From the NCBI RefSeq assembly GCF_002258785.1, contig NZ_NOYI01000009.1, positions 124,001-188,000 on the forward strand: a stretch of DNA of 64,000 nt, read 5' to 3'. The stretch's first letter is position 1, and each line of letters begins with the position of its first letter. The translations under genes and the position numbers were made by a program. This DNA is from Rhodococcus sp. 06-235-1A. GTDB lineage: Bacteria; Actinomycetota; Actinomycetes; Mycobacteriales; Mycobacteriaceae. Under the pieces are notes generated by a model. It was not told where the DNA came from. It searched no databases and saw nothing but the letters and a program-made list of their open reading frames with translations. This document shows positions 1-64,000 of this stretch, in pieces.

Positions 1-731
1 CGCCCGGGGATCAGGAACGAGGCCAGCAATGCAATTGCTGTCACGCCGGCGAGGCTGCCGAGCCAGACCTCGCTCCCGGCGTTGTGACTGGCGGCAATCC
101 AGCTCAGGACTCCCGCCGCGACCGGCAATGGAATGCCGACCAACAGAATTCGCCGGGTCTCGTACGGCTGTAGTTCCTCGTGGCGGTGCGCCAGGAACAG
201 AGCAACCGCGGTGCCCGACGCGACGATCACCATCACTATCGCCCGCTGTGGGCTCACGTCGTCCTCGGCACCGACCACATCCCAGACGAACACGGGACCG
301 TCGTTCGCCTCCAACAACGCATCCAGTGCGCCACCGAGCAGACCGGCCCCGAGGACGGCAACTGCCAACGCGGCCTGTGCACCTCGATGCCGCCCGGCCA
401 ACACCGCAGCCGCGGCGAGCAATGCACCGGTGGCCAGTGCGCCGGCCCACTGGCCGAGCAATCCGGTCACCATTCCGACGGTCTGGAACACGACGACGAG
501 CACCGATGCGATCGCCACAACGATCGAGGCGCGCGCGCTCGCACGCGCCAGCGCGACCGAGGCCACGCAGGCAGAAATCGCAACGACGGTCAGCCCGTTG
601 ACAATTGCCCAGAACGAACGGAGTTCCGCGGTGCTGCTCAACAGAGAGTCGAACGGGCCGATGTCACTGATGGCATAGCCGACGACAAAACCGGCCAGGA
701 GCATCGACAGTACTTTCATACTGCCGATCAT
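1..731 (-). CDS. Multi-pass membrane protein, C-terminus beyond the left edge
   Basis: An open frame starts at ATG 731 and runs without a stop to the window edge (about 243 residues visible). It is almost entirely hydrophobic, with about seven candidate membrane helices, for example near residues 5-21, 38-60 and 70-95. The start lies only 4 nt after the stop of the aldehyde dehydrogenase on the same strand, so the two are probably co-transcribed. I recognise no family motif. A role in transport linked to the lysine genes is possible from position only. The opposite-strand frames here are Arg/Pro-rich shadows. Confidence 0.6.
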   Translation of the reverse strand, partial: MIGSMKVLSMLLAGFVVGYAISDIGPFDSLLSSTAELRSFWAIVNGLTVVAISACVASVALARASARASIVVAIASVLVVVFQTVGMVTGLLGQWAGALATGALLAAAAVLAGRHRGAQAALAVAVLGAGLLGGALDALLEANDGPVFVWDVVGAEDDVSPQRAIVMVIVASGTAVALFLAHRHEELQPYETRRILLVGIPLPVAAGVLSWIAASHNAGSEVWLGSLAGVTAIALLASFLIPG

Positions 732-735
732 GCCG

Positions 736-2271
736 TCAGCCGAATTTCACTCCCTGCGCCAGGGGCAGTTCGTTGGAGTAGTTGACGGTGTTGGTTGCGC
801 GGCGCATGTAGGCCTTCCATGCATCGGAACCGGATTCGCGTCCGCCGCCGGTTTCCTTCTCTCCGCCGAAGGCTCCGCCGATCTCTGCGCCGGAGGGTCC
901 GATGTTGACGTTCGCGATGCCGCAGTCCGAGCCGGCTGCGGACAGGAAACGCTCCGCTTCACGCAGGTCGGTGGTGAAAATCGACGACGAAAGACCCTGC
1001 GGCACATCGTTGTGCAAGGCAATTGCCTCGTCGAGGGTCTCGTACGTCAGTATGTACAGGATGGGCGCGAACGTCTCGTGCTTGACGATGTCGGTCTGCG
1101 CGGGCATCGTCACGATCGCGGGCTGAACGTAGAACGAGTATTCGTCGACCACGTTCACTCGCTCCCCGCCGACCACGATCGATCCGCCGTCGGATACCGC
1201 GGCTTCGAGCGCCTTCTGATACCCCGCGAACGCACCGGCATCGATGAGCGGACCCACCAGAGTGTCTGTTGCCAAGGGGGATCCGATCGACAGCGTCTGG
1301 TACGCCGCGACCAGCTTGCCGACCAACTCGTCCGCGACCGAGGAATGCACGATGACGCGTCGCAGCGAGGTGCAGCGCTGACCGGCCGTTCCGGCGGCCG
1401 AGAACACCAACCCACGCGTCGTCAGATCGAGATCGGCCGACGGCGTCACGATCGCCGCGTTGTTGCCCCCGAGTTCGAGCAACACTCGGCCGAATCGTTC
1501 GGCAACTCGCGGTGCCACCGCTCGGCCCATCCTGGTCGAGCCGGTTGCCGAGACCAGTGCGACGCGTGAATCGTCCACCAGCGCTTCGCCGGACGCGCGA
1601 TCACCGATCACCAGCTGCGCGATCTTGGGATCCACTCCGGCAGCGGCGGCGGCACGCTCGAACAGCGCCTGCACTCCGACGGCCGTCAAAGGAGTCTTCT
1701 CCGACGGCTTCCAGATGACGGTATCGCCTGCGACGAGCGCAAGAGCAATATTCCAACTCCACACCGCTACAGGGAAATTGAAGGCTGTGATGACGCCGAC
1801 GACCCCGAGCGGGTGCCACTGCTCCATCATGCGATGCCCGGGCCGCTCGGTGGCAATGGTGTTGCCGTAGAGCTGACGCGAGAGTCCGACGGCGAAGTCG
1901 CAGATGTCGATCATCTCCTGCACCTCACCGAGGCCCTCGGAGACGATCTTTCCGGCCTCGATGGACACCAGCGCGCCCAGGTCCTCCTTGTGCACACGTA
2001 GCAGTTCGCCGAGTTCCCGAATCACCTGTCCGCGCGCAGGGGCCGGCACCTGCGACCACGACACGAACGCGGTACGTGCGTCGGAGATGACGCCCTCGAC
2101 GTCGGCTGCCGACGCAGAGGTCAGCGACGCCAGATTCCCACCGGTGATGGGCGAGCGCGCAATGATCGCGTCGGGTCCCGCGGGGGCGTCGAGCGCGATC
2201 GTCGCACCCAGCCGGTCGAGGATGGCGCGAGTGCGCACACTCAACTCGTCGTGGGTGATGGATGCAGACAT
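736..2271 (-). CDS. Aldehyde dehydrogenase, probable L-piperidine-6-carboxylate / aminoadipate-semialdehyde dehydrogenase
   Basis: This 511-residue protein belongs to the ALDH superfamily and most resembles the ALDH7 (AMADH) branch, which oxidises alpha-aminoadipate semialdehyde (cyclising to piperidine-6-carboxylate) to alpha-aminoadipate with NAD(P)+. Visible landmarks are FNFP (164-167), the nucleotide-site TGSTRMG (243-249), the general base Glu266 in LLELGGNN and the catalytic Cys300 in GQRCTS. It is divergent from the lysine 6-aminotransferase gene, whose product is its expected substrate, and the pair forms the aminotransferase route of lysine breakdown. The ALDH family is certain. The substrate is inferred from the neighbour and from overall similarity to AMADH. 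Confidence 0.88.
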   Translation of the reverse strand: MSASITHDELSVRTRAILDRLGATIALDAPAGPDAIIARSPITGGNLASLTSASAADVEGVISDARTAFVSWSQVPAPARGQVIRELGELLRVHKEDLGALVSIEAGKIVSEGLGEVQEMIDICDFAVGLSRQLYGNTIATERPGHRMMEQWHPLGVVGVITAFNFPVAVWSWNIALALVAGDTVIWKPSEKTPLTAVGVQALFERAAAAAGVDPKIAQLVIGDRASGEALVDDSRVALVSATGSTRMGRAVAPRVAERFGRVLLELGGNNAAIVTPSADLDLTTRGLVFSAAGTAGQRCTSLRRVIVHSSVADELVGKLVAAYQTLSIGSPLATDTLVGPLIDAGAFAGYQKALEAAVSDGGSIVVGGERVNVVDEYSFYVQPAIVTMPAQTDIVKHETFAPILYILTYETLDEAIALHNDVPQGLSSSIFTTDLREAERFLSAAGSDCGIANVNIGPSGAEIGGAFGGEKETGGGRESGSDAWKAYMRRATNTVNYSNELPLAQGVKFG

Positions 2272-2395
2272 GCGCGTACACCTTCCGTGAAGAGAACCGA
2301 ACCGTCGGAGATCAGCCTACCGATGACGGTCACAACCGTATAATTTCCTGTCCATTGGGCTTGCTTACGGAATATTAACGCGTATCTTCGACGTC
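2272..2395. promoter_or_regulatory. Divergent promoter region between the aldehyde dehydrogenase and lat
   Basis: The 124-bp spacer is markedly AT-rich around 2335-2385 compared with its surroundings. For lat, TATCTT (2383-2388) sits 7 nt before the ATG, so the transcript is probably leaderless. In mycobacteria lat is controlled by an Lrp/AsnC regulator. No lrp gene is visible here, so control by such a factor is only a possibility. Confidence 0.5.
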
Positions 2396-3724
2396 ATGAC
2401 GCAAGTATTACAGCGCAGCGGAGTGACGATCGACGCCTCCAACGTTCGCGACGTGATCGGTGACCACCTACTGGCCGACGGTTTCGAGCTGGTCCTCGAC
2501 CTCGATGCCTCGACCGGTTCCACCCTGGTCGACGCCAGAGACGGCACCCGCTACCTGGACCTGTTCACGTTCTTCGCGTCCAACGCCCTGGGCATGAACC
2601 ATCCAGCCCTCATCGACGACCCGGAGTTCCGAGCGGATCTGATGCAGGCAGCGATGAACAAGCCCAGCAACTCCGACATCTACACCGTGCCCATGGCTCG
2701 ATTCGTCGACACCTTCGCGCGCGTCCTCGGTGACGCGCGACTCCCCCACCTGTTCTTCGTCGAGGGCGGTGCACTGGCAGTGGAGAACGCGTTGAAGGTG
2801 GCGTTCGACTGGAAGTCACGCTGGAACGAGGGTCACGGCATCGATCCTTCGCTGGGGTCGCAGGTGATGCACTTCGAGCACGCGTTCCACGGCCGTTCGG
2901 GTTACACGATGTCTTTGACCAACACCGACCCGAACAAGGTTGCCCGCTTCCCGAAGTTCGACTGGCCGCGAATCCCATCCCCGTTCATCAGATCCGACGC
3001 GAACATGGACCAACTCGAGGACGCATCGTTGGCGGCCGCCCGCCTGGCCTTCGAGGCCAACCCACACGACATCGCCTGCGCCATCATCGAACCCATCCAG
3101 GGCGAGGGTGGAGATCACCACTTCCGGCCTCGCTTCCTGCAGAAGTTGCGCGACCTCTGCCACGAGTTCGACGCCTTGTTCGTCATGGACGAAGTTCAGA
3201 CCGGTGCCGGAATGACCGGTACCGCATGGGCTTTCCAACAGCTCGACGTGGTCCCGGATGTCGTCGCCTTCGGCAAGAAGGTGCAGGTCTGCGGCGTCAT
3301 GGCAGGCGGCCGAGTCGACGACATCGACGACAACGTCTTCGCTGTCAGCTCTCGCATCAACTCGACGTGGGGTGGCAATCTCACCGACATGGTGCGGTCG
3401 CGTCGAATCCTGGAAGTGGTCGAGTCCGAGAAGCTCATCTCCCGTGCCGGTGAGCTCGGGGACGTACTGCTGACGATGCTGCAGGAGTTGGCAACTCGAC
3501 ACACAGTGGTCTCCGAGGTCCGTGGACGCGGTCTGATGTGCGCCTTCTCCCTGCCCGACGCCGCCACGCGCGACCGAGTGATCGAGCTGTTGCGTACCGA
3601 GGAACACGTGCTGGCTCTCGGCTGCGGCGACGCGGCAGTGCGATTCCGCCCCGCACTGACGATCACCGAAGCCGAGCTGACCCAGGCAGTCGACTCCATC
3701 GATCGGGTGCTGAGCATGCTCTAG
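2396..3724 (+). CDS. lat: L-lysine 6-aminotransferase (lysine epsilon-aminotransferase)
   Basis: The 442-residue PLP enzyme is of the class III aminotransferase fold. It moves the epsilon-amino group of lysine to 2-oxoglutarate, giving alpha-aminoadipate semialdehyde and glutamate. Sequence support: the EGGALAVENALK segment (123-134), the PLP-binding DEVQTG (265-270), and the AFGKKVQVCG segment holding the Schiff-base lysine (294 or 295), all typical of lysine aminotransferases of Mycobacterium and cephamycin producers. The leaderless start is set by TATCTT 7 nt upstream. The next step is provided by the divergent aldehyde dehydrogenase. Its TAG stop is shared through a CTAG palindrome with the convergent small gene. 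Confidence 0.93.
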   Translation: MTQVLQRSGVTIDASNVRDVIGDHLLADGFELVLDLDASTGSTLVDARDGTRYLDLFTFFASNALGMNHPALIDDPEFRADLMQAAMNKPSNSDIYTVPMARFVDTFARVLGDARLPHLFFVEGGALAVENALKVAFDWKSRWNEGHGIDPSLGSQVMHFEHAFHGRSGYTMSLTNTDPNKVARFPKFDWPRIPSPFIRSDANMDQLEDASLAAARLAFEANPHDIACAIIEPIQGEGGDHHFRPRFLQKLRDLCHEFDALFVMDEVQTGAGMTGTAWAFQQLDVVPDVVAFGKKVQVCGVMAGGRVDDIDDNVFAVSSRINSTWGGNLTDMVRSRRILEVVESEKLISRAGELGDVLLTMLQELATRHTVVSEVRGRGLMCAFSLPDAATRDRVIELLRTEEHVLALGCGDAAVRFRPALTITEAELTQAVDSIDRVLSML

Positions 3725-4047
3725 CGCTCGGGCTCGATGTCCTTCTGCACCAACCGAATCTGGGACGTCGGAATGACACCGGGACGGAAGTAGAAGTTCT
3801 CCGGCGACTGCACGAGATCACTGTCTTCGACGCCACTGACTTCCCAGACATCGACCGGTCCACCGGTGTTGTTCATGCCCACGAACCAATCACGTTCCCA
3901 CGCATCGGCCGCCAGAAAGCAACCTTCCTGCTCGGGCTGGTAGCTACCGGCGATACCGCGAGCGGCACCCATTCGACTCCAGTCGAGTCCGTGCCGTCGA
4001 ATCGACTCACGGTTGAGCACCGAGGTCACGTGATAGCGAATGGTCAT
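3721..4047 (-). CDS. Small protein of unknown function, weakly ADP-ribosyltransferase-like
   Basis: A 108-residue protein. I chose ATG 4047 because TAGCTT lies 6 nt upstream on this strand, a leaderless arrangement; a GTG two codons upstream is the alternative. The N-terminus (YHVTSV...SIRRHGLDW) has the H-x-T...SI-x-x-x-GL pattern seen in KptA/ART-like small domains, but no complete active site can be argued. The middle (FLAADAWERDWF) and a Trp-Glu-Val segment suggest a compact alpha/beta domain. It converges on lat and overlaps its stop by 3 nt. I do not assign a function. Confidence 0.65.
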   Translation of the reverse strand: MTIRYHVTSVLNRESIRRHGLDWSRMGAARGIAGSYQPEQEGCFLAADAWERDWFVGMNNTGGPVDVWEVSGVEDSDLVQSPENFYFRPGVIPTSQIRLVQKDIEPER

Positions 4048-4109
4048 CGGCACAAGCTAACAATGCGACACCACTGGGTACAGCGATTATCGGTGCCTGA
4101 TCAAGCCGA

Positions 4110-4128
4110 TGTCAGGTAAACCTTGACA
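4110..4128. promoter_or_regulatory. Imperfect palindrome, candidate operator 1 of the HTH gene
   Basis: TGTCAGGT-AAA-CCTTGACA is an imperfect inverted repeat whose half-sites match those of the perfect palindrome centred 34 bp downstream. The spacing is about three helical turns, which suits cooperative binding of a dimeric regulator, perhaps the product of the next gene. Confidence 0.5.
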
Positions 4129-4142
4129 GCACGACCAACCCG

Positions 4143-4163
4143 GTGTCAGGCTGTACCTGACAC
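4143..4163. promoter_or_regulatory. Perfect 8-bp inverted repeat, candidate operator 2 of the HTH gene
   Basis: GTGTCAGG (4143-4150) and CCTGACAC (4156-4163) are exact inverted repeats around a 5-bp centre, immediately before the ribosome binding site (AGGAGGT, ending at 4170) of the following gene. Its position between the likely promoter and the start codon suggests an autoregulatory repressor site. Confidence 0.55.
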
Positions 4164-4175
4164 AGGAGGTCGATC

Positions 4176-4580
4176 ATGGATCCCATCACCCTCGCCATCG
4201 AGGCAGACATCACCGCGGCAACGCGGGAGGTCGTGACAGCAGCGGCCACCGAGGCCGGACGCATCGCCGACGAGATCATCGGCACCGGCCCCCTGCCGGG
4301 AACACCGGAATGGGAGGCCGACCAATCGACCGATCTGCCCGCACGACGCGGCCTCGCGTGGCACCTGTTGAGTCTTCGCGTACAACTGGCGGCGGGGCTC
4401 GACGGACTCGAAACCGTTGTGGTACTGCGAGTTCAGGGTGCAACCTGGGCGACCATCGGCACCGCTGTCGGCATGTCACGGCAGTCTGCACACGAGCGGT
4501 GGGGTGCTCGATCGGCAGCGATTCTCGATCCCGTCGGCGACGGACTGCCCGAGATCGTCGCGAACGACAGTCCGGCCTGA
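4176..4580 (+). CDS. Small helix-turn-helix protein
   Basis: A 134-residue protein with a strong AGGAGGT ribosome site. The C-terminal part (roughly 90-112) contains GATWATIGTAVGMSRQSAHE, which matches the GA-W--IG-A-GVSRQAAHERW helix-turn-helix signature common in small actinobacterial proteins. The N-terminal half is Ala/Thr/Glu-rich and probably helical. Twin TGTCAGG palindromes just upstream suggest it controls itself. The stop lies one base before the end of the convergent lysG. A specific target beyond its own promoter cannot be read from the sequence. Confidence 0.75.
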   Translation: MDPITLAIEADITAATREVVTAAATEAGRIADEIIGTGPLPGTPEWEADQSTDLPARRGLAWHLLSLRVQLAAGLDGLETVVVLRVQGATWATIGTAVGMSRQSAHERWGARSAAILDPVGDGLPEIVANDSPA

Positions 4581-4581
4581 A

Positions 4582-5436
4582 TTACAACAGCATGCGCACT
4601 GCCCCTGCCGCGACGGCATCGGCTGCTCGCTGAAGTGCAGCAGACGACAGCGACCACTGCTGCCAGTACAACGTCACATCGTCGATTCCGTTGTTGTCGA
4701 AGCACTTCAGCGAGTCGCGGGCCTGCAGATCGGGGATCATGCCCCAGCCGAATCCCAGATCGACGGCACGCGCGTAGTCCGCGGATGCCGGCACCAGGTG
4801 CCGCGGCGGCTCGTGCGGTTCGACATCGAATCGCTGTAAATAGTTGTCCTGCAACCGGTCGTCGGCATCGAAGACCACCACCGGGGCGACCCGCAACGCA
4901 GCCGCCGTCACCCCGGTGGGGAACCATCGTTCGACGAAGTCGGGCGTGGCCGACGGACGGTAGCGCATCACACCGAGGCGTCGAACAGTGCAGCCACGAA
5001 CCGGATCGGCGACCGATGTTATTGCGGCAGAGACGATCCCGTCGTGCAGCAGTTGAGCGGTACGATCCTGATCTTGCCGATGCAGGTCGAAGGTCGCCTG
5101 GCCCGCCAGTGGCGCGAGTGCCGGCAACACCCACGTCGCCATCGAATCCGCATTGACGGCAAGGGAAATCGGAGCAGCCCTGCCGTCGTCGTTCAATTCT
5201 GCCCGAGTCTGGTCGGTCAACGTATCGATCTGGCGCGCCAGACGCAGCACAGCAATGCCGGATTGAGTGGCCACCACCGGTTTGCTTCGCTGAACCAAGG
5301 TACGGCCCAACGACTGTTCGAGGGACTTGATTCGCTGGCTCACCGCCGACGGCGTCACGTGCAGCGCGCGAGCCGCGGCCTCGAACGTCCCGCCGTCGAC
5401 CACCGCCTTCAGGGCCCTGAGCTGCTCGATCTCCAT
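4582..5436 (-). CDS. lysG: LysR-type regulator, LysG/ArgP family
   Basis: A 284-residue LysR-family regulator with an N-terminal winged HTH (about residues 2-60, containing GTFEAAARALHVTPSAVSQR) and a C-terminal effector domain. Its divergent position 75 bp from lysE is the classical LysG-LysE arrangement of Corynebacterium, in which LysG activates lysE when lysine, arginine or histidine is high. TATCTT lies 6 nt before the ATG, so the mRNA should be leaderless. The specific LysG assignment rests on sequence resemblance to ArgP/LysG and on the lysE neighbour. Confidence 0.88.
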   Translation of the reverse strand: MEIEQLRALKAVVDGGTFEAAARALHVTPSAVSQRIKSLEQSLGRTLVQRSKPVVATQSGIAVLRLARQIDTLTDQTRAELNDDGRAAPISLAVNADSMATWVLPALAPLAGQATFDLHRQDQDRTAQLLHDGIVSAAITSVADPVRGCTVRRLGVMRYRPSATPDFVERWFPTGVTAAALRVAPVVVFDADDRLQDNYLQRFDVEPHEPPRHLVPASADYARAVDLGFGWGMIPDLQARDSLKCFDNNGIDDVTLYWQQWSLSSAALQRAADAVAAGAVRMLL

Positions 5437-5511
5437 CAGATGAAGATACGCTAATCATTCCTGAAATACATTCGCTGGACCTAATCGGAGTGCTCTTCTA
5501 GCGTTGCCGTC
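5437..5511. promoter_or_regulatory. lysG-lysE divergent control region
   Basis: The 75-bp spacer carries TATCTT for lysG (minus strand, 5443-5448) and TAGCGT for lysE (5499-5504), each 6-7 nt from its start codon. The AT-rich centre (about 5450-5485) is the expected place for LysG binding. No perfect palindrome is seen. Confidence 0.6.
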
Positions 5512-6129
5512 ATGACATCGCTTGCCGCCGCACAATCGACCCTCACCGGATTGGGCGTGGGGCTCTCGCTCATCGTCGCCATCGGCGCGCAGAACGCGTT
5601 CGTGCTGCGCAAAGGCCTGCAACGCACCCACGTGTTGCCGGTGGTGGCGGTGTGCGCCCTGTCCGACGCGGTGCTCATTCTCGCCGGGGTGGCCGGCATC
5701 GGAGTACTCGTCGACCGCTTCCCCGTCGCTCTGCGAGTCGTGACCATCCTCGGTGCGCTGTTCCTGCTCGTCTACGGACTGATGGCACTGAACCGGGCCC
5801 GCACGCCATCGACCATGACGGCCGAGGCGCACGGCGGCGGTTCACTGATCGCAGCCGTAGCGACGTGCCTGGCACTGACCTGGCTCAACCCACACGTCTA
5901 CCTCGACACCGTCGTGTTCCTCGGTTCGATCGGCAACCGTCAGCCAGGAGACCTGCGGTGGTGGTTCGCCGTCGGCGCGGTGCTGGGCAGCATTCTGTGG
6001 TTCACCGCGCTCGGCTACGGCTCACGAGTGCTCAGTCCACTGTTCGCGCGGCCGCTGGCCTGGCGAATCCTCGACCTCGGGATCGGGATCATGATGCTTA
6101 CGCTCGCGGCACTGTTGGTGTTCGGCTGA
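5512..6129 (+). CDS. lysE: LysE-type basic amino acid exporter
   Basis: A 205-residue integral membrane protein of the LysE/RhtB superfamily, with about six hydrophobic segments and the family's N-terminal GxGLSLIVAIGAQNAFVLRKG pattern (within residues 10-34). It exports lysine and arginine by exchange with protons, protecting the cell when peptides or lysine flood in. A leaderless start follows TAGCGT by 7 nt. Together with lat and the aldehyde dehydrogenase 2 kb away, this locus handles excess lysine both by degradation and by export. Confidence 0.9.
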   Translation: MTSLAAAQSTLTGLGVGLSLIVAIGAQNAFVLRKGLQRTHVLPVVAVCALSDAVLILAGVAGIGVLVDRFPVALRVVTILGALFLLVYGLMALNRARTPSTMTAEAHGGGSLIAAVATCLALTWLNPHVYLDTVVFLGSIGNRQPGDLRWWFAVGAVLGSILWFTALGYGSRVLSPLFARPLAWRILDLGIGIMMLTLAALLVFG

Positions 6130-6215
6130 ACCTGGACACTTGATCCGCGGTACAACGAGTGATCTGATAGTCGCGGAAGACCGACCGCACGGTCTCGACA
6201 CCCTGGAGGACGCCC

Positions 6216-6569
6216 GTGCCGTATCTCGGCCTGCTGATCATGCTTATGGCCATCTTCTGCCTGATCGACGTCATCACCGCCGACGACTCCGGCATCCGCC
6301 ACCTTCCGAAAATGGTGTGGCTGCTGCTCGTCATCGTCCTGCCGCTGGCCGGCTCCATCGCGTGGCTCGTCGTGGGACGACCCGAAGGCGGCGGCATCTG
6401 GGGTGGCAGCGGTGCACCTCGCACTGCGTCGGCATACCCCGAGTACGACGCCAAACCCGGCCGAGCAGTCGCCCAGTCGCAGGAGAGCGACGAGGAGTTC
6501 CTACGCCGCTGCCGCGCCCGCGCCGAGGAGCAGCGTCGCATCGCCCGCGAGCAGCGCAAGAGCGAATGA
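6216..6569 (+). CDS. PLDc_N-domain small membrane protein
   Basis: A 117-residue protein starting at GTG 6216 behind a GGAGGA ribosome site. Two membrane helices (about 1-20 and 30-52) are linked by a short DDSGIRHLPK loop, which is the PLDc_N module found at the N-terminus of cardiolipin synthases. Here it stands alone and is followed by a charged Arg/Glu-rich tail (about 85-117) without the HKD catalytic domains. It cannot be a synthase by itself, so a structural or anchoring role is likely but unproven. Confidence 0.8.
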   Translation: MPYLGLLIMLMAIFCLIDVITADDSGIRHLPKMVWLLLVIVLPLAGSIAWLVVGRPEGGGIWGGSGAPRTASAYPEYDAKPGRAVAQSQESDEEFLRRCRARAEEQRRIAREQRKSE

Positions 6570-6602
6570 GCCAACAACGCTCAGTGCACGCGGAATAGCA
6601 CC

Positions 6603-7124
6603 ATGGCCAAGCTGACGACGTTTCCCGAACCGAACTCCGCCCTCTCCGATCCCGCCGACCTGTTTCGCGAGTACCTACGCTTCTATCGCGGCGAGTTGGT
6701 TCGGCGAATCACGGCCCTGAGCGGCGATTCCCTGACCACCACAGCCGTTCCCTCGGAGTGGACCCCGCTGCAGATGCTGACCCATCTGGTGCACATGGAG
6801 CAGCGCTGGTTCGTGTGGGGATTTCTCGGCAGGGCAGTCGACGCGCCGTGGGGTGACGAGAAGGACGGCTCCTGGCATGTGCCGGCCGAGGTGGACGCCG
6901 AGACCCTCCTGACCAGGCTCGACGACGGTGCCAGGCTCACCGAAGAAGTATTGAGCACACACCGGATGGACGAATTGGCCACGCTCGGTGGAAGATTCAC
7001 CGATGAGCGGCCGACTCTGATCTGGATCTGCTTCCATGTACTGCAGGAATACGCCCGTCACCTCGGCCACCTCGACGTCGCTGTCGAACTGGCCGGCGGG
7101 CCGAGAGGTGAGGGACCGGCATGA
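6603..7124 (+). CDS. DinB/DUF664-like putative metal-dependent transferase
   Basis: A 173-residue helical protein of the DinB_2/DUF664 superfamily, whose actinobacterial members include mycothiol-dependent enzymes. The metal-ligand histidines fit the pattern: one in LTHLVHMEQRWF (about residue 60-66) and a pair in LQEYARHLGHLD (about 151-160). It overlaps the following VOC gene by an ATGA junction, so the two are translationally coupled. The substrate is unknown. A thiol-dependent detoxification step would fit the family and the partner. Confidence 0.8.
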   Translation: MAKLTTFPEPNSALSDPADLFREYLRFYRGELVRRITALSGDSLTTTAVPSEWTPLQMLTHLVHMEQRWFVWGFLGRAVDAPWGDEKDGSWHVPAEVDAETLLTRLDDGARLTEEVLSTHRMDELATLGGRFTDERPTLIWICFHVLQEYARHLGHLDVAVELAGGPRGEGPA

Positions 7125-7513
7125 GAATCAACATCACCAGCGTCTTCGTCGACGATCAGAGCAAGGCGCTGACGTTCTACACCGACATACTGGGCTTCGT
7201 CGTCAAACACGATGTATCCATGGGTGGACCCGATCGTTGGCTCACGGTCGTCTCACCGCAGGATCCAGAAGGTACCGAGCTGCTACTCGAGCCCAGCGGT
7301 CATCCCGCAACCGCGCCGTTCAAGGATGCACTCTTCGCGGACGGCATCCCGTTCACGCAGTTCGCGGTGGACAATGTTGCAGCAGAATACGATCGGCTCA
7401 TCGGCCTCGGCGTTCGGTTCACTCAGCAGCCCACCGAGATGGGCCCGGTGATCACCGCGGTGTTCGACGACACGTGCGGCAACCTGATTCAGATCATCGC
7501 TCCGGCGAGCTGA
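7121..7513 (+). CDS. VOC-family (glyoxalase/bleomycin-resistance fold) protein
   Basis: A 130-residue protein with the paired beta-alpha-beta-beta-beta modules of the vicinal oxygen chelate fold. It opens with a typical FVDDQSKALTFYTDILGF module and ends with FDDTCGNLIQII, which carries the usual last-strand acidic metal position. It is coupled (ATGA) to the DinB-like gene. VOC proteins act as lyases, dioxygenases or binding proteins; nothing here fixes the substrate. Confidence 0.85.
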   Translation: MRINITSVFVDDQSKALTFYTDILGFVVKHDVSMGGPDRWLTVVSPQDPEGTELLLEPSGHPATAPFKDALFADGIPFTQFAVDNVAAEYDRLIGLGVRFTQQPTEMGPVITAVFDDTCGNLIQIIAPAS

Positions 7514-7517
7514 CAAT

Positions 7518-7904
7518 TCAGACGTTCGCGTACAGATCGACGGTGGTGCCGTCGGGATCGTGCACGACGGCATAACGCTGCCCCCAGAACGCATCCCACG
7601 GCTGCAGGTGGCCGGTGTACCCGGCCTTCGTCACCGCACTCCACGCCGCGTCCACACCGTCGGGCGTTCCGCAATCGAAGGCGAGCGCAACGCGGTGGCC
7701 CCCGCTGGGCGGCGTCCATGCTGGGTCGAACGAAGTGATCGTCGACGGGAGATCGAACAAGAGGCGGACGCCGCCGAGGTCGACCTCGACATGCTGCTCG
7801 GCATCGGCGTCGGCCGGAATATCCAGTCCCAGAACGCGATAGAACGCCAGCGCGGCAGCCATGTCGGCGACGACGATTTCGATTCCTGCCAGACGTGGAG
7901 TCAC
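7518..7904 (-). CDS. VOC-family protein
   Basis: A 128-residue VOC-fold protein (TPRLAGIEIVVADMAAALAF at the start, FWGQRYAVVHDPDGTTVDLY at the end). I chose GTG 7904 because TAGCCT lies exactly 7 nt upstream on this strand and because it leaves the adjacent VOC gene free; an upstream start at 7943 would overlap that gene. It follows another VOC gene on the same strand and converges with a third. The family is clear and the substrate unknown. Confidence 0.82.
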   Translation of the reverse strand: MTPRLAGIEIVVADMAAALAFYRVLGLDIPADADAEQHVEVDLGGVRLLFDLPSTITSFDPAWTPPSGGHRVALAFDCGTPDGVDAAWSAVTKAGYTGHLQPWDAFWGQRYAVVHDPDGTTVDLYANV

Positions 7905-7923
7905 GACCACAAGGCTAACCGCG

Positions 7924-8301
7924 TCAGCCCCAGTTCGCGGCATTTGTCAGGCAGAAGGGATGGCCGGCCGGGTCCAGCAGGACGCGCCAGGTCTCACCCG
8001 GCTGGTTCTCGGGCAGCGTCGCCCCGAGTTTCACCGCGGACGCCGCCGCGGCGTCGAGATCCTCGACCGCAAGATCGAAGTGAAACTGCTTGCTGCCGTT
8101 GGCATTGGGCCACGACGGCGGCTGGTAATCGTCGACGCGGCCGAACCCGAGCGCACTGCTCGGACCCTGCAGCATCGCGTAGTCCTGTTCCGAATGTACG
8201 ACGCTCCAGCCCAGCAACGACGACCAGAACGTCGCGCTGGCCGCAGGGTCTGCGCAGTCCAGGGTGACCATCTTCAGGGTGGCCACGGGTGTCTCGGTCA
8301 T
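7924..8301 (-). CDS. VOC-family protein
   Basis: A 125-residue VOC protein starting at ATG 8301 behind GGAGGAA. The frame extends far upstream without a stop, but that extension is the antisense of the AraC-type gene and is not real. It has the MVTLDCADPAASATFWSSLL opening typical of the two-domain 'glyoxalase-like' group, and a LLDPAGHPFCL end module with a plausible metal ligand. It is divergent from the AraC regulator, which may control it. Confidence 0.85.
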   Translation of the reverse strand: MTETPVATLKMVTLDCADPAASATFWSSLLGWSVVHSEQDYAMLQGPSSALGFGRVDDYQPPSWPNANGSKQFHFDLAVEDLDAAAASAVKLGATLPENQPGETWRVLLDPAGHPFCLTNAANWG

Positions 8302-8352
8302 GGTGTTCCTCCTCCACAGCGGATGTCGGACCAGACTCCTACACTGACGCCC

Positions 8353-9177
8353 GTGCCGGATAGGAAAAATGCGACAGCCACCCAGTCCGGTGTCCTGCGG
8401 CCGGATCAGCTGGCGCAGTACGTCGACCTGGTACGGCTGCCGTGTGCAGCGGCGTTGGAACCGTGGGTCGAGAATTACTGGCAGCTTCAGTGGAATCTGC
8501 CGCCCGGCACCTCGTACCGCAGTTCGACGCTCGCGCACCCGGCCTGCACGCTCAGCGTCGAACACGGCTGGACCAGAGAAGGCGTCGTCGAACCCGTGGT
8601 GGTGACGGGAGTGCTCACCCGCCGCTTCGACGTCGTGCTCGCCGAATCCGGTTGGGTGTTCGGCGTCAAGTTCCGGCCGGGCGGCTACGCGGCCTTCACG
8701 GGAACGGTGGCTCGCACCCTGCGGGACGTCCACGTGGCGCCGCCTACTCCGTTCCGTGCCGATACCGTCGACGCCTTGGCGGAACTCGGCCGGCATCGGG
8801 ATGCCGACCACTGCCGCACCGTCGTCGACGCGGTTCTCACCCCCTACGCGCCGAATGCGGACCCGGAGTACGAGACCGTTCTGAACATCGTCGCGACCAT
8901 GCTGGGAGATCGAACGTTGATTCGCGTCGCCCAGGTGGAAGAGCGTTGCGGTATCGGCACTCGGCGATTGCAGCGGCTGTTCGAGCGTTATGTCGGAGCA
9001 ACGCCCAAGTGGGTTCTCGGCCGGTATCGCATTCACGATGCTCTCAGTGAGCTCGACAACGGCTACTCGGGTCCCCTGGCAGACCTCGCGGCGCGATACG
9101 GCTGGTTCGACCAGGCGCACTTCACCCGCGAGTTCACCGAACTGGTGGGAATGCCACCCAGTTCGTATCAACTGTGA
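8353..9177 (+). CDS. AraC-family transcriptional regulator
   Basis: 274 residues starting at GTG 8353, with TACACT 7 nt upstream (leaderless). The N-terminal half is a DUF6597-like sensor domain (PCAAALEPWVENYWQLQW region, FGVKFRPGGYAAF). The C-terminal half has the double HTH of AraC proteins (RVAQVEERCGIGTRRLQRLF near 205-225 and ADLAARYGWFDQAHFTREF near 245-265). It lies divergent from the two VOC genes at 7518-8301, the most likely targets. The ligand is unknown. Confidence 0.88.
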   Translation: MPDRKNATATQSGVLRPDQLAQYVDLVRLPCAAALEPWVENYWQLQWNLPPGTSYRSSTLAHPACTLSVEHGWTREGVVEPVVVTGVLTRRFDVVLAESGWVFGVKFRPGGYAAFTGTVARTLRDVHVAPPTPFRADTVDALAELGRHRDADHCRTVVDAVLTPYAPNADPEYETVLNIVATMLGDRTLIRVAQVEERCGIGTRRLQRLFERYVGATPKWVLGRYRIHDALSELDNGYSGPLADLAARYGWFDQAHFTREFTELVGMPPSSYQL

Positions 9178-9292
9178 GTAACGCCTTCGTCACGCATTGG
9201 GACTTTTGCCCATTCGTTTGGCACAGTATCCCGCGGTGCTCGGTAGCACCGGGCGGGGAACAGCAGCACAGAGGAAGAGTGGGCTCCAACGC

Positions 9293-10363
9293 ATGATCAA
9301 CATTCTCGTTGCCGGCGGTATCGCGTTGGCGGTCTCGATTCTGTTGACGCCGTTTCTCATCGCGCTGTTCACCCGACAGGGCTTCGGCCAGGAAATTCGC
9401 GTCGAGGGACCCGCAAGCCATCAGGCCAAGCGAGGGACACCGACGATGGGCGGCGTCGCGATCATCATCGGTCTGTGGGCCGGCTATCTCGGCTCTCACC
9501 TGGTGGCGATGGGAGGCGACGGGCCGTCGGCGTCGGCCCTGTTGATCCTCGGTCTCGCGACGGCACTCGGCATCGTCGGTTTTCTCGACGACTACATCAA
9601 GCTCCGCATGAAACGCAGTCTCGGCCTCAAGGCGACCGGCAAGTACGTCGGGCAGATCAGCGCAGCGGTGATCTTCGCTGTGCTGGCGCTGCAGTTCCGC
9701 AATGGGAACGGGCTGACGCCGGGCAACGTGGAACTCTCGCTGGTACGCCAATCCACGTTCTTCACCATGGCCCCGATCGTTTTTGTGCTGTTCTGTGTAT
9801 TCCTCGTCATCGCATGGTCCAACGCCGTCAATCTCACCGACGGTCTCGACGGTTTGGCCGCCGGCTCGATGACCCTCGTACTCGGCGCCTACACGGTGAT
9901 GACGTTCTGGCAGTACCGGCAGTCGTGCGCAACCAACTCCGTCGCCGGGTGCTACCAGGTGCGCGATCCACTCGACCTCGCCGTCGTCTGTGCCGCAGCC
10001 GCAGGTGCCTGCATCGGATTCCTGTGGTGGAACGCCGCCCCGGCCAAGATCTTCATGGGCGACACCGGTTCTCTCGCCCTCGGTGGACTGCTCGCAGGCC
10101 TGTCGATCGTCAGCAAGACCGAGCTGATCGCCCTGGTCTTCGGAGCTCTCTTCGTGGCCGAAGCTGCATCGGTCGTCATTCAGGTCGCCTCGTTCAAGAG
10201 CACCGGCAAGCGGCCCTTCCGGATGGCACCGATTCACCACCACTTCGAGTTGGCCGGCTGGGCAGAAACGACGGTCATCATCCGGCTGTGGCTGTTCGCG
10301 GCCATCGCGTCGGCGCTGGGGCTCGGGTTGTTCTACAGCGAATTCCTCGCGGCCGTCGGCTGA
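9293..10363 (+). CDS. mraY: Phospho-N-acetylmuramoyl-pentapeptide-transferase, outside a dcw cluster
   Basis: 356 residues, full length for MraY, which makes lipid I from UDP-MurNAc-pentapeptide and undecaprenyl phosphate in the membrane. Key motifs are intact: the [14 protein letters not shown] cytoplasmic loop (41-54), DD at 99-100 in [23 protein letters not shown] (176-191), MGDTGS (255-260) and the IHHHFE histidines (315-317). About ten membrane helices are visible. I start at ATG 9293; the longer frame from 9197 adds a non-hydrophobic leader. No other murein gene is adjacent (no murF, murD or ftsW nearby), so this is probably a second copy. Confidence 0.88.
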
Positions 10364-10379
10364 CATCTACGATTCTGGG

Positions 10380-10592
10380 ATGACTGACGAACTGTCTCCG
10401 GTTGCCAAGGTCGACGCTCTCGCCGCCGAACTCGAACACCTCGATGCTCGACGCGTCGCCATCGGGGTCGAACTCGTCAACCTTCAATTCGGCCTCGACG
10501 GAGACGCCAAGATCCGAGCGACGGAGGTCTTTCACAGCGACTACCTGGGACGCCTCTTCGCACTGGTCGACGAACTGCGGACGGACGAATAG
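10380..10592 (+). CDS. Small conserved-looking acidic protein of unknown function
   Basis: 70 residues, Leu/Asp/Glu-rich and probably all-helical (VDALAAELEHLDARRVAIGV is a likely amphipathic helix). TACGAT sits 6 nt before the ATG, supporting independent leaderless expression rather than read-through from mraY 16 bp upstream. No family is recognised. Confidence 0.6.
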   Translation: MTDELSPVAKVDALAAELEHLDARRVAIGVELVNLQFGLDGDAKIRATEVFHSDYLGRLFALVDELRTDE

Positions 10593-10603
10593 AGCTGGTC
10601 GCG

Positions 10604-11314
10604 TTACCGTGCTTGCTGATCCGAGCGCGACACCACCAGCCGAAAGTCTCGCAGCGACAGACTGAGTGCGGCCAACGCTGCAATCGCTACTCCACCGATC
10701 GGAAACACCAACCACGGATTGCCGATGGTGGGAGCGAAGGTCGACGGGGCGACTTCACTGTCGAGAATGATGGTGGCGGAGTTCGTATCTACATCGGGGT
10801 CAACCGAAATTTCTCCGATGGCGACGCCGTAAAGCGATTGGTGGGGACCGGCAGCGCCGCCGTTGGTCTCGAAGTACCGGGGCCACACAGGCGACATGAC
10901 AACCGCTTCAGCAGGCTGCGGTGGCCAATGCGCCCAGGCGAGTGCACTGCCCGCTCCCAGTGCCGCACCCACGACGATCAACAATCCGAACAGGTGCATG
11001 CGACTGCGCTGCCGATCCTGGACGAGACGTAAGCCCGAATCGACGAGAAACGACGCCGCCGCCAACCCGATTGCCAGCCCGGCACCGACGAGATAGAAGG
11101 TGACGGGAAACCAACTCGGCCGCAGATAGGCCGTACCGAATTCCGGCGCGCCATCGACCGAGCCGGCAATGGCGACATGCCACACGACCGCTGCCGCACC
11201 GCCTATCGAGGCACCGACTGCGGCGAGCACCGCCACGAGGCCTTTCCCTGATGGGCTGTCCACGGTCGGGACTCTACCCACGAGATCCGAAGAGAACTCG
11301 GTGGCATCGGGCAC
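10604..11314 (-). CDS. Membrane protein resembling actinobacterial DUF2567 proteins
   Basis: A 236-residue protein starting at GTG 11314. It has four candidate membrane segments, near residues 24-46, 70-92, 105-125 and 204-220, and an extracytoplasmic stretch between the third and fourth. This layout (three N-terminal helices, external domain, final helix, short basic tail) resembles the small actinobacterial DUF2567 family, although I assign that only tentatively. It is divergent from the leader of the Cmx gene. No function is known. Confidence 0.7.
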   Translation of the reverse strand: MPDATEFSSDLVGRVPTVDSPSGKGLVAVLAAVGASIGGAAAVVWHVAIAGSVDGAPEFGTAYLRPSWFPVTFYLVGAGLAIGLAAASFLVDSGLRLVQDRQRSRMHLFGLLIVVGAALGAGSALAWAHWPPQPAEAVVMSPVWPRYFETNGGAAGPHQSLYGVAIGEISVDPDVDTNSATIILDSEVAPSTFAPTIGNPWLVFPIGGVAIAALAALSLSLRDFRLVVSRSDQQAR

Positions 11315-11324
11315 GAGAGCGCGC

Positions 11325-11384
11325 TACGGTGAGGCCGTGAGTTCACCCGAGGCATCCAGATTCGAGCTACCGGCACCCCGGTAG
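11325..11384 (+). promoter_or_regulatory. Leaderless promoter and 15-codon putative leader peptide ahead of the cmx gene
   Basis: TACGGT (11325-11330) is followed after 6 nt by GTG 11337, opening a 15-codon frame that ends at TAG 11382-11384 (MSSPEASRFELPAPR). Its last codons and stop lie inside the two arms of the hairpin at 11362-11389. This is the layout expected of a ribosome-stalling leader in drug-inducible efflux genes. Function as a leader is inference. Confidence 0.5.
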
Positions 11385-11389
11385 CTCGA
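11362..11389 (+). promoter_or_regulatory. Perfect 12-bp stem, 4-nt loop hairpin in the cmx leader
   Basis: TCGAGCTACCGG (11362-11373) pairs exactly with CCGGTAGCTCGA (11378-11389) across CACC. No T-run follows, so it is more likely an attenuator or translational regulatory element than a simple terminator. A smaller stem (GGTCCA/TGGACC, 11438-11456) and a GGAG...CTCC pair over the ribosome site (11469-11480) lie downstream. Confidence 0.65.
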
Positions 11390-11480
11390 CGAAACCGAAG
11401 CACTCGATCACGACCGTTCGGTGAGCACCCGTGTGCCGGTCCATCTGTCCTGGACCCGTCTCACATTCGGAGAAACCTCC

Positions 11481-12611
11481 ATGCCACCGCTCGTATTCTT
11501 GCTGTCCACAGCTGTTTTCGCCCAGGGAACGTCAGAGTTCATGCTGGCCGGACTGCTGACCGACATCGCCACCGATCTCCACACAACGGTCCCCCGCGCT
11601 GGATTGCTGACCTCGGCATTCGCCATCGGCATGGTTGTCGGGGCGCCGGTCATGGCCGTAGCGACTCGGCAGTGTCCACCGCGTCTGGCCCTGTGCTCAT
11701 TGCTGGCGACCTTCATCGCGATGCACGTACTGGGCGCGTCGACCGACAGCTACGCGCTCCTGTTCGTCTCGCGGGTAGTGGCCGCCTTCGCCAACGCCGG
11801 TTTCCTGGCACTCACGTTGGCCATGGTCTCGGCGTTGGTCACACCCGATCGCCACTCGCGCGCCATCGCCACCATCCTGGCCGGCACCACTCTTGCCTTG
11901 GTGGTCGGCGTACCGGCCGGCACGCTGGTGGGGGCACTTCTGGATTGGCGCGCAGCGCTGTGGGGTGTGGCATTGCTGTCGGTTCCCGCCCTCATCGCCG
12001 TGAGCATGACTGCACCCACCACGCAGGATTGGCGATCCGATGGTTCGCTGACAACAGAATTCACTGTCTTGCAACGACAGTCGTTGATTCGAGTCCTCGT
12101 TCTCTGTGTTCTCGTCAACGGTGCCACGTTCTGCTCGTTCACCTTCTTGGCTTCGGTAGTCACCGAACGAGCGGAATTGCAGAGTGCGATGGTGCCGGTG
12201 GTGCTTGCGTTGTTCGGGCTGGGTGCTCTGGGTGGAGTGTGGGCCGCGGGCAGATTCGGTGATCGATACGCAACGACGATCGTGTCTTCCGGCGGCGCAG
12301 CGCTTGTCGTCGGCTGGTGCTTGCTCGCGCTGCTATCGCAGAGCCCGGTCGGCGTGTTGGTCTTTGCCTTCGTGCAGGGCGGACTGTCGTTCGCCCTCGG
12401 CAGCACACTGGTGAGCCTGGTGATGCGCAACGCGGTCGGTGCGCCGACGATGGCGGGCTCGTTCGCAACAGCGAGCCTCAACATCGGTGCCGCCGCAGGG
12501 CCCGCTCTCGGCGGCCTGGTCTACGGCTCGAGCCTCGGGACGGTCGGACCGCTTGCCACCAGCGCAGTAATGGTCGGTGTCGCTCTTGTGGCGTCTGTCC
12601 TGTTGACCTGA
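11481..12611 (+). CDS. MFS efflux protein of the Cmx/CmrA chloramphenicol-exporter type
   Basis: A 376-residue, 12-helix major facilitator protein. The start (MPPLVFLLSTAVFAQGTSEF) and the following TSEFMLAGLL motif are characteristic of the Cmx/CmrA/CmlR group known from Rhodococcus, Corynebacterium and Streptomyces. I chose ATG 11481 behind GGAG; the frame stays open for 20 more codons upstream. The 140-nt leader contains a short ORF and a strong hairpin, suggesting antibiotic-inducible attenuation. The true substrate could be another hydrophobic drug. Confidence 0.82.
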   Translation: MPPLVFLLSTAVFAQGTSEFMLAGLLTDIATDLHTTVPRAGLLTSAFAIGMVVGAPVMAVATRQCPPRLALCSLLATFIAMHVLGASTDSYALLFVSRVVAAFANAGFLALTLAMVSALVTPDRHSRAIATILAGTTLALVVGVPAGTLVGALLDWRAALWGVALLSVPALIAVSMTAPTTQDWRSDGSLTTEFTVLQRQSLIRVLVLCVLVNGATFCSFTFLASVVTERAELQSAMVPVVLALFGLGALGGVWAAGRFGDRYATTIVSSGGAALVVGWCLLALLSQSPVGVLVFAFVQGGLSFALGSTLVSLVMRNAVGAPTMAGSFATASLNIGAAAGPALGGLVYGSSLGTVGPLATSAVMVGVALVASVLLT

Positions 12612-12640
12612 AGCGTGGTTGAGGTTTTACTGTCGCTTCC

Positions 12641-13105
12641 ATGAACACACAGGCACCCATACCGCCACGACCGATGCAACCGCCGGAGCGTCAGCCCATC
12701 GGGTTCTGGACCGCCCGCGCGGGGGAAGCCATTCGAGCACGGACCCGTGGAGCACTCCACGATATCGGCGTCACACAACCCGAATGGTGGCTCCTGCATC
12801 AGATCTCGCTGCATCCCGCCGGAGCCGATCGGGACGAGACAATCGAGAAGATCGGCCACAACGACACCCCGGAGGCCATCGTCGAGGCCATCGATTCCGC
12901 GCGCTCCAAAGGTTGGATCGTGGAATCGAATTCACGCCTGAAGTTCACGCCGGACGGTGAAGCACAGATTCGGCGGGCGTCGGACGTTCAGCAAATGCTG
13001 CAGGACGAGCGCATGCAGGGCATCGGACAGGACGAGTTCGTGACGACTATTCGAGTGTTGCAGCAGACGATCGAGAACGTCGGAGGGGACGCATGGCATT
13101 GGTGA
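12641..13105 (+). CDS. MarR-like winged-helix protein
   Basis: 154 residues with a leaderless start (TACTGT 7 nt before the ATG). After a Pro-rich N-terminus, residues 20-115 follow the MarR layout: a helix (FWTARAGEAIRARTRGALHD), then GVTQPEWWLLHQI, and a wing ending in LKFTPDGEA. The usual central DNA-recognition helix is not obvious (IEKIGHNDTPEAIVEAIDSA), so DNA binding is likely but divergent. It starts 29 bp after the Cmx gene and could relate to it. Confidence 0.72.
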   Translation: MNTQAPIPPRPMQPPERQPIGFWTARAGEAIRARTRGALHDIGVTQPEWWLLHQISLHPAGADRDETIEKIGHNDTPEAIVEAIDSARSKGWIVESNSRLKFTPDGEAQIRRASDVQQMLQDERMQGIGQDEFVTTIRVLQQTIENVGGDAWHW

Positions 13106-13138
13106 GCTCGGCTGCGGCGGACGCGCCGCGTCACCAGC

Positions 13139-13864
13139 TCACCCACTGCGATGCGCCTCGTCGGCAGCTGCTGCGAAGGCGGCCATGCTCGGAAACTTCA
13201 TGTCGTAGCTGTACTCACCGCCCGGTTGTGGGGTTGCGCCCCAACCGGGTCGGTCCTGGCGTCGATCGATCCACACCGACGGAATGCCGTGGCGCTTGGC
13301 CGGCACGTGATCGTGGAACAGGCTCTGCGCAACGTGAAGCAGACGCGATCGGGGCACGCCGAGGTCGTCGAGTACTCCGTCGAGTGCATCGAAGTGGTTG
13401 TCGGCCGGCTTGTAGGCCTTGACGTCCTCGGCTGTGACGATGGAGTCGAACTCGACGCCCAGTCGCCGACTGCTACCGGCGAAACCGTCGCGGTGCACAT
13501 TGGACAGGATGACGAGCTTGTAGTGCTCGGCGAGAGTCGCCAATGCGTCGGCGGAGTCCGGGAACGCAGGCCAATCGGGTACGGACGATCCGAGTGTGCT
13601 CGCCCACTGCGCCGACACACCGATTCCCAGCGCGTCACCGGTCCGCACGAGCGCCTCTGCGAGGATCTCGGAATAGAGCATCGAGGGTGAGTCGAGCTGA
13701 ACCCGAGACTCGTTTGCCCCGTAGGCCTCGAGTAGCTCGTCATCGGACACGACCGAACCGGACTCCTCCGCCCACGCCCGGAGAACGTTCAGAATTCCTG
13801 CCTCCCAATCGATCAGCGTCCCGTAGCAATCGAAGCTCAGTACGTCGTAGTCGGCGAGATCCAT
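13139..13864 (-). CDS. HAD-family hydrolase, haloacid dehalogenase type II-like
   Basis: 241 residues from ATG 13864, which has GAGGAG 9 nt upstream; a GTG six codons earlier is less likely. HAD motif I is SFDCYGTLIDWE (Asp nucleophile about residue 10), motif II is VILSNVHRDG (about 115), and the motif III/IV region includes KPADNHFDALDG and the HVAQSLFHDHVPAK stretch. The DCYGTLIDWE form is typical of L-2-haloacid dehalogenases, but phosphatases of the same subgroup share it, so the substrate is open. Confidence 0.8.
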   Translation of the reverse strand: MDLADYDVLSFDCYGTLIDWEAGILNVLRAWAEESGSVVSDDELLEAYGANESRVQLDSPSMLYSEILAEALVRTGDALGIGVSAQWASTLGSSVPDWPAFPDSADALATLAEHYKLVILSNVHRDGFAGSSRRLGVEFDSIVTAEDVKAYKPADNHFDALDGVLDDLGVPRSRLLHVAQSLFHDHVPAKRHGIPSVWIDRRQDRPGWGATPQPGGEYSYDMKFPSMAAFAAAADEAHRSG

Positions 13865-13955
13865 CGTGCGAGCGCTCCTCACGGAATTCGGTGGCGGCCC
13901 ACAGCGCGTGCCGTTACCGTCTACAGGTCATGAACATCGTACTGCGATTTACAGG

Positions 13956-14028
13956 CCCTCGACCGGGTACCGGTCGTCGGGCCAGCCCAGTACTCCGCTG
14001 AAGTCCGGACGTCCGACACGGTCGAGGG
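13956..14028 (+). promoter_or_regulatory. Structured 5' region upstream of the PheS-related ligase gene
   Basis: CCCTCGACC (13956-13964) is exactly complementary to GGTCGAGGG (14020-14028). Enclosed are GACCGG-GTA-CCGGTC (13961-13975) and the palindrome GTCCGGAC (14003-14010). The nested complementarity suggests a folded leader RNA. It lacks a T-box consensus (no TGGnACCGCG), so its class is unknown. Confidence 0.4.
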
Positions 14029-14061
14029 AATTCCATCCGTCGATCGATGAAGGACAGTGTC

Positions 14062-15180
14062 ATGAACAGCTACATCTCGAATTCTCAACTGATGCAGTAT
14101 CTCTCGCTGCGAGACCTGACAGACCCGGACCAGGGTGCGCACGCGATGCAGCTCCTGGTGACCGATGTGGTCGAGGATCTCGCGCACATGTGGCACACGG
14201 CTACCGAGGTCGTTCGGCTCAGTGCCGTGGTACCGGTGGAGGACAACTACGACAAGCTCGGTTTCGATGCCGAGGCCGTCACCCGTGACCGTCGGTACTC
14301 GCGCTACCTCGGTCCGGAGGTGATGCTGCGCAGTCATACCTCCGCATACATCCCGTGGCTACTCGAGCAGACGGACAATGGATCGGACGTCGACCGGCTC
14401 GTCGTTCTGCCCGGCCTCGTCTATCGGCGCGATGCCATCGACCGTACGCATGTCGGTGCACCTCATCAGGTAGACCTGTGGCGCTTGACATCTCGGGCGA
14501 CCCTCACCGACCAGGACATGACGGCGATGATCGAATCCGTTGTTCGCTCCGTGCTACCGGACGCCGAGTGGCGGGCAGCACCGGCGAAGCATCCCTACAC
14601 CACCGGCGGCTACCAGATCGACGTACTCGTCGGCGATGCATGGATGGAGCTCGCCGAATGCGGCAGGATCTCTTCGGAGTTGTTGCAGCGCAGCGGACTC
14701 GATCCGGGCCGGTGGTCGGGGCTCGCACTCGGGTTGGGCTTGGACCGAGCACTGATGTTACGCAAGGGAATCGACGACATTCGCCTGCTACGCGCCGAAG
14801 ATCCGCGGATTCGAAGCCAGATGCTCCACTTGAACCGGTGGCGACCCGTATCGCACATGCCGCCCATCGGTCGCGACATCTCGGTCGTTGTGCACCGGAG
14901 CATCGACGACGAGATCCTCGGCGATGCCGTTCGCACCGCTCTTGGCGGCGACGGCGAACTGCTCGAATCCGTCGAACTTCTCTCTGTCACCACCTACGGC
15001 GATCTGCCCGAGGCCGCTCGTATCCGACTCGGCCTCGGTGCCGACCACGTGAATGCGCTGATCCGCATGACGCTGCGGCCACTCGGTCGCACGATGACCG
15101 ACCGGGAAGCAAATCTACTGCGCGACAAAGTTTATCGTGCAGTCCATATCGGGCCCGTGTCGGAACTGCCCGACGAGTAG
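14062..15180 (+). CDS. PheS-related ligase with C-terminal FDX-ACB domain
   Basis: 372 residues from ATG 14062 (AAGGA 8 nt upstream). Residues about 85-255 follow the catalytic core of phenylalanyl-tRNA synthetase alpha subunit: LRSHTSAYIP (89-98), motif-2-like GLVYRRDAIDRTH (118-130), HQVD where PheS has HQ-E (135-138), ELAECG (196-201) and a good motif 3 with GLGLDRALMLRKGIDDI (224-240). Residues about 266-365 (PPIGRDISVVV to TDREANLLRDKVY) resemble the FDX-ACB tRNA-anticodon domain of PheT. The PheS N-terminal coiled coil is absent. It therefore has the single-chain plan of mitochondrial PheRS. I recall an NCBI family called 'PheS-related mystery ligase'; the substrate is unknown. It is probably in an operon with a cupin and a GNAT. 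Confidence 0.82.
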   Translation: MNSYISNSQLMQYLSLRDLTDPDQGAHAMQLLVTDVVEDLAHMWHTATEVVRLSAVVPVEDNYDKLGFDAEAVTRDRRYSRYLGPEVMLRSHTSAYIPWLLEQTDNGSDVDRLVVLPGLVYRRDAIDRTHVGAPHQVDLWRLTSRATLTDQDMTAMIESVVRSVLPDAEWRAAPAKHPYTTGGYQIDVLVGDAWMELAECGRISSELLQRSGLDPGRWSGLALGLGLDRALMLRKGIDDIRLLRAEDPRIRSQMLHLNRWRPVSHMPPIGRDISVVVHRSIDDEILGDAVRTALGGDGELLESVELLSVTTYGDLPEAARIRLGLGADHVNALIRMTLRPLGRTMTDREANLLRDKVYRAVHIGPVSELPDE

Positions 15181-15225
15181 AATTTGGGGACGGTCGAATG
15201 GAGCGACGACGAAGGGCAACATCAC

Positions 15226-15603
15226 ATGAGCATGGACAGCACCGGCGGCGATGTACGCAATGTTTCCGACGCTCTGAACGTGATCGAGAATCCGTGGCAA
15301 CCCCACCGACTCGTCAGCGTCAACGACTACGACGTCAAGGTGGTGAAGCTCCTCGGCGAGTTCGTCTGGCACACGCACCCGGACACCGATGAGATGTTCT
15401 TCGTTCACAGTGGGGAACTGATCATCCAGCTGCGCGACCGAGACGTCGTCCTCGGTCCTGGCGATGTCTTCGTCGTCCCGGCAGGCGTCGAGCACTGCCC
15501 CAAGGCCGTCGAGGAGGTATCGGCGTTGCTGTTCGAGAGAACGGGCACCGTCAATACCGGGGATGCGGGCGGAGACCTGACTTCTCGAGTCCGAGAGTTG
15601 TGA
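15226..15603 (+). CDS. Cupin-domain protein
   Basis: A 125-residue single-cupin protein. The metal-binding motif 1 reads WHTHPDTDEMFFVHSGELII (about residues 47-66, His-X-His...Glu), and motif 2 has PGDVFVVPAGVEHCPKA (about 80-96), so all four usual ligands are present. I chose ATG 15226 (AAGGG 8-9 nt upstream); a TTG at 15184 is in frame. It follows the PheS-like gene by 45 nt and overlaps the next GNAT gene by 4 nt (GTGA), suggesting one operon. The reaction is unknown. Confidence 0.83.
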   Translation: MSMDSTGGDVRNVSDALNVIENPWQPHRLVSVNDYDVKVVKLLGEFVWHTHPDTDEMFFVHSGELIIQLRDRDVVLGPGDVFVVPAGVEHCPKAVEEVSALLFERTGTVNTGDAGGDLTSRVREL

Positions 15604-16064
15604 CGCGAATTCTCGTGCGCCCCGCTGTTCGGTCCGATGCCGAGTTTCTGTTCTCGATGGCATCGGACGCCGAGGTGGTCCGATGGGTCGGAGACGGAAA
15701 GGTCTGGAGCAGAGCCTATTTCGATCGCCGACTGGCGAAGGCGTTGAGCGCGACGGACAGCCACCGGCCGGATGTGCAGAGATGGTTCATCGGAACGACG
15801 AGGGAGCCGATACCCGTCGGACTGCTCAGCATCACTCGGCGATCCGACCACCTGGAGGTCGGCTATTGGGTGCATCCGGAACACTGGGGCCACCGATACG
15901 CAGGCGAGCTGCTCGAGCACGCGCAGCAGTATGCGGCCGGGCTACCGATGGCGGCGCAGGTGTATCGGGCGAACACGGCCTCGCGCCGGGTGCTCGAAAG
16001 TGCGGGATTCTCGCTCGTCGACGACACGGAGCCCATGACCTACCGTCGCCCTCCCGTGCCATGA
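15600..16064 (+). CDS. GNAT-family N-acetyltransferase
   Basis: 154 residues starting at GTG 15600, overlapping the cupin stop. The GNAT fold is visible from LVRPAVRSDAEFLFSMASD at the start to the acetyl-CoA loop region (EVGYWVHPEHWGHRYAGELL, about 85-104) and the NTASRRVLESAGF motif near the end (about 128-140). These form resembles the RimJ/RimL-type branch that acetylates small amines or protein N-termini. Its operon partner, an amino-acid-ligase-like protein, suggests a modified amino acid or peptide as substrate, which is inference. Confidence 0.85.
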   Translation: MTRILVRPAVRSDAEFLFSMASDAEVVRWVGDGKVWSRAYFDRRLAKALSATDSHRPDVQRWFIGTTREPIPVGLLSITRRSDHLEVGYWVHPEHWGHRYAGELLEHAQQYAAGLPMAAQVYRANTASRRVLESAGFSLVDDTEPMTYRRPPVP

Positions 16065-16073
16065 TGCTGCGGC

Positions 16074-17147
16074 TCACCACCGCCTGGTCGGGCGCGGACG
16101 AGTACTGGTGTGTCCGGTCGTGACGCTGCGCACCATCGGTCGCATCAGAAATTCGTGCGGAAAACCGAGGTCCACAGCGCTGACTGCATGCAGCCTGTCG
16201 AGCTGGGATTCGTCGAACAGCACATCGAGAGCAGAGATGTTCTGCTGCAACTGTTCCACGGTCCGAGCACCGATCAGCGAGCTGGTGACCGACGGATTCC
16301 GAAGCGTCCATGCCAGCGCTACCTGCGCAGCCGACGCACCGAGTTCTCGTGCGACGTCGACGACGACGTCGGCGATGGCGAGTCCCCGCCTGGTCAGCGT
16401 TCCGCTTGACTTCGCGTGATCGCGACGGGTTCCTACTGGGCTGTCGGAACCCGCCGTCTCGAGGTCGGCGGCAGAATATTTGCCCGTCAACACCCCACCG
16501 CCGAGCGGAGCCCAAGGAATCACACCGAGACCCAGATCGCCTGCCATAGGAAGTAATTCCCGCTCGGTGGTTCTCTCGATCAGGCTGTATTCCACCTGAA
16601 GTGCCGCAAAAGCCGGCCATCCACGCACCTCTGCCGTGGTGTGCATACGAGCGACTTGCCACGCTGGGGTGTCCGAAACACCGAGATACAGCACCTTTCC
16701 CGAACGGACGAGTTCACCGAGCGATGCGATGACCTCGTCACTCGGCGTCATCCCGTCCCACGCATGCAAGTACAGCAGGTCGATGTAGTCGGTGCCGAGA
16801 TTCTTCAGGCTCGCTTCGACAGACCCGCGAAGACTCTTTCTCCCACCCCCACCGGCATTCGGATCCGACGGATCACGCGTTGCCGCGTATTTCGTCGCGA
16901 CGACGATCGAATCGCGACGGCCCCGGAGAAACCTGCCCAGGTACCGCTCCGACTGGCCCTCGGTGTAGACGTTGGCAGTGTCGACCATGTTTCCGCCGGC
17001 GTCGAGGTAGGCGTCGAAGATTCTCCTCGAGTCGTCCTCGTCAGCACCCCAGCCCCAGGCGTCGCCGAATGTCATGGCTCCCAGCGATAGTGGTGATACT
17101 CGCAGACCGGAGCGGCCCAGCAGTCGGTACTCGTCCATGCGCGTCAT
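16074..17147 (-). CDS. Aldo/keto reductase
   Basis: A 357-residue NADPH-dependent oxidoreductase of the AKR superfamily (TIM barrel). Visible are the opening YRLLGRSGLRVSPLSLGAMT, the catalytic Asp/Tyr pair in MVDTANVYTEGQSER (about 53-67), the Lys in VVATKYAA (about 84) and the His in DLLYLHAWDG (about 122), giving a complete tetrad. The cofactor segment near the end (SSLIGARTVEQLQQNISAL) is also typical. It is divergent from a MmyB-like regulator, which is the likely controller. The substrate is unknown. Confidence 0.9.
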   Translation of the reverse strand: MTRMDEYRLLGRSGLRVSPLSLGAMTFGDAWGWGADEDDSRRIFDAYLDAGGNMVDTANVYTEGQSERYLGRFLRGRRDSIVVATKYAATRDPSDPNAGGGGRKSLRGSVEASLKNLGTDYIDLLYLHAWDGMTPSDEVIASLGELVRSGKVLYLGVSDTPAWQVARMHTTAEVRGWPAFAALQVEYSLIERTTERELLPMAGDLGLGVIPWAPLGGGVLTGKYSAADLETAGSDSPVGTRRDHAKSSGTLTRRGLAIADVVVDVARELGASAAQVALAWTLRNPSVTSSLIGARTVEQLQQNISALDVLFDESQLDRLHAVSAVDLGFPHEFLMRPMVRSVTTGHTSTRPRPTRRW

Positions 17148-17277
17148 CGGTTGTTCCTCTCGTTCACGGTTCTCTCCAGCCCACAGTCCCGGTCCTGTCC
17201 AGCGACGGGAAGGTCGTGATCATCCTGGGAAAGGCGGTACCAGGCTGATCACGCTGCAATCGCCTACTCTGAGGCGG

Positions 17278-18138
17278 GTGAGTACGCGGCCGGGTCGAGA
17301 CGAGCTGGCGGCATTTCTGCGTGCCCGACGCGAGGCACTCGTCCCGTCGGATGTCGGTCTGCCGCCGCGAATCGGGGCGTCACGTACGCCTGGACTGCGA
17401 CGCGAGGAAGTCGCTGCGCTGGCCGGGGTGAGCGTCGACTATCTCGTTCGGCTCGAGCAGGCAAGAGATGTTCGGCCGTCCGCCCAGGTGGTTCGGTCAC
17501 TGTCGAATGCGTTGAAGCTGTCCTCCGATCAGACCGGCTATCTGTTCACGCTCGCCGGGCATCGGGCACCCGAGCGGGCCGCCGCCCCGCAGGTTCCCAC
17601 CGGCATCCGGCACTTGCTCGGTGATATCGCCCCGCTGCCGGCGATGGTGCTTAATCACCGACTCGACATACTGGCCGCGAACGACACGATGGCCGCGCTG
17701 CTGCTCGACATCGACGACCGTCCGGTCTCGGAACGCAATGTTCTGCGAATGTGTTTCCTGGACAAACGATTCGACGGATTCTACGAGGCACGCGACGACG
17801 TCGTCCGAGGTGCAGTGGCCGACCTACGTGCCGCATGGGTGAATCACTCTCACGACGAGGAGCTCGCCGCCTTGATCGACGAGCTCGAACGAGGGAGCAC
17901 CGAGTTCTCCCGATTCTGGCAGTCTCGGGAAGTGGCCGTACGGAACCGGGGTGACAAACCGATGCGACATCCGCTCGTCGGGCCGGTGACCGTGACGTTC
18001 GATGTTCTCACGCCACTCGGAGACCCGGACCTACGGCTGATCGTCTACCGGCCCGCGGACGCGCAATCTCGTTCTGCGCTGGACGAACTCGTTCGGCAGC
18101 GACAACGACGCAGTGGGCGGCATCTGCGCACGATCTGA
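17278..18138 (+). CDS. XRE-family regulator with MmyB-like ligand-binding domain
   Basis: 286 residues from GTG 17278, with TACTCT 7 nt upstream (leaderless). It has an N-terminal HTH of the 'ALVPSDVGLPP...TPGLRREEVAALAGVSVDYLVRLE' type (split here: residues 15-60), then a PAS-like MmyB domain (about 105-275; PAMVLNHRLDILAANDTMAALL, FWQSREVAVR, HPLVGPVTVTFD). In Streptomyces and relatives such regulators are almost always divergent from a short-chain dehydrogenase or aldo/keto reductase and bind fatty-acid-like ligands. Here the partner is the aldo/keto reductase. Confidence 0.9.
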   Translation: MSTRPGRDELAAFLRARREALVPSDVGLPPRIGASRTPGLRREEVAALAGVSVDYLVRLEQARDVRPSAQVVRSLSNALKLSSDQTGYLFTLAGHRAPERAAAPQVPTGIRHLLGDIAPLPAMVLNHRLDILAANDTMAALLLDIDDRPVSERNVLRMCFLDKRFDGFYEARDDVVRGAVADLRAAWVNHSHDEELAALIDELERGSTEFSRFWQSREVAVRNRGDKPMRHPLVGPVTVTFDVLTPLGDPDLRLIVYRPADAQSRSALDELVRQRQRRSGRHLRTI

Positions 18139-18226
18139 CGTCCGACTTTGCCGGGCACAGAAAGTCGAGTGTGCGCTGCCACCCTTGCCTATCGTTTCGG
18201 TCAGAACGAAAGAAGGTCCCCGCCAC

Positions 18227-19096
18227 ATGCTCGAACGATGGAACGCAGCACTCGACTACATAGAGGACAACCTCGCAGGCGAGATCGACCCGCGCGAACT
18301 CGCACGGATCACCCTCACCTCCGAGTACCACTTCCGACGCGTGTTCTCGGCGCTCGCCGGACTACCGCTGTCGCTGTACATCCGTCAACGCCGAATGACC
18401 CTGGCAGCAGCGGACCTCCTGGGCGGCTCGGGTGTGCTGGACGTTGCATCCAAGTACGGCTACACCGCAGACGCGTTCACCCGTGCGTTCCGAGACCTGC
18501 ATGGCATCAACCCATCTCGAGCACGCAAGCCCGGAGCCAACCTTCGTTCGAGACAAGCAGTGACATTTCATCTGACCATCGAAGGACGGAGCACCATGCG
18601 ATACCGAATCACCGAACTGCCGGAATTGCACATCGTCGGCAAGTCGACCCGCATCCCACTTCGGTTCCGCGGCGAGAACACCGCCATGACCGAATTCCAC
18701 CGAAGCCTGGCCCCCGGAACCGGTGAGAAACTACGCGAACTCGCCGACATTCCCGAACTACCCGACATCCTCTTCGTCAGCGACGGCTTCGAACCCGAAC
18801 GCGAGGACGGCAGTCTCTTCGACTACTACTTCGCCGTCGCCACCACATCACCCACACCACCCGAGTGGGACACCCTCGCCGTCGCCGCATCGACCTGGGC
18901 AGTATTCGAGACGCGCAGCGATACCGCACTCGCGCCCGCACTCCAACAACTCTGGGCCGACGCATTCGGCGAATGGTTTCCCTCCAACCCCTACGAAACG
19001 ATCCCGGGACCGGAAATTCTGACCGTCACCGAAAACACACCCGACTGGACCTCGGGAGCGGGAGAACTGTGGATTCCAATCCAGCGAAGCCACTAG
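18227..19096 (+). CDS. AraC-family regulator with GyrI-like effector domain
   Basis: 289 residues from ATG 18227 (AGAAGG upstream). The AraC double HTH lies at the N-terminus (about 1-105: RWNAALDYIEDNLAGEIDPR, then SKYGYTADAFTRAFRDLHG). The C-terminal half (about 125-289) is a GyrI-like/SHS2 small-molecule-binding domain (YRITELPELHIVGKSTRIPL, ending ELWIPI). This is the Rob/SoxS-BmrR-like combination that senses drugs or hydrophobic molecules. It lies 98 bp downstream of the MmyB-type regulator stop, and its own target is not visible. A 54-bp repeat follows its stop. Confidence 0.88.
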   Translation: MLERWNAALDYIEDNLAGEIDPRELARITLTSEYHFRRVFSALAGLPLSLYIRQRRMTLAAADLLGGSGVLDVASKYGYTADAFTRAFRDLHGINPSRARKPGANLRSRQAVTFHLTIEGRSTMRYRITELPELHIVGKSTRIPLRFRGENTAMTEFHRSLAPGTGEKLRELADIPELPDILFVSDGFEPEREDGSLFDYYFAVATTSPTPPEWDTLAVAASTWAVFETRSDTALAPALQQLWADAFGEWFPSNPYETIPGPEILTVTENTPDWTSGAGELWIPIQRSH

Positions 19097-19105
19097 CCAC
19101 GGTGC

Positions 19106-19159
19106 CCACTCAATGTGACGTTCAGTGGCCTTTTCGGGGGTCAATGGCACATCGAGTGG
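19106..19159. repeat. 54-bp palindromic repeat, copy A
   Basis: Starts CCACTCAATGTGACGTTC and ends AATGGCACATCGAGTGG, with the loop GTGGCCTTTTCG. The arms are complementary over about 17 positions with few mismatches. It lies between the convergent AraC/GyrI and MarR genes. Confidence 0.88.
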
Positions 19160-19184
19160 ACCCGCACGATGTGGGTCCGAACAA

Positions 19185-19628
19185 TCAGGAATACCCGCGG
19201 GCCAAGATCGTCGTCAGGTCGGCCAGGGCTGGGGTGGCCGCAGACAGCGCTCGCCGGTGGTCGGGTGTCAGTTCGTCGAGTGCGTCCGAGAGCACCTGTG
19301 AGCTGACTGCGTCGTATTCGGCGAGGAGTGCAAGGGCCTTCGGTGATGCTGTGAGGGCCGCACCGCGTAGGTCCCCCGATGAGACCGATCTTTCGACGAG
19401 CCCCGCGTCGACCATCGCTTTGATCAGGTTGCTCACGGTGGAGCGGGCGAGGTTGAGGTATGCGGCGAGGTTTCCCGGGCTCATCGACGGTCCCCCGGCG
19501 AGGGCTCGCATGACCTCGATGTGCGAATCCGGAATGTCGGGCAACTGAGCGGCTTCTCGCGTCGCACGAAGCAACGAACGTCGTAGCGGTCCCAGTTGCC
19601 GACCGAGCTCGATCGCGGTGGAGTGCAT
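19185..19628 (-). CDS. MarR-family regulator, probable repressor of the phenolic acid decarboxylase gene
   Basis: 147 residues from ATG 19628; a TTG at 19661 is in frame. The MarR winged helix is clear: DIPDSHIEVMRALAGGPSMS, then NLAAYLNLARSTVSNLIKAM (about 62-82) and the wing VERSVSSGDLRGAALTASPK. It is divergent from the decarboxylase gene, with a TTTTGTGACAAAA palindrome between them. Phenolate-sensing repression by PadR or MarR proteins of such decarboxylases is well known, so this is the expected sensor. Confidence 0.88.
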   Translation of the reverse strand: MHSTAIELGRQLGPLRRSLLRATREAAQLPDIPDSHIEVMRALAGGPSMSPGNLAAYLNLARSTVSNLIKAMVDAGLVERSVSSGDLRGAALTASPKALALLAEYDAVSSQVLSDALDELTPDHRRALSAATPALADLTTILARGYS

Positions 19629-19667
19629 CGTTCGATGGTCGCACAGATAGTTTTGCCGCAAACATAG

Positions 19668-19680
19668 TTTTGTGACAAAA
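19668..19680. promoter_or_regulatory. Palindrome TTTTGTGACAAAA, candidate MarR operator
   Basis: A perfect 13-bp palindrome (odd centre), 7 bp before the decarboxylase ATG, in an AT-rich patch that also repeats ATAGTTTTG at about 19647-19655 and 19664-19672. It lies within the MarR/decarboxylase divergent spacer. Confidence 0.6.
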
Positions 19681-19687
19681 TTGTCCT

Positions 19688-20215
19688 ATGGAAACAGAGA
19701 CCACAGTTGAGAACCCGATTCCGACTCAGGACCTCCGCGGCATCGTCGGACACCGATTCATCTACACGTACGCGAACAACTGGCAGTACGAGATGTACGT
19801 CAAGAACGCCACAACCATCGACTACCGCATCCACACCGGCATGGTCGGCGGACGATGGGTCAAGGATCAGGAGGTCGACCTCGTTCAGCTCGATGACGAC
19901 GTCTACAAGATCTCCTGGAACGAACCCACGGGAACATCGGTTGTCGTCAACGTCCTACCCGGTAAACGACGCTTACACGGCACCATCTTCTTCCCTCAGT
20001 GGATCGAGCTCGACGGTACGAAAACCGTTCTATACCAGAATGATCATCTCGACGAGATGCGCGCCTACCGTGATGCGGGGCCGACCTACCCCATCTACGT
20101 GGTCCCCGAGTTCGCCAAAATCACGCTATTCGAAAACGTCGGCAGCGACGACGAGACGATCGTGTCGGTCGCGCCGGCTGACCTACCCGACGGATTTGCC
20201 GACCGAACCAACTAA
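19688..20215 (+). CDS. padC: Phenolic acid decarboxylase
   Basis: A 175-residue cytosolic enzyme of the cofactor-free PAD family, which converts p-coumaric, ferulic and caffeic acids into vinylphenols. Family hallmarks are [20 protein letters not shown] (about 14-33), [18 protein letters not shown] (about 40-57), [11 protein letters not shown] and [20 protein letters not shown] (about 100-119). The length matches characterised enzymes (160-180). It is controlled by the divergent MarR gene and is followed after one base by a DUF3237 gene, suggesting an operon for plant-derived phenolic acids. Confidence 0.92.
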
Positions 20216-20216
20216 C

Positions 20217-20672
20217 GTGCGCCCTGAGCTGACCTTCGTCGCACATCTGTCGGTGATCGTGGGTGACCCGATCGACCTGGGCGAGGTGGTCGATGGTCAC
20301 CGTCGCCTCGTCCCGATCCTGGGCGGGACCGTCGAAGGCCCTCTCCTACGCGGTCGAGTCCTGCCCGGCGGGGCGGATCACCAAATTCTCCGCACTGCCA
20401 CACTCACCGAGCTGGACGCCAGATACGCGCTCGAGACCGACGCAGGCGAACGAATCGCCGTACACAACGTGGGGACTCGAAGCGGTACCGAGGAGGACAT
20501 CGACTCACTGGTACGCGGCGAACAAGTCCCTGCCGACCGCATCTACTTCAGGAGCCAACCACGACTGTCCTCCGCTTCGAGCCGACACGCGTGGATGAAC
20601 GAGCGCTTGTTCCTCGGATCCGGCGAACGATTGCCGAACTCAGTGGAGTTGGACGTGTACCAGGTCAATTGA
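20217..20672 (+). CDS. DUF3237-family protein
   Basis: 151 residues from GTG 20217, one nucleotide after the decarboxylase stop, so they are co-transcribed. It has the DUF3237 pattern: an opening PELTFVAHLSVIVGDPID, then GGTVEGPLLRGRVLPGGADH (about 38-57), the acidic ETDAGERIAVHNVGTR (about 76-91) and a final FLGSGERLPNSVELDVYQV. These beta-barrel proteins occur beside aromatic-compound genes, but their reaction is not established. Longer upstream frames in the same phase are shadows of the decarboxylase. Confidence 0.85.
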   Translation: MRPELTFVAHLSVIVGDPIDLGEVVDGHRRLVPILGGTVEGPLLRGRVLPGGADHQILRTATLTELDARYALETDAGERIAVHNVGTRSGTEEDIDSLVRGEQVPADRIYFRSQPRLSSASSRHAWMNERLFLGSGERLPNSVELDVYQVN

Positions 20673-20687
20673 ACCGCCCGACGGCAT

Positions 20688-20741
20688 GTACTCAATGTGA
20701 CGTTTGGTGGCCTTTTCGGCAGTCAATGGCACATCGAGTGG
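20688..20741. repeat. 54-bp palindromic repeat, copy B
   Basis: Begins GTACTCAATGTGACGTTTGG and ends AATGGCACATCGAGTGG, in the same orientation as copy A. It lies between the convergent DUF3237 and PPOX genes. Confidence 0.88.
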
Positions 20742-20754
20742 ACATGGGGGGCCG

Positions 20755-21183
20755 TCAAATCGACTGACCGTAGACGTGGGTGACGGCAATCGTCACCAGT
20801 ACTCGTCGGTCGGCGACCATGACTGCTCGGTATTCCGTCCAGTCAGGGTGCTCACCGGCCGCGGCGCGGTAGTAGTCGACCAGTGCCTCGGTTTCGGGGC
20901 TGTTCGGTGAAGTGCCCGGCCCGGTGAGGGTGACGGTCCCTTCCGCCGTTGCCCATGCCTTACCGTCGGGGCTGGTCACTTCCAGCGCGGCACGCGGGTC
21001 TCGGCGCAAGTTGGCCGTTTTCGCCCGCCCTTCGGTGACCGAGATCCGGATGGTGCCGGCTGCCCGGTCGTAGAACGGCGTCACCGGAGACAGCTGCGGT
21101 AGTCCGCTGGCCTTGATGGTGGCCAGCACTCCGATTCGGCTTTGCTCGAGCAAGTCGTGTGGATCGAATGCATTGCCGGTCAT
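20755..21183 (-). CDS. PPOX-class (flavin/F420-binding split beta-barrel) protein
   Basis: 142 residues. The split-barrel pattern RIGVLATIKASGLPQLSPVT (about 16-35) followed by RISVTEGRAKTANLRRDPRA (about 46-65) is characteristic of the actinobacterial PPOX group, most of which bind coenzyme F420. It probably reduces an unsaturated or quinone-like substrate; cofactor and substrate are not provable here. It overlaps the upstream TPR gene by ATGA, so the two are translationally coupled. Confidence 0.88.
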   Translation of the reverse strand: MTGNAFDPHDLLEQSRIGVLATIKASGLPQLSPVTPFYDRAAGTIRISVTEGRAKTANLRRDPRAALEVTSPDGKAWATAEGTVTLTGPGTSPNSPETEALVDYYRAAAGEHPDWTEYRAVMVADRRVLVTIAVTHVYGQSI

Positions 21184-21659
21184 GGATTCCCCTCAGGTCG
21201 TGTGGACAACTCGGCCGCGTATGCCCCGATTGCGCGGCGGTACTTCCCCAGCGCCGGATGCGCTGCGTGCAAGGCGTTTTGCAGTGCCCGTTCACCTCGA
21301 CCGAGATCCCACAGGGTCAGCGCGGCGAATGCGTCACGTGCAGAGATGTATTCACTGGAGAACTCGAAGTTCTGCAGCACGTCGAGCGCTTCGTGTAAAC
21401 GCCCGACATTGCGCAACGAGCTGGCCAGTTGAATCCGGGCCTGATTCTCTCTGTCGACATCGAGCCCTCCGGACAGGGACGCCTCGTACAACGGGACTGC
21501 GGCTGCCCCGTCGCCGAGAAAGTCCTCCAACGATGCACGCTCGAACATCATGCGAGCGTCCGAATACGGTGCGGTGGAAAGCAGGTGGTCCATCTGCATC
21601 CGCATCCGTACGGGATCGGTGTCGTCCGCTTCCCGCCAGAACGCCGCTAGCGGGTCCAC
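21180..21659 (-). CDS. Tetratricopeptide-repeat protein
   Basis: 159 residues from GTG 21659 behind GGGGGAGG. It is all-helical and matches the 'TPR repeat group 5' type: FERASLEDFLGDGAAAVPLY (about 38-57), ARIQLASSLRNVGRLHEALD (about 73-92) and FAALTLWDLGRGERALQNAL (about 110-129). This is probably a protein-protein interaction module. It overlaps the PPOX gene by 4 nt. No partner is identifiable. Confidence 0.82.
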   Translation of the reverse strand: MDPLAAFWREADDTDPVRMRMQMDHLLSTAPYSDARMMFERASLEDFLGDGAAAVPLYEASLSGGLDVDRENQARIQLASSLRNVGRLHEALDVLQNFEFSSEYISARDAFAALTLWDLGRGERALQNALHAAHPALGKYRRAIGAYAAELSTRPEGNP

Positions 21660-21764
21660 GGTGCCTCCCCCTGCTGCAGCTCGTTCGTCGAGTGCGCTGA
21701 ACCTACTCGCACAGGTGCTGTCGTCACGGGCTCCATCGTCGCAGACACCGCTTAGTCTCGACGG

Positions 21765-22667
21765 ATGGATGTGGAACTGTCCCTGCTCAAGCTACTGGTG
21801 GAGATCGACCGCAGCGGGTCGATGACGGCCGCTGCCGAACGGCTCATGTACACCCCATCGGCGGTGTCTCAGCAGGTCAAAAGACTCGAGTCCGTCGTGG
21901 GCACCCCCGTCGTCGAGCGACATGCGCGCGGAGTGCGCCTCACCGAAGCCGGTCGGCTCGTAGCCGGGAGAGCCGCGGCCATCGACACGCAACTGTCTGC
22001 CCTGCGCGCCGACCTCGACGATCTGCTCGACGCCCGCAGCGGCCACGTCACCCTCGGCGTCTTCCCTTCCTTCGCTGCATCTCTTCTGCCGGACGTCATG
22101 GGCGCGTTTCGCTCCGCGCACCCGGGGATCGAGCTGGGAATACGGTCGTCACGGCTACGCGATCTGCACGCCATGCTGCTCGGCCGTGAGGTGGATCTGT
22201 CCTTGGCATGGGATTACCCGGAACTGCCGATGATGGTCGACGACGTCGAGACCGAGGTCATCGCCGACGACGCCACCGTTCTTCTCGTTCCGGCGGGTTG
22301 GTCGCGCGGAGGTCCGATTCTCCTCGACTCGCTCGCAGACGAGCAGTGGATCGTCCGCGCATCGCAGCACGCCATCACCACGATGTTCCGATCGGCCTGT
22401 CTCAAAGCGGGATTCGAGCCGAAGGTCCTCGTCGAGTCCAACGACTACATGGAATCTCAGGCAATGGTGGCAGCCGGACTGGGACTCACCGTGGCACCAG
22501 CCATGACCACTCGCTACCTTCGCGATGGCGTGGAATCCATCGCTCTGGACGAACTCTCGCGGCGTCGAATCCTGCTGTGCCGGCTCGATCAACGAACGCC
22601 GTCACCCGCCGCGAAGGCTATGCGATCGGTTCTGATCGCGTTGTTCCAAGCTATGAATTCGGCTTAA
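21765..22667 (+). CDS. LysR-family regulator
   Basis: 300 residues with a leaderless start (TAGTCT 6 nt before the ATG). The N-terminal HTH (about 5-62: SMTAAAERLMYTPSAVSQQV) is followed by a substrate-binding-like domain. It lies 114 bp upstream of the dehydrogenase/CitMHS pair on the same strand and probably regulates that operon, sensing its tricarboxylate. The opposite-strand reading frames are shadows. Confidence 0.88.
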   Translation: MDVELSLLKLLVEIDRSGSMTAAAERLMYTPSAVSQQVKRLESVVGTPVVERHARGVRLTEAGRLVAGRAAAIDTQLSALRADLDDLLDARSGHVTLGVFPSFAASLLPDVMGAFRSAHPGIELGIRSSRLRDLHAMLLGREVDLSLAWDYPELPMMVDDVETEVIADDATVLLVPAGWSRGGPILLDSLADEQWIVRASQHAITTMFRSACLKAGFEPKVLVESNDYMESQAMVAAGLGLTVAPAMTTRYLRDGVESIALDELSRRRILLCRLDQRTPSPAAKAMRSVLIALFQAMNSA

Positions 22668-22781
22668 GTCCGATGTAAGAAACAGTCTCTGGTCTTCACG
22701 CTGGTGGCACGGCAAGGTATGCCACAGGTCACAACGAGGGCCGAGTCCGCAACGGTGCGGACGTGAACACCTGGAGACATC

Positions 22782-23891
22782 GTGACATCCGGATATTCCG
22801 ACTCCGCCCGTCCCAACACCGTCGAACTGGTGGTTCTCGCCGGAGACGGCATCGGTCCCGAAATCAGCTCCGCGACGGTTTCTGTCGTAGAGGCCGCGCT
22901 CGCACGCAACGGCATCACCGCCACCTTCACCGTCGGCGTCATCGGATTCGAGGCACATCGCGCATCGGGGACAACGATGCCCGACGCCATCGTCGACCTC
23001 GCACGCACAGCCGACGGCGTCATCCTGGGCCCGGTGTCGCACCTGGACTACCCCCCGGCGTCGGAGGGTGGCGTCAACCCGTCGGGAATACTGCGGCGAA
23101 AGTTGGATCTGTACGCCAACATTCGGCCCGCAAGGACCGTCCCGGCCCTGCCGAATCCTCTCGGCAAGAAGTTCGACCTCGTGATCGCCCGAGAGAACAC
23201 CGAAGGCTTCTACGCCGACCGCACCATGTTCGCAGGTGGTGGCGAATTCATGCCCACCGAAGACCTCGCCCTCGCCATCCGAAAAGTGACGCGACGTGGT
23301 TCCGAACGAATTGTTCGCCGCGCCTTCGAGCTTGCACAGACGCGTCGATCGAAGGTCACAGTGGTACACAAAGCCAACGTCCTCAGGCTGAGCGACGGAC
23401 TGTTCCTCGAGGCCGCCAGGGCCGTCCGACAGGACTTCCCCGATGTCGACTACGAGGAGCTACTGGTCGACGCAGTCGCGGCACTTCTCATCCGTCGACC
23501 GGAGTCCTTCGACGTCATCGCCACCACCAACATGTTCGGGGACATCCTGTCCGACGAGGCGACCGAACTCTCGGGCAGCCTGGGGTTGGCAGCGTCGCTG
23601 AATGTCGGCGACACGCATGCCGTCGCACAGGCTCAACACGGATCGGCACCCGATATCGCCGGGCAGGGAATCGCCAACCCGGCATCCTTGATCGGCTCTG
23701 CGGCCATGCTCCTGGACTGGATCGGGCAACAGCGCAGCGACGAAAGAGTCTCTGCAGCCGGACAATCGATCCATCGAGCCATCGACACCGCAGTAGGCAA
23801 GCCCGAGACCCGCACAGCGGACCTCCACGGAACCGCGACAACCGAGCACTTCACACGCGCGGTGATCGAGCACCTCGATTCGGAGGCCTGA
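22782..23891 (+). CDS. Isocitrate/isopropylmalate dehydrogenase-family enzyme
   Basis: 369 residues from GTG 22782 (CTGGAGA upstream). A beta-decarboxylating dehydrogenase: VVLAGDGIGPEI near residue 16-27, the substrate-loop arginines in ILRRKLDLYANIRPAR (about 103-118), DLVIARENTEGFYADR (about 129-144), the Lys of KANVLRLSDG (about 190) and the metal aspartates in DVIATTNMFGDILSDEA (about 244-260). It could act on isopropylmalate, homoisocitrate, tartrate or a related 2-hydroxy acid. It stands apart from leu genes and sits 3 nt before a citrate-type transporter, so catabolism of an imported tri- or dicarboxylate is favoured. Confidence 0.85.
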   Translation: MTSGYSDSARPNTVELVVLAGDGIGPEISSATVSVVEAALARNGITATFTVGVIGFEAHRASGTTMPDAIVDLARTADGVILGPVSHLDYPPASEGGVNPSGILRRKLDLYANIRPARTVPALPNPLGKKFDLVIARENTEGFYADRTMFAGGGEFMPTEDLALAIRKVTRRGSERIVRRAFELAQTRRSKVTVVHKANVLRLSDGLFLEAARAVRQDFPDVDYEELLVDAVAALLIRRPESFDVIATTNMFGDILSDEATELSGSLGLAASLNVGDTHAVAQAQHGSAPDIAGQGIANPASLIGSAAMLLDWIGQQRSDERVSAAGQSIHRAIDTAVGKPETRTADLHGTATTEHFTRAVIEHLDSEA

Positions 23892-23894
23892 ATC

Positions 23895-25211
23895 GTGCTG
23901 GCAGTACTCGGATTCGTCTCTCTTGCATCCTTCATGCTGGTGGTCATCAAGAAGTGGGCGACGGCTCTGGTTGCCGTCGTGACCATCCCGATCGCGGTCC
24001 TGCTGATCAGCGGTCAGGGGGCGGCACTACCGGACATGGTGGCAGAGGGCATCGAAACCGTCGCTCCCACAGCGATCCTCCTACTGTTCGCCGTCCTGTA
24101 TTTCGGGATCATGATGGACGCCAAACTGTTCGACCCCATTTCGCGTGGCATCATCCGGTTGTCCGGAGGTGACCCCGTCAAAATCTGCGTCGGCACAGCG
24201 GTTCTCGCACTCCTGGTCGCACTCGACGGCGACGGCACGACGTCGTACATGATCATTTGCTCTGCGTTTCTTCCCATCTATCGCAAGCTCGGAATCAATC
24301 CCCTGGTTATCGCCACGATCGCGACGATGGCCCTCGGGACCATATCCGGCACCACCCCCTGGGGTGGAGCTGCGACCCGAGCGATCAGCGTGTTGCAGAT
24401 CGACGCCACCGACTACTTCGTACACATGCTGCCGGCGATGCTGCTCATGTCTGCGGCGATCATCGGGCTCGCGTACCTGTTGGGCCGCAGCGCACGGAAG
24501 AAGATCTCCCCTGAGCGCATCGCCGAAGTCACCGCGCACGTGTCCTCCGGCGGGCACGACAAGGGCTCGGAAGGAACACTTCTGACGAAGGCATCCTGGC
24601 GAACCTGGGTCAACGCAGCACTGACGGTGACCTTGCTGGTGCTGCTGGTGCTGGGAGTTGCCGACCTACTGGTGCTGTTCATGCTGGGATTCATCATCGT
24701 GCTGGTCGTCAATCACCCCAAGCCCTCCGATCAGGGCGAGGTGATCCGATCGCACGCAGCCAACGCCGTCCCCGTCGTCATATTGGTCCTCGGTGCCGGC
24801 GTGTTCACAGGAATCCTCACCGAGACCGGTATGACCACCGCCATGGCCGACGCGCTGATCTCGCTGATTCCGGACGGCGCCGAGGGCATGATCCCTGCCG
24901 CGGCCGCATTGATCGGCATACCGTTGAGCTTCTTCATGGCCAACGATGCCTACTTCTTCGGGATCGTGCCGGTCCTCGCGGAATCGGCTGCGCAGTACGC
25001 CATCCCACCCGAGGAGATGGCGCGCGCCGCAGTGATCGGACAGATGGCTCACTCGATCGGACCGGCGTCGGCGCCGTTGTGGGTCCTTCTCGGCTTGGTC
25101 CGCGCATCACTGGGCGACTTCCAGCGCTTCGCATTCCTGTGGATACTGGCCGCATCGCTGATGTACATCGTCTTCGCGATACTCACCGGAGCAATCTCGG
25201 TCGGTCTGTGA
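23895..25211 (+). CDS. CitMHS-family metal-tricarboxylate transporter
   Basis: A 438-residue membrane protein with about twelve helices, starting at GTG 23895 just after the dehydrogenase stop. It fits the CitMHS family, which imports citrate complexed with Mg2+ or Ca2+: LFAVLYFGIMMDAKLFDPIS (about 60-79), ALDGDGTTSYMI (about 110-121), GTISGTTPWGGAATR (about 150-164) and FFMANDAYFFGIVPVLAE (about 345-362). With the LysR regulator and the dehydrogenase it forms an uptake-and-oxidation unit for citrate or an analogue. Confidence 0.9.
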   Translation: MLAVLGFVSLASFMLVVIKKWATALVAVVTIPIAVLLISGQGAALPDMVAEGIETVAPTAILLLFAVLYFGIMMDAKLFDPISRGIIRLSGGDPVKICVGTAVLALLVALDGDGTTSYMIICSAFLPIYRKLGINPLVIATIATMALGTISGTTPWGGAATRAISVLQIDATDYFVHMLPAMLLMSAAIIGLAYLLGRSARKKISPERIAEVTAHVSSGGHDKGSEGTLLTKASWRTWVNAALTVTLLVLLVLGVADLLVLFMLGFIIVLVVNHPKPSDQGEVIRSHAANAVPVVILVLGAGVFTGILTETGMTTAMADALISLIPDGAEGMIPAAAALIGIPLSFFMANDAYFFGIVPVLAESAAQYAIPPEEMARAAVIGQMAHSIGPASAPLWVLLGLVRASLGDFQRFAFLWILAASLMYIVFAILTGAISVGL

Positions 25212-25212
25212 T

Positions 25213-25581
25213 CTATTGTGCTGCTACGAATTCGATTCGATTACCCACTCCGTCACGGGTATGGAATCGTCGACGACCCGGTATCTCGTCCACGTCGGCC
25301 CAGTCCACCGGATATCCGGCAGACGTCAGCGCTGCAGCGGTGGTATCGACGTCGACGGCGAAGGCCGGGTGCGCCTTGAGCGCCGGGCGAAAGTCGTCCT
25401 CGATGCCGACATGCACCTCGCCATCGGGACCGCCCACTCCCGGCACGCGAAACCAACAGCCCCCGCGGACTGCCAACAACGGCGGTTTCGCGATTTCCTG
25501 CCAGCCGAGCGCACCCGAGTAGAACTCGCGCTCACGGTCCTCGCCGCCCGCCGGGCATGCGACCTGCACGTGGTGAATCAT
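25213..25581 (-). CDS. VOC-family protein
   Basis: 122 residues. ATG 25581 is set by TACGTT 6 nt upstream (leaderless); the longer open frame is an antisense shadow of the NTF2-like gene. It is a VOC fold with IHHVQVACPAGGEDRER at the start, paired modules, and a RFHTRDGVGNRIEFV end. It converges with the CitMHS gene, their stops lying one base apart. The substrate is unknown. Confidence 0.85.
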   Translation of the reverse strand: MIHHVQVACPAGGEDREREFYSGALGWQEIAKPPLLAVRGGCWFRVPGVGGPDGEVHVGIEDDFRPALKAHPAFAVDVDTTAAALTSAGYPVDWADVDEIPGRRRFHTRDGVGNRIEFVAAQ

Positions 25582-25635
25582 CGAACGAACGTACCGCCAT
25601 CTCGATTGACACGTCGGTGAACGGTAGGCAAACGT

Positions 25636-26112
25636 ATGGGTATGCAACTGAGATTTCTGGCCGGCGTCTCGACGGCCTTTGCAGTCAAGCTCCTGGTGAT
25701 GCGAGCGCTGACACTCAAGCTGCAGCGAGACATCGAGGCACTCAACAACGGCGATTACCGTCCCCTGCTGGCGTCGTTCCACCGAGATGCGGTGCTCAGA
25801 TTCGCCGACGGGAACAGCCGCTGGTCCGGTACCCACCGCGGCCGCCCTGCCATCGAAAAATTCTTCCAGGACTTCGTCGCCGCCGGCATCAAGGGCCAGA
25901 TCACCGAAATCTACAGCGGCGGCGCACCCTGGCGAATGACCCTGCTCGCACGCTTCGACGACTACGCCCGCACAGCCGACCGCACCGAGCTCCACAGCAA
26001 CCGCACAGTGCTACTGATCCGCACGAGCTGGGGGAAAATCATCTCGCAGGAAGACTTCTTCGAGGACACGACACGCATCGACGCATTCGAGAAGAAACTG
26101 CGGCAACTCTAG
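25636..26112 (+). CDS. NTF2/SnoaL-like protein with N-terminal hydrophobic segment
   Basis: 158 residues. Residues about 30-150 resemble an NTF2-like alpha+beta cone (DIEALNNGDYRPLLASFHRD, AVLRFADGNSRWSGTHRGR, AIEKFFQDFVAAG, then LIRTSWGKIISQEDFFEDT), as in SnoaL cyclases, limonene epoxide hydrolases and many non-enzymatic members. The first 25 residues are hydrophobic (FLAGVSTAFAVKLLVMRAL) and may anchor it to the membrane. It converges on the ABC cassette, with repeat copy C between them. No function is assigned. Confidence 0.8.
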   Translation: MGMQLRFLAGVSTAFAVKLLVMRALTLKLQRDIEALNNGDYRPLLASFHRDAVLRFADGNSRWSGTHRGRPAIEKFFQDFVAAGIKGQITEIYSGGAPWRMTLLARFDDYARTADRTELHSNRTVLLIRTSWGKIISQEDFFEDTTRIDAFEKKLRQL

Positions 26113-26149
26113 GGTCGCCTGCCCTCGTCCGGGTTCACCACCTCCGCCG

Positions 26150-26203
26150 GTACTCGATGTGACATTCGGTGGCCTTTTCGACGGTCGATGTCACGTTGAG
26201 TGG
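26150..26203. repeat. 54-bp palindromic repeat, copy C, overlapping an ABC gene stop
   Basis: Begins GTACTCGATGTGACATTCGG and ends GATGTCACGTTGAGTGG. The last codons and stop of the btuD-like gene (complement 26191-26203) are formed by the right arm, so the element appears to have landed at, or become part of, the gene's end. It sits between convergent genes. Confidence 0.88.
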
Positions 26204-26988
26204 ACTCGGGGGGCGGGTGGGGCGGGAGATTGCGGGCGACGGTAGGTCACCTGTGGATAGTTGTCGGCATTCGTCACGGTGGCGTGCACGTTGTATACCG
26301 ATCGCACCAGGTGTTCGGTGATCACATTTCCAGGGGTGCCCGAAGCCACGATGGTGCCCTGGTCGAGGACGATGATCCGGTCGCAGAACATGGCTGCCAG
26401 GTTGAGGTCGTGCAGCGCGATGTAGCTGCTCAGGGGTAGGCCTGCGACGAGGGTGAGGATGTCGAGTTGATGTTGGATGTCGAGGTGATTGGTCGGCTCG
26501 TCGAGCAGTAGTTCGGTGGGTTGCTGGGCGAGGGCGCGCGCGATCTGGACTCGCTGGCGTTCGCCCCCGGAGAGGGTGTGCCAGCGGCGGGTGGCTTTCG
26601 ACGCCATCGCGGTATCGGCGAGCGCCTGCGCGATCGCTACGTCGTCGTCGGCCGCGTCGCCGCCGAGGATCCCGTGGTGGGGGATGCGGCCGAGGCGGAC
26701 GACGTCGCGGACACTGATGTCGACGTCGGTGTCGGAGTGTTGGTCGACCATCGCCACGCGTCTGGCCACCCGCCGTCGACGCAGGGTCCGCAGGCTGTCT
26801 CCGTCGAGCAGGACGTCGCCGCCGTCGGGGGCGACGATCCCCGCGAGGATGCGCAGCAGCGAGGATTTTCCCGAACCGTTGGGACCGATCAGCCCGATGG
26901 TCTCTCCCGGTTCGGGCGCGAAGCTGATGCCGTCGAGGATCGGGTGCCCGCCACGGGTCCATCGAATGTGGTTGGCGTGCAATGTCAT
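26191..26988 (-). CDS. btuD: ABC transporter ATP-binding protein of the corrinoid/siderophore (BtuD/FecE) type
   Basis: 265 residues from ATG 26988. Walker A is GPNGSGKSS (35-43), the signature LSGGE is at 139-143 and Walker B LLLDEP at 160-165, followed by the H-loop in ALHDLNLAA. It belongs to the iron-chelate/vitamin B12 import family. It overlaps the permease gene by 4 nt. The cobalamin riboswitch at the head of the operon makes corrinoids the likely cargo. The C-terminus runs into repeat copy C, which supplies the final residues. The gene symbol rests on the riboswitch. Confidence 0.85.
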   Translation of the reverse strand: MTLHANHIRWTRGGHPILDGISFAPEPGETIGLIGPNGSGKSSLLRILAGIVAPDGGDVLLDGDSLRTLRRRRVARRVAMVDQHSDTDVDISVRDVVRLGRIPHHGILGGDAADDDVAIAQALADTAMASKATRRWHTLSGGERQRVQIARALAQQPTELLLDEPTNHLDIQHQLDILTLVAGLPLSSYIALHDLNLAAMFCDRIIVLDQGTIVASGTPGNVITEHLVRSVYNVHATVTNADNYPQVTYRRPQSPAPPAPRVHST

Positions 26989-28010
26989 CGAGACCTCCGT
27001 AGCCGAAAGAGAATGAGCGCGAAAGCGGGCACCCCGATCAGCGCCGTGACCACTCCGACTGGAATCTCCTGCGGCGCGAACACAGTTCGAGCAATGGTGT
27101 CGACCCAGACCATGAAGATCGCGCCGATCACCACCGTCGTCGGCAGCAGTCGTCGATGCCTCGCGCCGACGAGGAAGCGAGCAGCGTGCGGCAGTACCAG
27201 CCCCACGAAACCGATCGCGCCGGCAGCACTGACGAGCGCGGCCGTGATCAATGCGGTGATGATCAGCAACAGGATTCGCACCCATTTCACCGGAACACCG
27301 AGGGCGGCCGCCGCGTCGTGCCCGAAAGTGAACGCATCGAGGGCCGAGGTGTTGAACAGGCACAACACCATTCCCAGCAGCGTGACCGCCCCGCACAGGG
27401 CCACGTCCGTCCAGTCGGCACCGCTCAGAGAGCCCAGGAGCCAGAACAGCACTCCCCGGGTTTGTTCGGCATCGGCCGAGGAGATGACGATGAACGACGT
27501 CAGAGCCGAGAACAGTTGTGTTCCGGCCACTCCCGCCAGCACGACGCGGTCGTTGCCGCCGCCCGCTCCTGCGGCGAGCAGCATGACCAGTACGAACGAC
27601 AGCAGTGCACCAGCGAACGCGCCGGTCGACAGCGACAGTGCGCCGCCGCCGACCCCCAGCACAGCGACCACGACAGCACCGGTGGATGCGCCCGACGAGA
27701 TACCAAGCACGAACGGGTCTGCGAGAGGATTACGCAGCAGCGATTGCATGATGGCTCCGCACAGCGCCAGACCCGCACCACAGACGGCCGCCAGCAGCGT
27801 CCTGGGCAGCCGCAGCTCCCAGACGATGCCATCCTCGATGCGGCTCACCCCGGCCGTGCCGATTCCGATGTGCCCCAGTATCACTCGATAGACGTCGGCA
27901 ACGGAGACACTGGCCGGACCGATCGTCACGGCCACGCCGATCGACAGCACCAACACCGCACAGCCACCGAGAAGAAGCGGGATCAGCAACCCGCGATCGG
28001 TCCGGCTCAT
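26985..28010 (-). CDS. btuC: FecCD/BtuC-family ABC permease
   Basis: 341 residues with about ten membrane helices. Typical family segments are LRLPRTLLAAVCGAGLALCG (about 67-86), RNPLADPFVLGISSGASTGA (about 94-113), the cytoplasmic coupling region ALGVPVKW near 240 and GAIGFVGLVLPHAARFLVG (about 268-286). It is flanked by overlapping ATPase and binding-protein genes. With them it forms a complete importer, probably for cobalamin or cobinamide. Confidence 0.87.
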   Translation of the reverse strand: MSRTDRGLLIPLLLGGCAVLVLSIGVAVTIGPASVSVADVYRVILGHIGIGTAGVSRIEDGIVWELRLPRTLLAAVCGAGLALCGAIMQSLLRNPLADPFVLGISSGASTGAVVVAVLGVGGGALSLSTGAFAGALLSFVLVMLLAAGAGGGNDRVVLAGVAGTQLFSALTSFIVISSADAEQTRGVLFWLLGSLSGADWTDVALCGAVTLLGMVLCLFNTSALDAFTFGHDAAAALGVPVKWVRILLLIITALITAALVSAAGAIGFVGLVLPHAARFLVGARHRRLLPTTVVIGAIFMVWVDTIARTVFAPQEIPVGVVTALIGVPAFALILFRLRRSR

Positions 28011-29035
28011 CGGGTGGTCAGGCCCCAATTCTGCAGGGCAGCAGCCACTTTCTCGACTCCGTCGATCGTCCGGATCGAGGGGTTGAGGTCGGCACCGTTG
28101 ACGACGATGTAGCGCTTGTCCTCGACAGCGGTCAGTCGGCTTGTGACGGAGTTCGATTCGAGGAATGAAATTTTGCTGTCGAGGGCATCCCCGGCAATGC
28201 TGCGTCGGCTCAGATCCGCGAGCACGAGCGCCGTCGGGTTGCGGTCGAGGACACTCTCCCAATTGACCTGGGGCCATTCGTCGGTGGTGTCGGCATAGAT
28301 GTTCTGCGCACCGACCGAATCGGTGATGATGCCCGACGACCCGCAGCACCCGGCCATGTACGGGGTGTCGGTATCGGCGAACCAGTACGCCAACGTCACA
28401 CCAGAGGCATCGATGGCTCCGGAGGCCTCGGCGAAGCGATCCTGCAGCTCGCTGACGAAGCGCTCCCCCCGATCACGCACGTCGAAGATGGCCGCGAGGT
28501 CGCGAACCTCCTGGTAGACGGTCTCGATCTCGAGCGGGGATGTACGCGCGCCGTCGGAGTTGACGCTGTCGTCGGTCTTGCCATTGCAGTCGGTGGGAGA
28601 GAGATAGCTCGGCACACCGAGCTGCTCGAACTGGTCCCGGTCGGCGACGCCTCCCGGCCCGAGGGTGCCGCCGAACGAGGCGGAGACGAAGTCCGGCTCG
28701 GCGTCCAGCACCACCTCGAGGGAAGGCTTGTTGTCCGCCAACCTGGGGACCTTCGAGTTCTCCGACTCGAGGTTCTCCCGAACGGGGTCGGTCCAGGTTG
28801 CGGTGCCGACCATGCGGTCTGCCAAACCGAGCGACAGCAGAATTTCCGTCGAACCCTGGTTCAAGGAGACCGCGCGTTGCGGAGGGGCGCCGACAACGAC
28901 GTCGCGGCCACAATTCTGAATGGTCAGCGGGTAGTTGCCGCTGGTCGGGTCGGCCGCGTCGGTGGTTGCCGTGGACGAACAGCCGGCGAGAACAAGGATG
29001 GAGACAGCGCCTAGGACGGCGAGAGTGGTACGCAT
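28007..29035 (-). CDS. btuF: Lipoprotein substrate-binding protein of the BtuF/FhuD class
   Basis: 342 residues from ATG 29035 (AGGAAG upstream). The signal peptide ends in the lipobox LVLAGC, with Cys19 lipidated. The PeripBP_2 fold follows: PPQRAVSLNQGSTEILLSLG (about 52-71), the long backbone helix region, and WPQVNWESVLDRNPTALVLA (about 240-259). By sequence alone it would be called an iron-siderophore binding protein. The upstream cobalamin riboswitch argues for corrinoid. It overlaps btuC by 4 nt. Confidence 0.85.
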   Translation of the reverse strand: MRTTLAVLGAVSILVLAGCSSTATTDAADPTSGNYPLTIQNCGRDVVVGAPPQRAVSLNQGSTEILLSLGLADRMVGTATWTDPVRENLESENSKVPRLADNKPSLEVVLDAEPDFVSASFGGTLGPGGVADRDQFEQLGVPSYLSPTDCNGKTDDSVNSDGARTSPLEIETVYQEVRDLAAIFDVRDRGERFVSELQDRFAEASGAIDASGVTLAYWFADTDTPYMAGCCGSSGIITDSVGAQNIYADTTDEWPQVNWESVLDRNPTALVLADLSRRSIAGDALDSKISFLESNSVTSRLTAVEDKRYIVVNGADLNPSIRTIDGVEKVAAALQNWGLTTR

Positions 29036-29074
29036 CGTCAGAGAGCTTCCTGCTGAGGGCTCGTGTCGCGGAGC

Positions 29075-29192
29075 CGCGGATGGAGGTGAATCACGACGTC
29101 CGAGCATTCGGACTTCGAGCTCTCACTCGTCACCGTTGCGCGCCAGCTCCGGATTTGCACCGGATTCCCTCGTTCGTCGCGTGCTGACCCTA
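29075..29192 (-). promoter_or_regulatory. Cobalamin riboswitch with its promoter, upstream of btuFCD
   Basis: Read on the minus strand, AGGGAATCCGGTGCAAATCC (from 29170) continues into GGAGCTGGCGCGCAACGGTG. This is the conserved core of cobalamin riboswitches (GGGAA, CCGGUG-AA-UCCGG stem, and the B12 box, here in the actinobacterial GCGCGCAACGGTGA form). TAGGGT at 29187-29192 is a suitable -10. A GTCCGA/TCGGAC stem and a CCTCC stretch follow before the btuF start and may sequester its ribosome site. This implies repression by B12. Confidence 0.85.
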
Positions 29193-29213
29193 TCGTGCGG
29201 GACCCCTCAACGG

Positions 29214-30413
29214 TCAGCGTGCCGCTGCTGTCACCGGCCCCTGTGCATAGCTGCGTGGAAAGGTGTTGCGCGCCAGGACGACAACGGCCAACGCTGCGCC
29301 TACGAGCGCCGTTGCAGCAGCGGTGACGGCCACGATGCCACTGAGGTCGATCACGACGCCGCCCACCAGCGCGCCCGTCGCGATCGCCAGTTGGAAAGCA
29401 ACCACATAGATCGCCGACGCCTTGTCCGCATCGGCCGGTGCTGCTCTGACCACGGCCGATTGAATACACACCGGGAGGGTGGTGAATGCCAGCCCCCACA
29501 ACGCGATGGCACCGACGGCGAACACGGCCCAGCTGCCCGGTGCCCCGCTCAGAGTGCACCAGAGAATTGCCACTGCCGCTGCGACCGCACCCAGTGCCCC
29601 GATGGTCGAGTGCCGGGGCCACCGGTCGTAGGTTCTGCCGATCACCCAGATGCCGATCACCCCGAACAGTCCGTACAGCATCAACATCAAGGTCAGGGTG
29701 GTTCCCGCCGATCCGATGGCACGGTCGACGATCACCGAGAAGTACGTGTACGCGGCGAAATGACCGAGGACAGCCAGGAACGTCACGCCGCACAGAATGG
29801 CCAGGGAGCCGTCGAGCACTCGCGGTGTCTCTTTCGTTTCCGAGACCGCTCGGGCGACCGGAAGCGCCGGGAGTACGAAGTACAGTGCCACAGCGATGGC
29901 TGCGGCGACGATGCCGAGAATCGTTGCTGCCGTGCGCCATCCGAACCACTGGCCCAAGGCTGCCGTGAGTGGGTTGCCGGCGACCAACGCCAACGAGGTG
30001 CCCGCGTAGACCGTGGCGATGGCCTTGCCCTGCCTACCGGGCAGCGCAAGGGACGCGGCGACGGGCGCGACGACGGCCCAGAAGACTCCGTGCGTCGCGG
30101 CGCAGAGCATTCGAGAGATCACCAACATCGGATAACCGACGGAGACCGCCGAGAGGAGTTGCGAGAGTGCGAGTGCGGCAACGGTGATGACGACGACGCG
30201 TCGGCGCGGCCATTCGCGTACGAACCTGATCAACGGCATCGTCATCACGGCGACGCCGTAGGCATAGAAGGTCAGGAGGAGCCCGACGGCCGATTCGCTG
30301 ACACCCAGGTCGCCGGAGATCTCGGGGAGCAAACCCACGGGCAGCGTTTCCGCTGTGACGTAGATGAAGGCGGCCGCGGCGAGCACGAGCAGTCTCGGTA
30401 GAGGTGACGACAT
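29214..30413 (-). CDS. MFS transporter of the AraJ/CynX-like DHA1 type
   Basis: A 399-residue, 12-helix major facilitator. It starts MSSPLPRLLVLAAAAFIYVT, with the EISGDLGVSESAVGLLLTFY first loop and RPRR-like basic loop (WPRRRVVVIT, about 68-77) typical of drug/sugar efflux proteins. It is divergent from a LacI regulator, with the palindrome TGTGTA-TCGT-TACACA starting 3 bp before its ATG, so that regulator very probably represses it. Sugar or arabinose-like efflux is suggested by the AraJ-like look but is not proven. Confidence 0.86.
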   Translation of the reverse strand: MSSPLPRLLVLAAAAFIYVTAETLPVGLLPEISGDLGVSESAVGLLLTFYAYGVAVMTMPLIRFVREWPRRRVVVITVAALALSQLLSAVSVGYPMLVISRMLCAATHGVFWAVVAPVAASLALPGRQGKAIATVYAGTSLALVAGNPLTAALGQWFGWRTAATILGIVAAAIAVALYFVLPALPVARAVSETKETPRVLDGSLAILCGVTFLAVLGHFAAYTYFSVIVDRAIGSAGTTLTLMLMLYGLFGVIGIWVIGRTYDRWPRHSTIGALGAVAAAVAILWCTLSGAPGSWAVFAVGAIALWGLAFTTLPVCIQSAVVRAAPADADKASAIYVVAFQLAIATGALVGGVVIDLSGIVAVTAAATALVGAALAVVVLARNTFPRSYAQGPVTAAAR

Positions 30414-30415
30414 GC

Positions 30416-30431
30416 TGTGTATCGTTACACA
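30416..30431. promoter_or_regulatory. Perfect palindrome TGTGTATCGTTACACA, candidate LacI operator
   Basis: Six-base arms (TGTGTA / TACACA) around TCGT lie between the divergent MFS and LacI genes. It overlaps the MFS start region and lies 30 bp before the LacI start, the usual place for a LacI-family autoregulatory operator. Confidence 0.65.
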
Positions 30432-30460
30432 TCATTGTTGGATCGCGCTACAGTTGCCCA

Positions 30461-31525
30461 GTGAACACTCGGGTGACCATGGCCGACGTTGCCGCGGCGG
30501 CGGGCGTTTCCACCATGAGCGTGTCCTACACCTACAACCAGCCGAGCCGTGTCTCGTCGGCCACCAGAGACCGAGTCCGCGCGGCAGCGGCCCACCTCGG
30601 CTACACCGGACCCAATCGCGCAGCCCGATCGCTGCGGAGCGGCAAACACAACAGCATCGGCGTCGTACTCGGCGAGAAACTCACCTACGCTTTCGAGGAT
30701 CCGCAGGCTCGACGCTTCCTGTCGGGTATCGCCGACGCGTGCCTCGACGCCGACACCGCACTGGTGATGCTGCCGAACCTGCACCGGGACAACGACACCG
30801 CGCGAATCCGAGACGCACAGGTAGACGGGTACGTCGTGTGGACCACCGAGATCGGCGACCCCCTCCTGGACGTACTCGTCGATACCGGACGCCCGACCTG
30901 CATCCAGGGTGGGCCCGACCACCCCGGCCTCGAGTGGATCGCCATCGACGACCGAGCAGCGGCAGAGGCAATCGCCACCGCCGCCTTGAGCAGCCGAGCA
31001 CACCCGGCGATCGTGGCTCTTCGGCCCGATTCCCGACGCGAATCGACGATCGTGCGTGGCGCGGATGCGTCGAACATCTCGATGCCGGTGACGCGAGCCC
31101 GGATCGAGGGCTACCGCGACGCGTGCCTTCGACTCGGTATCGACTGGTCGACGGTACCGACTCTCTTCACCACCCACAACGCCCGCGCCGAAGGTGCCGT
31201 CGCTGCGCAGCAGTTGTTCCAGGACGACGTCGTCGACACCCTGCTCGTGATGAGCGACGAGCTCGCCTTGGGGGCGATCGACGCTGCGGCATCGTCCGGA
31301 ATCGACATTCCAGCGCGGCTGGCCGTCACCGGGTGGGACGACTCCCCCGCTGCAGCAGCAGCCGGGTTGACCACCGTTGCGCAATCGTTGTTCGACCAGG
31401 GCCGGTCGGCGGCCCGATGGGTACTCGGACTGAGCGAGGGCGTGGATGCCGCAGCCTGGAGCATCGAGGAACGAAAATCGACGGAAGTCGAAAACCGGAC
31501 ACAAACCGAGGACATCATGATCTAA
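30461..31525 (+). CDS. LacI-family transcriptional regulator
   Basis: 354 residues from GTG 30461, with TACAGT 6 nt upstream (leaderless). The HTH and hinge are classical: VTMADVAAAAGVSTMSVSYT (5-24), then SSATRDRVRAAAAHLGYTGP. The periplasmic-binding-like domain has IGVVLGEKLTYAFEDPQARR and ends with the LAVTGWDDSPAAAAAGLTTV region. Unusually, the sequence has YTYNQ in place of the common YVLNG after the recognition helix. It probably controls the divergent MFS gene. Confidence 0.9.
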   Translation: MNTRVTMADVAAAAGVSTMSVSYTYNQPSRVSSATRDRVRAAAAHLGYTGPNRAARSLRSGKHNSIGVVLGEKLTYAFEDPQARRFLSGIADACLDADTALVMLPNLHRDNDTARIRDAQVDGYVVWTTEIGDPLLDVLVDTGRPTCIQGGPDHPGLEWIAIDDRAAAEAIATAALSSRAHPAIVALRPDSRRESTIVRGADASNISMPVTRARIEGYRDACLRLGIDWSTVPTLFTTHNARAEGAVAAQQLFQDDVVDTLLVMSDELALGAIDAAASSGIDIPARLAVTGWDDSPAAAAAGLTTVAQSLFDQGRSAARWVLGLSEGVDAAAWSIEERKSTEVENRTQTEDIMI

Positions 31526-31537
31526 TAGGTCGTAAAA

Positions 31538-31555
31538 AGGGGGATGTCCCCGGTT
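31538..31555. terminator. Weak hairpin after the LacI gene
   Basis: GGGG-ATGT-CCCC (31540-31551), flanked by AAAAA upstream and GGTTTAT downstream, lies just after the LacI stop. It could serve as a bidirectional terminator before the GGDEF-EAL gene, whose own -10 is probably TACGAT at 31581-31586. The stem is short. Confidence 0.35.
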
Positions 31556-31618
31556 TATAGCAGAAAAGCAAACTCTCAGCTACGATCTGTCATGGCTATC
31601 CGGCCATGAGGGGGAACA

Positions 31619-32971
31619 GTGAGCCGAGAGCACGACGCGCCGCCCCGTCATGTCGCTGCCACCCGACACGACGCACTGACCGGACTCCCGAGCCGCGACG
31701 AGATTCTCACTCTCATCACCGCCGAATTGGCCGACCGCAGTTCGGACCAGCACTTCAGCGTCCTGCTGGTCGACATCGACGGATTCCGAGAATTCAACGA
31801 CGCCCTCGGGCCCGCTCAAGGTGACGATCTGCTGTGCATGATCGCCGACCGGCTCGCCGCCTCGCTCCGGCCCGGCGACACCATCGGCCGACTCGCCGGC
31901 GACGAATTCGTGGTCATCGCACGACGATGCCACTCCATCGCGGCCCGCGCGATGGCAGCAGGCTTCGCGAGCATCTTCGAGCCCGCTTTCGCGCTGGGCA
32001 ACCGGCAACTCACCCTCACGGCCAGTGTGGGAGTCGCCTCCAGCACCGAAAAAGACATCAGCGCAACACAATTGGTGCACAATGCCACCGCTGCGATGCA
32101 CGCCGCGAAAGCCGTCGGCCGGAACAAGTATCACGTCTTCACCGATGAGCTGCACCACACCAACCGCACCCGACTCGAACTCATCGAACGACTACGCGGC
32201 GTCGCCATGGTCGAACGTGAACTGACGATGGTCTACCAGCCCATCGTCGAACTCGCGACCGGGTCGGTTGTCGGCGCGGAAGCGCTCATCCGATGGAATC
32301 ACCCCGAACTCGGCCTCTTGATGCCCGACACCTTCATCCCACTCGCCGAAGACGCAGACCTCATCGTCCCGCTGAGCCTGTGGATCATCACCGAGGTCGC
32401 GCACACGATCGCCGACTGGCAGTCCCGCAGCATCCACCTCCAAATCGGGGTCAACATAAGCCCGGCCCACTTCGCCACCGGAACCCTGGCCACCGACGTC
32501 ATCGATATCGTCGACACCTACCGCATCGAACCCGGACGGCTCGCACTCGAACTGTCCGAATCGAAAACACTGCACGACCTCGATGCCGTGCACTACCAAC
32601 TTCGCGACGTCCAACGCCACGGCGTCCTCATCGCCATCGACGACTTCGGCACCGGCTTCTCCTCGCTCGAACGCCTCGCCACCCTCCCCGTGGACATCCT
32701 CAAGATCGACAAATCACTCACCCAGCACCTCGACAGCGACAACCTCCACCGACGACGCGCCATGACCACGCTGTGCACAGCCCTGGTCGACGTCACCACC
32801 ACACTCGGCAAAGACACCGTCATCGAAGGAATCGAGACCGCCGAGCAACTCCAGATCTGCACCGACATGGGCGTAACCTTCGGCCAAGGACACCTACTCG
32901 GACGCCCCATGTCCATCGCGGCACTCGAACAATTCATCGCCCGACACAGCACCCACAGCGAATCCGCATAA
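31619..32971 (+). CDS. GGDEF-EAL (cyclic di-GMP) protein with a variant AGDEF site
   Basis: 450 residues from GTG 31619 (GGGGGAA upstream), with no membrane segment. The GGDEF domain covers about 15-175: the signature reads AGDEF (93-97), and an inhibitory I-site RPGD (84-87) is placed exactly five residues before it. The EAL domain covers about 190-440: EAL at 221-223, DDFGTG at 341-346 and VIEGIET near 400 are all present. It is probably an active c-di-GMP phosphodiesterase whose cyclase domain is weak, inactive or a GTP sensor; AGDEF variants can retain activity. No sensor domain precedes it. Confidence 0.9.
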   Translation: MSREHDAPPRHVAATRHDALTGLPSRDEILTLITAELADRSSDQHFSVLLVDIDGFREFNDALGPAQGDDLLCMIADRLAASLRPGDTIGRLAGDEFVVIARRCHSIAARAMAAGFASIFEPAFALGNRQLTLTASVGVASSTEKDISATQLVHNATAAMHAAKAVGRNKYHVFTDELHHTNRTRLELIERLRGVAMVERELTMVYQPIVELATGSVVGAEALIRWNHPELGLLMPDTFIPLAEDADLIVPLSLWIITEVAHTIADWQSRSIHLQIGVNISPAHFATGTLATDVIDIVDTYRIEPGRLALELSESKTLHDLDAVHYQLRDVQRHGVLIAIDDFGTGFSSLERLATLPVDILKIDKSLTQHLDSDNLHRRRAMTTLCTALVDVTTTLGKDTVIEGIETAEQLQICTDMGVTFGQGHLLGRPMSIAALEQFIARHSTHSESA

Positions 32972-32985
32972 CCCAAGGAACGAAC

Positions 32986-33405
32986 GTGAAGATCGACAAC
33001 GAAGTTCAACGCTTCACCGACGCACCCCGAGCTCAACTCTCCACCATCAACCCCGACGGCACACCGCACCTGGTGCCGATCGTGTTCGCCGTCGCACCCA
33101 CCGGCGACCGAATCTTCACCGCCATCGACTGGAAACCCAAGACAACACAGAAACTCCAGCGACTCGACAACATCCGCGCCGACCCCGCCGTCAGCCTCAT
33201 CGTCGACCACTACTCCGACGACTGGACCCAACTCTGGTGGATCCGCGCCGACGGAAACGCACACATCACCGAAACCTCCAGCGCCGAAGGCACATCGGCA
33301 ACAGACGCCCTGGTCGCGAAATACAGTCAATACAAGAACAACAGACCCGAGGGTCCGGTGATCATCATCGAGAAACTGTCCTGGCGATCCTGGTCGGCCT
33401 CCTGA
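32986..33405 (+). CDS. PPOX-class F420-dependent-type protein (Rv0121-like)
   Basis: 139 residues from GTG 32986 (AAGGAA upstream). It has the opening RFTDAPRAQLSTINPDGTPH and LVPIVFAV of the TIGR03668 group, then KLQRLDNIRADPAVSLIVDH (about 57-76) and WWIRADGNAHI. These are split beta-barrel proteins that bind F420 or flavin. It follows the GGDEF-EAL gene by 14 nt and may be co-transcribed, without a clear functional link. Repeat copy D follows. Confidence 0.87.
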   Translation: MKIDNEVQRFTDAPRAQLSTINPDGTPHLVPIVFAVAPTGDRIFTAIDWKPKTTQKLQRLDNIRADPAVSLIVDHYSDDWTQLWWIRADGNAHITETSSAEGTSATDALVAKYSQYKNNRPEGPVIIIEKLSWRSWSAS

Positions 33406-33425
33406 CCCTCACGAGACACCTCCGT

Positions 33426-33479
33426 CCACTCGATGTGACATTCGGTGGCCCTTTCGACCGTCGATGGCACATCGAGTGG
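33426..33479. repeat. 54-bp palindromic repeat, copy D
   Basis: Begins CCACTCGATGTGACATTCGG and ends GATGGCACATCGAGTGG. The arms match over 12 bp, then one mismatch, then 4 more. It lies between the tandem PPOX and GNAT genes. Confidence 0.88.
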
Positions 33480-33548
33480 ACATGACGATCTGCGAACTGC
33501 AGTCAAAATGGCTCGCCGATGCGCGGCGTGGCCGTCAGACTGACTGCC

Positions 33549-34103
33549 ATGGTCTTCGCGCCTCCCGATCGGATTGTGACCGACCGCCTCGTGATTCGTC
33601 GGGAGTCGGCGGATGACGCTGCCGTCGTAGCCGATGCGATCGATCGCAATCGAACTCGGCTTCTGCCGTGGATGAGTTGGGCGACGGGCGAGGCTGCGGA
33701 AGTGTCGACGCAGGTCGCTCGCATCGCAGGCGCCAGCGAGCAATGGGACGCCGGCGACATGTTCGACTACAGCATTTTCGATCTGGTGGACGGTTCCTTC
33801 ATGGGCAAGATCGGCCTGCATCGCAGGATCGGTCCGCACGGAATCGAATTGGGGTACTGGCTCGATGCCGAAGCCGAGGGTCGCGGGGTGATGACCGAGG
33901 CCACCACGGCGCTGATGAAGGTCGCACTGGAGCTCGACGAAATCGACCGAGTCGAAATCCACTGCGATGAAGCAAATCTCAGGAGCCAGGCCGTGCCCAG
34001 AAGGGTCGGCTTCGCGCTGGACAGGATCGAGAATCGACCGATCGCTGCGGCGTCCGAAACGGGCCGTCACATGGTGTGGGTATATCAGCCCGATTGTCGG
34101 TAG
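33549..34103 (+). CDS. GNAT-family N-acetyltransferase (RimJ/RimL type)
   Basis: 184 residues from ATG 33549; an ATG at 33519 is in frame and neither has a convincing ribosome site. The RimJ/RimL-type start is IVTDRLVIRRESADDAAVVA, followed by RTRLLPWMSWATGEAA. The acetyl-CoA region is IELGYWLDAEAEGRGVMTEA (about 102-121), and VEIHCDEANLRSQAVPRRVG matches the late family motif. It probably acetylates an amine such as a ribosomal-protein N-terminus, an amino acid or a drug. It converges with the AbiEi/DUF559-like gene, overlapping its 3' end by 19 bp. Confidence 0.83.
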   Translation: MVFAPPDRIVTDRLVIRRESADDAAVVADAIDRNRTRLLPWMSWATGEAAEVSTQVARIAGASEQWDAGDMFDYSIFDLVDGSFMGKIGLHRRIGPHGIELGYWLDAEAEGRGVMTEATTALMKVALELDEIDRVEIHCDEANLRSQAVPRRVGFALDRIENRPIAAASETGRHMVWVYQPDCR

Positions 34104-35074
34104 GTGCGGTCCACTGTCGGGCGCATCGTGACGTTCGGTCGAGGTCGTGCCCTTGCCTGTTCGTAGCGTGCCCGCAAATCCGACAACACCCGTTCCGGAT
34201 TGTCACGTATGTCGCTCGGCAGGTGTGTCACGACGATGAGGCCCGCGTTCTGCGCTCGCTCACGCCGCTCCACCGTCGCTCGGTGGTCTGCAGGGGACAG
34301 GTGGTACTCGAGCGAATCGATCTCCCAGTCCAACGCGACGTCGTCGAGCCAATTGTCGGCGATCAGCAGGAACTTGCCCTGCTCGTCGTACACAGCAACG
34401 TTGTGGTGCATCGCCGGAAGCCCGCTGCGGCCGTACAGCTTCTGGGCCTTGGCCTCCGCCACCGAGTGTGCGCCCGTCGCCAATTCCCTCAACACTCGCC
34501 GGGGCATCGCAGTTCCCCGCGTACTACCGGCGTTCAGCTCCTTCATGATCGCGTCGACGGTGGCCGCTCCCCTCTGCACGACACGTGCAATCAACGCCAT
34601 GCACTGCTCGGTGTTCTTCATTCGGCGGACCGCGTCGCACAAGCATCGAACGACGGGCGCGACGCGCAGCCCCGACTTGATCTCCGGCGGCGGCATCCGC
34701 CACGTGCGCTCCACCGCAGCGAAGCCCACGGACTTTCGATGTTGCGCCTCGGGAATGAGGGCGAACGTCTCCTCGAACGACCCCGGCGGGAGCAATCCGT
34801 GCAGCGCCAACCCTGCCCGACCGCTGATCACAGCATCACTCCCGCAGTAGATCGACACCGCGGTCGCGCGTTCCAACTGCGTCAACGAACGGTTCGTCAA
34901 GAACACCAACCCAGGCAGCGCCCGTGACCAGATACCGTCCGGGAGTGTGCGTCGGACAATGGTCTTCGAGGCCACCCCGAGCTCGAGCAGCTTCGCCGTC
35001 CGCACCAACCCTCGATCCGACGCAGCCGCGATCACCTTCGCATCGATTCGTGCGCCGCCCCGTTTCATGAACAT
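34085..35074 (-). CDS. AbiEi-like winged-helix protein with a DUF559/Vsr-type nuclease-like C-terminus
   Basis: 329 residues from ATG 35074 (ATG 35068 also possible). The N-terminus (AKVIAAASDRGLVRTAKLLELG and RTLPDGIWSRALPGLVFLTN) fits the AbiEi/'transcriptional regulator' winged-helix domain found in type IV toxin-antitoxin antitoxins. The C-terminus (FLLIADNWLDDVALDWEIDS, EYHLSPADHRATVERRERAQ) has the D...E-x-D pattern of the Vsr-like DUF559 fold. Such two-domain proteins are abundant in actinobacteria and their role is unknown. No AbiEii toxin gene is adjacent. Confidence 0.75.
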   Translation of the reverse strand: MFMKRGGARIDAKVIAAASDRGLVRTAKLLELGVASKTIVRRTLPDGIWSRALPGLVFLTNRSLTQLERATAVSIYCGSDAVISGRAGLALHGLLPPGSFEETFALIPEAQHRKSVGFAAVERTWRMPPPEIKSGLRVAPVVRCLCDAVRRMKNTEQCMALIARVVQRGAATVDAIMKELNAGSTRGTAMPRRVLRELATGAHSVAEAKAQKLYGRSGLPAMHHNVAVYDEQGKFLLIADNWLDDVALDWEIDSLEYHLSPADHRATVERRERAQNAGLIVVTHLPSDIRDNPERVLSDLRARYEQARARPRPNVTMRPTVDRTYRQSG

Positions 35075-35386
35075 GATGATGCGCTGCCCGCACGACACGA
35101 TTGGCACATGACGACGGACAACAGAATGCCCTGTGGATAACTCTTTGCCTGTGGATCGACTCGGAATCCGATCGCCGGCATCGAGGGCCGATGCGAGCCC
35201 GCAACCGCCCGCCGCAACCGCCCGCCCGCCGACCGTCTCAGGTCCACTCGATGTGCCATTGACCGTCGAAAAGGCCACTGTCGGTCACATTGAGTGGGCG
35301 GGAGGTGCGGGCAATGATCGCAGAGTCGGGGGCGACGGGGATACCGTCTACTTTGCATACATGCATTCTGACTTCGGGAGTGAGAC
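35075..35386. other. 312-bp intergenic region holding repeat copy E and the lysX promoter
   Basis: The region lies between the divergent AbiEi-like and lysX genes. It contains repeat copy E (35244-35297), Pro/Arg-coding-looking GC-rich sequence without a credible gene, and, towards lysX, TACTTT (35349-35354) as a candidate -10 with CGGGAG before the lysX ATG. Confidence 0.55.
35244..35297. repeat. 54-bp palindromic repeat, copy E (inverted orientation)
   Basis: Reads CCACTCGATGTGCCATTGAC at the left and CGGTCACATTGAGTGG at the right, so it is in the opposite orientation to copies A-D and F. On the minus strand it gives the same GTGGCCTTTTCG loop. It lies between divergent genes. Confidence 0.88.
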
Positions 35387-38300
35387 ATGACGGCGACAGC
35401 AGTTCCCTCGGAGCGGTCCGGTTCTACGACTCCACGGTCGTTCGTTCCGCCCGAGCGAGGTCGGTTGAGTGAGGTTCCGCATATCGCGGGGCTGGTGCTC
35501 GGGGTGTTCGCCGTGCTGTTGTTCTTGTGGAGTCTGTCGCCCACTCTGCGTTTTCTGATTCACGTTCCTCGCGAGTACGTGGACCGGTACTACTTCGACG
35601 CGCCGGACACGAGTTTGTCGTGGGCGCTGGTTGTCGGGTTGTTGGCGGCAGCGTTGGCGAGTCGCAAGAGAATTGCGTGGTGGTTGCTGACGATCTATCT
35701 GGTGTTGTTGGCGATCACCAATGTCGTCGAGGGTATCCAGGACAAGAACGTCAACTCGTGGATCGCACTGGCTGTGCACGTTCTGGTGGCCGGGGTGCTG
35801 GTCGCGTCGCGCAAGGAGTTCTACACCCGGGTCCGCCGTGGCGCGGTCTGGAAGGCGCTCGGCGTGCTCGTGCTCGGAGCGGCCGTCGGAACGATTGTCG
35901 GGTGGGCGCTGGTGGCCTTGTTCCCCGGTTCGTTGCCGGAAGGTCAGACATTTCTGTGGGCGTTCAACCGCGTCACGGCGTTGGCGACGGTGGACAACGA
36001 GCAGTTCGACGGCAGGCCCAACGGTTTCGTCAACACGGCGTTGGGCTTGTTCGGTGCATTGGCGTTGCTGGGCGCGATTTTCACGTTGTTTCGGTCGCAG
36101 CGGTCCAGCAATGCGCTCACCGGTCGCGACGAGTCCGCTCTCCGCGGTCTGCTCGACAAGTGGGGTGCCGACGATTCCCTCGGATACTTCGCCACCCGCC
36201 GCGACAAAGGTGTCATCTTTGCCACGAGCGGCAAGGCGGCGGTGACGTATCGCGTCGAGGTCGGGGTGTGTCTGGCCAGTGGGGACCCGATCGGCAATCC
36301 GGAGGCATGGCCGCACGCGATATCCGAATGGTTGGACCTGGCCGAGAAGTACGGCTGGACTCCAGCTGTCATGGGGGCCAGCGAGATCGGAGCCACCGCG
36401 TACAAGCGGGCCGGCCTCAGCGTCCTCGAACTCGGCGACGAAGCGATCCTGAAAACCAAAGACTTCAACCTCAATGGACGCGAGATGCGCCCCGTGCGTC
36501 AGGCGGTCAACCGGGCTCGCAAAGCGGGTGTCGTGGTCACCGTGCGTCGTCATCGGGACATTTCGTCGGAGGAGATGTCGGAGATCATTGCCTGCGCGGA
36601 TGCGTGGCGCGATACCGAGACCGAGCGCGGTTTCTCGATGGCGTTGGGCCGCCTGGGTGATCCGCTCGACGGCGATTGCCTTCTGGTGCAGGCGATTCAG
36701 GGCGAGAAGGTGATCGGTGTTCTCTCGCTGGTGCCGTGGGGCCGCACGGGCGCGTCGCTGGATCTGATGCGCCGGGATCCGGCATCGCCGAACGGGGTGA
36801 TCGAGCTGATGGTGACCGAACTCGCGACCAGCGCAGACCATTTCGGCGTCAGCAAGATCTCGCTGAACTTTGCGGTGTTCCGCGCGGCGTTCGAGGAGGG
36901 CAGCCGAATAGGGGCCGGACCGGTACTGCGGATCTGGCGCAGCGTGCTGGTGTTCTTCTCGAGATGGTGGCAGCTCGAGGCCCTGTATCGCTCGAACGTG
37001 AAGTACCTGCCCGAGTGGGAACCCCGCTACCTGTGCTTCGCAGACAATCGGGTGTTGCCCAAGGTCGGAGTCGCTTCTGCCATCGCCGAGGGCTTCCTTA
37101 CCCTCCCGACCTTCCGACGGGCGTCGACGCACACCGGATCCCATGTCGCTGTCCCCGCCGCTCTGGCCGACGCCGAGGACATTCATCCGGACGGCAGTGG
37201 TCCCGACAGCGTTCTCGACGAGCAGACAGCGAGTCGCAAGCGCCCCGACCAGGTGCGCGTGCGGATGTCGAAGCTCGATCGCCTCGAACGCGAGGGCACA
37301 GAGGGCTATCCCGTCGCCTATCCCCCGACTCACACGGTCGAGGCAGCAGTGACCTCGCCGCAGGGTACAACGGTGCGAATCGCCGGACGTATCCTGCGGA
37401 TCAGGGATTACGGCGGCGTCGTATTTGCTGTGGTCCGCGACTGGTCGGCCGACATTCAGGTGCTGTTCGACCGCGATCGCGTCGGCGATTCGATCGAGAA
37501 CTTCGACGCCGATTTCGACCTCGGCGATCTCATCGAGGTCAGCGGCACCATCGGACGCAGCAAGCGCGGAGAGCTGTCGCTACTCGCGAGCGACTGGCGA
37601 ATGAACGCCAAGTGCCTGCACCCGTTGCCGGACAAGTACCGAGGACTCACCGACCCCGAGGCCCGGGTGCGGCAACGCTACGTCGATCTGGCCATCAATC
37701 GCGACGCTCGCGCGCTGATGATCGCTCGCTCGAATGTCGTCAAGTCACTGCGTGATTCGCTCAGCGAGCGCGGGTACATGGAAGTGGAGACCCCGATTCT
37801 GCAGCAGGTGCACGGTGGCGCGAATGCAGCGCCGTTCGTGACTCACATCAATGCCTACAATCTCGATCTCTACCTGCGGATCGCCCCGGAGCTGTACCTC
37901 AAGCGCCTGTGCGTCGGCGGTATGGAGAAGGTGTTCGAGATCGGTCGCGTGTTCCGCAACGAGGGCGCGGACTTCAAACACAATCCCGAGTTCACGATCC
38001 TCGAGGCGTACGAGGCCCACAGCGACTACGAACGCGCAATGGTGTTGTGCCGCGAACTGATTCAGCGGGCAGCCGTCGCGGCACACGGTCGCGAGATCAT
38101 CCTGCGCCCCGACGGTCCCAACGGGGAGATGATCGAGATCGACATCTCCGGCGAGTGGCCCGTCAAGACGCTGCACGGTGCCGTCGCAGAGAAGTTGGGA
38201 GTGCCCGTCGAACCGGCGACTCCTCTGGAGGAGCTCCAGCGTCTGTGCGAAGAGAACGACATTCCGTACGAGAAGACCTGGGACGCAGGAGCGCTCGCCC

Positions 38301-38698
38301 AGGGAATGTACGAGCACCTCGTCGAGGACTACACCCAGTTCCCCACGTTCTACAAGGACTTCCCGACGTCGATGTCGCCACTGACGAGGCCGCATCGCAG
38401 CATCCCGGGCGTCGCGGAGAAGTGGGATCTCGTTGCGTGGGGTGTCGAACTGGGAACGGCATACAGCGAACTGACTGACCCCGTCGATCAGCGGCAACGA
38501 CTCACCGAGCAATCACTGTTGGCGGCAGGCGGCGACGAGGAGGCGATGAGCTTGGACGAGGACTTCCTGCAGGCACTCGAGCACGGAATGCCGCCGACCG
38601 GTGGTCTGGGAATGGGCGTCGACCGCGTCGTCATGCTCATCACCGGAGGCAGCATTCGCGAGACGCTGGCGTTTCCGCTGGCCAAGCCTCGTCAGTGA
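35387..38698 (+). CDS. lysX: LysX: lysyl-phosphatidylglycerol synthase fused to lysyl-tRNA synthetase
   Basis: A 1103-residue fusion. The N-terminal part has about six to seven membrane helices (within 25-245) and a DUF2156 lysyltransferase domain (about 255-560; ending with [15 protein letters not shown]). The C-terminal part (about 610-1103) is a class II lysyl-tRNA synthetase with an OB fold ([20 protein letters not shown]), motif 2 ([20 protein letters not shown]) and motif 3 ([17 protein letters not shown]). LysX adds lysine to phosphatidylglycerol in the membrane and protects actinobacteria against cationic peptides. Its length and order match mycobacterial LysX. It makes its own Lys-tRNA. 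Confidence 0.96.
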
Positions 38699-38806
38699 TG
38701 TCCTCTGCAACCGAGCCAATTGGACGAACCGGCCAGAAACAAGGAACATGACTGTAAACAGTGGCGGAAACCGGAAATGCGTCACGCATATCGCCCTGGA
38801 GACGAC

Positions 38807-39703
38807 ATGGACCTCGAAGCCCGAACCGAGCCAGCAGCGTTGTTTCCCGTGAAACATCCGCCTGGGCAGTTCGTCGAGGTCGACGGCCAGCGCCTCCACA
38901 TTCTCGTGCGCGGCTCGGGCCCCACGATCGTCCTGTGCGGCGGATTGGGCAGCAATTGGTTCGACTGGCAGGACACGGTGAACATTCTCGGCGCCGAGCA
39001 CCGCGTCGTCGTCATCGACCGGCCCGGCTTCGGACTCAGCGATCCATTGCCTGCCGGTGCCACCCCTACCGTCCGGGGCGAAGCCGACCGCATCATCGGT
39101 GTCCTCGATGCACTCGGTGCCACGGAACCGGCGGTGGTCGCCGGTCACTCGATCGCCGGCTTCTACGCCGAAGCCGTCGCCCGGCTGTACCCGTCGCGCA
39201 TCCGTGGGGTTCTGCTCCTCGATTCCAGCGCCGAATCCGACCCTCGACGCATCATCCCGGCCGCCGTGCGCGTCGAAGCTGCACACGTGATCGCCACGGT
39301 GCTCAGCAGAACCGGTCTGCAAAAACTGGTCGGACCGCGTGCGCGCCGAGTTCTCAACCAGGCGACCCCGCCCGACGGCACGCCGCAGGAGACATTCGAC
39401 TGGGTGGATGACATCTATCGCCGGCCCACCTATCTTGCCGCCGCGTTGATGGAAGACGTCGTGTACCCGGATCTCGCCGCCGAACTGAACCGCATTCGTC
39501 AGAGATTCGAGCTCGACGTCCCCGTTACCGTCGCGGCGGCACATACCGGCCGGCCGTCGCCCTGGGCAACACGGTGGATCCGAACCCAGCGCAAGCTGGC
39601 CGAGTACCTGCAGGCCGATTTCACCGTTGTCGTACCGGCGCACCACCACGCCATGATCGACAAACCCGCCGAGGTCGCGGCCCTCATCGCCGAACTGGTG
39701 TGA
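38807..39703 (+). CDS. Alpha/beta hydrolase
   Basis: 298 residues from ATG 38807 (TGGAGA upstream). It has an alpha/beta-hydrolase fold: VEVDGQRLHILVRGSGPTIV (about 21-40), the GxSxG elbow GHSIAG (about 112-117, Ser nucleophile), the acidic residue possibly in TVAAAHTGRP, and a final His in VVPAHHHAMIDKP (about 276-284). The substrate is unknown. It lies 108 bp after lysX, with an ACTGTAAACAGT palindrome (38751-38762) in between, so it may have its own promoter. Confidence 0.85.
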   Translation: MDLEARTEPAALFPVKHPPGQFVEVDGQRLHILVRGSGPTIVLCGGLGSNWFDWQDTVNILGAEHRVVVIDRPGFGLSDPLPAGATPTVRGEADRIIGVLDALGATEPAVVAGHSIAGFYAEAVARLYPSRIRGVLLLDSSAESDPRRIIPAAVRVEAAHVIATVLSRTGLQKLVGPRARRVLNQATPPDGTPQETFDWVDDIYRRPTYLAAALMEDVVYPDLAAELNRIRQRFELDVPVTVAAAHTGRPSPWATRWIRTQRKLAEYLQADFTVVVPAHHHAMIDKPAEVAALIAELV

Positions 39704-39803
39704 ACCGCTCGAGGCGACGCACGTAACGTGTGTCCCCGAGCCCGTAGCCCAAGACCCGAGCCGAAGCTCGGCGATGGCGCGGTAGCACGAGAGGAAATTG
39801 AAG

Positions 39804-40808
39804 ATGGGTGCGATCAGCACGACGCAGGGACGACAGTCGAAACTACTCGGACTCGGCGTTCACCGCCCCGAACGAGTCGTGACCAACGACGAGATCTGCG
39901 AATTCATCGACTCCAGTGACGAGTGGATTCAGACGCGCTCGGGAATCAAGAACCGGCGCTTCGCCGATCCCGAGGAAAACGTCGTACAGATGTCGATCTC
40001 GGCAGGCCGCAAAGCCCTCGAGGCCAGCGGAATCACGGCCGATCAGGTCGACACCGTCATCGTGGCCACCTCCACGCATCTCGAGCTGACACCACAGGCA
40101 GCAGCGAAGGTCGCGCACGGACTCGGCACCAAGGGGCCCGCCGCATTCGACATCTGCGCCGGCTGCGCAGGCTTCTGCTACTCCCTGGCCGTCGCATCCG
40201 ACCTCGTCAAGGCCGGAACTTCCAAGTACGTCCTGGTCATCGGTGCCGAGCAGCTCAGCGTCACCACCGACCCATACGACCGCACCACGCGCTTCATCTT
40301 CGCCGACGGCGCAGGTGCCGTGGTCGTCGGACAGAGCGACGAAACCGAAATCGGACCTGCCGTCTGGGGCTCGGACGGTTCGCAGTCCGACGCCATCGTC
40401 CAGACCATCGACTGGTACGACTACATCACCAAGGCCGACATGGAACGCCCCTGGATCCGGATGAACGGCATCTCCGTTTTCCGCTGGGCCGCATTCGAGA
40501 TGGGCAAGGCAGCACAGAAGGTACTCGACGTCGCAGGCATCAAAGCCGACGAACTGCACGCCTTCATCCCCCATCAGGCCAACAGCCGCATCACCGAACT
40601 ACTGGCCAAGAGCCTCAACCTCGACGAGGGAACCCCGGTCGCCAACGACATCGCCGAAACCGGCAACACCTCGGCAGCCTCGATCCCCTTGGCCATGGAA
40701 GAACTCCTACGAACCGGCAAAGCAAAAGCAGGCGACACCGCACTGCTCCTCGCCTTCGGTGCAGGACTGTCCTACGCCGGACAGGTCGTCAAACTCCCGA
40801 ACCTGTAG
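39804..40808 (+). CDS. Beta-ketoacyl-ACP synthase III (FabH-like)
   Basis: 334 residues from ATG 39804 (AGAGGA upstream; an in-frame TTG lies two codons earlier). A FabH-type thiolase fold with a complete Cys-His-Asn triad: Cys121 in CAGCAGF, His257 in PHQANSRI and Asn288 in ETGNTSAASIP. FabH condenses acyl-CoA with malonyl-ACP to start fatty acid, and in this lineage mycolic acid, synthesis. It stands alone here without fabD, acpM or kas genes, so it could serve a dedicated acyl product instead. Repeat copy F follows. Confidence 0.87.
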   Translation: MGAISTTQGRQSKLLGLGVHRPERVVTNDEICEFIDSSDEWIQTRSGIKNRRFADPEENVVQMSISAGRKALEASGITADQVDTVIVATSTHLELTPQAAAKVAHGLGTKGPAAFDICAGCAGFCYSLAVASDLVKAGTSKYVLVIGAEQLSVTTDPYDRTTRFIFADGAGAVVVGQSDETEIGPAVWGSDGSQSDAIVQTIDWYDYITKADMERPWIRMNGISVFRWAAFEMGKAAQKVLDVAGIKADELHAFIPHQANSRITELLAKSLNLDEGTPVANDIAETGNTSAASIPLAMEELLRTGKAKAGDTALLLAFGAGLSYAGQVVKLPNL

Positions 40809-40862
40809 TCGGCAGTACCTCGCGGGCGCACTCGACGTCCGATCGCGCCCGGATCCCCCAGT

Positions 40863-40916
40863 GCACTCGATGTGACATTCAGTGGCCTTTTCGGCAGTCA
40901 ATGGCACATCGAGTGG
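40863..40916. repeat. 54-bp palindromic repeat, copy F
   Basis: Begins GCACTCGATGTGACATTCAG and ends AATGGCACATCGAGTGG, in the same orientation as copies A-D. It lies between the tandem fabH-like and PPOX genes. Confidence 0.88.
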
Positions 40917-40991
40917 ACTCGGGGGCGGACTCAGGGAGGCGCTGTGGCGGAATGTGGGACCAAGGCGACGGTCGAGTCGTAGTGTTGTCCT

Positions 40992-41393
40992 ATGCCGAAG
41001 CCCCCGTTGCCCGATGCCGCAGTCGAGTTGTTGAAGAAGCCGAATCCCGCGGTCATGGCTGTGGTTCGTGCCGATGGAACGCCGATCACCGCGCCCACCT
41101 GGTATTTGTGGGAGGACGGGAAGATCGTGCTCAATTTCGACGCGTCCCGGAAGCGACTCGAGCACATCAGGGCGAATCCGAAGGTCTCGATTTCGGTGTT
41201 GGACGAGGCCAGTTGGTACACGCACGTGACGGTTCACGGCTCGATCGAGTTGCAGGACGATCCGGATCTGGTGGATATCGATCGCATTTCGACGCACTAC
41301 ACCGGGAACCCGTATCCGGTTCGGGATCAGCCTCGGGTGACCGGTTACGTGACCGTCGACGCGTATGTGGGCTGGGGCAAGCTCGGGACATAA
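40992..41393 (+). CDS. PPOX-class F420-dependent-type protein
   Basis: 133 residues, leaderless (TAGTGT 6 nt before the ATG). It is a split-barrel protein: NPAVMAVVRADGTPITAPTW (about 18-37), YLWEDGKIVLNFDASRKRLE (about 38-57), HIRANPKVSISVLDE. This is close to the F420H2-dependent biliverdin or quinone reductase-like families of mycobacteria. Substrate and cofactor are inferred from family only. Confidence 0.88.
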   Translation: MPKPPLPDAAVELLKKPNPAVMAVVRADGTPITAPTWYLWEDGKIVLNFDASRKRLEHIRANPKVSISVLDEASWYTHVTVHGSIELQDDPDLVDIDRISTHYTGNPYPVRDQPRVTGYVTVDAYVGWGKLGT

Positions 41394-41443
41394 CCACTGC
41401 GTGCGCGCTTGCGGCGACGGTGTCGAAGTGTCAAACTCCCGCA

Positions 41444-41917
41444 ATGGTGAATCCGCAGGGCGAGGGCAGCGATCCGTTCGACGCATCCAACAAGGATCAG
41501 CCGTACCCGGGCCAGCAGCAGTACCCCCAGTACCAGAACCCGCAGTACCAGAACCCGCAGTACCAGAACCCTGAGTACCAAAATCCCCAGTACCAGAATC
41601 CTCAGTACCCCAACCCCCAGTACGGGAACGCGCCGTATGCGGGCGGGTATCGGGCACCCGCGTCCACCAACACTCTGGCGATAGTCTCGCTCGTGTTGGC
41701 AATTCTGGGTCTGACGTTCATTCCCTTGCTTGCATCCGTCTGCGCCGTGGTCTGCGGCCACATATCGCGCGGTCAGATCAAGCGCACCGGCGAGGGCGGA
41801 TCCGGGTTCGCTACGGCAGGCCTGGTGGTCGGGTACGTATCGATCGCGCTGTTCGTCATCGTAGTGGGGGCCATCATTCTGTTCGCGGTGGCGGCGTCGA
41901 CCTCATCGACCTACTGA
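41444..41917 (+). CDS. DUF4190-type membrane protein with Tyr/Pro/Gln-rich repeat region
   Basis: 157 residues. The first about 70 residues are cytoplasmic and low complexity, with seven YQNPQ-type pentapeptides. Two membrane helices follow (about 82-108 and 127-153), separated by CGHISRGQIKRTGEGG, the DUF4190 signature that places GHI and IKRTGE between the helices. Such proteins are frequent in actinobacteria and may help localise partners at the membrane. The gene overlaps the convergent MFS gene by 15 bp. Confidence 0.83.
   Translation: MVNPQGEGSDPFDASNKDQPYPGQQQYPQYQNPQYQNPQYQNPEYQNPQYQNPQYPNPQYGNAPYAGGYRAPASTNTLAIVSLVLAILGLTFIPLLASVCAVVCGHISRGQIKRTGEGGSGFATAGLVVGYVSIALFVIVVGAIILFAVAASTSSTY
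41528..41632 (+). repeat. Tandem 15-bp repeat, seven units, inside the DUF4190 gene
   Basis: Units of the form CAGTACCAGAACCCG encode Gln-Tyr-Gln-Asn-Pro. The first three are nearly identical and the last two diverge. Being a multiple of 3, the unit number can change without breaking the frame. Confidence 0.9.
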
Positions 41918-43132
41918 GACTGGCCGCGCCAGCCGCCCGCCCAGGCACGCAGCCCAGATTCCTGCGACGACGGCCAACGCAATGACGAACAGCGCCAACG
42001 CATTCCATCCCAGGGACTGGAAGACGACACCGCCGAGCCAGCCGACGATGGACGACCCACCGTAGTAGAACAGGTTGTACAGCGACGTCGCCTGCGCGCG
42101 GCCGTGGACGGCGCGTTGGCCCGTCCATCCCGACGCGATGGCGTGGGCGGCAAAGAATCCCATGGTCAGGATCACCAAACCGACCAGGATCACGGCGAGG
42201 TTCGACGCCATCGTCATTGCCACTCCGACGACCATCGTCGCGGTGGATCCGGCGAGAACGACCGACCGACCGTGCTTCGTCGCCAGTTTTCCGGCCACCC
42301 GTGACGAGACGGTGCCGCTGAGGTACGCCACGAAGATCAGGCTGATCAACGATTGCGGGAGCCCGAAAGGCACGGCTTCCAAACGGAATCCGAGGAAGTT
42401 GTAGATCGCGACGAACCCGCCCATCAGCAAGAAACCCTGGCCGTAGAGCGCCAGCATCCCCGGTTCCCGAAGGTTGACCCACAGCCGACCCGGTAGGTCG
42501 CGAATCTCGCTGTGCGCAAGCGTCATTCGCGGCTTCGGTGCCAGCCACACGAACAGGGCGGCAGCCAGCGCGGCGATGACCGACACGGTCAACGTGCCGA
42601 TCCGCCAGTTGGTGTACTCCGCCACGGGGCCGGCGACGATGCGGCCCAACAATCCGCCCAGCGTCGTGCCCGATACATAGGTGGCGGCGGCCAGTGCGGT
42701 ATGACTGCGGTGCACTTCCTCACTCAGGTACGCAATCGCGATGGCCGGAAGTCCGCCCAGCGCAGCACCTTCGAAGAATCGAACGACCAGCAGCACCTCG
42801 AGCGAGGGTGAGAGCGGAACCAGCAGACCCAGCGTCGTCGCAACGAGGATCGAGGCCGTCATCGCCCGCACTCGGCCGACGCGATCGGCCGCCACCGACC
42901 AGGGGATCACCGACACCGCAACACCGACTGTCGCGAGACCGACGGCAAGCGAGGACTGCGACGGCGTGATGTCGAGGTTGGCAGCGATGAGCGGCAGGAT
43001 GCCCTGTACCGAGTACAGCTGAGCGAACGTCGCGACTCCGGCGAACAGCAACGCCAGCACGAGACGACGGTATTCACGTGATCCCTTGGGATGGCCCTCC
43101 CAACCGAGGACCTCGGGCTGCGTCGTAGTCAT
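41903..43132 (-). CDS. MFS transporter (DHA1 drug-efflux type)
   Basis: A 409-residue, 12-helix MFS protein. ATG 43132 is fixed by TAACGT 7 nt upstream (leaderless). The first loop reads GILPLIAANLDITPSQSSLA, and the basic loop after helix 2 is ADRVGRVRAMTAS. It belongs with YnfM/YgaY-like inner-membrane exporters (helix pair GSSIVGWLGGVVFQSLGWNA near the end). The divergent LysR gene probably regulates it. The substrate is unknown. The 3' end overlaps the DUF4190 gene. Confidence 0.87.
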   Translation of the reverse strand: MTTTQPEVLGWEGHPKGSREYRRLVLALLFAGVATFAQLYSVQGILPLIAANLDITPSQSSLAVGLATVGVAVSVIPWSVAADRVGRVRAMTASILVATTLGLLVPLSPSLEVLLVVRFFEGAALGGLPAIAIAYLSEEVHRSHTALAAATYVSGTTLGGLLGRIVAGPVAEYTNWRIGTLTVSVIAALAAALFVWLAPKPRMTLAHSEIRDLPGRLWVNLREPGMLALYGQGFLLMGGFVAIYNFLGFRLEAVPFGLPQSLISLIFVAYLSGTVSSRVAGKLATKHGRSVVLAGSTATMVVGVAMTMASNLAVILVGLVILTMGFFAAHAIASGWTGQRAVHGRAQATSLYNLFYYGGSSIVGWLGGVVFQSLGWNALALFVIALAVVAGIWAACLGGRLARPVSVGR

Positions 43133-43190
43133 GCAGATGACGTTAGAAGTGCTCACGGTATTCGTCCAATGCATGAGAGGAAGCAAACCG

Positions 43191-44126
43191 ATGCGACAGC
43201 GATATGATTCAAAAATGCGTCGCGAAGCGATCGAGCTGCTGCCGTTGCTGCCGACTCTCGTCGCGGTGGCCGACACCGAGCACATCACCGACGCCGCTCA
43301 CGTCCTGGGCGTTCCACAACCCACGGTCAGCCGTCAGGTCGCACGCGCGTCGGCCATTCTCGGCGTCGACATCGTAGAACGACGCGGCCGCGGCATCGTG
43401 CTCACCAGCGCCGGACGGGTGTTGATCCCCTACCTGCAGCGGGCGTTGAGCGACCTCGACGCCGGTATCGACGCCATGACCGAGCACGACGCCAGAGCAA
43501 GGGGCCGCATCGCCGTCGCATTTCAGAACACCCTCGGCGAGGACGTCGTGCCGGCGCTGATCCGCCAGTTTCGCGTCGACCACCCTGCCGTCACGTTCGA
43601 TCTGGATCAGGGCGCACGAGCACGCTGCCTGGACCGACTGGCCGACGGGGCGTCCGACCTGGCGTTCGTCTCCCTCAGCGCAGAACACACCGACGCCAAC
43701 TCGTTCCAGCTGTACGACGAGCGACTGATGCTGGTGGTTCCGGCCGATCATCGGCTGGCCTCTCGCAGGTCGGTCGATCTGGCCGACACGGCCGACGAGA
43801 ACTACATCGCGATGGGCCACGGCTTCGGGATGCGATCGATCTGCGACGAATTGTGGGCGGACGCCGGCTTCAGCCCTCGCATCGCCTTCGAGGGTCAGGA
43901 CACCCACACGGTGCGCGGGCTGGTGGGGGCCGGCCTCGGCATCGCCATACTGCCGAGAATCCGCGCGCACGGCGGTGAGGGCGGAACCGTCGACATCGGG
44001 CTCACCCAGCCCGCGGCGCGTCGACGCATCGGCATGGTGTGGGAGCCGCGAACCGACACACCCCGTCAGGTCGCGGCCTTTCGGTCGATGGTGCAACGCA
44101 GCGGCCGAACACTCGTGATTAGGTGA
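43191..44126 (+). CDS. LysR-family regulator
   Basis: 311 residues from ATG 43191 (GAGAGGA about 9-11 nt upstream). HTH near the N-terminus: VADTEHITDAAHVLGVPQPT followed by VSRQVARASAILG. The effector domain includes GRIAVAFQNTLGEDVVPALI and the usual GLVGAGLGIAILPR (about 243-256). It is divergent from the MFS gene (58 bp), the classic LysR-target arrangement, and is followed after 4 nt by a histidine phosphatase gene, likely in the same operon. Confidence 0.88.
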   Translation: MRQRYDSKMRREAIELLPLLPTLVAVADTEHITDAAHVLGVPQPTVSRQVARASAILGVDIVERRGRGIVLTSAGRVLIPYLQRALSDLDAGIDAMTEHDARARGRIAVAFQNTLGEDVVPALIRQFRVDHPAVTFDLDQGARARCLDRLADGASDLAFVSLSAEHTDANSFQLYDERLMLVVPADHRLASRRSVDLADTADENYIAMGHGFGMRSICDELWADAGFSPRIAFEGQDTHTVRGLVGAGLGIAILPRIRAHGGEGGTVDIGLTQPAARRRIGMVWEPRTDTPRQVAAFRSMVQRSGRTLVIR

Positions 44127-44130
44127 GTCG

Positions 44131-44745
44131 ATGCAACTGGTTCTGGTGCGTCACGCCCTCCCGCAACGATCGGAGACCTCGGCCGATCCCGCTCTCGCCG
44201 AACTCGGCGTCGAACAGTCCCAGCGTGTGCCGGGTGCCGTGGCGCGGTTCCCGATTTCGCGAGTCGTCTCGAGTTCGCAGCTGCGGGCGGTCCAGACTGC
44301 GCAACCGTTGGCCGATCGGCTCGGTCTGACCGTCGAACCCGACGACCGCCTGACCGAATACGACCGCGATTTCGGTGGTTACATTCCCATCGAGTCGGCC
44401 AAGACCGAGTTCCGTGAGGCATTCGATCGCATCAAGGCAGGACATCTTCCCGAACAGGTCGACGAGCACGCCTTCCGGGAGCGCGTGTTGGCCGGGGTAG
44501 CCGACATCGTGTCGACCAGCGCACACACCGACACCGTCGTTCTCTTCGCCCACGGCGGCGTCGTGAACATACTTCTGCAAGACATTCTGCAGACCCCGAA
44601 AGTCCTGGGGTTTCCGATCGACTACTGCTCGGTGACGCGCGTACTGTTCTCGCGGAGCGGATCGAGGTCGGTGTCCTCGGTGAACGAAACCGAGCACGTA
44701 TGGGACCTGCTACCCCGCAACCGACAATCCACAGAGACCTCTTAA
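44131..44745 (+). CDS. Histidine phosphatase-superfamily protein
   Basis: 204 residues (ribosome site AGGTGA). The phosphohistidine motif at the N-terminus reads LVRHALPQRS (4-13, usually RHG), the second arginine lies in VVSSSQLRAVQTAQPLADRL (about 46-65), and the late histidine in VLFAHGGVVNILLQ (about 139-152). This is the phosphoglycerate-mutase/SixA fold. The RHA variant and small size argue for a phosphatase rather than a glycolytic mutase. It is probably co-transcribed with the LysR gene. Confidence 0.86.
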   Translation: MQLVLVRHALPQRSETSADPALAELGVEQSQRVPGAVARFPISRVVSSSQLRAVQTAQPLADRLGLTVEPDDRLTEYDRDFGGYIPIESAKTEFREAFDRIKAGHLPEQVDEHAFRERVLAGVADIVSTSAHTDTVVLFAHGGVVNILLQDILQTPKVLGFPIDYCSVTRVLFSRSGSRSVSSVNETEHVWDLLPRNRQSTETS

Positions 44746-44832
44746 AGTCCCAGCTCAGCGGCATCGAATGTGGCATCTGCGACCACTCGTTGGTCGGTCG
44801 CTCTGCCGGCGGCAGTTAGCCTCGGAGTCATC

Positions 44833-46341
44833 ATGGGTGAATTGCGTATCTTCCGACGTCCTGCCGTTGCTCTCACTGCACTGGCGTTTCCTCTGGTCGC
44901 AGTGGGTGCTTTCGCACTCGGCACCGGGTACGACCTCGGCGGCGAATCCGCCACCGACACGACCACCGTCGTCGCCGACGCACAGCAGGCACCGACGTCC
45001 GAGCCTGCGTCGGCAGATCCCTTGGCCGCGGCCCGGAGCAGCCTCAACAGCGCGTCGCTGCCCATCACGTTTCTCTCCAGCGGCATCGGTCAGCTGACAG
45101 ACGGCGGAACGCAGCTCAACGACGGCGTCGGGCAGCTCGCCGACGGCATCACCCAGGCGCACGACGGAACCATCCAGCTGGCCGACGGATTCGGACAGTA
45201 CCGCGACGGTATCGGCCAGCTCGGTGACGGCGCGTCGCAGATCAGCGGTGGCGTCGACCAGGTGGTCGACCAGCTCACCGGATTCGGGGCGCTGCAGGCC
45301 GACTTCACCGCCAAACTCGCTGCCACCGCGGACCAGGTCGATCGCTTCCCGCATCCGGGATCCGACGCCATCTCCGGCGAGATCCGCGGGGTCATCGACA
45401 CTCTGAACACCCAGGCTTTCGGACCCGACACCCTCGCTCAGCTACAGACCCTCAAGGGTGGTGCGCAGCAGCTGTCCTCCGAGCTCAACGATCCGAACAG
45501 TCAGTTCCTCGGCGCCACCGCACAGCTCGGTGACGCCACTGTGCAGCTGCGGGACGGACTCGGCCAACTCGACGACGGTGGCCAGCAGCTCAAGGCCGGC
45601 ACCGATCAGCTCGTGACGTCGGTCAAGCCGGTCGAGGGGATCGTCAACGGCATCGCCACCAACGTGCGCGACGCCTCCGCGGCACTCCCGCAGGGAACCG
45701 CGGCCGCCACCGACGACGCCACCTCGGACCAGAACATCGCCGCCACGTCGTCGAGCACCGGAACCGGTGCCACGCCGTATCTGATCGCCGCCCTGGTCGC
45801 GCTCGGAGCTCTCGGCTGCGTCAGCCTCGTTCGCGTGTTGGGTAGGGACAGCAAGCCGCGCTGGATCGCCGTCGGAGCTGCAGTCGCGGCAGTGGGCGTA
45901 AGCGCCGCAGTCGCGTTCGCGTTCGCCACCGACGCCGCCGTCGGGCCGGTGCTCGGAGCGGGTGCATTCCTGATCGTCTCCGCCGCGGCCTACCTCGCCG
46001 CCGCGGGAGCGATTCAACGCGTGCTCGGTGCCGTGGTCGGTCAGATCGTCAACATCGCCGCCCTCGCGGTCCAGGTCGTCGTCTGCGGCTTCGCGTACGC
46101 GTCGACAGCATCGATCTGGGGTGACCTCGCTGCCTTCATGCCCATGAGCTACACCGCCGCCGGAGCCCGCATCATCGCGTCGGGCGAGATGAGTGGGACC
46201 GGCTGGCTCGCGATCGGAGCCACGGTGGCACTGCTGGTCGTCTCGGCGCTCGTGTACGTCAGCGCGCGGGGTGACTCAGCCGACGGGCCGGAGCGGATGG
46301 ATGGCGGGCGCAGCCGCGAGATGGGCACCGAACTCGCTTAA
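44833..46341 (+). CDS. YhgE/Pip-like membrane protein with Gly-Gln-Leu heptad repeats
   Basis: 502 residues from ATG 44833. One N-terminal helix (about 12-32) is followed by a long external region with repeated X-X-X-Leu-X-X-Gly heptads (GIGQLTDGGTQLNDGVGQLA and following, about 83-145, and a second block about 235-265). Then come five or six C-terminal membrane helices (about 320-490). This is the layout of YhgE/Pip proteins, some of which are phage-infection or mycobacterial-type export accessory proteins. The 3' end overlaps the convergent monooxygenase-like gene by 66 bp. Confidence 0.84.
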   Translation: MGELRIFRRPAVALTALAFPLVAVGAFALGTGYDLGGESATDTTTVVADAQQAPTSEPASADPLAAARSSLNSASLPITFLSSGIGQLTDGGTQLNDGVGQLADGITQAHDGTIQLADGFGQYRDGIGQLGDGASQISGGVDQVVDQLTGFGALQADFTAKLAATADQVDRFPHPGSDAISGEIRGVIDTLNTQAFGPDTLAQLQTLKGGAQQLSSELNDPNSQFLGATAQLGDATVQLRDGLGQLDDGGQQLKAGTDQLVTSVKPVEGIVNGIATNVRDASAALPQGTAAATDDATSDQNIAATSSSTGTGATPYLIAALVALGALGCVSLVRVLGRDSKPRWIAVGAAVAAVGVSAAVAFAFATDAAVGPVLGAGAFLIVSAAAYLAAAGAIQRVLGAVVGQIVNIAALAVQVVVCGFAYASTASIWGDLAAFMPMSYTAAGARIIASGEMSGTGWLAIGATVALLVVSALVYVSARGDSADGPERMDGGRSREMGTELA

Positions 46342-46572
46342 CGCCTGCTGCAGGTGCGGGGTCTGCATGTGACCGTCGAGGTCCTCCTGCGACTTCCACA
46401 ACTCGATGGTGATGAAGGTCCCCGGCTCGACCGCCGACTCGAACAGCTCGTAGGAGATGTTTCCGTCTTCTTTCCGAGATTCGGCAACCAGGGCCGACAG
46501 CCCGTCGCGGACTGCGTCGACAGCGTCGGGCTTGGCGATGATCGTCGCGACGACCTTCAGATCGTTGGTCAT
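46276..46572 (-). CDS. Antibiotic biosynthesis monooxygenase (ABM)-domain protein
   Basis: 98 residues from ATG 46572. It is a dimeric alpha+beta ABM fold: LKVVATIIAKPDAVDAVRDG (4-23), NISYELFESAVEPGTFITIE (about 37-56), HMQTPHLQQALSEF (about 68-81). Small ABM proteins include quinol monooxygenases (YgiN) and Heme-degrading relatives; the H-x-x-x-P-H motif fits the YgiN-like group. It converges on and overlaps the YhgE-like gene by 66 bp, an unusually large overlap. Confidence 0.82.
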   Translation of the reverse strand: MTNDLKVVATIIAKPDAVDAVRDGLSALVAESRKEDGNISYELFESAVEPGTFITIELWKSQEDLDGHMQTPHLQQALSEFGAHLAAAPAIHPLRPVG

Positions 46573-46671
46573 GACGTGATGTTTCCTTCGTTCGGCGAGA
46601 GACATGTTTCTCCACCGAACGTACTCCCGATCCCCCTAAGCTGAGGTGTCCATTCGGGAAGGGAAACCACA

Positions 46672-48198
46672 GTGAGCCAGACGGCATCCGAGCAACGCGC
46701 CACGGGTAAGGATTGGCTCGGCCTCGCAGTGCTGGTGGTGCCGATTCTGGTCGTGTCGATGGACATGTCGGTGCTGTATCTGGCCCTGCCGTTCATGACG
46801 GCCGATCTCGAACCCACCAGCAATCAGTCGTTGTGGATTCTCGACATCTACGGGTTTCTGCTGGCCGGCCTCCTGATCACGATGGGCTCTCTGGGTGATC
46901 GCATCGGCAGACGCACGCTGCTGATGATCGGTGCCGTCGTGTTCGGAGCGGCGTCTCTGGCCGCGACGTTCTCCACCTCCCCCGAGATGCTGCTCGCGGC
47001 TCGTGCTTTGCTGGGAATCGGCGGAGCCACCATTGCGCCGAGCACTTTGTCCTTGATACGCAACATGTTTCACGACCCCGCTCAGCGAAAGGAAGCCATC
47101 GGCCTGTGGACTGCCGGCTTTGCCGGCGGAGCAGCCGTTGGCCCCGTCATCGGCGGTGTTCTGCTCGAACACTTCTGGTGGGGCTCGGTGTTCCTGATCA
47201 ACATTCCGATCATGGTGGTGCTGTTCGTCGCCGCCCCGTTGCTGGTCCCCGAGTTCAAGGACTCCGACCCCGGCAAGTTCGATCCGATCAGCGTGATCCT
47301 CGCGATCTCGTCGATGCTCTCGATCGTCTTCGCCATCAAACACGGTGCGCAGGAGGGGATCGACACGGCAACGATCGTCACCGCCCTCGTCGGACTGGCG
47401 CTCGGTGCCGTGTTCGTCATCCGGCAACGGAAGGCCGCGAATCCACTGATCGACGTGACGCTGTTCGCTGAACGAGCCTTCAGTGCAGCCGTCGTGGTGC
47501 AGTTCCTGGTCATCTTCGCCATGACCGGCTTCAGCCTGTTCGCCGCGCAGTACCTTCAGCTGGTCGTCGGGCTCGGACCCCTCGAGGCCGGACTGTGGTT
47601 GTTGATTCCCGCAGCGGCCGCAGCGGCCGGTGCGGTGTTGGCACCGACGATGAGCAAAGTGATCCACACGGGCACCATCATTGCCTGCGGCCTGGCGTTC
47701 ATCGGATTCGGTTGTGTGGCAATGGTTTTTGTCACCAGCGACTCGGGCCTACCATTGCTCCTCACCGGCATGGCTCTGCTGACGTTCGGTATCGGCGCCG
47801 CGTCGACTCTCAACTCCGATATCGTCCTCACCGCCGCCGCACCCGAGAAGGCCGGGGCCGCATCGGCATTGTCGGAGACCGGAGCCGAATTGGGCGGGGC
47901 CGTCGGCATCGCGATCCTCGGCACGATCGGCAGCACCGTCTACCGACACCGCATGGACGACGTCATCCCCGCGGGCACCCCTGCCGAGATAGCCGACCCC
48001 GCACGGGAGACCATCGGCGGTGCAATCGCCGTGGCGGACTACCTACCGGAGCCGTTCGCCTCGCAACTGACCACCGTCGCGAACTCGTCCTTCATCGACG
48101 GCTTCAACCTCGCCGCCGGCTGGAGCGCCGGTCTGATGGCCGTCAGCGCTGTGGCGGTCTTCGTACTTCTGCGTCGTCAGACCGCGTCGGCGAGATAG
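46672..48198 (+). CDS. MFS drug exporter, DHA2 (14-helix, EmrB/QacA-like)
   Basis: A 508-residue protein from GTG 46672, with about fourteen membrane helices. DHA2 markers: VVPILVVSMDMSVLYLALPF (about 23-42, motif D1), the ITMGSLGDRIGRRTLLMIG loop (about 69-87), and GFAGGAAVGPVIGGVLLEHFW (motif C, about 149-169). It resembles LfrA/SmvA/QacA pumps, which export cationic dyes, quaternary amines and fluoroquinolones. The 3' end overlaps the convergent cutinase gene by 22 bp. No TetR gene is adjacent. Confidence 0.88.
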   Translation: MSQTASEQRATGKDWLGLAVLVVPILVVSMDMSVLYLALPFMTADLEPTSNQSLWILDIYGFLLAGLLITMGSLGDRIGRRTLLMIGAVVFGAASLAATFSTSPEMLLAARALLGIGGATIAPSTLSLIRNMFHDPAQRKEAIGLWTAGFAGGAAVGPVIGGVLLEHFWWGSVFLINIPIMVVLFVAAPLLVPEFKDSDPGKFDPISVILAISSMLSIVFAIKHGAQEGIDTATIVTALVGLALGAVFVIRQRKAANPLIDVTLFAERAFSAAVVVQFLVIFAMTGFSLFAAQYLQLVVGLGPLEAGLWLLIPAAAAAAGAVLAPTMSKVIHTGTIIACGLAFIGFGCVAMVFVTSDSGLPLLLTGMALLTFGIGAASTLNSDIVLTAAAPEKAGAASALSETGAELGGAVGIAILGTIGSTVYRHRMDDVIPAGTPAEIADPARETIGGAIAVADYLPEPFASQLTTVANSSFIDGFNLAAGWSAGLMAVSAVAVFVLLRRQTASAR

Positions 48199-49082
48199 CG
48201 TGCCAACCACCGCGTCGCGGACTGTCCGTTGTCTACGTCGTAGCTCTGGTATTCCTGGTGGATTCCCGAGCGATAGAAGGCTTCGATCTCTCGACGGCGC
48301 TGCTCGTTGGCCTGGTCGGTGAGCTGACCCTGGAGCACCGGAAGCCCGCCTGCCGCTGCGAGGTCGCCGATCAACGACTGCGCCTCCTGCGAGTACTGAT
48401 CGGCCACATCGGGCGCAGGGTTGGACGACACGGCCAGGAATCCGGCGAGCCGCGCCACGTAGTCGTCCTTCGGTGTGGAGCAGTACAGATCTCCGACCGC
48501 GCAGAACGTCCGCACCACGGGGCTGACGTACCCGAATCCACCGACGCGAGGTCCACCGACCCCGGTGCCCACCACAGCAGGCCCAATCAGAGCGTCGGTG
48601 TCGGAGCGCTTCGGATCCGAGATCAAGCCCACGGCCACCACCTTGTCCGCGGGCACGACGCCGACTCCGGTGCCGATCGCCGCGGCGAGATCGCCTGCCG
48701 CGTCGGCTCCCTGGCTGTAGCCGATGATGCCGAGTTTCGTCGCACCGCAACGGTCTGCCATGGCTTTGAGCATCCCGCCCGCATTGGTGACCGCAGCTGC
48801 GCGCGACTGCCCGTACACCTCGCCCTCCCACGGGAACGCGGTGGCGGGATACGAGACGTAGTCGGTTCGAATGTCGTCGCCGAGACGGTCGGTGACGTCG
48901 GTGAGCATCCCTGGCTTCGGTGCCGCGCCCGAGCTGGTCTCCCACGTGCCCGGAATCGCCACGACGTACATCGTCGGGCAATCGGCTGGGTCGGCGACGG
49001 CGGGCGATGCCGCTCCGACGACGATTCCGGACGCAACAGCAGCTACGACGCCGACACCGGCGCAGATCTTCTTGACACTCAT
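48177..49082 (-). CDS. Secreted cutinase-family serine esterase
   Basis: 301 residues. A Sec-type signal peptide (1-30, ending in SPAVA) is followed by a cutinase-like domain: CPTMYVVAIPGTWETSS (about 35-51), the nucleophile elbow GYSQGAD with Ser123, and a GLISDPKRSDTD region, with four or more cysteines for the disulfides (Cys35, Cys112, and FCAVGDLYC). Mycobacterial Culp relatives hydrolyse esters and lipids outside the cell. Its C-terminus is longer than in typical cutinases (about 210 residues). A 70-bp palindrome lies between it and gltD. Confidence 0.87.
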   Translation of the reverse strand: MSVKKICAGVGVVAAVASGIVVGAASPAVADPADCPTMYVVAIPGTWETSSGAAPKPGMLTDVTDRLGDDIRTDYVSYPATAFPWEGEVYGQSRAAAVTNAGGMLKAMADRCGATKLGIIGYSQGADAAGDLAAAIGTGVGVVPADKVVAVGLISDPKRSDTDALIGPAVVGTGVGGPRVGGFGYVSPVVRTFCAVGDLYCSTPKDDYVARLAGFLAVSSNPAPDVADQYSQEAQSLIGDLAAAGGLPVLQGQLTDQANEQRRREIEAFYRSGIHQEYQSYDVDNGQSATRWLARYLADAV

Positions 49083-49204
49083 GGGGAGGGGGCCTCACTG
49101 GGTGATCGAACGCATCGTTATTCGATACCGACAATGCCAGGGGCCTGTGACCATCAGATGCCTACATGGTTAACGGACGTAACCGTATGGCGGATTCACG
49201 TCAC

Positions 49205-49274
49205 CCACCCGGGGATCAATGTGAGATTCAGTCGCTCAGAGTGCAACAAAGAGACATTGATCCCCCGGGGGTGG
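49205..49274. repeat. 70-bp palindrome related to the 54-bp repeats
   Basis: The left arm CCACCCGGGGATCAATGT (49205-49222) is matched by the right arm ACATTGATCCCCCGGGGG and following TGG (49254-49274). The inner left side, TCAATGTGAGATTCAGT, closely resembles that of the 54-bp family (TCAATGTGACGTTCAGT in copy A), while the outer arms differ. It lies between gltD and the cutinase gene. Confidence 0.75.
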
Positions 49275-49290
49275 TGCGATCGAAAACTGG

Positions 49291-50742
49291 CTACCGCTGC
49301 GGTGCCTGGGTGGGCACGATCGGCGACGGCAGTGCCGTTGCTCCCTGCAGGAAGGTATCGACGGCGGCCGCGCACGAGCGGCCCTCGGCGATGGCCCACA
49401 CGATGAGCGACTGGCCGCGGCCCATGTCTCCGGCAACGAAGACGCCGGGGACGTTGGTGACCCATTCGTTGGTGCGCTCGACGTTGCCGCGCTGGTTGAA
49501 GTCGACACCCAGGTCGGTCAGCAGACCGCCCTTGTCGGGTCCGACGAATCCCATGGCGAGCAGAACCAGATCGGCCTCGAGGGTGAATTCGCTGCCCTCG
49601 ACCTTCTCGAACTTGCCGGCCTTGAACTCGACCTCGCAGGCTTCGAGTGCGGTGACCTTGCCGTCTTCGCCGACGAAACGCTCGGTGTTGACGGAGAAGA
49701 CGCGTTCGCCGCCCTCTTCGTGTGCAGACGCGACCCGGTACATCAGCGGGTACGTCGGCCACGGGGTGGACGTCGCACGCTCCTCGGGAGGACGGGCCAT
49801 GATCTCGAACTGGTGGACGCTCTCGGCGCCCTGACGGTGCGAGGTACCGAGGCAGTCGGCCCCGGTGTCGCCGCCGCCGATGATGACGACCTTCTTGCCC
49901 TCGGCGCTGACGGGCGGCGCAGCGAAGTCGCCCTGCTGGACGCGGTTGGCGTGCGGCAGGAACTCCATGGCCTGGTAGATGCCGTCGAGCTCGCGGCCCT
50001 CGATCGGCAGGTCGCGCCATGCGGTGGCACCGCCGGAGAGGACGACGGCGTCGAACTGCTCGCGCAGTTCGTCGGCCGAGATGTCCACGCCCACATCGAC
50101 ACCGGTGCGGAAGACGGTGCCCTCGGCCTCCATCTGTGCGAGCCGACGGTCGATGTGGCGCTTCTCCATCTTGAACTCGGGGATGCCGTAGCGCAGCAAT
50201 CCGCCGATGCGATCGGCTCGCTCGAACACCGTGACGGTGTGGCCGGCGCGGGTGAGCTGCTGCGCTGCAGCGAGTCCCGCGGGTCCGGAGCCGACGACGG
50301 CGACAGTCTTACCGGTCAGATGCGTCGGGTATACCGGCGTCACCCAGCCCTCTTCGAAGGCCTTGTCGATGATCTCGACCTCGACCTGCTTGATGGTGAC
50401 CGGATCCTGGTTGATGCCCAGGACACACGACGCCTCGCACGGAGCCGGGCACAACCGCCCGGTGAATTCCGGGAAGTTGTTGGTGGCGTGCAGCCGATCG
50501 ATGCTGTCGCGCCAACGATCCTTGAACACCAGGTCGTTCCACTCGGGGATCAGGTTCCCGAGCGGACAACCGTTGTGGCAGAACGGAATACCGCAATCCA
50601 TGCACCGGCTGGCCTGGGTACGCAGAGTGTCCTTCGAGAAATCCTCGTAGACCTCTTTCCAGTCCATCAGGCGCAGGTCGACGGGCCGCCGCTTCGGTAC
50701 TTCACGAACCGTGTTCTTCAGAAATCCCTGTGGGTCACCCAC
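49291..50742 (-). CDS. gltD: Glutamate synthase, small (beta) subunit
   Basis: 483 residues. The N-terminal cysteine cluster domain [20 protein letters not shown] (about 37-56) holds [4Fe-4S] clusters. It is followed by two dinucleotide-binding sites ([20 protein letters not shown] about 149-168 for FAD, and [19 protein letters not shown] about 286-304 for NADPH). GltD passes electrons from NADPH to GltB. Its start overlaps the end of gltB by 8 bp. The C-terminal [19 protein letters not shown] is typical. Confidence 0.96.
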
Positions 50743-53700
50743 GAGCTGCCTCCATGATCGCTTCGTCCACGTCCGCGCCGTTCTTCTCGGCTTCGGAGAT
50801 GGCCAGCAGTACCTTCTTGTAATCGCGAGGCATGACCTTCACGAAATGGTTCACCTGCTGTGACCAATCCGCGAGGATCCGCTCGGCCACCTCGGAGCCG
50901 GTCTGCTCCTGGTGACGCGTGACGATGTCGCGGAGCCAGGTGAACTCGTCACCCTCGAGCTCCTCGATGTCGACCAGCTCGGTGTTGAGGTTGGCCTCGA
51001 ACGTCTTGTTCGGATCGAAGATGAACGCGACGCCACCGGACATGCCGGCACCGAAGTTACGACCCGTCGAGCCGAGGATGACGACCTTGCCGCCCGTCAT
51101 GTACTCGCAACCGTGATCGCCGACGCCTTCGACGACGGCCTCCGCACCGGAGTTACGTACGGCGAATCGCTCACCGACGACACCTCGAATGAGTGCCTCA
51201 CCGCTGGTGGCACCGAACAGGAAGACGTTGCCACCGATGATGTTGTCCTCGGCGACGAATCCCTCGGGCGCACTCAGCGACGGACGCAGCACGAGATGTC
51301 CACCGGACAGCCCCTTGCCGACGAAGTCGTTGGCGTCACCCTGCAGGCGGAGCGTCATTCCGGAGGGGACGAACGCACCGAAACTGTTACCGGCCGAGCC
51401 GGTGAACGTGATGTCGATCGTGTCGTCCGGCAGGCCGACGCCGCCGTACGCCTTGGTGACCTCGTGCCCGAGCATCGTGCCGACGGTGCGGTTGACGTTG
51501 GTGATCTTGGACTCGAAGACGACCTTCTCACCCTTGTCCAGCGCATTGCGGCTGGCCGCGATGAGCTGCTGGTCGAGGGCCTTGTCGAGTCCGTGATCCT
51601 GAACCCCGGTGTTGTAGAGGTTCTGGTTCATGAACGCCGACTCGACCTCTTCGAGGATCGGCGACAGATCCAGCTTCGACGCCTTCCAGTGCTCCTTGGC
51701 CGCGGTGGTGTCCAGCAAGCCCACCTGACCGACGGCCTCGTCGAGCGTGCGGAACCCGAGCTCGGCCATGAGCTCGCGGACCTCTTCGGCGATGAACATG
51801 AAGAAGTTCTCGACGAACTCGGGCTTGCCTGCAAAACGCTTACGCAGCAACGGGTTCTGTGTGGCAACGCCCACGGGACAGGTATCGAGGTGGCAGACGC
51901 GCATCATGATGCAGCCCGAGACGACGAGCGGAGCGGTGGCGAAGCCGAACTCCTCACCGCCGAGCAGTGCGGCGACCATGACGTCACGGCCGGTCTTGAG
52001 CTGACCGTCCACCTGCACGACGATGCGATCGCGAAGACCGTTGAGCAACAACGTCTGCTGGGTCTCGGCCAAGCCGAGCTCCCACGGTCCACCGGCGTGC
52101 TTGACCGACGTCAGCGGCGTCGCGCCGGTGCCGCCGTCGTGGCCCGAGATCAGCACCACGTCGGCATGTGCCTTGGACACACCGGCAGCGACCGTTCCGA
52201 CACCGACCTCGGAGACCAGCTTCACGTGGATGCGGGCCTGCGGGTTGGCGTTCTTCAGGTCGTGGATCAGCTGTGCGAGATCCTCGATCGAGTAGATGTC
52301 GTGGTGCGGCGGCGGCGAGATCAGGCCGACGCCGGGCGTCGAATGCCGAACCTCGGCGACCCACGGGTACACCTTGTGCGCCGGAAGCTGGCCGCCCTCA
52401 CCGGGCTTGGCTCCCTGCGCCATCTTGATCTGGATGTCGGTGCAGTTGGTCAGGTAATGCGATGTGACACCGAAGCGTCCCGACGCGACCTGCTTGACGG
52501 CCGACCGTCGCCAGTCCCCGTTCTCGTCGGGGGTGAACCGCGAGACATCCTCGCCGCCCTCACCGGAGTTGGAGCGTCCGCCGAGACGGTTCATGGCGAT
52601 GGCCAGGGTCTCGTGCGCCTCGGCCGAGATGGAGCCGTAGCTCATCGCGCCCGTGGAGAACCGCTTGACGATCTCGCTGGCCGGCTCGACCTCGTCGATC
52701 GAAATGGCTTGCCGCTCTTCGGTCTTGAACCGAAACAGACCGCGCAGCGACGCGAGACGCTCGGACTGGTCGTCGACCATCTTCGTGTATTCCTTGAAGA
52801 TGTCGTACTGACCGGTGCGGGTGGAGTGCTGCAGCTTGAACACGGTGTCGGGGTTGAAGAGGTGGTACTCCCCTTCACGACGCCACTGGTACTCGCCGCC
52901 GGTCTCGAGCTCTCGGTGAGCACGCTCCTGACGGTTGTCGAGGTACGCCACCGCGTGCCGTGCTGCGACGTCGTCGGCGACCTGATCGAGATCGATACCG
53001 CCGAGATGGCTGTTCAGGCCGGTGAAGTACTCGTCCACCAGCTCCTGAGACAGGCCGATGACCTGGAACAGCTGAGCACCGGTGTACGACGCGAGAGTCG
53101 AGATGCCCATCTTGGACATCACCTTCAGCACACCCTTGCCCGCGGCCTTGATGTAGTTGGAGACGGCCTTGTCGAAGTCGATGCCGGTGAGGGCACCGCG
53201 CTCGATCATGTCCTCGATCGACTCGAACGCCATGTACGGGTTGACCGCTGCTGCACCGAATCCGATGAGCAGGGCCATGTGGTGCACCTCGCGGGCGTCA
53301 CCGGCCTCGATGATGAGACCGACCTTGGTGCGGGTCTTCTCGCGGACCAGGTGATGGTGCACCGCGGAGGTGAGCAGCAGTGACGGGATCGGAGCGAGCT
53401 TCTCGCTCGACTCCCGGTCGGAGAGCACGATGATCCGCGCGCCGCCCGAGATGGCAGCGGACACCTGAGCGCGGATGGCCTCCAACGACTTTCGGAGACC
53501 CTCCCCGCCCTCGGCGACCGGGTAGAGGCCGCGCACGACCACCGAACGAAGCTCTTCCTGCGTGCCCTCGTCGTTGATGTGGACGAGCTTGGCGAGATCG
53601 TCGTTGTGCAGGATCGGCTGCGGCAGCACGATCTGCTTGCAGCTCTCGGCGTTCGGATTGAGCAGATCGCCCTCGGGGCCGATGGTGCCGCCGAGGCTGG

Positions 53701-55324
53701 TGACGATCTCCTCGCGGATCGCGTCGAGCGGCGGGTTGGTGACCTGCGCGAAAAGCTGGGAGAAGTAGTCGAACAACATCCGCGGACGAGCCGACAGGAC
53801 CGCGATCGGGGTATCGGTACCCATGGACCCGATGGCCTCGGCACCGGACTTCGCCATCGGCGAGACCAGTACGTTCAGCTCCTCGGTGGTGTAACCGAAG
53901 ATCTGCTGCCGAATGAGAACGCGATCGTGCGGCATGTGCACGTGCGGACGCTCGGGCAGATCGTCGATCGAGGTCAGACCCTCGTCGAGCCACTGCTGGT
54001 ACGGATGCTCGGCCGCGAGCTCGTCCTTGATCTCGTCGTCGGAGACGATCCGGCCCTGCGCGGTGTCCACCAAGAACATCCGGCCCGGCTGCAGGCGCAC
54101 CTTGCGAATGACCTTGGACGGATCGATATCGAGAACACCGACCTCGGACGCCATGACGACCAGACCGTCGTCGGTGACCCAGAGCCGGCTCGGGCGCAGG
54201 CCGTTGCGGTCGAGGACCGCGCCGATGACGGTGCCGTCGGTGAAGCACACCGACGCCGGTCCGTCCCAGGGCTCCATCAGCGAGGAGTGGTACTTGTAGA
54301 ACGCCCGACGCGCCGGGTCCATGGACTCGTGGCGCTCCCAGGCCTCGGGAATCATCATGAGCACGGCGTGCGGCAGGCTTCGTCCGCCGAGGTGCAGCAG
54401 CTCGAGCACCTCGTCGAAACGTGCTGTGTCACTTGCTCCGTGGGTGACCACGGGGAAGATCTTCTCGAGGGCCTCGGAGCCACCGAACACGTCGGAGGTG
54501 ATGAGTGCCTCGCGGGCGCGCATCCAGTTCTCGTTACCGGTGGCGGTGTTGATCTCGCCGTTGTGGGCGACGCGTCGGAACGGATGCGCCAGCGGCCACG
54601 ACGGGAACGTGTTGGTGGAGAAGCGCGAATGCACAAGTCCCAGTGCGCTTTCCACACGTTCGTCCTGCAGGTCCAGGTAGAAGCCCTTGAGCTGTGGAGT
54701 CGTCAGCATGCCCTTGTAGACGAAGGTCTGCGAGGACAGGGACGGGAAGTAGACCGTTTCGCGGCCCGGGCCGTCCTTGCCTGCACCCTCTTCGCCCAGC
54801 TCGTGCTCGACGCGCTTGCGGATGACGAACGCACGACGCTCCAGATCGAGATCGGTGACCGATGCGTCGGGGGCGGCGAGGAACAGCTGACGGAAGGTCG
54901 GCATCGCATCGCGCGCGAGGGCTCCGAGCGAGGAGTCGTCGGTGGGGACCTCACGCCAACCCAGAACCGACAGGCCCTCGCTCTCGACGATGCGCTCGAC
55001 ACCCTCGCAGGCACGCGCTGCGTCGCTACGGCCCTGAGGAAGGAACGCGACACCGGTTGCGTACGCACCGGGAGCGGGAAGCTCGAAATCTACGACCGCG
55101 CGAAAGAACGCGTCCGGAACCTGGATCAGAATGCCCGCACCGTCACCGGTGTTCGGTTCGGAGCCGGCAGCACCGCGGTGCTCGAGGTTGACCAGTGCAG
55201 TGATCGCCTTCTCGACGATGTCACGACTGCGGCGACCGTGCATGTCCACCACGAACGCGACACCACAGGAGTCGTGCTCGTTGACGGGATCGTAGAGGCC
55301 TTGCGGGCCCGGAGTGTGCTTCAT
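50735..55324 (-). CDS. gltB: Glutamate synthase, large (alpha) subunit
   Basis: 1529 residues from ATG 55324; the frame stays open upstream, but the conserved start [20 protein letters not shown] fits. Domains: class II glutamine amidotransferase (1-about 420; catalytic Cys20 after a short propeptide), central and FMN-binding synthase domain (about 480-1230) with the 3Fe-4S cluster cysteines in [15 protein letters not shown], and the C-terminal GXGXG beta-helix (about 1260-1500). With GltD it makes two glutamates from glutamine and 2-oxoglutarate. It forms an operon with gltD. Long plus-strand frames across it are shadows. Confidence 0.97.
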
Positions 55325-55561
55325 ACCTAGCCTTCGGATAAGTCCAGCCTTGAAACTCGTCGGCGACGGTGTGGTGTAACCGGCTGCTCGAACGGCCTGC
55401 GGTGCGTCCTCGCCGTTGAAGCAGCACCTGTCGATCGTCGACGCTTTCCTCTGCACGAGCGGGTGAGCTCATGGTAGAAAAGTGAGGGTCTCGACGGATC
55501 CGGCCGTGGTGAGGCCGATCCAACTACGAACGATAAGTCAGCACCTGGGTGCCCCCGCAAA

Positions 55562-55580
55562 TAAGGTAAGCCTATTATGG
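55562..55580. promoter_or_regulatory. Candidate DtxR/IdeR-type iron box upstream of gltB
   Basis: TAAGGTAAGCCTATTATGG matches the mycobacterial IdeR consensus TWAGGTWAGSCTWACCTWA at 14 of 19 positions, with a perfect left half and a weak right half. It overlaps the candidate gltB promoter. GltB and GltD are iron-sulfur proteins, so iron control is plausible but unproven. Confidence 0.35.
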
Positions 55581-55711
55581 GCGTTAACCTGCGAATTTAC
55601 GCCATCAGGTCGTCATTTCGGACGGTGCCCGGTCGGGGATCGGCTCCGACGAATCGCGGAGGTCGAGAAGTACACGCGTGTAAGTCGATCGAAGAGGGCC
55701 GGAAATGCAAA

Positions 55712-55743
55712 CTGGCCGCAGCGATCGAATCAGCTGCGGCCAG
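55712..55743 (-). terminator. Intrinsic terminator of the tRNA-Leu gene
   Basis: Perfect 11-bp arms (CTGGCCGCAGC, 55712-55722; GCTGCGGCCAG, 55733-55743) around a 10-nt loop. On the minus strand they are followed by TTTGCATTT, 3 nt after the tRNA end. Confidence 0.8.
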
Positions 55744-55745
55744 AG

Positions 55746-55831
55746 TGGTGGGCGGAGGGGGACTTGAACCCCCACGTCCATAAGGACACTGGCACCTGAA
55801 GCCAGCGCGTCTGCCATTCCGCCACCCGCCC
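55746..55831 (-). tRNA. tRNA-Leu (anticodon CAG)
   Basis: On the minus strand a full leucine tRNA can be folded: acceptor GGGCGGG/TCCGCCC, D-arm GCGGAATGGCAGACGC, anticodon stem CTGGC-TTCAGGT-GCCAG with anticodon CAG, a class II variable arm (TGTCCTTATGGACG), T-arm GGGGG-TTCAAGT-CCCCC, and an encoded CCA end. TAGTGT (55846-55851) is a suitable -10. A tRNA-Leu beside fhaA is also found in related actinobacteria. Confidence 0.96.
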
Positions 55832-56038
55832 GGGTAACGGCGAGAACACTAACACGCACCCCGCCGCGCTCGAAAATCGCGGCCCCGAGCCGTCCGAGGG
55901 TAACGGCGGCACGCGGTCCGCGTCGGCGGCACCGTATATCATGCTTGCAGCGCGACTTCGTGATGACACGCGGCTGTCGCACCCTGCGCACCTGCAGGCA
56001 CCACACGGTGGAAGAACACAGTGAGAGGAGGGGTCACG

Positions 56039-57499
56039 ATGGGCATCGTTCAGCGTTTCGAACGCAAGCTCCAGGGCGCTGTCGGCGACGTCTTCGCCCG
56101 CGTGTTCGGCGGTGGCGTCGTCCCGGCCGAAGTGGAAGCGGCGCTCCAACAGGAAGCGTCCGATCTGGTTCGGCCCCTCGACGGCGGCCACTACCTGGCA
56201 CCGAACAGCTACGTGATCACCATCAACAACTCGGACCACGACGAGCTCGCCGGCGATCGGGAACTCACGGTCAAGGCGTTCTCCCGCCACCTCGACGATT
56301 ACATCCGAGATCAGGGGTGGCAGACCTACGGCGACGTGGTGGTTCGCTTCGAGCCGTCGCCGTCACTTCACACCGGTCAGTTCCGAGCCAGTGGCTCGGT
56401 CGATCCCGATGTGGGACGATCGGCGACTGCTGCACGGAACACCCCCGCACAGCAGGGCGTGTCTGCCCAGCAGAACGTATCGGCCCAGCAGAACGTTTCG
56501 GCCAAGCCAGCACCCAGTCCCGTCCCTTCAGCTACGCAGAGACCGTCTGCCCCACCGATGTCGATACCAGGAGCCGGCCACATGACGCAGAACCCAGGCT
56601 ACGACCCGCAGCGCGATCCCGCGGACGGTCATCGTCCCGATCCGCGCGCTCGCAACGGTTACGCCGGTGGCCAGGACCCGCGCTACGCCGGGCGTGAGCA
56701 GAACGGCTACGACGGTCAGGGCTACGCCCCTGCCGACTACGATCCCCGCTACGACCAGCAGTCGTACAACGGTCAGGGCTACGAGCAGCCCTACGGCGAG
56801 CAGGGCCAGGCCTACAGCGCCGCCGGTGGCCAGGACTACGACGCGCAGTCCTACGGTCAGGATCAGGGCTACGACGCGCAGGGTTACAACGCGCAGGGCT
56901 ACGACGCCCAGGGTTACAACGCGCAAGGCTACGACGCCCAGGGTTACAACGGTCAGGGCTACGACGCCCAGGGCTACGAATACAACGGTGGCGAGCAGGA
57001 TGCTGCGTACTCGCAGTCGCCCTATCAGGAGCAGGCCTACAGCGAGCAGGCCGGGCAGTACGCCGAACCACGGGCCGCCGGATATCAGCAGCCCGGATAC
57101 GACTACCCGCCCGCGCAGCCGGCCTACGGCCGCGGCTACCCGCAGGGTGCAGGCGGCCGCGGTGACGGGTACGGCTACGACCAGCCCGCCGCATATTCGG
57201 GCCAGAGTCAGTCGTTGGCCGCCACGCTGCAGCTCGAAGACGGCAGTGGCCGCTACTTCCAGCTCCGGGACGGCCAGAACATCATCGGCCGCGGCCAGGA
57301 CGCCCAGTTCCGGCTACCCGATACCGGTGTCTCCCGGCGGCACATCGAGATTCGCTGGGACGGCCGAGTAGCCATGCTCTCCGACCTGGGGTCCACCAAC
57401 GGCACCACCGTCAACGGTGCCCCGGTTCAGGACTGGCAGTTGGCCGACGGAGACGTCATCAGGGCCGGTCACTCCGAGATTCTGGTCCGGATCGTCTGA
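56039..57499 (+). CDS. fhaA: FhaA: DUF3662 and FHA domain protein
   Basis: 486 residues from ATG 56039 (GAGAGGAGG upstream). The N-terminal DUF3662 domain (about 1-125; FERKLQGAVGDVFARVFGGG) is followed by a long Gln/Tyr/Gly/Asp-rich linker (about 135-395) containing alternating GYDAQ/GYNAQ repeats. The C-terminal FHA domain (about 405-486) has the phosphothreonine-binding residues in IIGRGQDAQFRL, SRRHIEI and STNGTTVNG. In mycobacteria FhaA binds phosphorylated MviN and helps control peptidoglycan precursor flipping. It heads the growth-signalling operon, with TATCAT (55937-55942) as a candidate -10. Confidence 0.95.
   Translation: MGIVQRFERKLQGAVGDVFARVFGGGVVPAEVEAALQQEASDLVRPLDGGHYLAPNSYVITINNSDHDELAGDRELTVKAFSRHLDDYIRDQGWQTYGDVVVRFEPSPSLHTGQFRASGSVDPDVGRSATAARNTPAQQGVSAQQNVSAQQNVSAKPAPSPVPSATQRPSAPPMSIPGAGHMTQNPGYDPQRDPADGHRPDPRARNGYAGGQDPRYAGREQNGYDGQGYAPADYDPRYDQQSYNGQGYEQPYGEQGQAYSAAGGQDYDAQSYGQDQGYDAQGYNAQGYDAQGYNAQGYDAQGYNGQGYDAQGYEYNGGEQDAAYSQSPYQEQAYSEQAGQYAEPRAAGYQQPGYDYPPAQPAYGRGYPQGAGGRGDGYGYDQPAAYSGQSQSLAATLQLEDGSGRYFQLRDGQNIIGRGQDAQFRLPDTGVSRRHIEIRWDGRVAMLSDLGSTNGTTVNGAPVQDWQLADGDVIRAGHSEILVRIV
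56867..56971 (+). repeat. Tandem 15-bp repeat (30-bp higher order), seven units, in fhaA
   Basis: Units GGCTACGACGCCCAG and GGTTACAACGCGCAG alternate, encoding Gly-Tyr-Asp-Ala-Gln and Gly-Tyr-Asn-Ala-Gln. The alternation gives a 30-bp period. It lies in the disordered linker of FhaA, and unit gain or loss would keep the frame. Confidence 0.9.
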
Positions 57500-57667
57500 C
57501 GTTCGACGTGGGCTCGGGCGCACGTTCGACTCGCACTCTCGTCCACCCGAATGTCGTCCACACGAGCGGCTTCACCCTATGATGCTGCGAGACAACCATG
57601 TCTGCCGCGCCGCAACGTTCAGGCGTGTGGGGAGCAGGTCCGATCGCGAAGGAGGAGGTGAATCGTC

Positions 57668-58132
57668 GTGCAGGGATTGATTCTGCAACTGACCAGGGCA
57701 GGCTTCCTGCTCTTGCTGTGGTTCTTCGTCTGGGCCGTCATTCGCACCCTGCGCAGCGACATCTACGCGGCCGCGGGCATGCGAGTACCCGCTCGTTACT
57801 CCGGTGGATCGAAGGTCCTTCCGTCGTTCAGCAAGCAGAAGGTGGCCAAGTACCTCGTGGTGACCCAAGGCGGTCTCGCAGGAACGCGTATCTCGCTCGG
57901 CACGCAGCCTGTCCTCATCGGACGCGCGGACGACTCGACTCTCGTTCTGACAGACGACTATTCGTCGACCCGACATGCACGTCTCTCGCCGCGCGGCGGT
58001 GACTGGTACGTCGAGGATCTCGGCTCGACCAACGGCACCTACCTCGACCGCGCGAAAGTGACCACCGCCGTACGCGTCCCACTGGGAACACCGGTCCGTG
58101 TCGGCAAGACCGTGATCGAGTTGCGCCCGTGA
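57668..58132 (+). CDS. fhaB: FhaB (FipA): membrane-anchored FHA protein
   Basis: 154 residues from GTG 57668 (GGAGGTG upstream). One N-terminal membrane helix (about 6-26: LTRAGFLLLLWFFVWAVIRT) is followed by an FHA domain (about 62-154) with IGRADDSTLVL, SSTRHARLS and GSTNGTYLDR. In mycobacteria FipA is phosphorylated by PknA and needed for cell division under oxidative stress. It overlaps pstP by GTGA. Confidence 0.94.
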   Translation: MQGLILQLTRAGFLLLLWFFVWAVIRTLRSDIYAAAGMRVPARYSGGSKVLPSFSKQKVAKYLVVTQGGLAGTRISLGTQPVLIGRADDSTLVLTDDYSSTRHARLSPRGGDWYVEDLGSTNGTYLDRAKVTTAVRVPLGTPVRVGKTVIELRP

Positions 58133-59568
58133 CCCTCGTCCTTCGCTACGCCGCCCGCAGTGATCGCGGTCTGGTTCGCTCCAACAACGAGGACTCCGTG
58201 TACGCCGGAGCTCGACTGCTGGCCCTGGCCGACGGTATGGGCGGTCACGCCGCCGGTGAAGTGGCGTCGCAGTTGATGATCGCCGCGCTCGCTCATCTCG
58301 ACGACGACGAGCCCGGCGAGGACCTGCTGGGAAAGCTCGAAGCGGCCACCCGTGAAGGCAACGCGTCCATCGCCGATCAGGTCGAGGACGAGCCCGAGCT
58401 GGACGGCATGGGGACGACGCTGACCGCAATCCTGTTCGCGGGCAAGCGAATCGGACTGGTCCACATCGGCGACTCCCGGGCGTACATGCTGCGCGACGGT
58501 TCGCTCACCCAGATCACTCGTGACGACACGTTCGTTCAGTCACTCGTCGACGAGGGCCGTATCACCGCCGAGCAGGCACACACGCACCCACAGCGTTCGC
58601 TGATCATGCGCGCTCTCACCGGCAACGAGATCGAGCCGACGCTGACCGTTCGGGAAGTGCGTGCAGGCGACCGCTACCTGCTGTGCTCCGACGGCCTCTC
58701 GGACGTCGTCAGCGACGAGACCATCGAGAACACCATGAACGAGGGCGAAACCGGCCCGTGCGCCGATCGCCTCATCGAACTCGCACTGCGCAGCGGCGGG
58801 CCAGACAACGTCACCGTCGTCGTCGCCGACGTGATCGACCTCGACTACGGACAGAGCCACCCGATCCTCGGCGGCGCCGCCAGCACCGAGGACGAGGAGG
58901 ACGCCCCTCCGCCGAACACGGCAGCAGGACGCGCCGCCGCGATGCGACCGCCCCGCACGACGCCCAAGCGCGTCACCAGCCCCGTCGTCGCGCCCGAGAA
59001 GAAGTCGCACAAGCTGCGCTGGTCGTTGATCGCCCTGACCCTGGTGGTGCTGGCGGGAATCGGTGCGCTCGTTGCCAATTCGATCATCAAGGGCAACTAC
59101 TACGTCGGCGCCGACAACAGCAAGGTCACCGTTCTGCGCGGACTCCCCGGGTCGGTACTGGGCTACTCGCTGCAGAGTGTGGAACTGATCGGCTGCCTCG
59201 ACGGCGACGGGGCCGTCACGCTGACCGCTCCCGGTGCTGCTCCGGCCGATTGCAATCCGTTCGAGATCGACGACCTTCTGCCCGCAGCACGCGAGCAGGT
59301 CACGGCCGGACTACCGTCGGGATCGCTGGACAACGCGCGCGGTCAGGTCGAGAGGCTCGCCTCGGGCGACCTGCTGCAGGTCTGCGAGACGGAGCCGGTC
59401 GTCACCACCACCGTCGAACCGACCCCGACGACGATCATCCCGCCACCCGGAGTGCCCTTGCCTCCGGTTGCGGAGCCCGTTCCCGAGGCCGCGCCGACCA
59501 CCACCGCGGTGCCGACACCGACGGTTCCGCAGGTTCCCGGCCAGAACTGCAGGACCGGTACTCGATGA
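58129..59568 (+). CDS. pstP: PstP: PP2C-type Ser/Thr protein phosphatase
   Basis: 479 residues from GTG 58129. The PP2C domain (about 1-240) shows RSDRGLVRSNNEDSVYAG (about 9-26), LADGMGGHAAGEVAS (about 34-48), GDSRAYMLRDG and the late metal-site GGPDNVTVVVADV. A helix (about 299-321) crosses the membrane, and an external domain with a Thr/Pro-rich tail ends the protein. PstP reverses the phosphorylation made by PknA and PknB. It overlaps rodA by ATGA. Confidence 0.96.
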   Translation: MTLVLRYAARSDRGLVRSNNEDSVYAGARLLALADGMGGHAAGEVASQLMIAALAHLDDDEPGEDLLGKLEAATREGNASIADQVEDEPELDGMGTTLTAILFAGKRIGLVHIGDSRAYMLRDGSLTQITRDDTFVQSLVDEGRITAEQAHTHPQRSLIMRALTGNEIEPTLTVREVRAGDRYLLCSDGLSDVVSDETIENTMNEGETGPCADRLIELALRSGGPDNVTVVVADVIDLDYGQSHPILGGAASTEDEEDAPPPNTAAGRAAAMRPPRTTPKRVTSPVVAPEKKSHKLRWSLIALTLVVLAGIGALVANSIIKGNYYVGADNSKVTVLRGLPGSVLGYSLQSVELIGCLDGDGAVTLTAPGAAPADCNPFEIDDLLPAAREQVTAGLPSGSLDNARGQVERLASGDLLQVCETEPVVTTTVEPTPTTIIPPPGVPLPPVAEPVPEAAPTTTAVPTPTVPQVPGQNCRTGTR

Positions 59569-61022
59569 GTTCCAACGTTTCCGCGGGAGGGTCCTTTCCG
59601 AGTCCGCCCGGAGGTTTCGCTCCCGCACCGATCCAATCGAACCGTCGTGGCGTCGAGTTGCTTCTGCTCGGGGCCGCGGTCCTGATCACCACGATCTCGC
59701 TGGTGCTGGTCGAGGCCAGCCAGGAACAGACCATCACCTGGGATCTCGCGAAGTACGCGATCGCGTATCTCGCACTGATGACCGTGGCGCACCTGGCCGT
59801 GCGTCGCTTCGCGCCGTACGCCGACCCGCTGTTGCTCCCAATCGTGGCGCTGCTCAACGGACTCGGTCTTGTCCTCATCCACCGTCTCGACCTGGCCGAT
59901 CAGCAGCAGGCCCAGTACCTCGGTAACCCCATTCCGTCACCCGACGCCAACCAGCAGGTGTTGTGGACGACGTTGGCGATCGCCGGCTTCGTGGCCCTAC
60001 TGGTGCTGCTGCGCGACTACCGAACACTGGCTCGCTACGGCTACACCGTCGGGCTCGCCGGCCTGGTACTGCTCGCGATTCCGGCGATGTTGCCGTCGGC
60101 GTTCTCGGAGGTGAACGGCTCCAAGATCTGGATCCGGCTGCCCGGCTTCAGTATTCAGCCCGGTGAGTTCGCGAAGATTCTGCTGCTCATCTTCTTCGCT
60201 TCGCTGCTGGTCGCCAAGCGCGAGTTGTTCACTGTCGCGGGCAAGCATTTTCTCGGCATGGATTTCCCGCGGGCCCGCGATCTCGGTCCGATCCTGGTCG
60301 TCTGGATCGTCTCGGTCGGCGTACTCGTGTTCGAGAAAGACCTCGGCACATCGCTGCTGATCTTCGGAACCGTGCTGGTGATGATCTACATCGCCACCGA
60401 ACGCGTCGGCTGGTTGATCATCGGGTTCGGCCTGCTGCTCGTCGGATTCCTCTTCGCCTACCAGGTGTTCGGCCACGTCAAGATCCGAACCGACACCTGG
60501 CTGCACCCGTTCGACGACTACAACGACACCGGCTATCAGATCGTCCAGTCGATGTTCAGCTTCGCCACAGGCGGATTGGCCGGCACCGGCCTCGGTAGTG
60601 GTCGCCCGTCCCAGGTTCCGTTCGCGAAAACGGACTTCATCATCGCGACCGTCGGCGAGGAACTCGGCCTCATCGGCCTGACCGCGGTGCTGATCCTGTA
60701 CTTGCTGTTGATCATTCGCGGCATGCGGACCGCGCTGGCCGTCCGAGACAGCTTCGGCAAGCTGCTGGCCGCCGGCCTGTCCTTCACGGTCGCCATCCAG
60801 TTGTTCGTCGTGGTCGGCGGCGTCACCAAGCTCATTCCGCTCACCGGCCTCACCACGCCGTATCTGTCCTACGGAGGATCTTCGCTTCTCGCCAACTACC
60901 TGCTGCTCGCATTGCTGATCAAGATCTCCGACGCAGCCCGTGAGCCGGCAACGCCCAAGAAGAAGCCCACCCCTGCAGCGCCGATTGCGGACGCGCCCAC
61001 CGAGATGGTGAAGCGCCCATGA
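59565..61022 (+). CDS. rodA: RodA/FtsW-family peptidoglycan glycosyltransferase
   Basis: 485 residues, SEDS family with about twelve membrane helices. The active-site region is visible as EVNGSKIWIRLPGFSIQPGE (about 181-200) with the SEDS catalytic Asp expected in a later loop (GRPSQVPFAKTDFIIATVGE region, about 346-365). The final helix pair carries GLTTPYLSYGGSSLLAN (about 427-443), the family hallmark. RodA polymerises lipid II at sites of wall growth together with PbpA. Both ends overlap the neighbours by 4 nt. Confidence 0.95.
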   Translation: MSSNVSAGGSFPSPPGGFAPAPIQSNRRGVELLLLGAAVLITTISLVLVEASQEQTITWDLAKYAIAYLALMTVAHLAVRRFAPYADPLLLPIVALLNGLGLVLIHRLDLADQQQAQYLGNPIPSPDANQQVLWTTLAIAGFVALLVLLRDYRTLARYGYTVGLAGLVLLAIPAMLPSAFSEVNGSKIWIRLPGFSIQPGEFAKILLLIFFASLLVAKRELFTVAGKHFLGMDFPRARDLGPILVVWIVSVGVLVFEKDLGTSLLIFGTVLVMIYIATERVGWLIIGFGLLLVGFLFAYQVFGHVKIRTDTWLHPFDDYNDTGYQIVQSMFSFATGGLAGTGLGSGRPSQVPFAKTDFIIATVGEELGLIGLTAVLILYLLLIIRGMRTALAVRDSFGKLLAAGLSFTVAIQLFVVVGGVTKLIPLTGLTTPYLSYGGSSLLANYLLLALLIKISDAAREPATPKKKPTPAAPIADAPTEMVKRP

Positions 61023-62503
61023 ACACTCCCCTACGCCGCGTCTCCATCGCCGTGATGGTCATGGTCGTCGCGTTGCTCGCCAACGCCACCTACCTCCAGG
61101 TCATCAAGGCCGACGACCTGCGCACCGATCCGAGGAACTCACGGGTGCTGCTCGACGAGTATTCGCGCCAGCGCGGTCAGATCTCGGCCGGCGGGCAGGT
61201 TCTCGCATCCTCCGTCGCCACCGACGACCGCTACAAGTACCTACGCACCTACCCGCAGAACTCCATCTCTCCGGCCAGCCCGCAGGCCAACGCCCCCATC
61301 ACCGGCTACTACTCGATGCTGTACTCGAGCAACGGCCTCGAACGCGCCGAGGATCCCGTGCTGAACGGATCCGACGATCGGCTCTTCGGCGGGCGACTGT
61401 TCGACCTGATCTCCGGTCGAGATCCTCGCGGCGGCAACGTCGTCACCACCATCGACCCCGTCGTCCAGCAGGTCGCGTACGACCAGCTGACGGCCAAGGG
61501 CTACACCGGTTCGGTGGTGGCCCTCGACCCCGCCACCGGCAACATCCTCGCCATGGCCAGCACCCCCAGCTACGATCCCAACCTGCTGGCCAGCCACGAC
61601 GGCAGTACCACGACGACGACGTGGGAAGACCTGAGCAACGACCCGAACAAACCGATGGTGAACCGGGCGATCTCGCAGACCTATCCCCCCGGATCCACCT
61701 TCAAGGTGATCACCACCGCCGCCGCACTCGAGTCGGGTGCAACGCCGGACAGTCAGCTCACGGCCGCGTCGAACATCACGTTGCCCGGAACCTCGACGAC
61801 ACTGGAGAACTACAACGGTTCGACGTGTGGCGGCGGCCAGACGGCGACGCTGCGTGAGGCGTTCGCCCGCTCGTGCAACACCGCCTTCGTCGAGCTCGGC
61901 ATCGACACCGGAGTGGACAAGATGCGCGACACCGCAGCCGCCTTCGGCATCGGCGAGGACAGCACCATCCCGCTTCCCGTGGCCGACAGCACGATCGGCC
62001 CCATCGACGACGACGCGGCCCTCGGCCAGTCCAGCATCGGTCAGCGCGACGTGGCGTTGACCCCCCTGCAGGACGCGGTCATCGCCGCCACCGTTGCCAA
62101 CGGCGGCGTCCGGATGGCCCCGAATCTGGTGCAACAGCTGCAGTCTCCCGACCTGTCGGACCTGTCGAGCTACCAGCCCAAGGCCATGGGAGAGGCCATC
62201 AGCGCGGACACCGCAGCCACGTTGACCGATCTGATGATCGGCTCCGAGAACAACACCAGCGGCGAGGGCAAGATCCCCGGAGTTCAGATCGCGTCGAAAA
62301 CCGGTACCGCAGAACATGGTTCCGACCCGCGCAACACTCCGCCGCATGCCTGGTACATCGGATTCGCTCCGGCGAACGATCCGAAGGTCGCCATCGCCGT
62401 CATCGTCGAGGACGGCGGCGACCGTGCCCTGGCCGCAACCGGTGGATCCGTGGCCGCGCCCATCGGGCGAGCCGTCATCGCAGCCGCATTGCAGGGGAGG
62501 TGA
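61019..62503 (+). CDS. pbpA: PbpA: class B penicillin-binding protein (transpeptidase)
   Basis: 494 residues. A short cytoplasmic tail and one membrane helix (about 8-26) are followed by an N-terminal dimerisation region and the transpeptidase domain (about 160-490). The catalytic triad motifs are present: STFK (226-229), SCN (285-287) and KTG (428-430, KTGTAEHG). In mycobacteria PbpA is a PknB substrate needed for septation. It works with RodA encoded immediately upstream. Confidence 0.96.
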   Translation: MNTPLRRVSIAVMVMVVALLANATYLQVIKADDLRTDPRNSRVLLDEYSRQRGQISAGGQVLASSVATDDRYKYLRTYPQNSISPASPQANAPITGYYSMLYSSNGLERAEDPVLNGSDDRLFGGRLFDLISGRDPRGGNVVTTIDPVVQQVAYDQLTAKGYTGSVVALDPATGNILAMASTPSYDPNLLASHDGSTTTTTWEDLSNDPNKPMVNRAISQTYPPGSTFKVITTAAALESGATPDSQLTAASNITLPGTSTTLENYNGSTCGGGQTATLREAFARSCNTAFVELGIDTGVDKMRDTAAAFGIGEDSTIPLPVADSTIGPIDDDAALGQSSIGQRDVALTPLQDAVIAATVANGGVRMAPNLVQQLQSPDLSDLSSYQPKAMGEAISADTAATLTDLMIGSENNTSGEGKIPGVQIASKTGTAEHGSDPRNTPPHAWYIGFAPANDPKVAIAVIVEDGGDRALAATGGSVAAPIGRAVIAAALQGR

Positions 62504-62509
62504 ACTGAG

Positions 62510-63882
<1,373 letters not shown>

Positions 63883-63886
<4 letters not shown>

Positions 63887-64000
63887 CGACTCCCCGTACG
63901 CTCTCCTCTCGCTACGAGCTGGGCGAGATACTCGGTTTCGGCGGCATGTCCGAGGTCCATCTGGCTCGGGATACTCGGCTCGACCGTGACGTCGCCATCA
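63883..64000 (+). CDS. pknB: PknB-type Ser/Thr protein kinase, N-terminal fragment at the window edge
   Basis: The first 39 residues are visible from ATG 63883: [20 protein letters not shown], then [12 protein letters not shown]. The FGGMSEV form of the glycine loop and the DTRL-RDVA stretch are the PknB signature. It overlaps pknA by 4 nt (ATGA). The rest, including the PASTA domains expected for PknB, lies beyond the window. Confidence 0.93.

Follow-up and report, generated by a model that had tools for sequence, protein, structure and literature searches.

Paired near-palindromic repeats clustered beside dnaA in one clade of Rhodococcus

The repeats, their neighboring genes and their distribution

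The window, that is, the whole 64,000 nt stretch analyzed here, comes from Rhodococcus sp. 06-235-1A (GCF_002258785.1, contig NZ_NOYI01000009.1, positions 124,001–188,000, forward strand). Six copies of a 54-bp repeat, which we call the A-element, are found in it, and the coordinates and orientations given for them in an initial annotation were all verified (Table 1, where the copies are listed at the 56-bp length defined below). A pattern representing the 22-base core, allowing up to three mismatches, matched the whole window at exactly these six places; shuffled windows yielded a mean of 0.02 matches and never attained six, which supports the earlier view that the repeats are not a product of chance.

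According to rough gene calls made in this analysis, three window copies lie between convergent, two between tandem and one between divergent genes, as had been described. The genes adjoining the copies are unrelated in kind (regulators, PNPOx, FabH, lysX, ABC transporter, luciferase-like and acyltransferase genes). Copy f62 reaches 13 bp into the 3′ end of the gene call on its right, and d53, the sole inverted copy of the window, is located upstream of a lysX-like gene in an orientation conserved in 10 of 10 genomes. On contig C32, convergent genes flank 6 of 11 copies, whereas 60 of the 315 gene pairs are convergent (P = 0.009). For the three copies off this contig a cruder ORF listing was used: one extends 13 bp over the end of an ORF, and the other two are in gaps between large ORFs, with a small ORF overlapping one of them.

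Table 1. A-element copies and the parS-like site, in window coordinates
Feature	Position	Strand	Units or match	Offset from dnaA	Context
A-element h69	19106..19161	+	19110-19130, 19141-19161 (31 bp apart)	+69.5 kb	convergent genes
A-element g68	20688..20743	+	20692-20712, 20723-20743	+67.9 kb	convergent genes
A-element f62	26150..26205	+	26154-26174, 26185-26205	+62.5 kb	convergent genes
A-element e55	33426..33481	+	33430-33450, 33461-33481	+55.2 kb	tandem genes
A-element d53	35242..35297	-	35273-35293, 35242-35262	+53.4 kb	divergent gene calls
parS-like 16-mer	38841..38856	+	1 mismatch to the ParB consensus		between d53 and c48
A-element c48	40863..40918	+	40867-40887, 40898-40918	+47.8 kb	tandem FabH-like / PNPOx-like genes

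A search of the genome and its relatives with the repeat revealed that the window copies are not the only ones. The genome contains 14, of which 11 are on the dnaA contig, and eight of these 11 sit 14–70 kb past dnaA on the dnaN side; a sequence-only profile applied to 408 kb of this genome recovered the same 14 copies (E < 1e-15) and otherwise weak partial or opposite-strand matches only. Among the 37 genomes of the genus used for comparison, 14 carry 12–18 copies and 23 carry none at up to three mismatches. In a tree built from 10 genomes with the element and 4 that lack it, the carriers, which are Rhodococcus fascians-like bacteria, form one side of a fully supported branch; the A-element is restricted to one clade of the genus. 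No copy was found on plasmids or phages by blastn, or in viral contigs by exact pattern search.

Two further repeat families, B and C, come from sister species of the genus. Family B is present in 15 of the 37 genomes and never together with A (14 of 37, overlap 0). It is mostly dispersed, with up to 62 pattern matches, and was not found in viral contigs. In the three single-contig genomes, 9 of 34, 6 of 23 and 8 of 31 B loci fall at 0 to +250 kb, an interval picked after the positions were seen, and 1, 0 and 0 fall on the mirror side; within the 0 to +110 kb interval of the A cluster, B is not over-represented (2/34, 0/23 and 1/31). Family C is a 44-bp intergenic palindrome with 171 and 179 strand matches in two genomes. 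In the single-contig genomes listed, copies of both families are scattered along the chromosome.

Architecture and conservation of the A-element

The base following the 54-mer is A in 89 of 93 copies and the next is C in all 93, giving a conserved length of 56 bp. Inverted arms of about 17 bp had been described; arms of about 16–17 bp are indeed present, but their mean match (0.711) is slightly below that of the strongest self-match, a direct repeat of columns 5–26 against columns 36–57 (0.743). Odd palindromes are centered on columns 12 and 43, and the element as a whole is palindromic because each unit is itself nearly so. The A-element can best be described as a direct repeat of a near-palindromic 21-bp unit, TCRATGTSACRTYSRGTGGMC, with the two units 31 bp apart. 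A search for unit pairs at spacings of 22–45 bp, which detects the gapped copies to which the PWM scan is blind, returned 31 bp in 93 of 94 same-strand pairs. At one place in genome G030 a pair of matches is offset by 31 bp, which looks like three units in phase. The core holds a T-run, and many columns of the core and of both arms are invariant.

The sites recur between genomes at matching offsets from dnaA and in matching orientations, with a few losses. In the 8 of 14 carriers whose offsets were tabulated, considering the dnaA contig only (for example, 12 of the 16 copies of G016 and 11 of the 14 of G022), the copies fit one set of offset classes, and only close doublets and losses vary. 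Orientation is uniform across all placed genomes in each of nine cluster sets (7–10 genomes each); G024 and G026, in which two of the final three cluster sites are missing, were excluded from those sets. Site density is highest near the replication origin: of the 16 copies in G015, a single-contig genome, 10 fall at 0 to +110 kb (expected 0.33, P = 1e-13) and 1 on the mirror side, with outlying copies at −1327, −440 and +705 kb, among others, and in G023 the same interval holds 11 among the 14 copies listed. Relative to the origin, the nine cluster sites are oriented 8:1 and the outer sites are mixed; we claim no orientation bias.

Constraint, covariation and spacing were evaluated in 10 of the 14 carriers (G003, G008, G011 and G030 were left out), over stretches from about +6 to +110 kb only, except in the genome of the window. 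Identity in the successive thirds of the element was 0.88, 0.90 and 0.93, whereas in the adjoining 25 bp to the left and right it was 0.61 (nine sets). According to the initial annotation, a mobile origin would be unsupported if relatives carried the copies at identical positions and these drifted freely. Positions are shared, but the drift is not free, and therefore this refutation strikes current mobility and not function. Orthologous copies (0.908) are more alike than paralogues of the same genome (0.859), which rules out concerted evolution. We propose, as the best explanation, that purifying selection has held the sites at the same positions since an ancestral seeding.

Alternative explanations

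The location of the copies relative to genes brings up the possibility that they are operators or "stoperator"-like sites of a transcription regulator, at 3′ ends and in intergenic regions, whose clustering near the origin is a by-product of their first spread. A co-oriented gene stops 9–54 bp ahead of five of the six window copies and of 8 among the 11 that contig C32 carries. One such gene, encoding an AraC/GyrI-type regulator, ends 9 bp before copy h69 and occurs in all 9 of the other A-genome regions and in none of the 4 regions from genomes devoid of A; six genes share this pattern there, and it alone has a DNA-binding domain recognized by Pfam. Binding to helically phased direct repeats is common among AraC-type proteins. 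The flanking genes, however, are of unrelated kinds, and most of the sites are outside promoter positions, 6 of the 11 on C32 being convergent, so that we consider a regulator of this kind unlikely.

A complex 56-bp element occupying a dozen places must have been copied, and the A-element probably spread by copying in an ancestor. It could, accordingly, be the fossil of a REP- or MITE-like element that underwent local ancestral spread and is now immobile and functionless. An intergenic location enriched between convergent genes and the occurrence in the genus of other dispersed palindromic families with varying copy numbers (B and C) are consistent with this. Nevertheless, functionless copies would drift like their flanks; the identity contrast between the element and its flanks already strains the fossil explanation, the exact 31-bp spacing, the lack of concerted evolution and the lack of a RAYT gene in the genome also speak against it, and we judge it distinctly improbable. 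The REP/REPIN identity that had been suggested was not borne out: RAYT/TnpA-REP (PF01797, Y1_Tnp) had a single match among the 37 genomes, in the carrier G030, and a RAYT-driven REP was rejected given that the genome of the window has no such match; moreover, 12–18 copies, with most of those in G015 within +110 kb of dnaA, differ from the high, dispersed copy number of REP/REPIN. The inverted arms agree with the terminal inverted repeats of a MITE, even if the direct-repeat match is slightly stronger. At c48 the intergenic region is shorter in genomes devoid of A; at some other sites the corresponding regions are longer or unalignable, and the flanks are too diverged for base-exact target-site duplications. 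No transposase was found among the scanned window ORFs.

A terminator module had also been suggested, and the long palindrome, the gene-end position and the T-run in the core would agree with an RNA element or a bidirectional terminator. Of the 16 arm pairs, 12 keep standard pairing in 85% or more of the 85 distinct copies, but no compensatory change between the arms was seen: pair 7–48 is an A.C mismatch in 41/85 and pair 13–42 is A.G in 31/85, and mutual information was 0.03 at the only two pairs with appreciable variation in both arms (7–48 and 17–38), a test that rests on few pairs. The six window copies had no Rfam match at the gathering threshold, and a simple terminator scan of window positions 18.8–27.0 kb, which include three of the six, detected none at those copies. 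The copy at −86.9 kb is enclosed by complementary GC-rich flanks that form a 12-bp stem with Ts after it; a general insertion into terminator loops was rejected, given that flank complementarity over 93 copies (4.73) was not clearly above that of shuffled flanks (4.57 ± 0.12, largest shuffle 4.85). The A-element could still form a hairpin; as an account of the family, the RNA or terminator explanation is highly doubtful. The other possibility raised in the initial annotation, a protein-binding module, is supported, the binding itself being inferred.

That the A-element is still an active mobile element driven by some transposase, as close doublets about 0.15–0.3 kb apart in some genomes and a deletion between two copies in the genome of the window might indicate, is extremely improbable, since, doublets aside, the dnaA-contig copies of eight genomes share one set of offset classes and none was found on phages, plasmids or viral contigs.

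A putative origin-domain array and its relation to known systems

The parS-like 16-mers were called with the ParB/parS consensus. The one in the window, an outlying site, lies within an alpha/beta-hydrolase ORF and is part of the array context, not an A-element copy. A 16-mer with 1 mismatch occurs inside the A cluster, at +49.8 to +50.3 kb, in 10 of 10 carriers, and 4 of 4 genomes devoid of A have one (1–2 mismatches) at +49.5 to +57.2 kb; therefore, this spot is origin-domain DNA in both. Canonical parS sites are located 4.5–6.7 kb from dnaA, on the side opposite the A cluster, and thus segregation is already served.

We judge, with roughly even confidence, that the ~56-bp A-elements are duplex-DNA binding sites, ancestrally seeded and kept by selection, that most likely constitute an origin-domain array for a putative protein. 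Each copy would be a duplex site of two directly repeated near-palindromic 21-bp units, whose centers are 31 bp, or three helical turns, apart, and for this reason two protein dimers would share the same face of the helix. Around 15 sites would have been seeded once, within a single ancestor of the Rhodococcus fascians clade, at intergenic positions that mostly come right behind genes, and then kept in place by purifying selection, being densest 14–100 kb past dnaA on the dnaN side. Bound to the paired units, the putative protein may contribute to compaction, bridging or tethering of the chromosome near the origin, in the manner of RacA on ram sites or ParB on parS. The repeats are probably landing sites for such a protein rather than mobile junk. 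Against a role of the array at the origin, canonical parS sites already serve segregation, the array is one-sided and some copies are far from the origin; the sites are clade-specific, and therefore the role cannot be universal. Clustering on the origin side could also reflect local ancestral spread plus some unrelated function.

A search for the binding protein (Pfam on 39 window and neighboring ORFs, lone-unit sites and a ParB_N census) found none; the AraC/GyrI gene and a loop insertion in ParB were the only leads. Lone single units, candidate autoregulatory operators, include one with 0 mismatches and one with 1, both within ORFs, and a third with 2; a control pattern gave 4 matches at up to 3 mismatches.

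A possible, more tentative extension of the origin-array proposal is a lineage-specific, recently evolved organizing system in which paired dyads mark one side of the origin domain around the outlying parS-like site and the specificity of a cognate protein turns over between lineages, giving sister clades sites of a similar kind but different sequence (A or B, never both). If true, a new origin-domain binding system would have arisen from repeat seeding within one genus and later been frozen by selection, offering a rare view of the origin and specificity change of chromosome-organizing sites (parS, ram, matS). The A/B split makes the idea testable in closely related soil and leaf bacteria, and the family is a caution that small intergenic palindromes are not all REP or MITE.

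In a comparison with known motifs (parS, SOS box, CIRCE, CRP/GlxR, ram, DnaA box and matS), none of the 93 A-elements matched parS (up to 4 mismatches), ram (GACCATGGTC, up to 2 mismatches), the SOS box, CIRCE or CRP/GlxR; 3 contained a DnaA box (up to 1 mismatch) and 29 a matS match (up to 2 mismatches), the latter probably a chance overlap of a short degenerate motif. Titles and abstract openings of the literature, outside subscription papers and supplements, contained no description of the A-element, and PMC3733652 had no match for four actinobacterial names.

Family B resembles A in its ~54-bp block, its inverted outer arms, an odd palindrome 11 bp from the right end and its dnaN-side excess; however, the strongest self-match of B (six copies) is the right-hand palindrome and not a direct repeat, and the sequences of both B and C differ from A. 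REP/REPIN elements with RAYT are likewise intergenic palindromic repeats of two palindromic halves, whereas A has few copies at positions shared between species, strong constraint and no RAYT in the genome of the window. ParB/parS shares with A palindromic near-origin sites of conserved position, but the parS sites here form a separate set at −4.5 to −6.7 kb, with a further parS-like site at +50 kb. According to PMC6593407, the ram sites of RacA in Bacillus subtilis are dense near the replication origin and also occur over the rest of the chromosome; they resemble the A-element as repeated sites with their highest density near the origin, whereas each A-element consists of two dyads at a constant distance of 31 bp, and the array is intergenic and one-sided.

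Copies, context and anatomy of the element

The window corresponds to positions 124001–188000 of contig C32. The six 54-bp repeats that the initial annotation had described in it were all recovered at their positions, and pattern and profile searches found no further copies of the A-element there. Extending the search to the whole genome of Rhodococcus sp. 06-235-1A (a 6.1-Mb draft), as had been proposed, yielded 14 copies with up to 3 mismatches, and zero matches were obtained with a reversed control pattern. Among 37 genomes of the genus, 14 contained 12–18 copies (hereafter A-genomes) and 23 contained none (A-less genomes). Of the 301 genomes in the family sample, 11 matched, every one from this genus; an exact degenerate pattern retrieved 64 stretches from 84,980 named species genomes, all titled Rhodococcus or Rhodococcoides fascians. 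The title R. ruber of one matching genome is probably a misnomer.

The 11 copies on C32, the contig with dnaA, lie between convergent (6), tandem (four) or divergent (one) genes, a convergent share higher than that of adjacent gene pairs on this contig (60/315; P = 0.009), and eight are located 9–54 bp past the stop codon of a co-oriented gene. Pfam assigned the flanking genes to unrelated kinds, and detected no transposase among the ORFs scanned between 16 and 43 kb of the window. A cobalamin riboswitch match was also present in the window.

The strongest internal similarity among 93 copies was a direct repeat (columns 5–26 vs. 36–57, 0.743), with the inverted arms scoring slightly lower (0.711); columns 43 (0.80) and 12 (0.65) are the centres of odd palindromes. 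From the direct repeat and these palindromes, the element can be described as CAC, a first unit (TCRATGTGACRTTCRGTGGCC), approximately 10 bp (TTTTCG...) and a second unit (TCRATGKCACATCGAGTGGAC). A search with the unit alone in regions of 10 A-genomes revealed 94 same-strand pairs at 22–45 bp, 93 of them spaced by 31 bp and one by 30 bp. Since 31 bp corresponds to three helical turns, both units should lie on one face of the helix. In genome G030, two overlapping matches apparently form a three-unit element with its units in phase. Single units were observed as well: a diverged one (TCAATGTGAGATTCAGTCGCT) lies inside a palindrome found in five A-genomes, five others having an unrelated palindrome near the same offset, and a perfect one shows 0–1 changes in six other A-genome regions.

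Covariation between the arms was sought in 85 distinct copies and was not found. Pair 7–48 was A.C in 41 of them and pair 13–42 was A.G in 31; appreciable two-sided variation occurred only at pairs 7–48 and 17–38, with a mutual information of 0.03. Given that 12 of the 16 arm pairs are standard in at least 85% of the copies, a hairpin could form, yet it is not what selection keeps; arms without covariation favor recognition as duplex DNA, and we are highly confident that the element is a duplex-DNA site.

Coordinates of features in the window and in the genomes compared
Feature	Position	Strand	Remarks
AraC/GyrI-type regulator gene	window 18227-19096		stops 9 bp before copy h69
Cobalamin riboswitch (Rfam RF00174)	window 29038-29226	-	barely over gathering score; upstream of periplasmic-binding-protein/ABC transporter cluster
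Outlying parS-like 16-mer	window 38841-38856		within hydrolase ORF; 0.01 expected by shuffles
Diverged single unit	window 49214-49237	+	inside 61-bp palindrome, +39.4 kb
Perfect single unit	C32:120559		+92 kb, within ORF
dnaA	C32:212.7 kb		
Chromosomal parB (L032)	C32:220631-220924		
Apparent three-unit element, G030	C19:135063-135127		matches at C19:135063 and 135094, 31 bp apart
Fourth palindrome, G010 (A-less)	47.48 kb past dnaA		
Fourth palindrome, G027 (A-less)	55.11 kb past dnaA		
Fourth palindrome, G015 (A-genome)	39.85 kb past dnaA		

Position relative to dnaA and history of the sites

Going from dnaA towards dnaN (positive offsets), eight of the 11 copies on C32 lie 14–70 kb beyond dnaA. 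In eight genomes, tabulated on the dnaA contig only, sites recur at approximately +14.5, +20.7, +48, +53.5, +55.4 and +62.7 kb, at three places from +64 to +71 kb, and then at +92 to +102 kb; outlying sites occur at about −62 to −87, −440 to −453, −1327 to −1466, +150 to +214, +253 to +398 and +653 to +705 kb. Of the 16 copies of G015, a single-contig genome, 10 are located within 0 to +110 kb (expected 0.33, P = 1e-13), and one is on the opposite side. Orientation was uniform across all genomes placed in each of nine orthologous sets, the inverted site included. Scoring of the 10 A-genomes scanned (sites are named by their approximate distance in kb past dnaA) revealed that i70 is absent from our genome, e55 is replaced by a 1-bp shorter copy in G014, and G024 and G026 each lack two of the last three sites. 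Compared with G009, our genome lacks i70 and ~650 bp between h69 and i70 (window ~19.1 kb), apparently because two copies of the element recombined.

With the ParB-site consensus, five canonical parS sites (≤2 mismatches) were located at −4.5 to −6.7 kb in our genome. In addition, 10 of 10 A-genomes have a parS-like 16-mer with 1 mismatch (TGTTTCACGGGAAACA, dnaA-direction reading) between c48 and d53, at an offset of +49.8 to +50.3 kb; in each genome it is the sole such match from ~+10 to ~+89 kb. It is also found in four of four A-less genomes (1–2 mismatches, +49.5 to +57.2 kb), and it is probably older than the array. The densest stretch of the array encloses this site, which is consistent with, and no proof of, an origin-domain role.

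In the nine orthologous sets (7–10 genomes each, aligned with their flanks), mean identity by thirds of the element was 0.88, 0.90 and 0.93; it dropped to 0.61 in the adjoining 25 bp of both flanks, increasing again farther away, where genes are reached. Orthologues were more similar (0.908, 338 pairs) than same-genome paralogues (0.859, 302 pairs), indicating that no homogenisation of the copies is under way. In a tree built from six proteins of 10 A-genomes and four A-less genomes, a fully supported branch separated the former from the latter, so that one gain suffices, with long retention after it.

The initial annotation had suggested comparing orthologous empty sites; these were demonstrated at few places only. 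At b20, the intergenic region is shorter in all four A-less genomes. At c48, it is shorter in three (57–108 bp unaligned vs. 179–184 bp in our genome), two of which have a different palindrome, and the fourth was unalignable. The a14 region is shorter in G010 and longer in G027; G027 is also longer at e55, as is G010, the only A-less genome aligning on both flanks, at the +100 site. None of the four aligned on both flanks at d53, f62, g68 or h69.

Other palindromic families of the genus

Family B (~54 bp, ...GATCGTATGRATGGACCATTCRAGCG) occurs in A-less relatives (15 of the 37 genomes), with 30–62 pattern matches in ten and 1–7 in five, and no genome has both families. It was observed in G006, G010, G018, G027, G036 and others, often as doublets 74 bp apart. 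In six copies framed by their own block end, column 43 is the centre of an odd palindrome, which A has there too; the left half resembles that of A less closely, and no direct repeat is conspicuous. Family B loci are mostly dispersed along the chromosome, with an excess at 0 to +250 kb, an interval picked after the positions had been seen, in three single-contig genomes (9/34, 6/23 and 8/31 loci; P = 9e-6, 1e-3 and 3e-5) and 1, 0 and 0 loci on the mirror side; there was no excess at 0 to +110 kb (2, 0 and 1 loci). These positions support an origin-side tendency common to A and B, but the excess may also reflect where such elements insert.

Family C (44 bp), palindromic like B, was observed in G010, G018 and G027; two genomes had 171 and 179 strand matches, another had 28, and three had a single one each. 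A fourth palindrome (CGAGATCGANGTTGTGCAC...) is located at the c48 position of two A-less genomes and at ~+39 kb in five A-genomes.

Candidate binding proteins and proposed role

The AraC/GyrI-type regulator gene is present in nine of nine other A regions and in none of four A-less regions. Six genes in the compared regions share this pattern, and it alone encodes a Pfam DNA-binding domain; judging from gene content, its product is a lead as candidate binder of the element. A second lead is the chromosomal ParB, whose ParB_N domain contains an insertion of 6 residues immediately preceding the GERRWRA motif. The length of the ParB_N match was 294 bp in all 14 A-genomes and 276 bp in all 23 others; sequences were read for our genome and six A-less genomes, and the remainder were classified by match length. 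ParB is a weak candidate, because the A-genomes are one clade and any clade character would show the same split.

The elements are best explained as a putative protein-binding array of the origin domain, because they are sequence-specific duplex sites with fixed helical phasing, at orthologous places, and with top density by the origin. The copies, their positions, constraint and phasing, and the absence of compensatory pairing are the demonstrated steps of this mechanism. One protein dimer would occupy each unit, the two dimers cooperating, and the array might tether or compact the chromosome. We consider the chances of such a chromosome-organising role to be about even, since the array is one-sided, parS is separate, far copies exist, and the origin-side tendency could be historical. 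For a protein-binding array, the closest working analogue is RacA with its ram sites, which are described (PMC6593407) as dense near the origin and also spread over the remaining chromosome, as the A-elements are.
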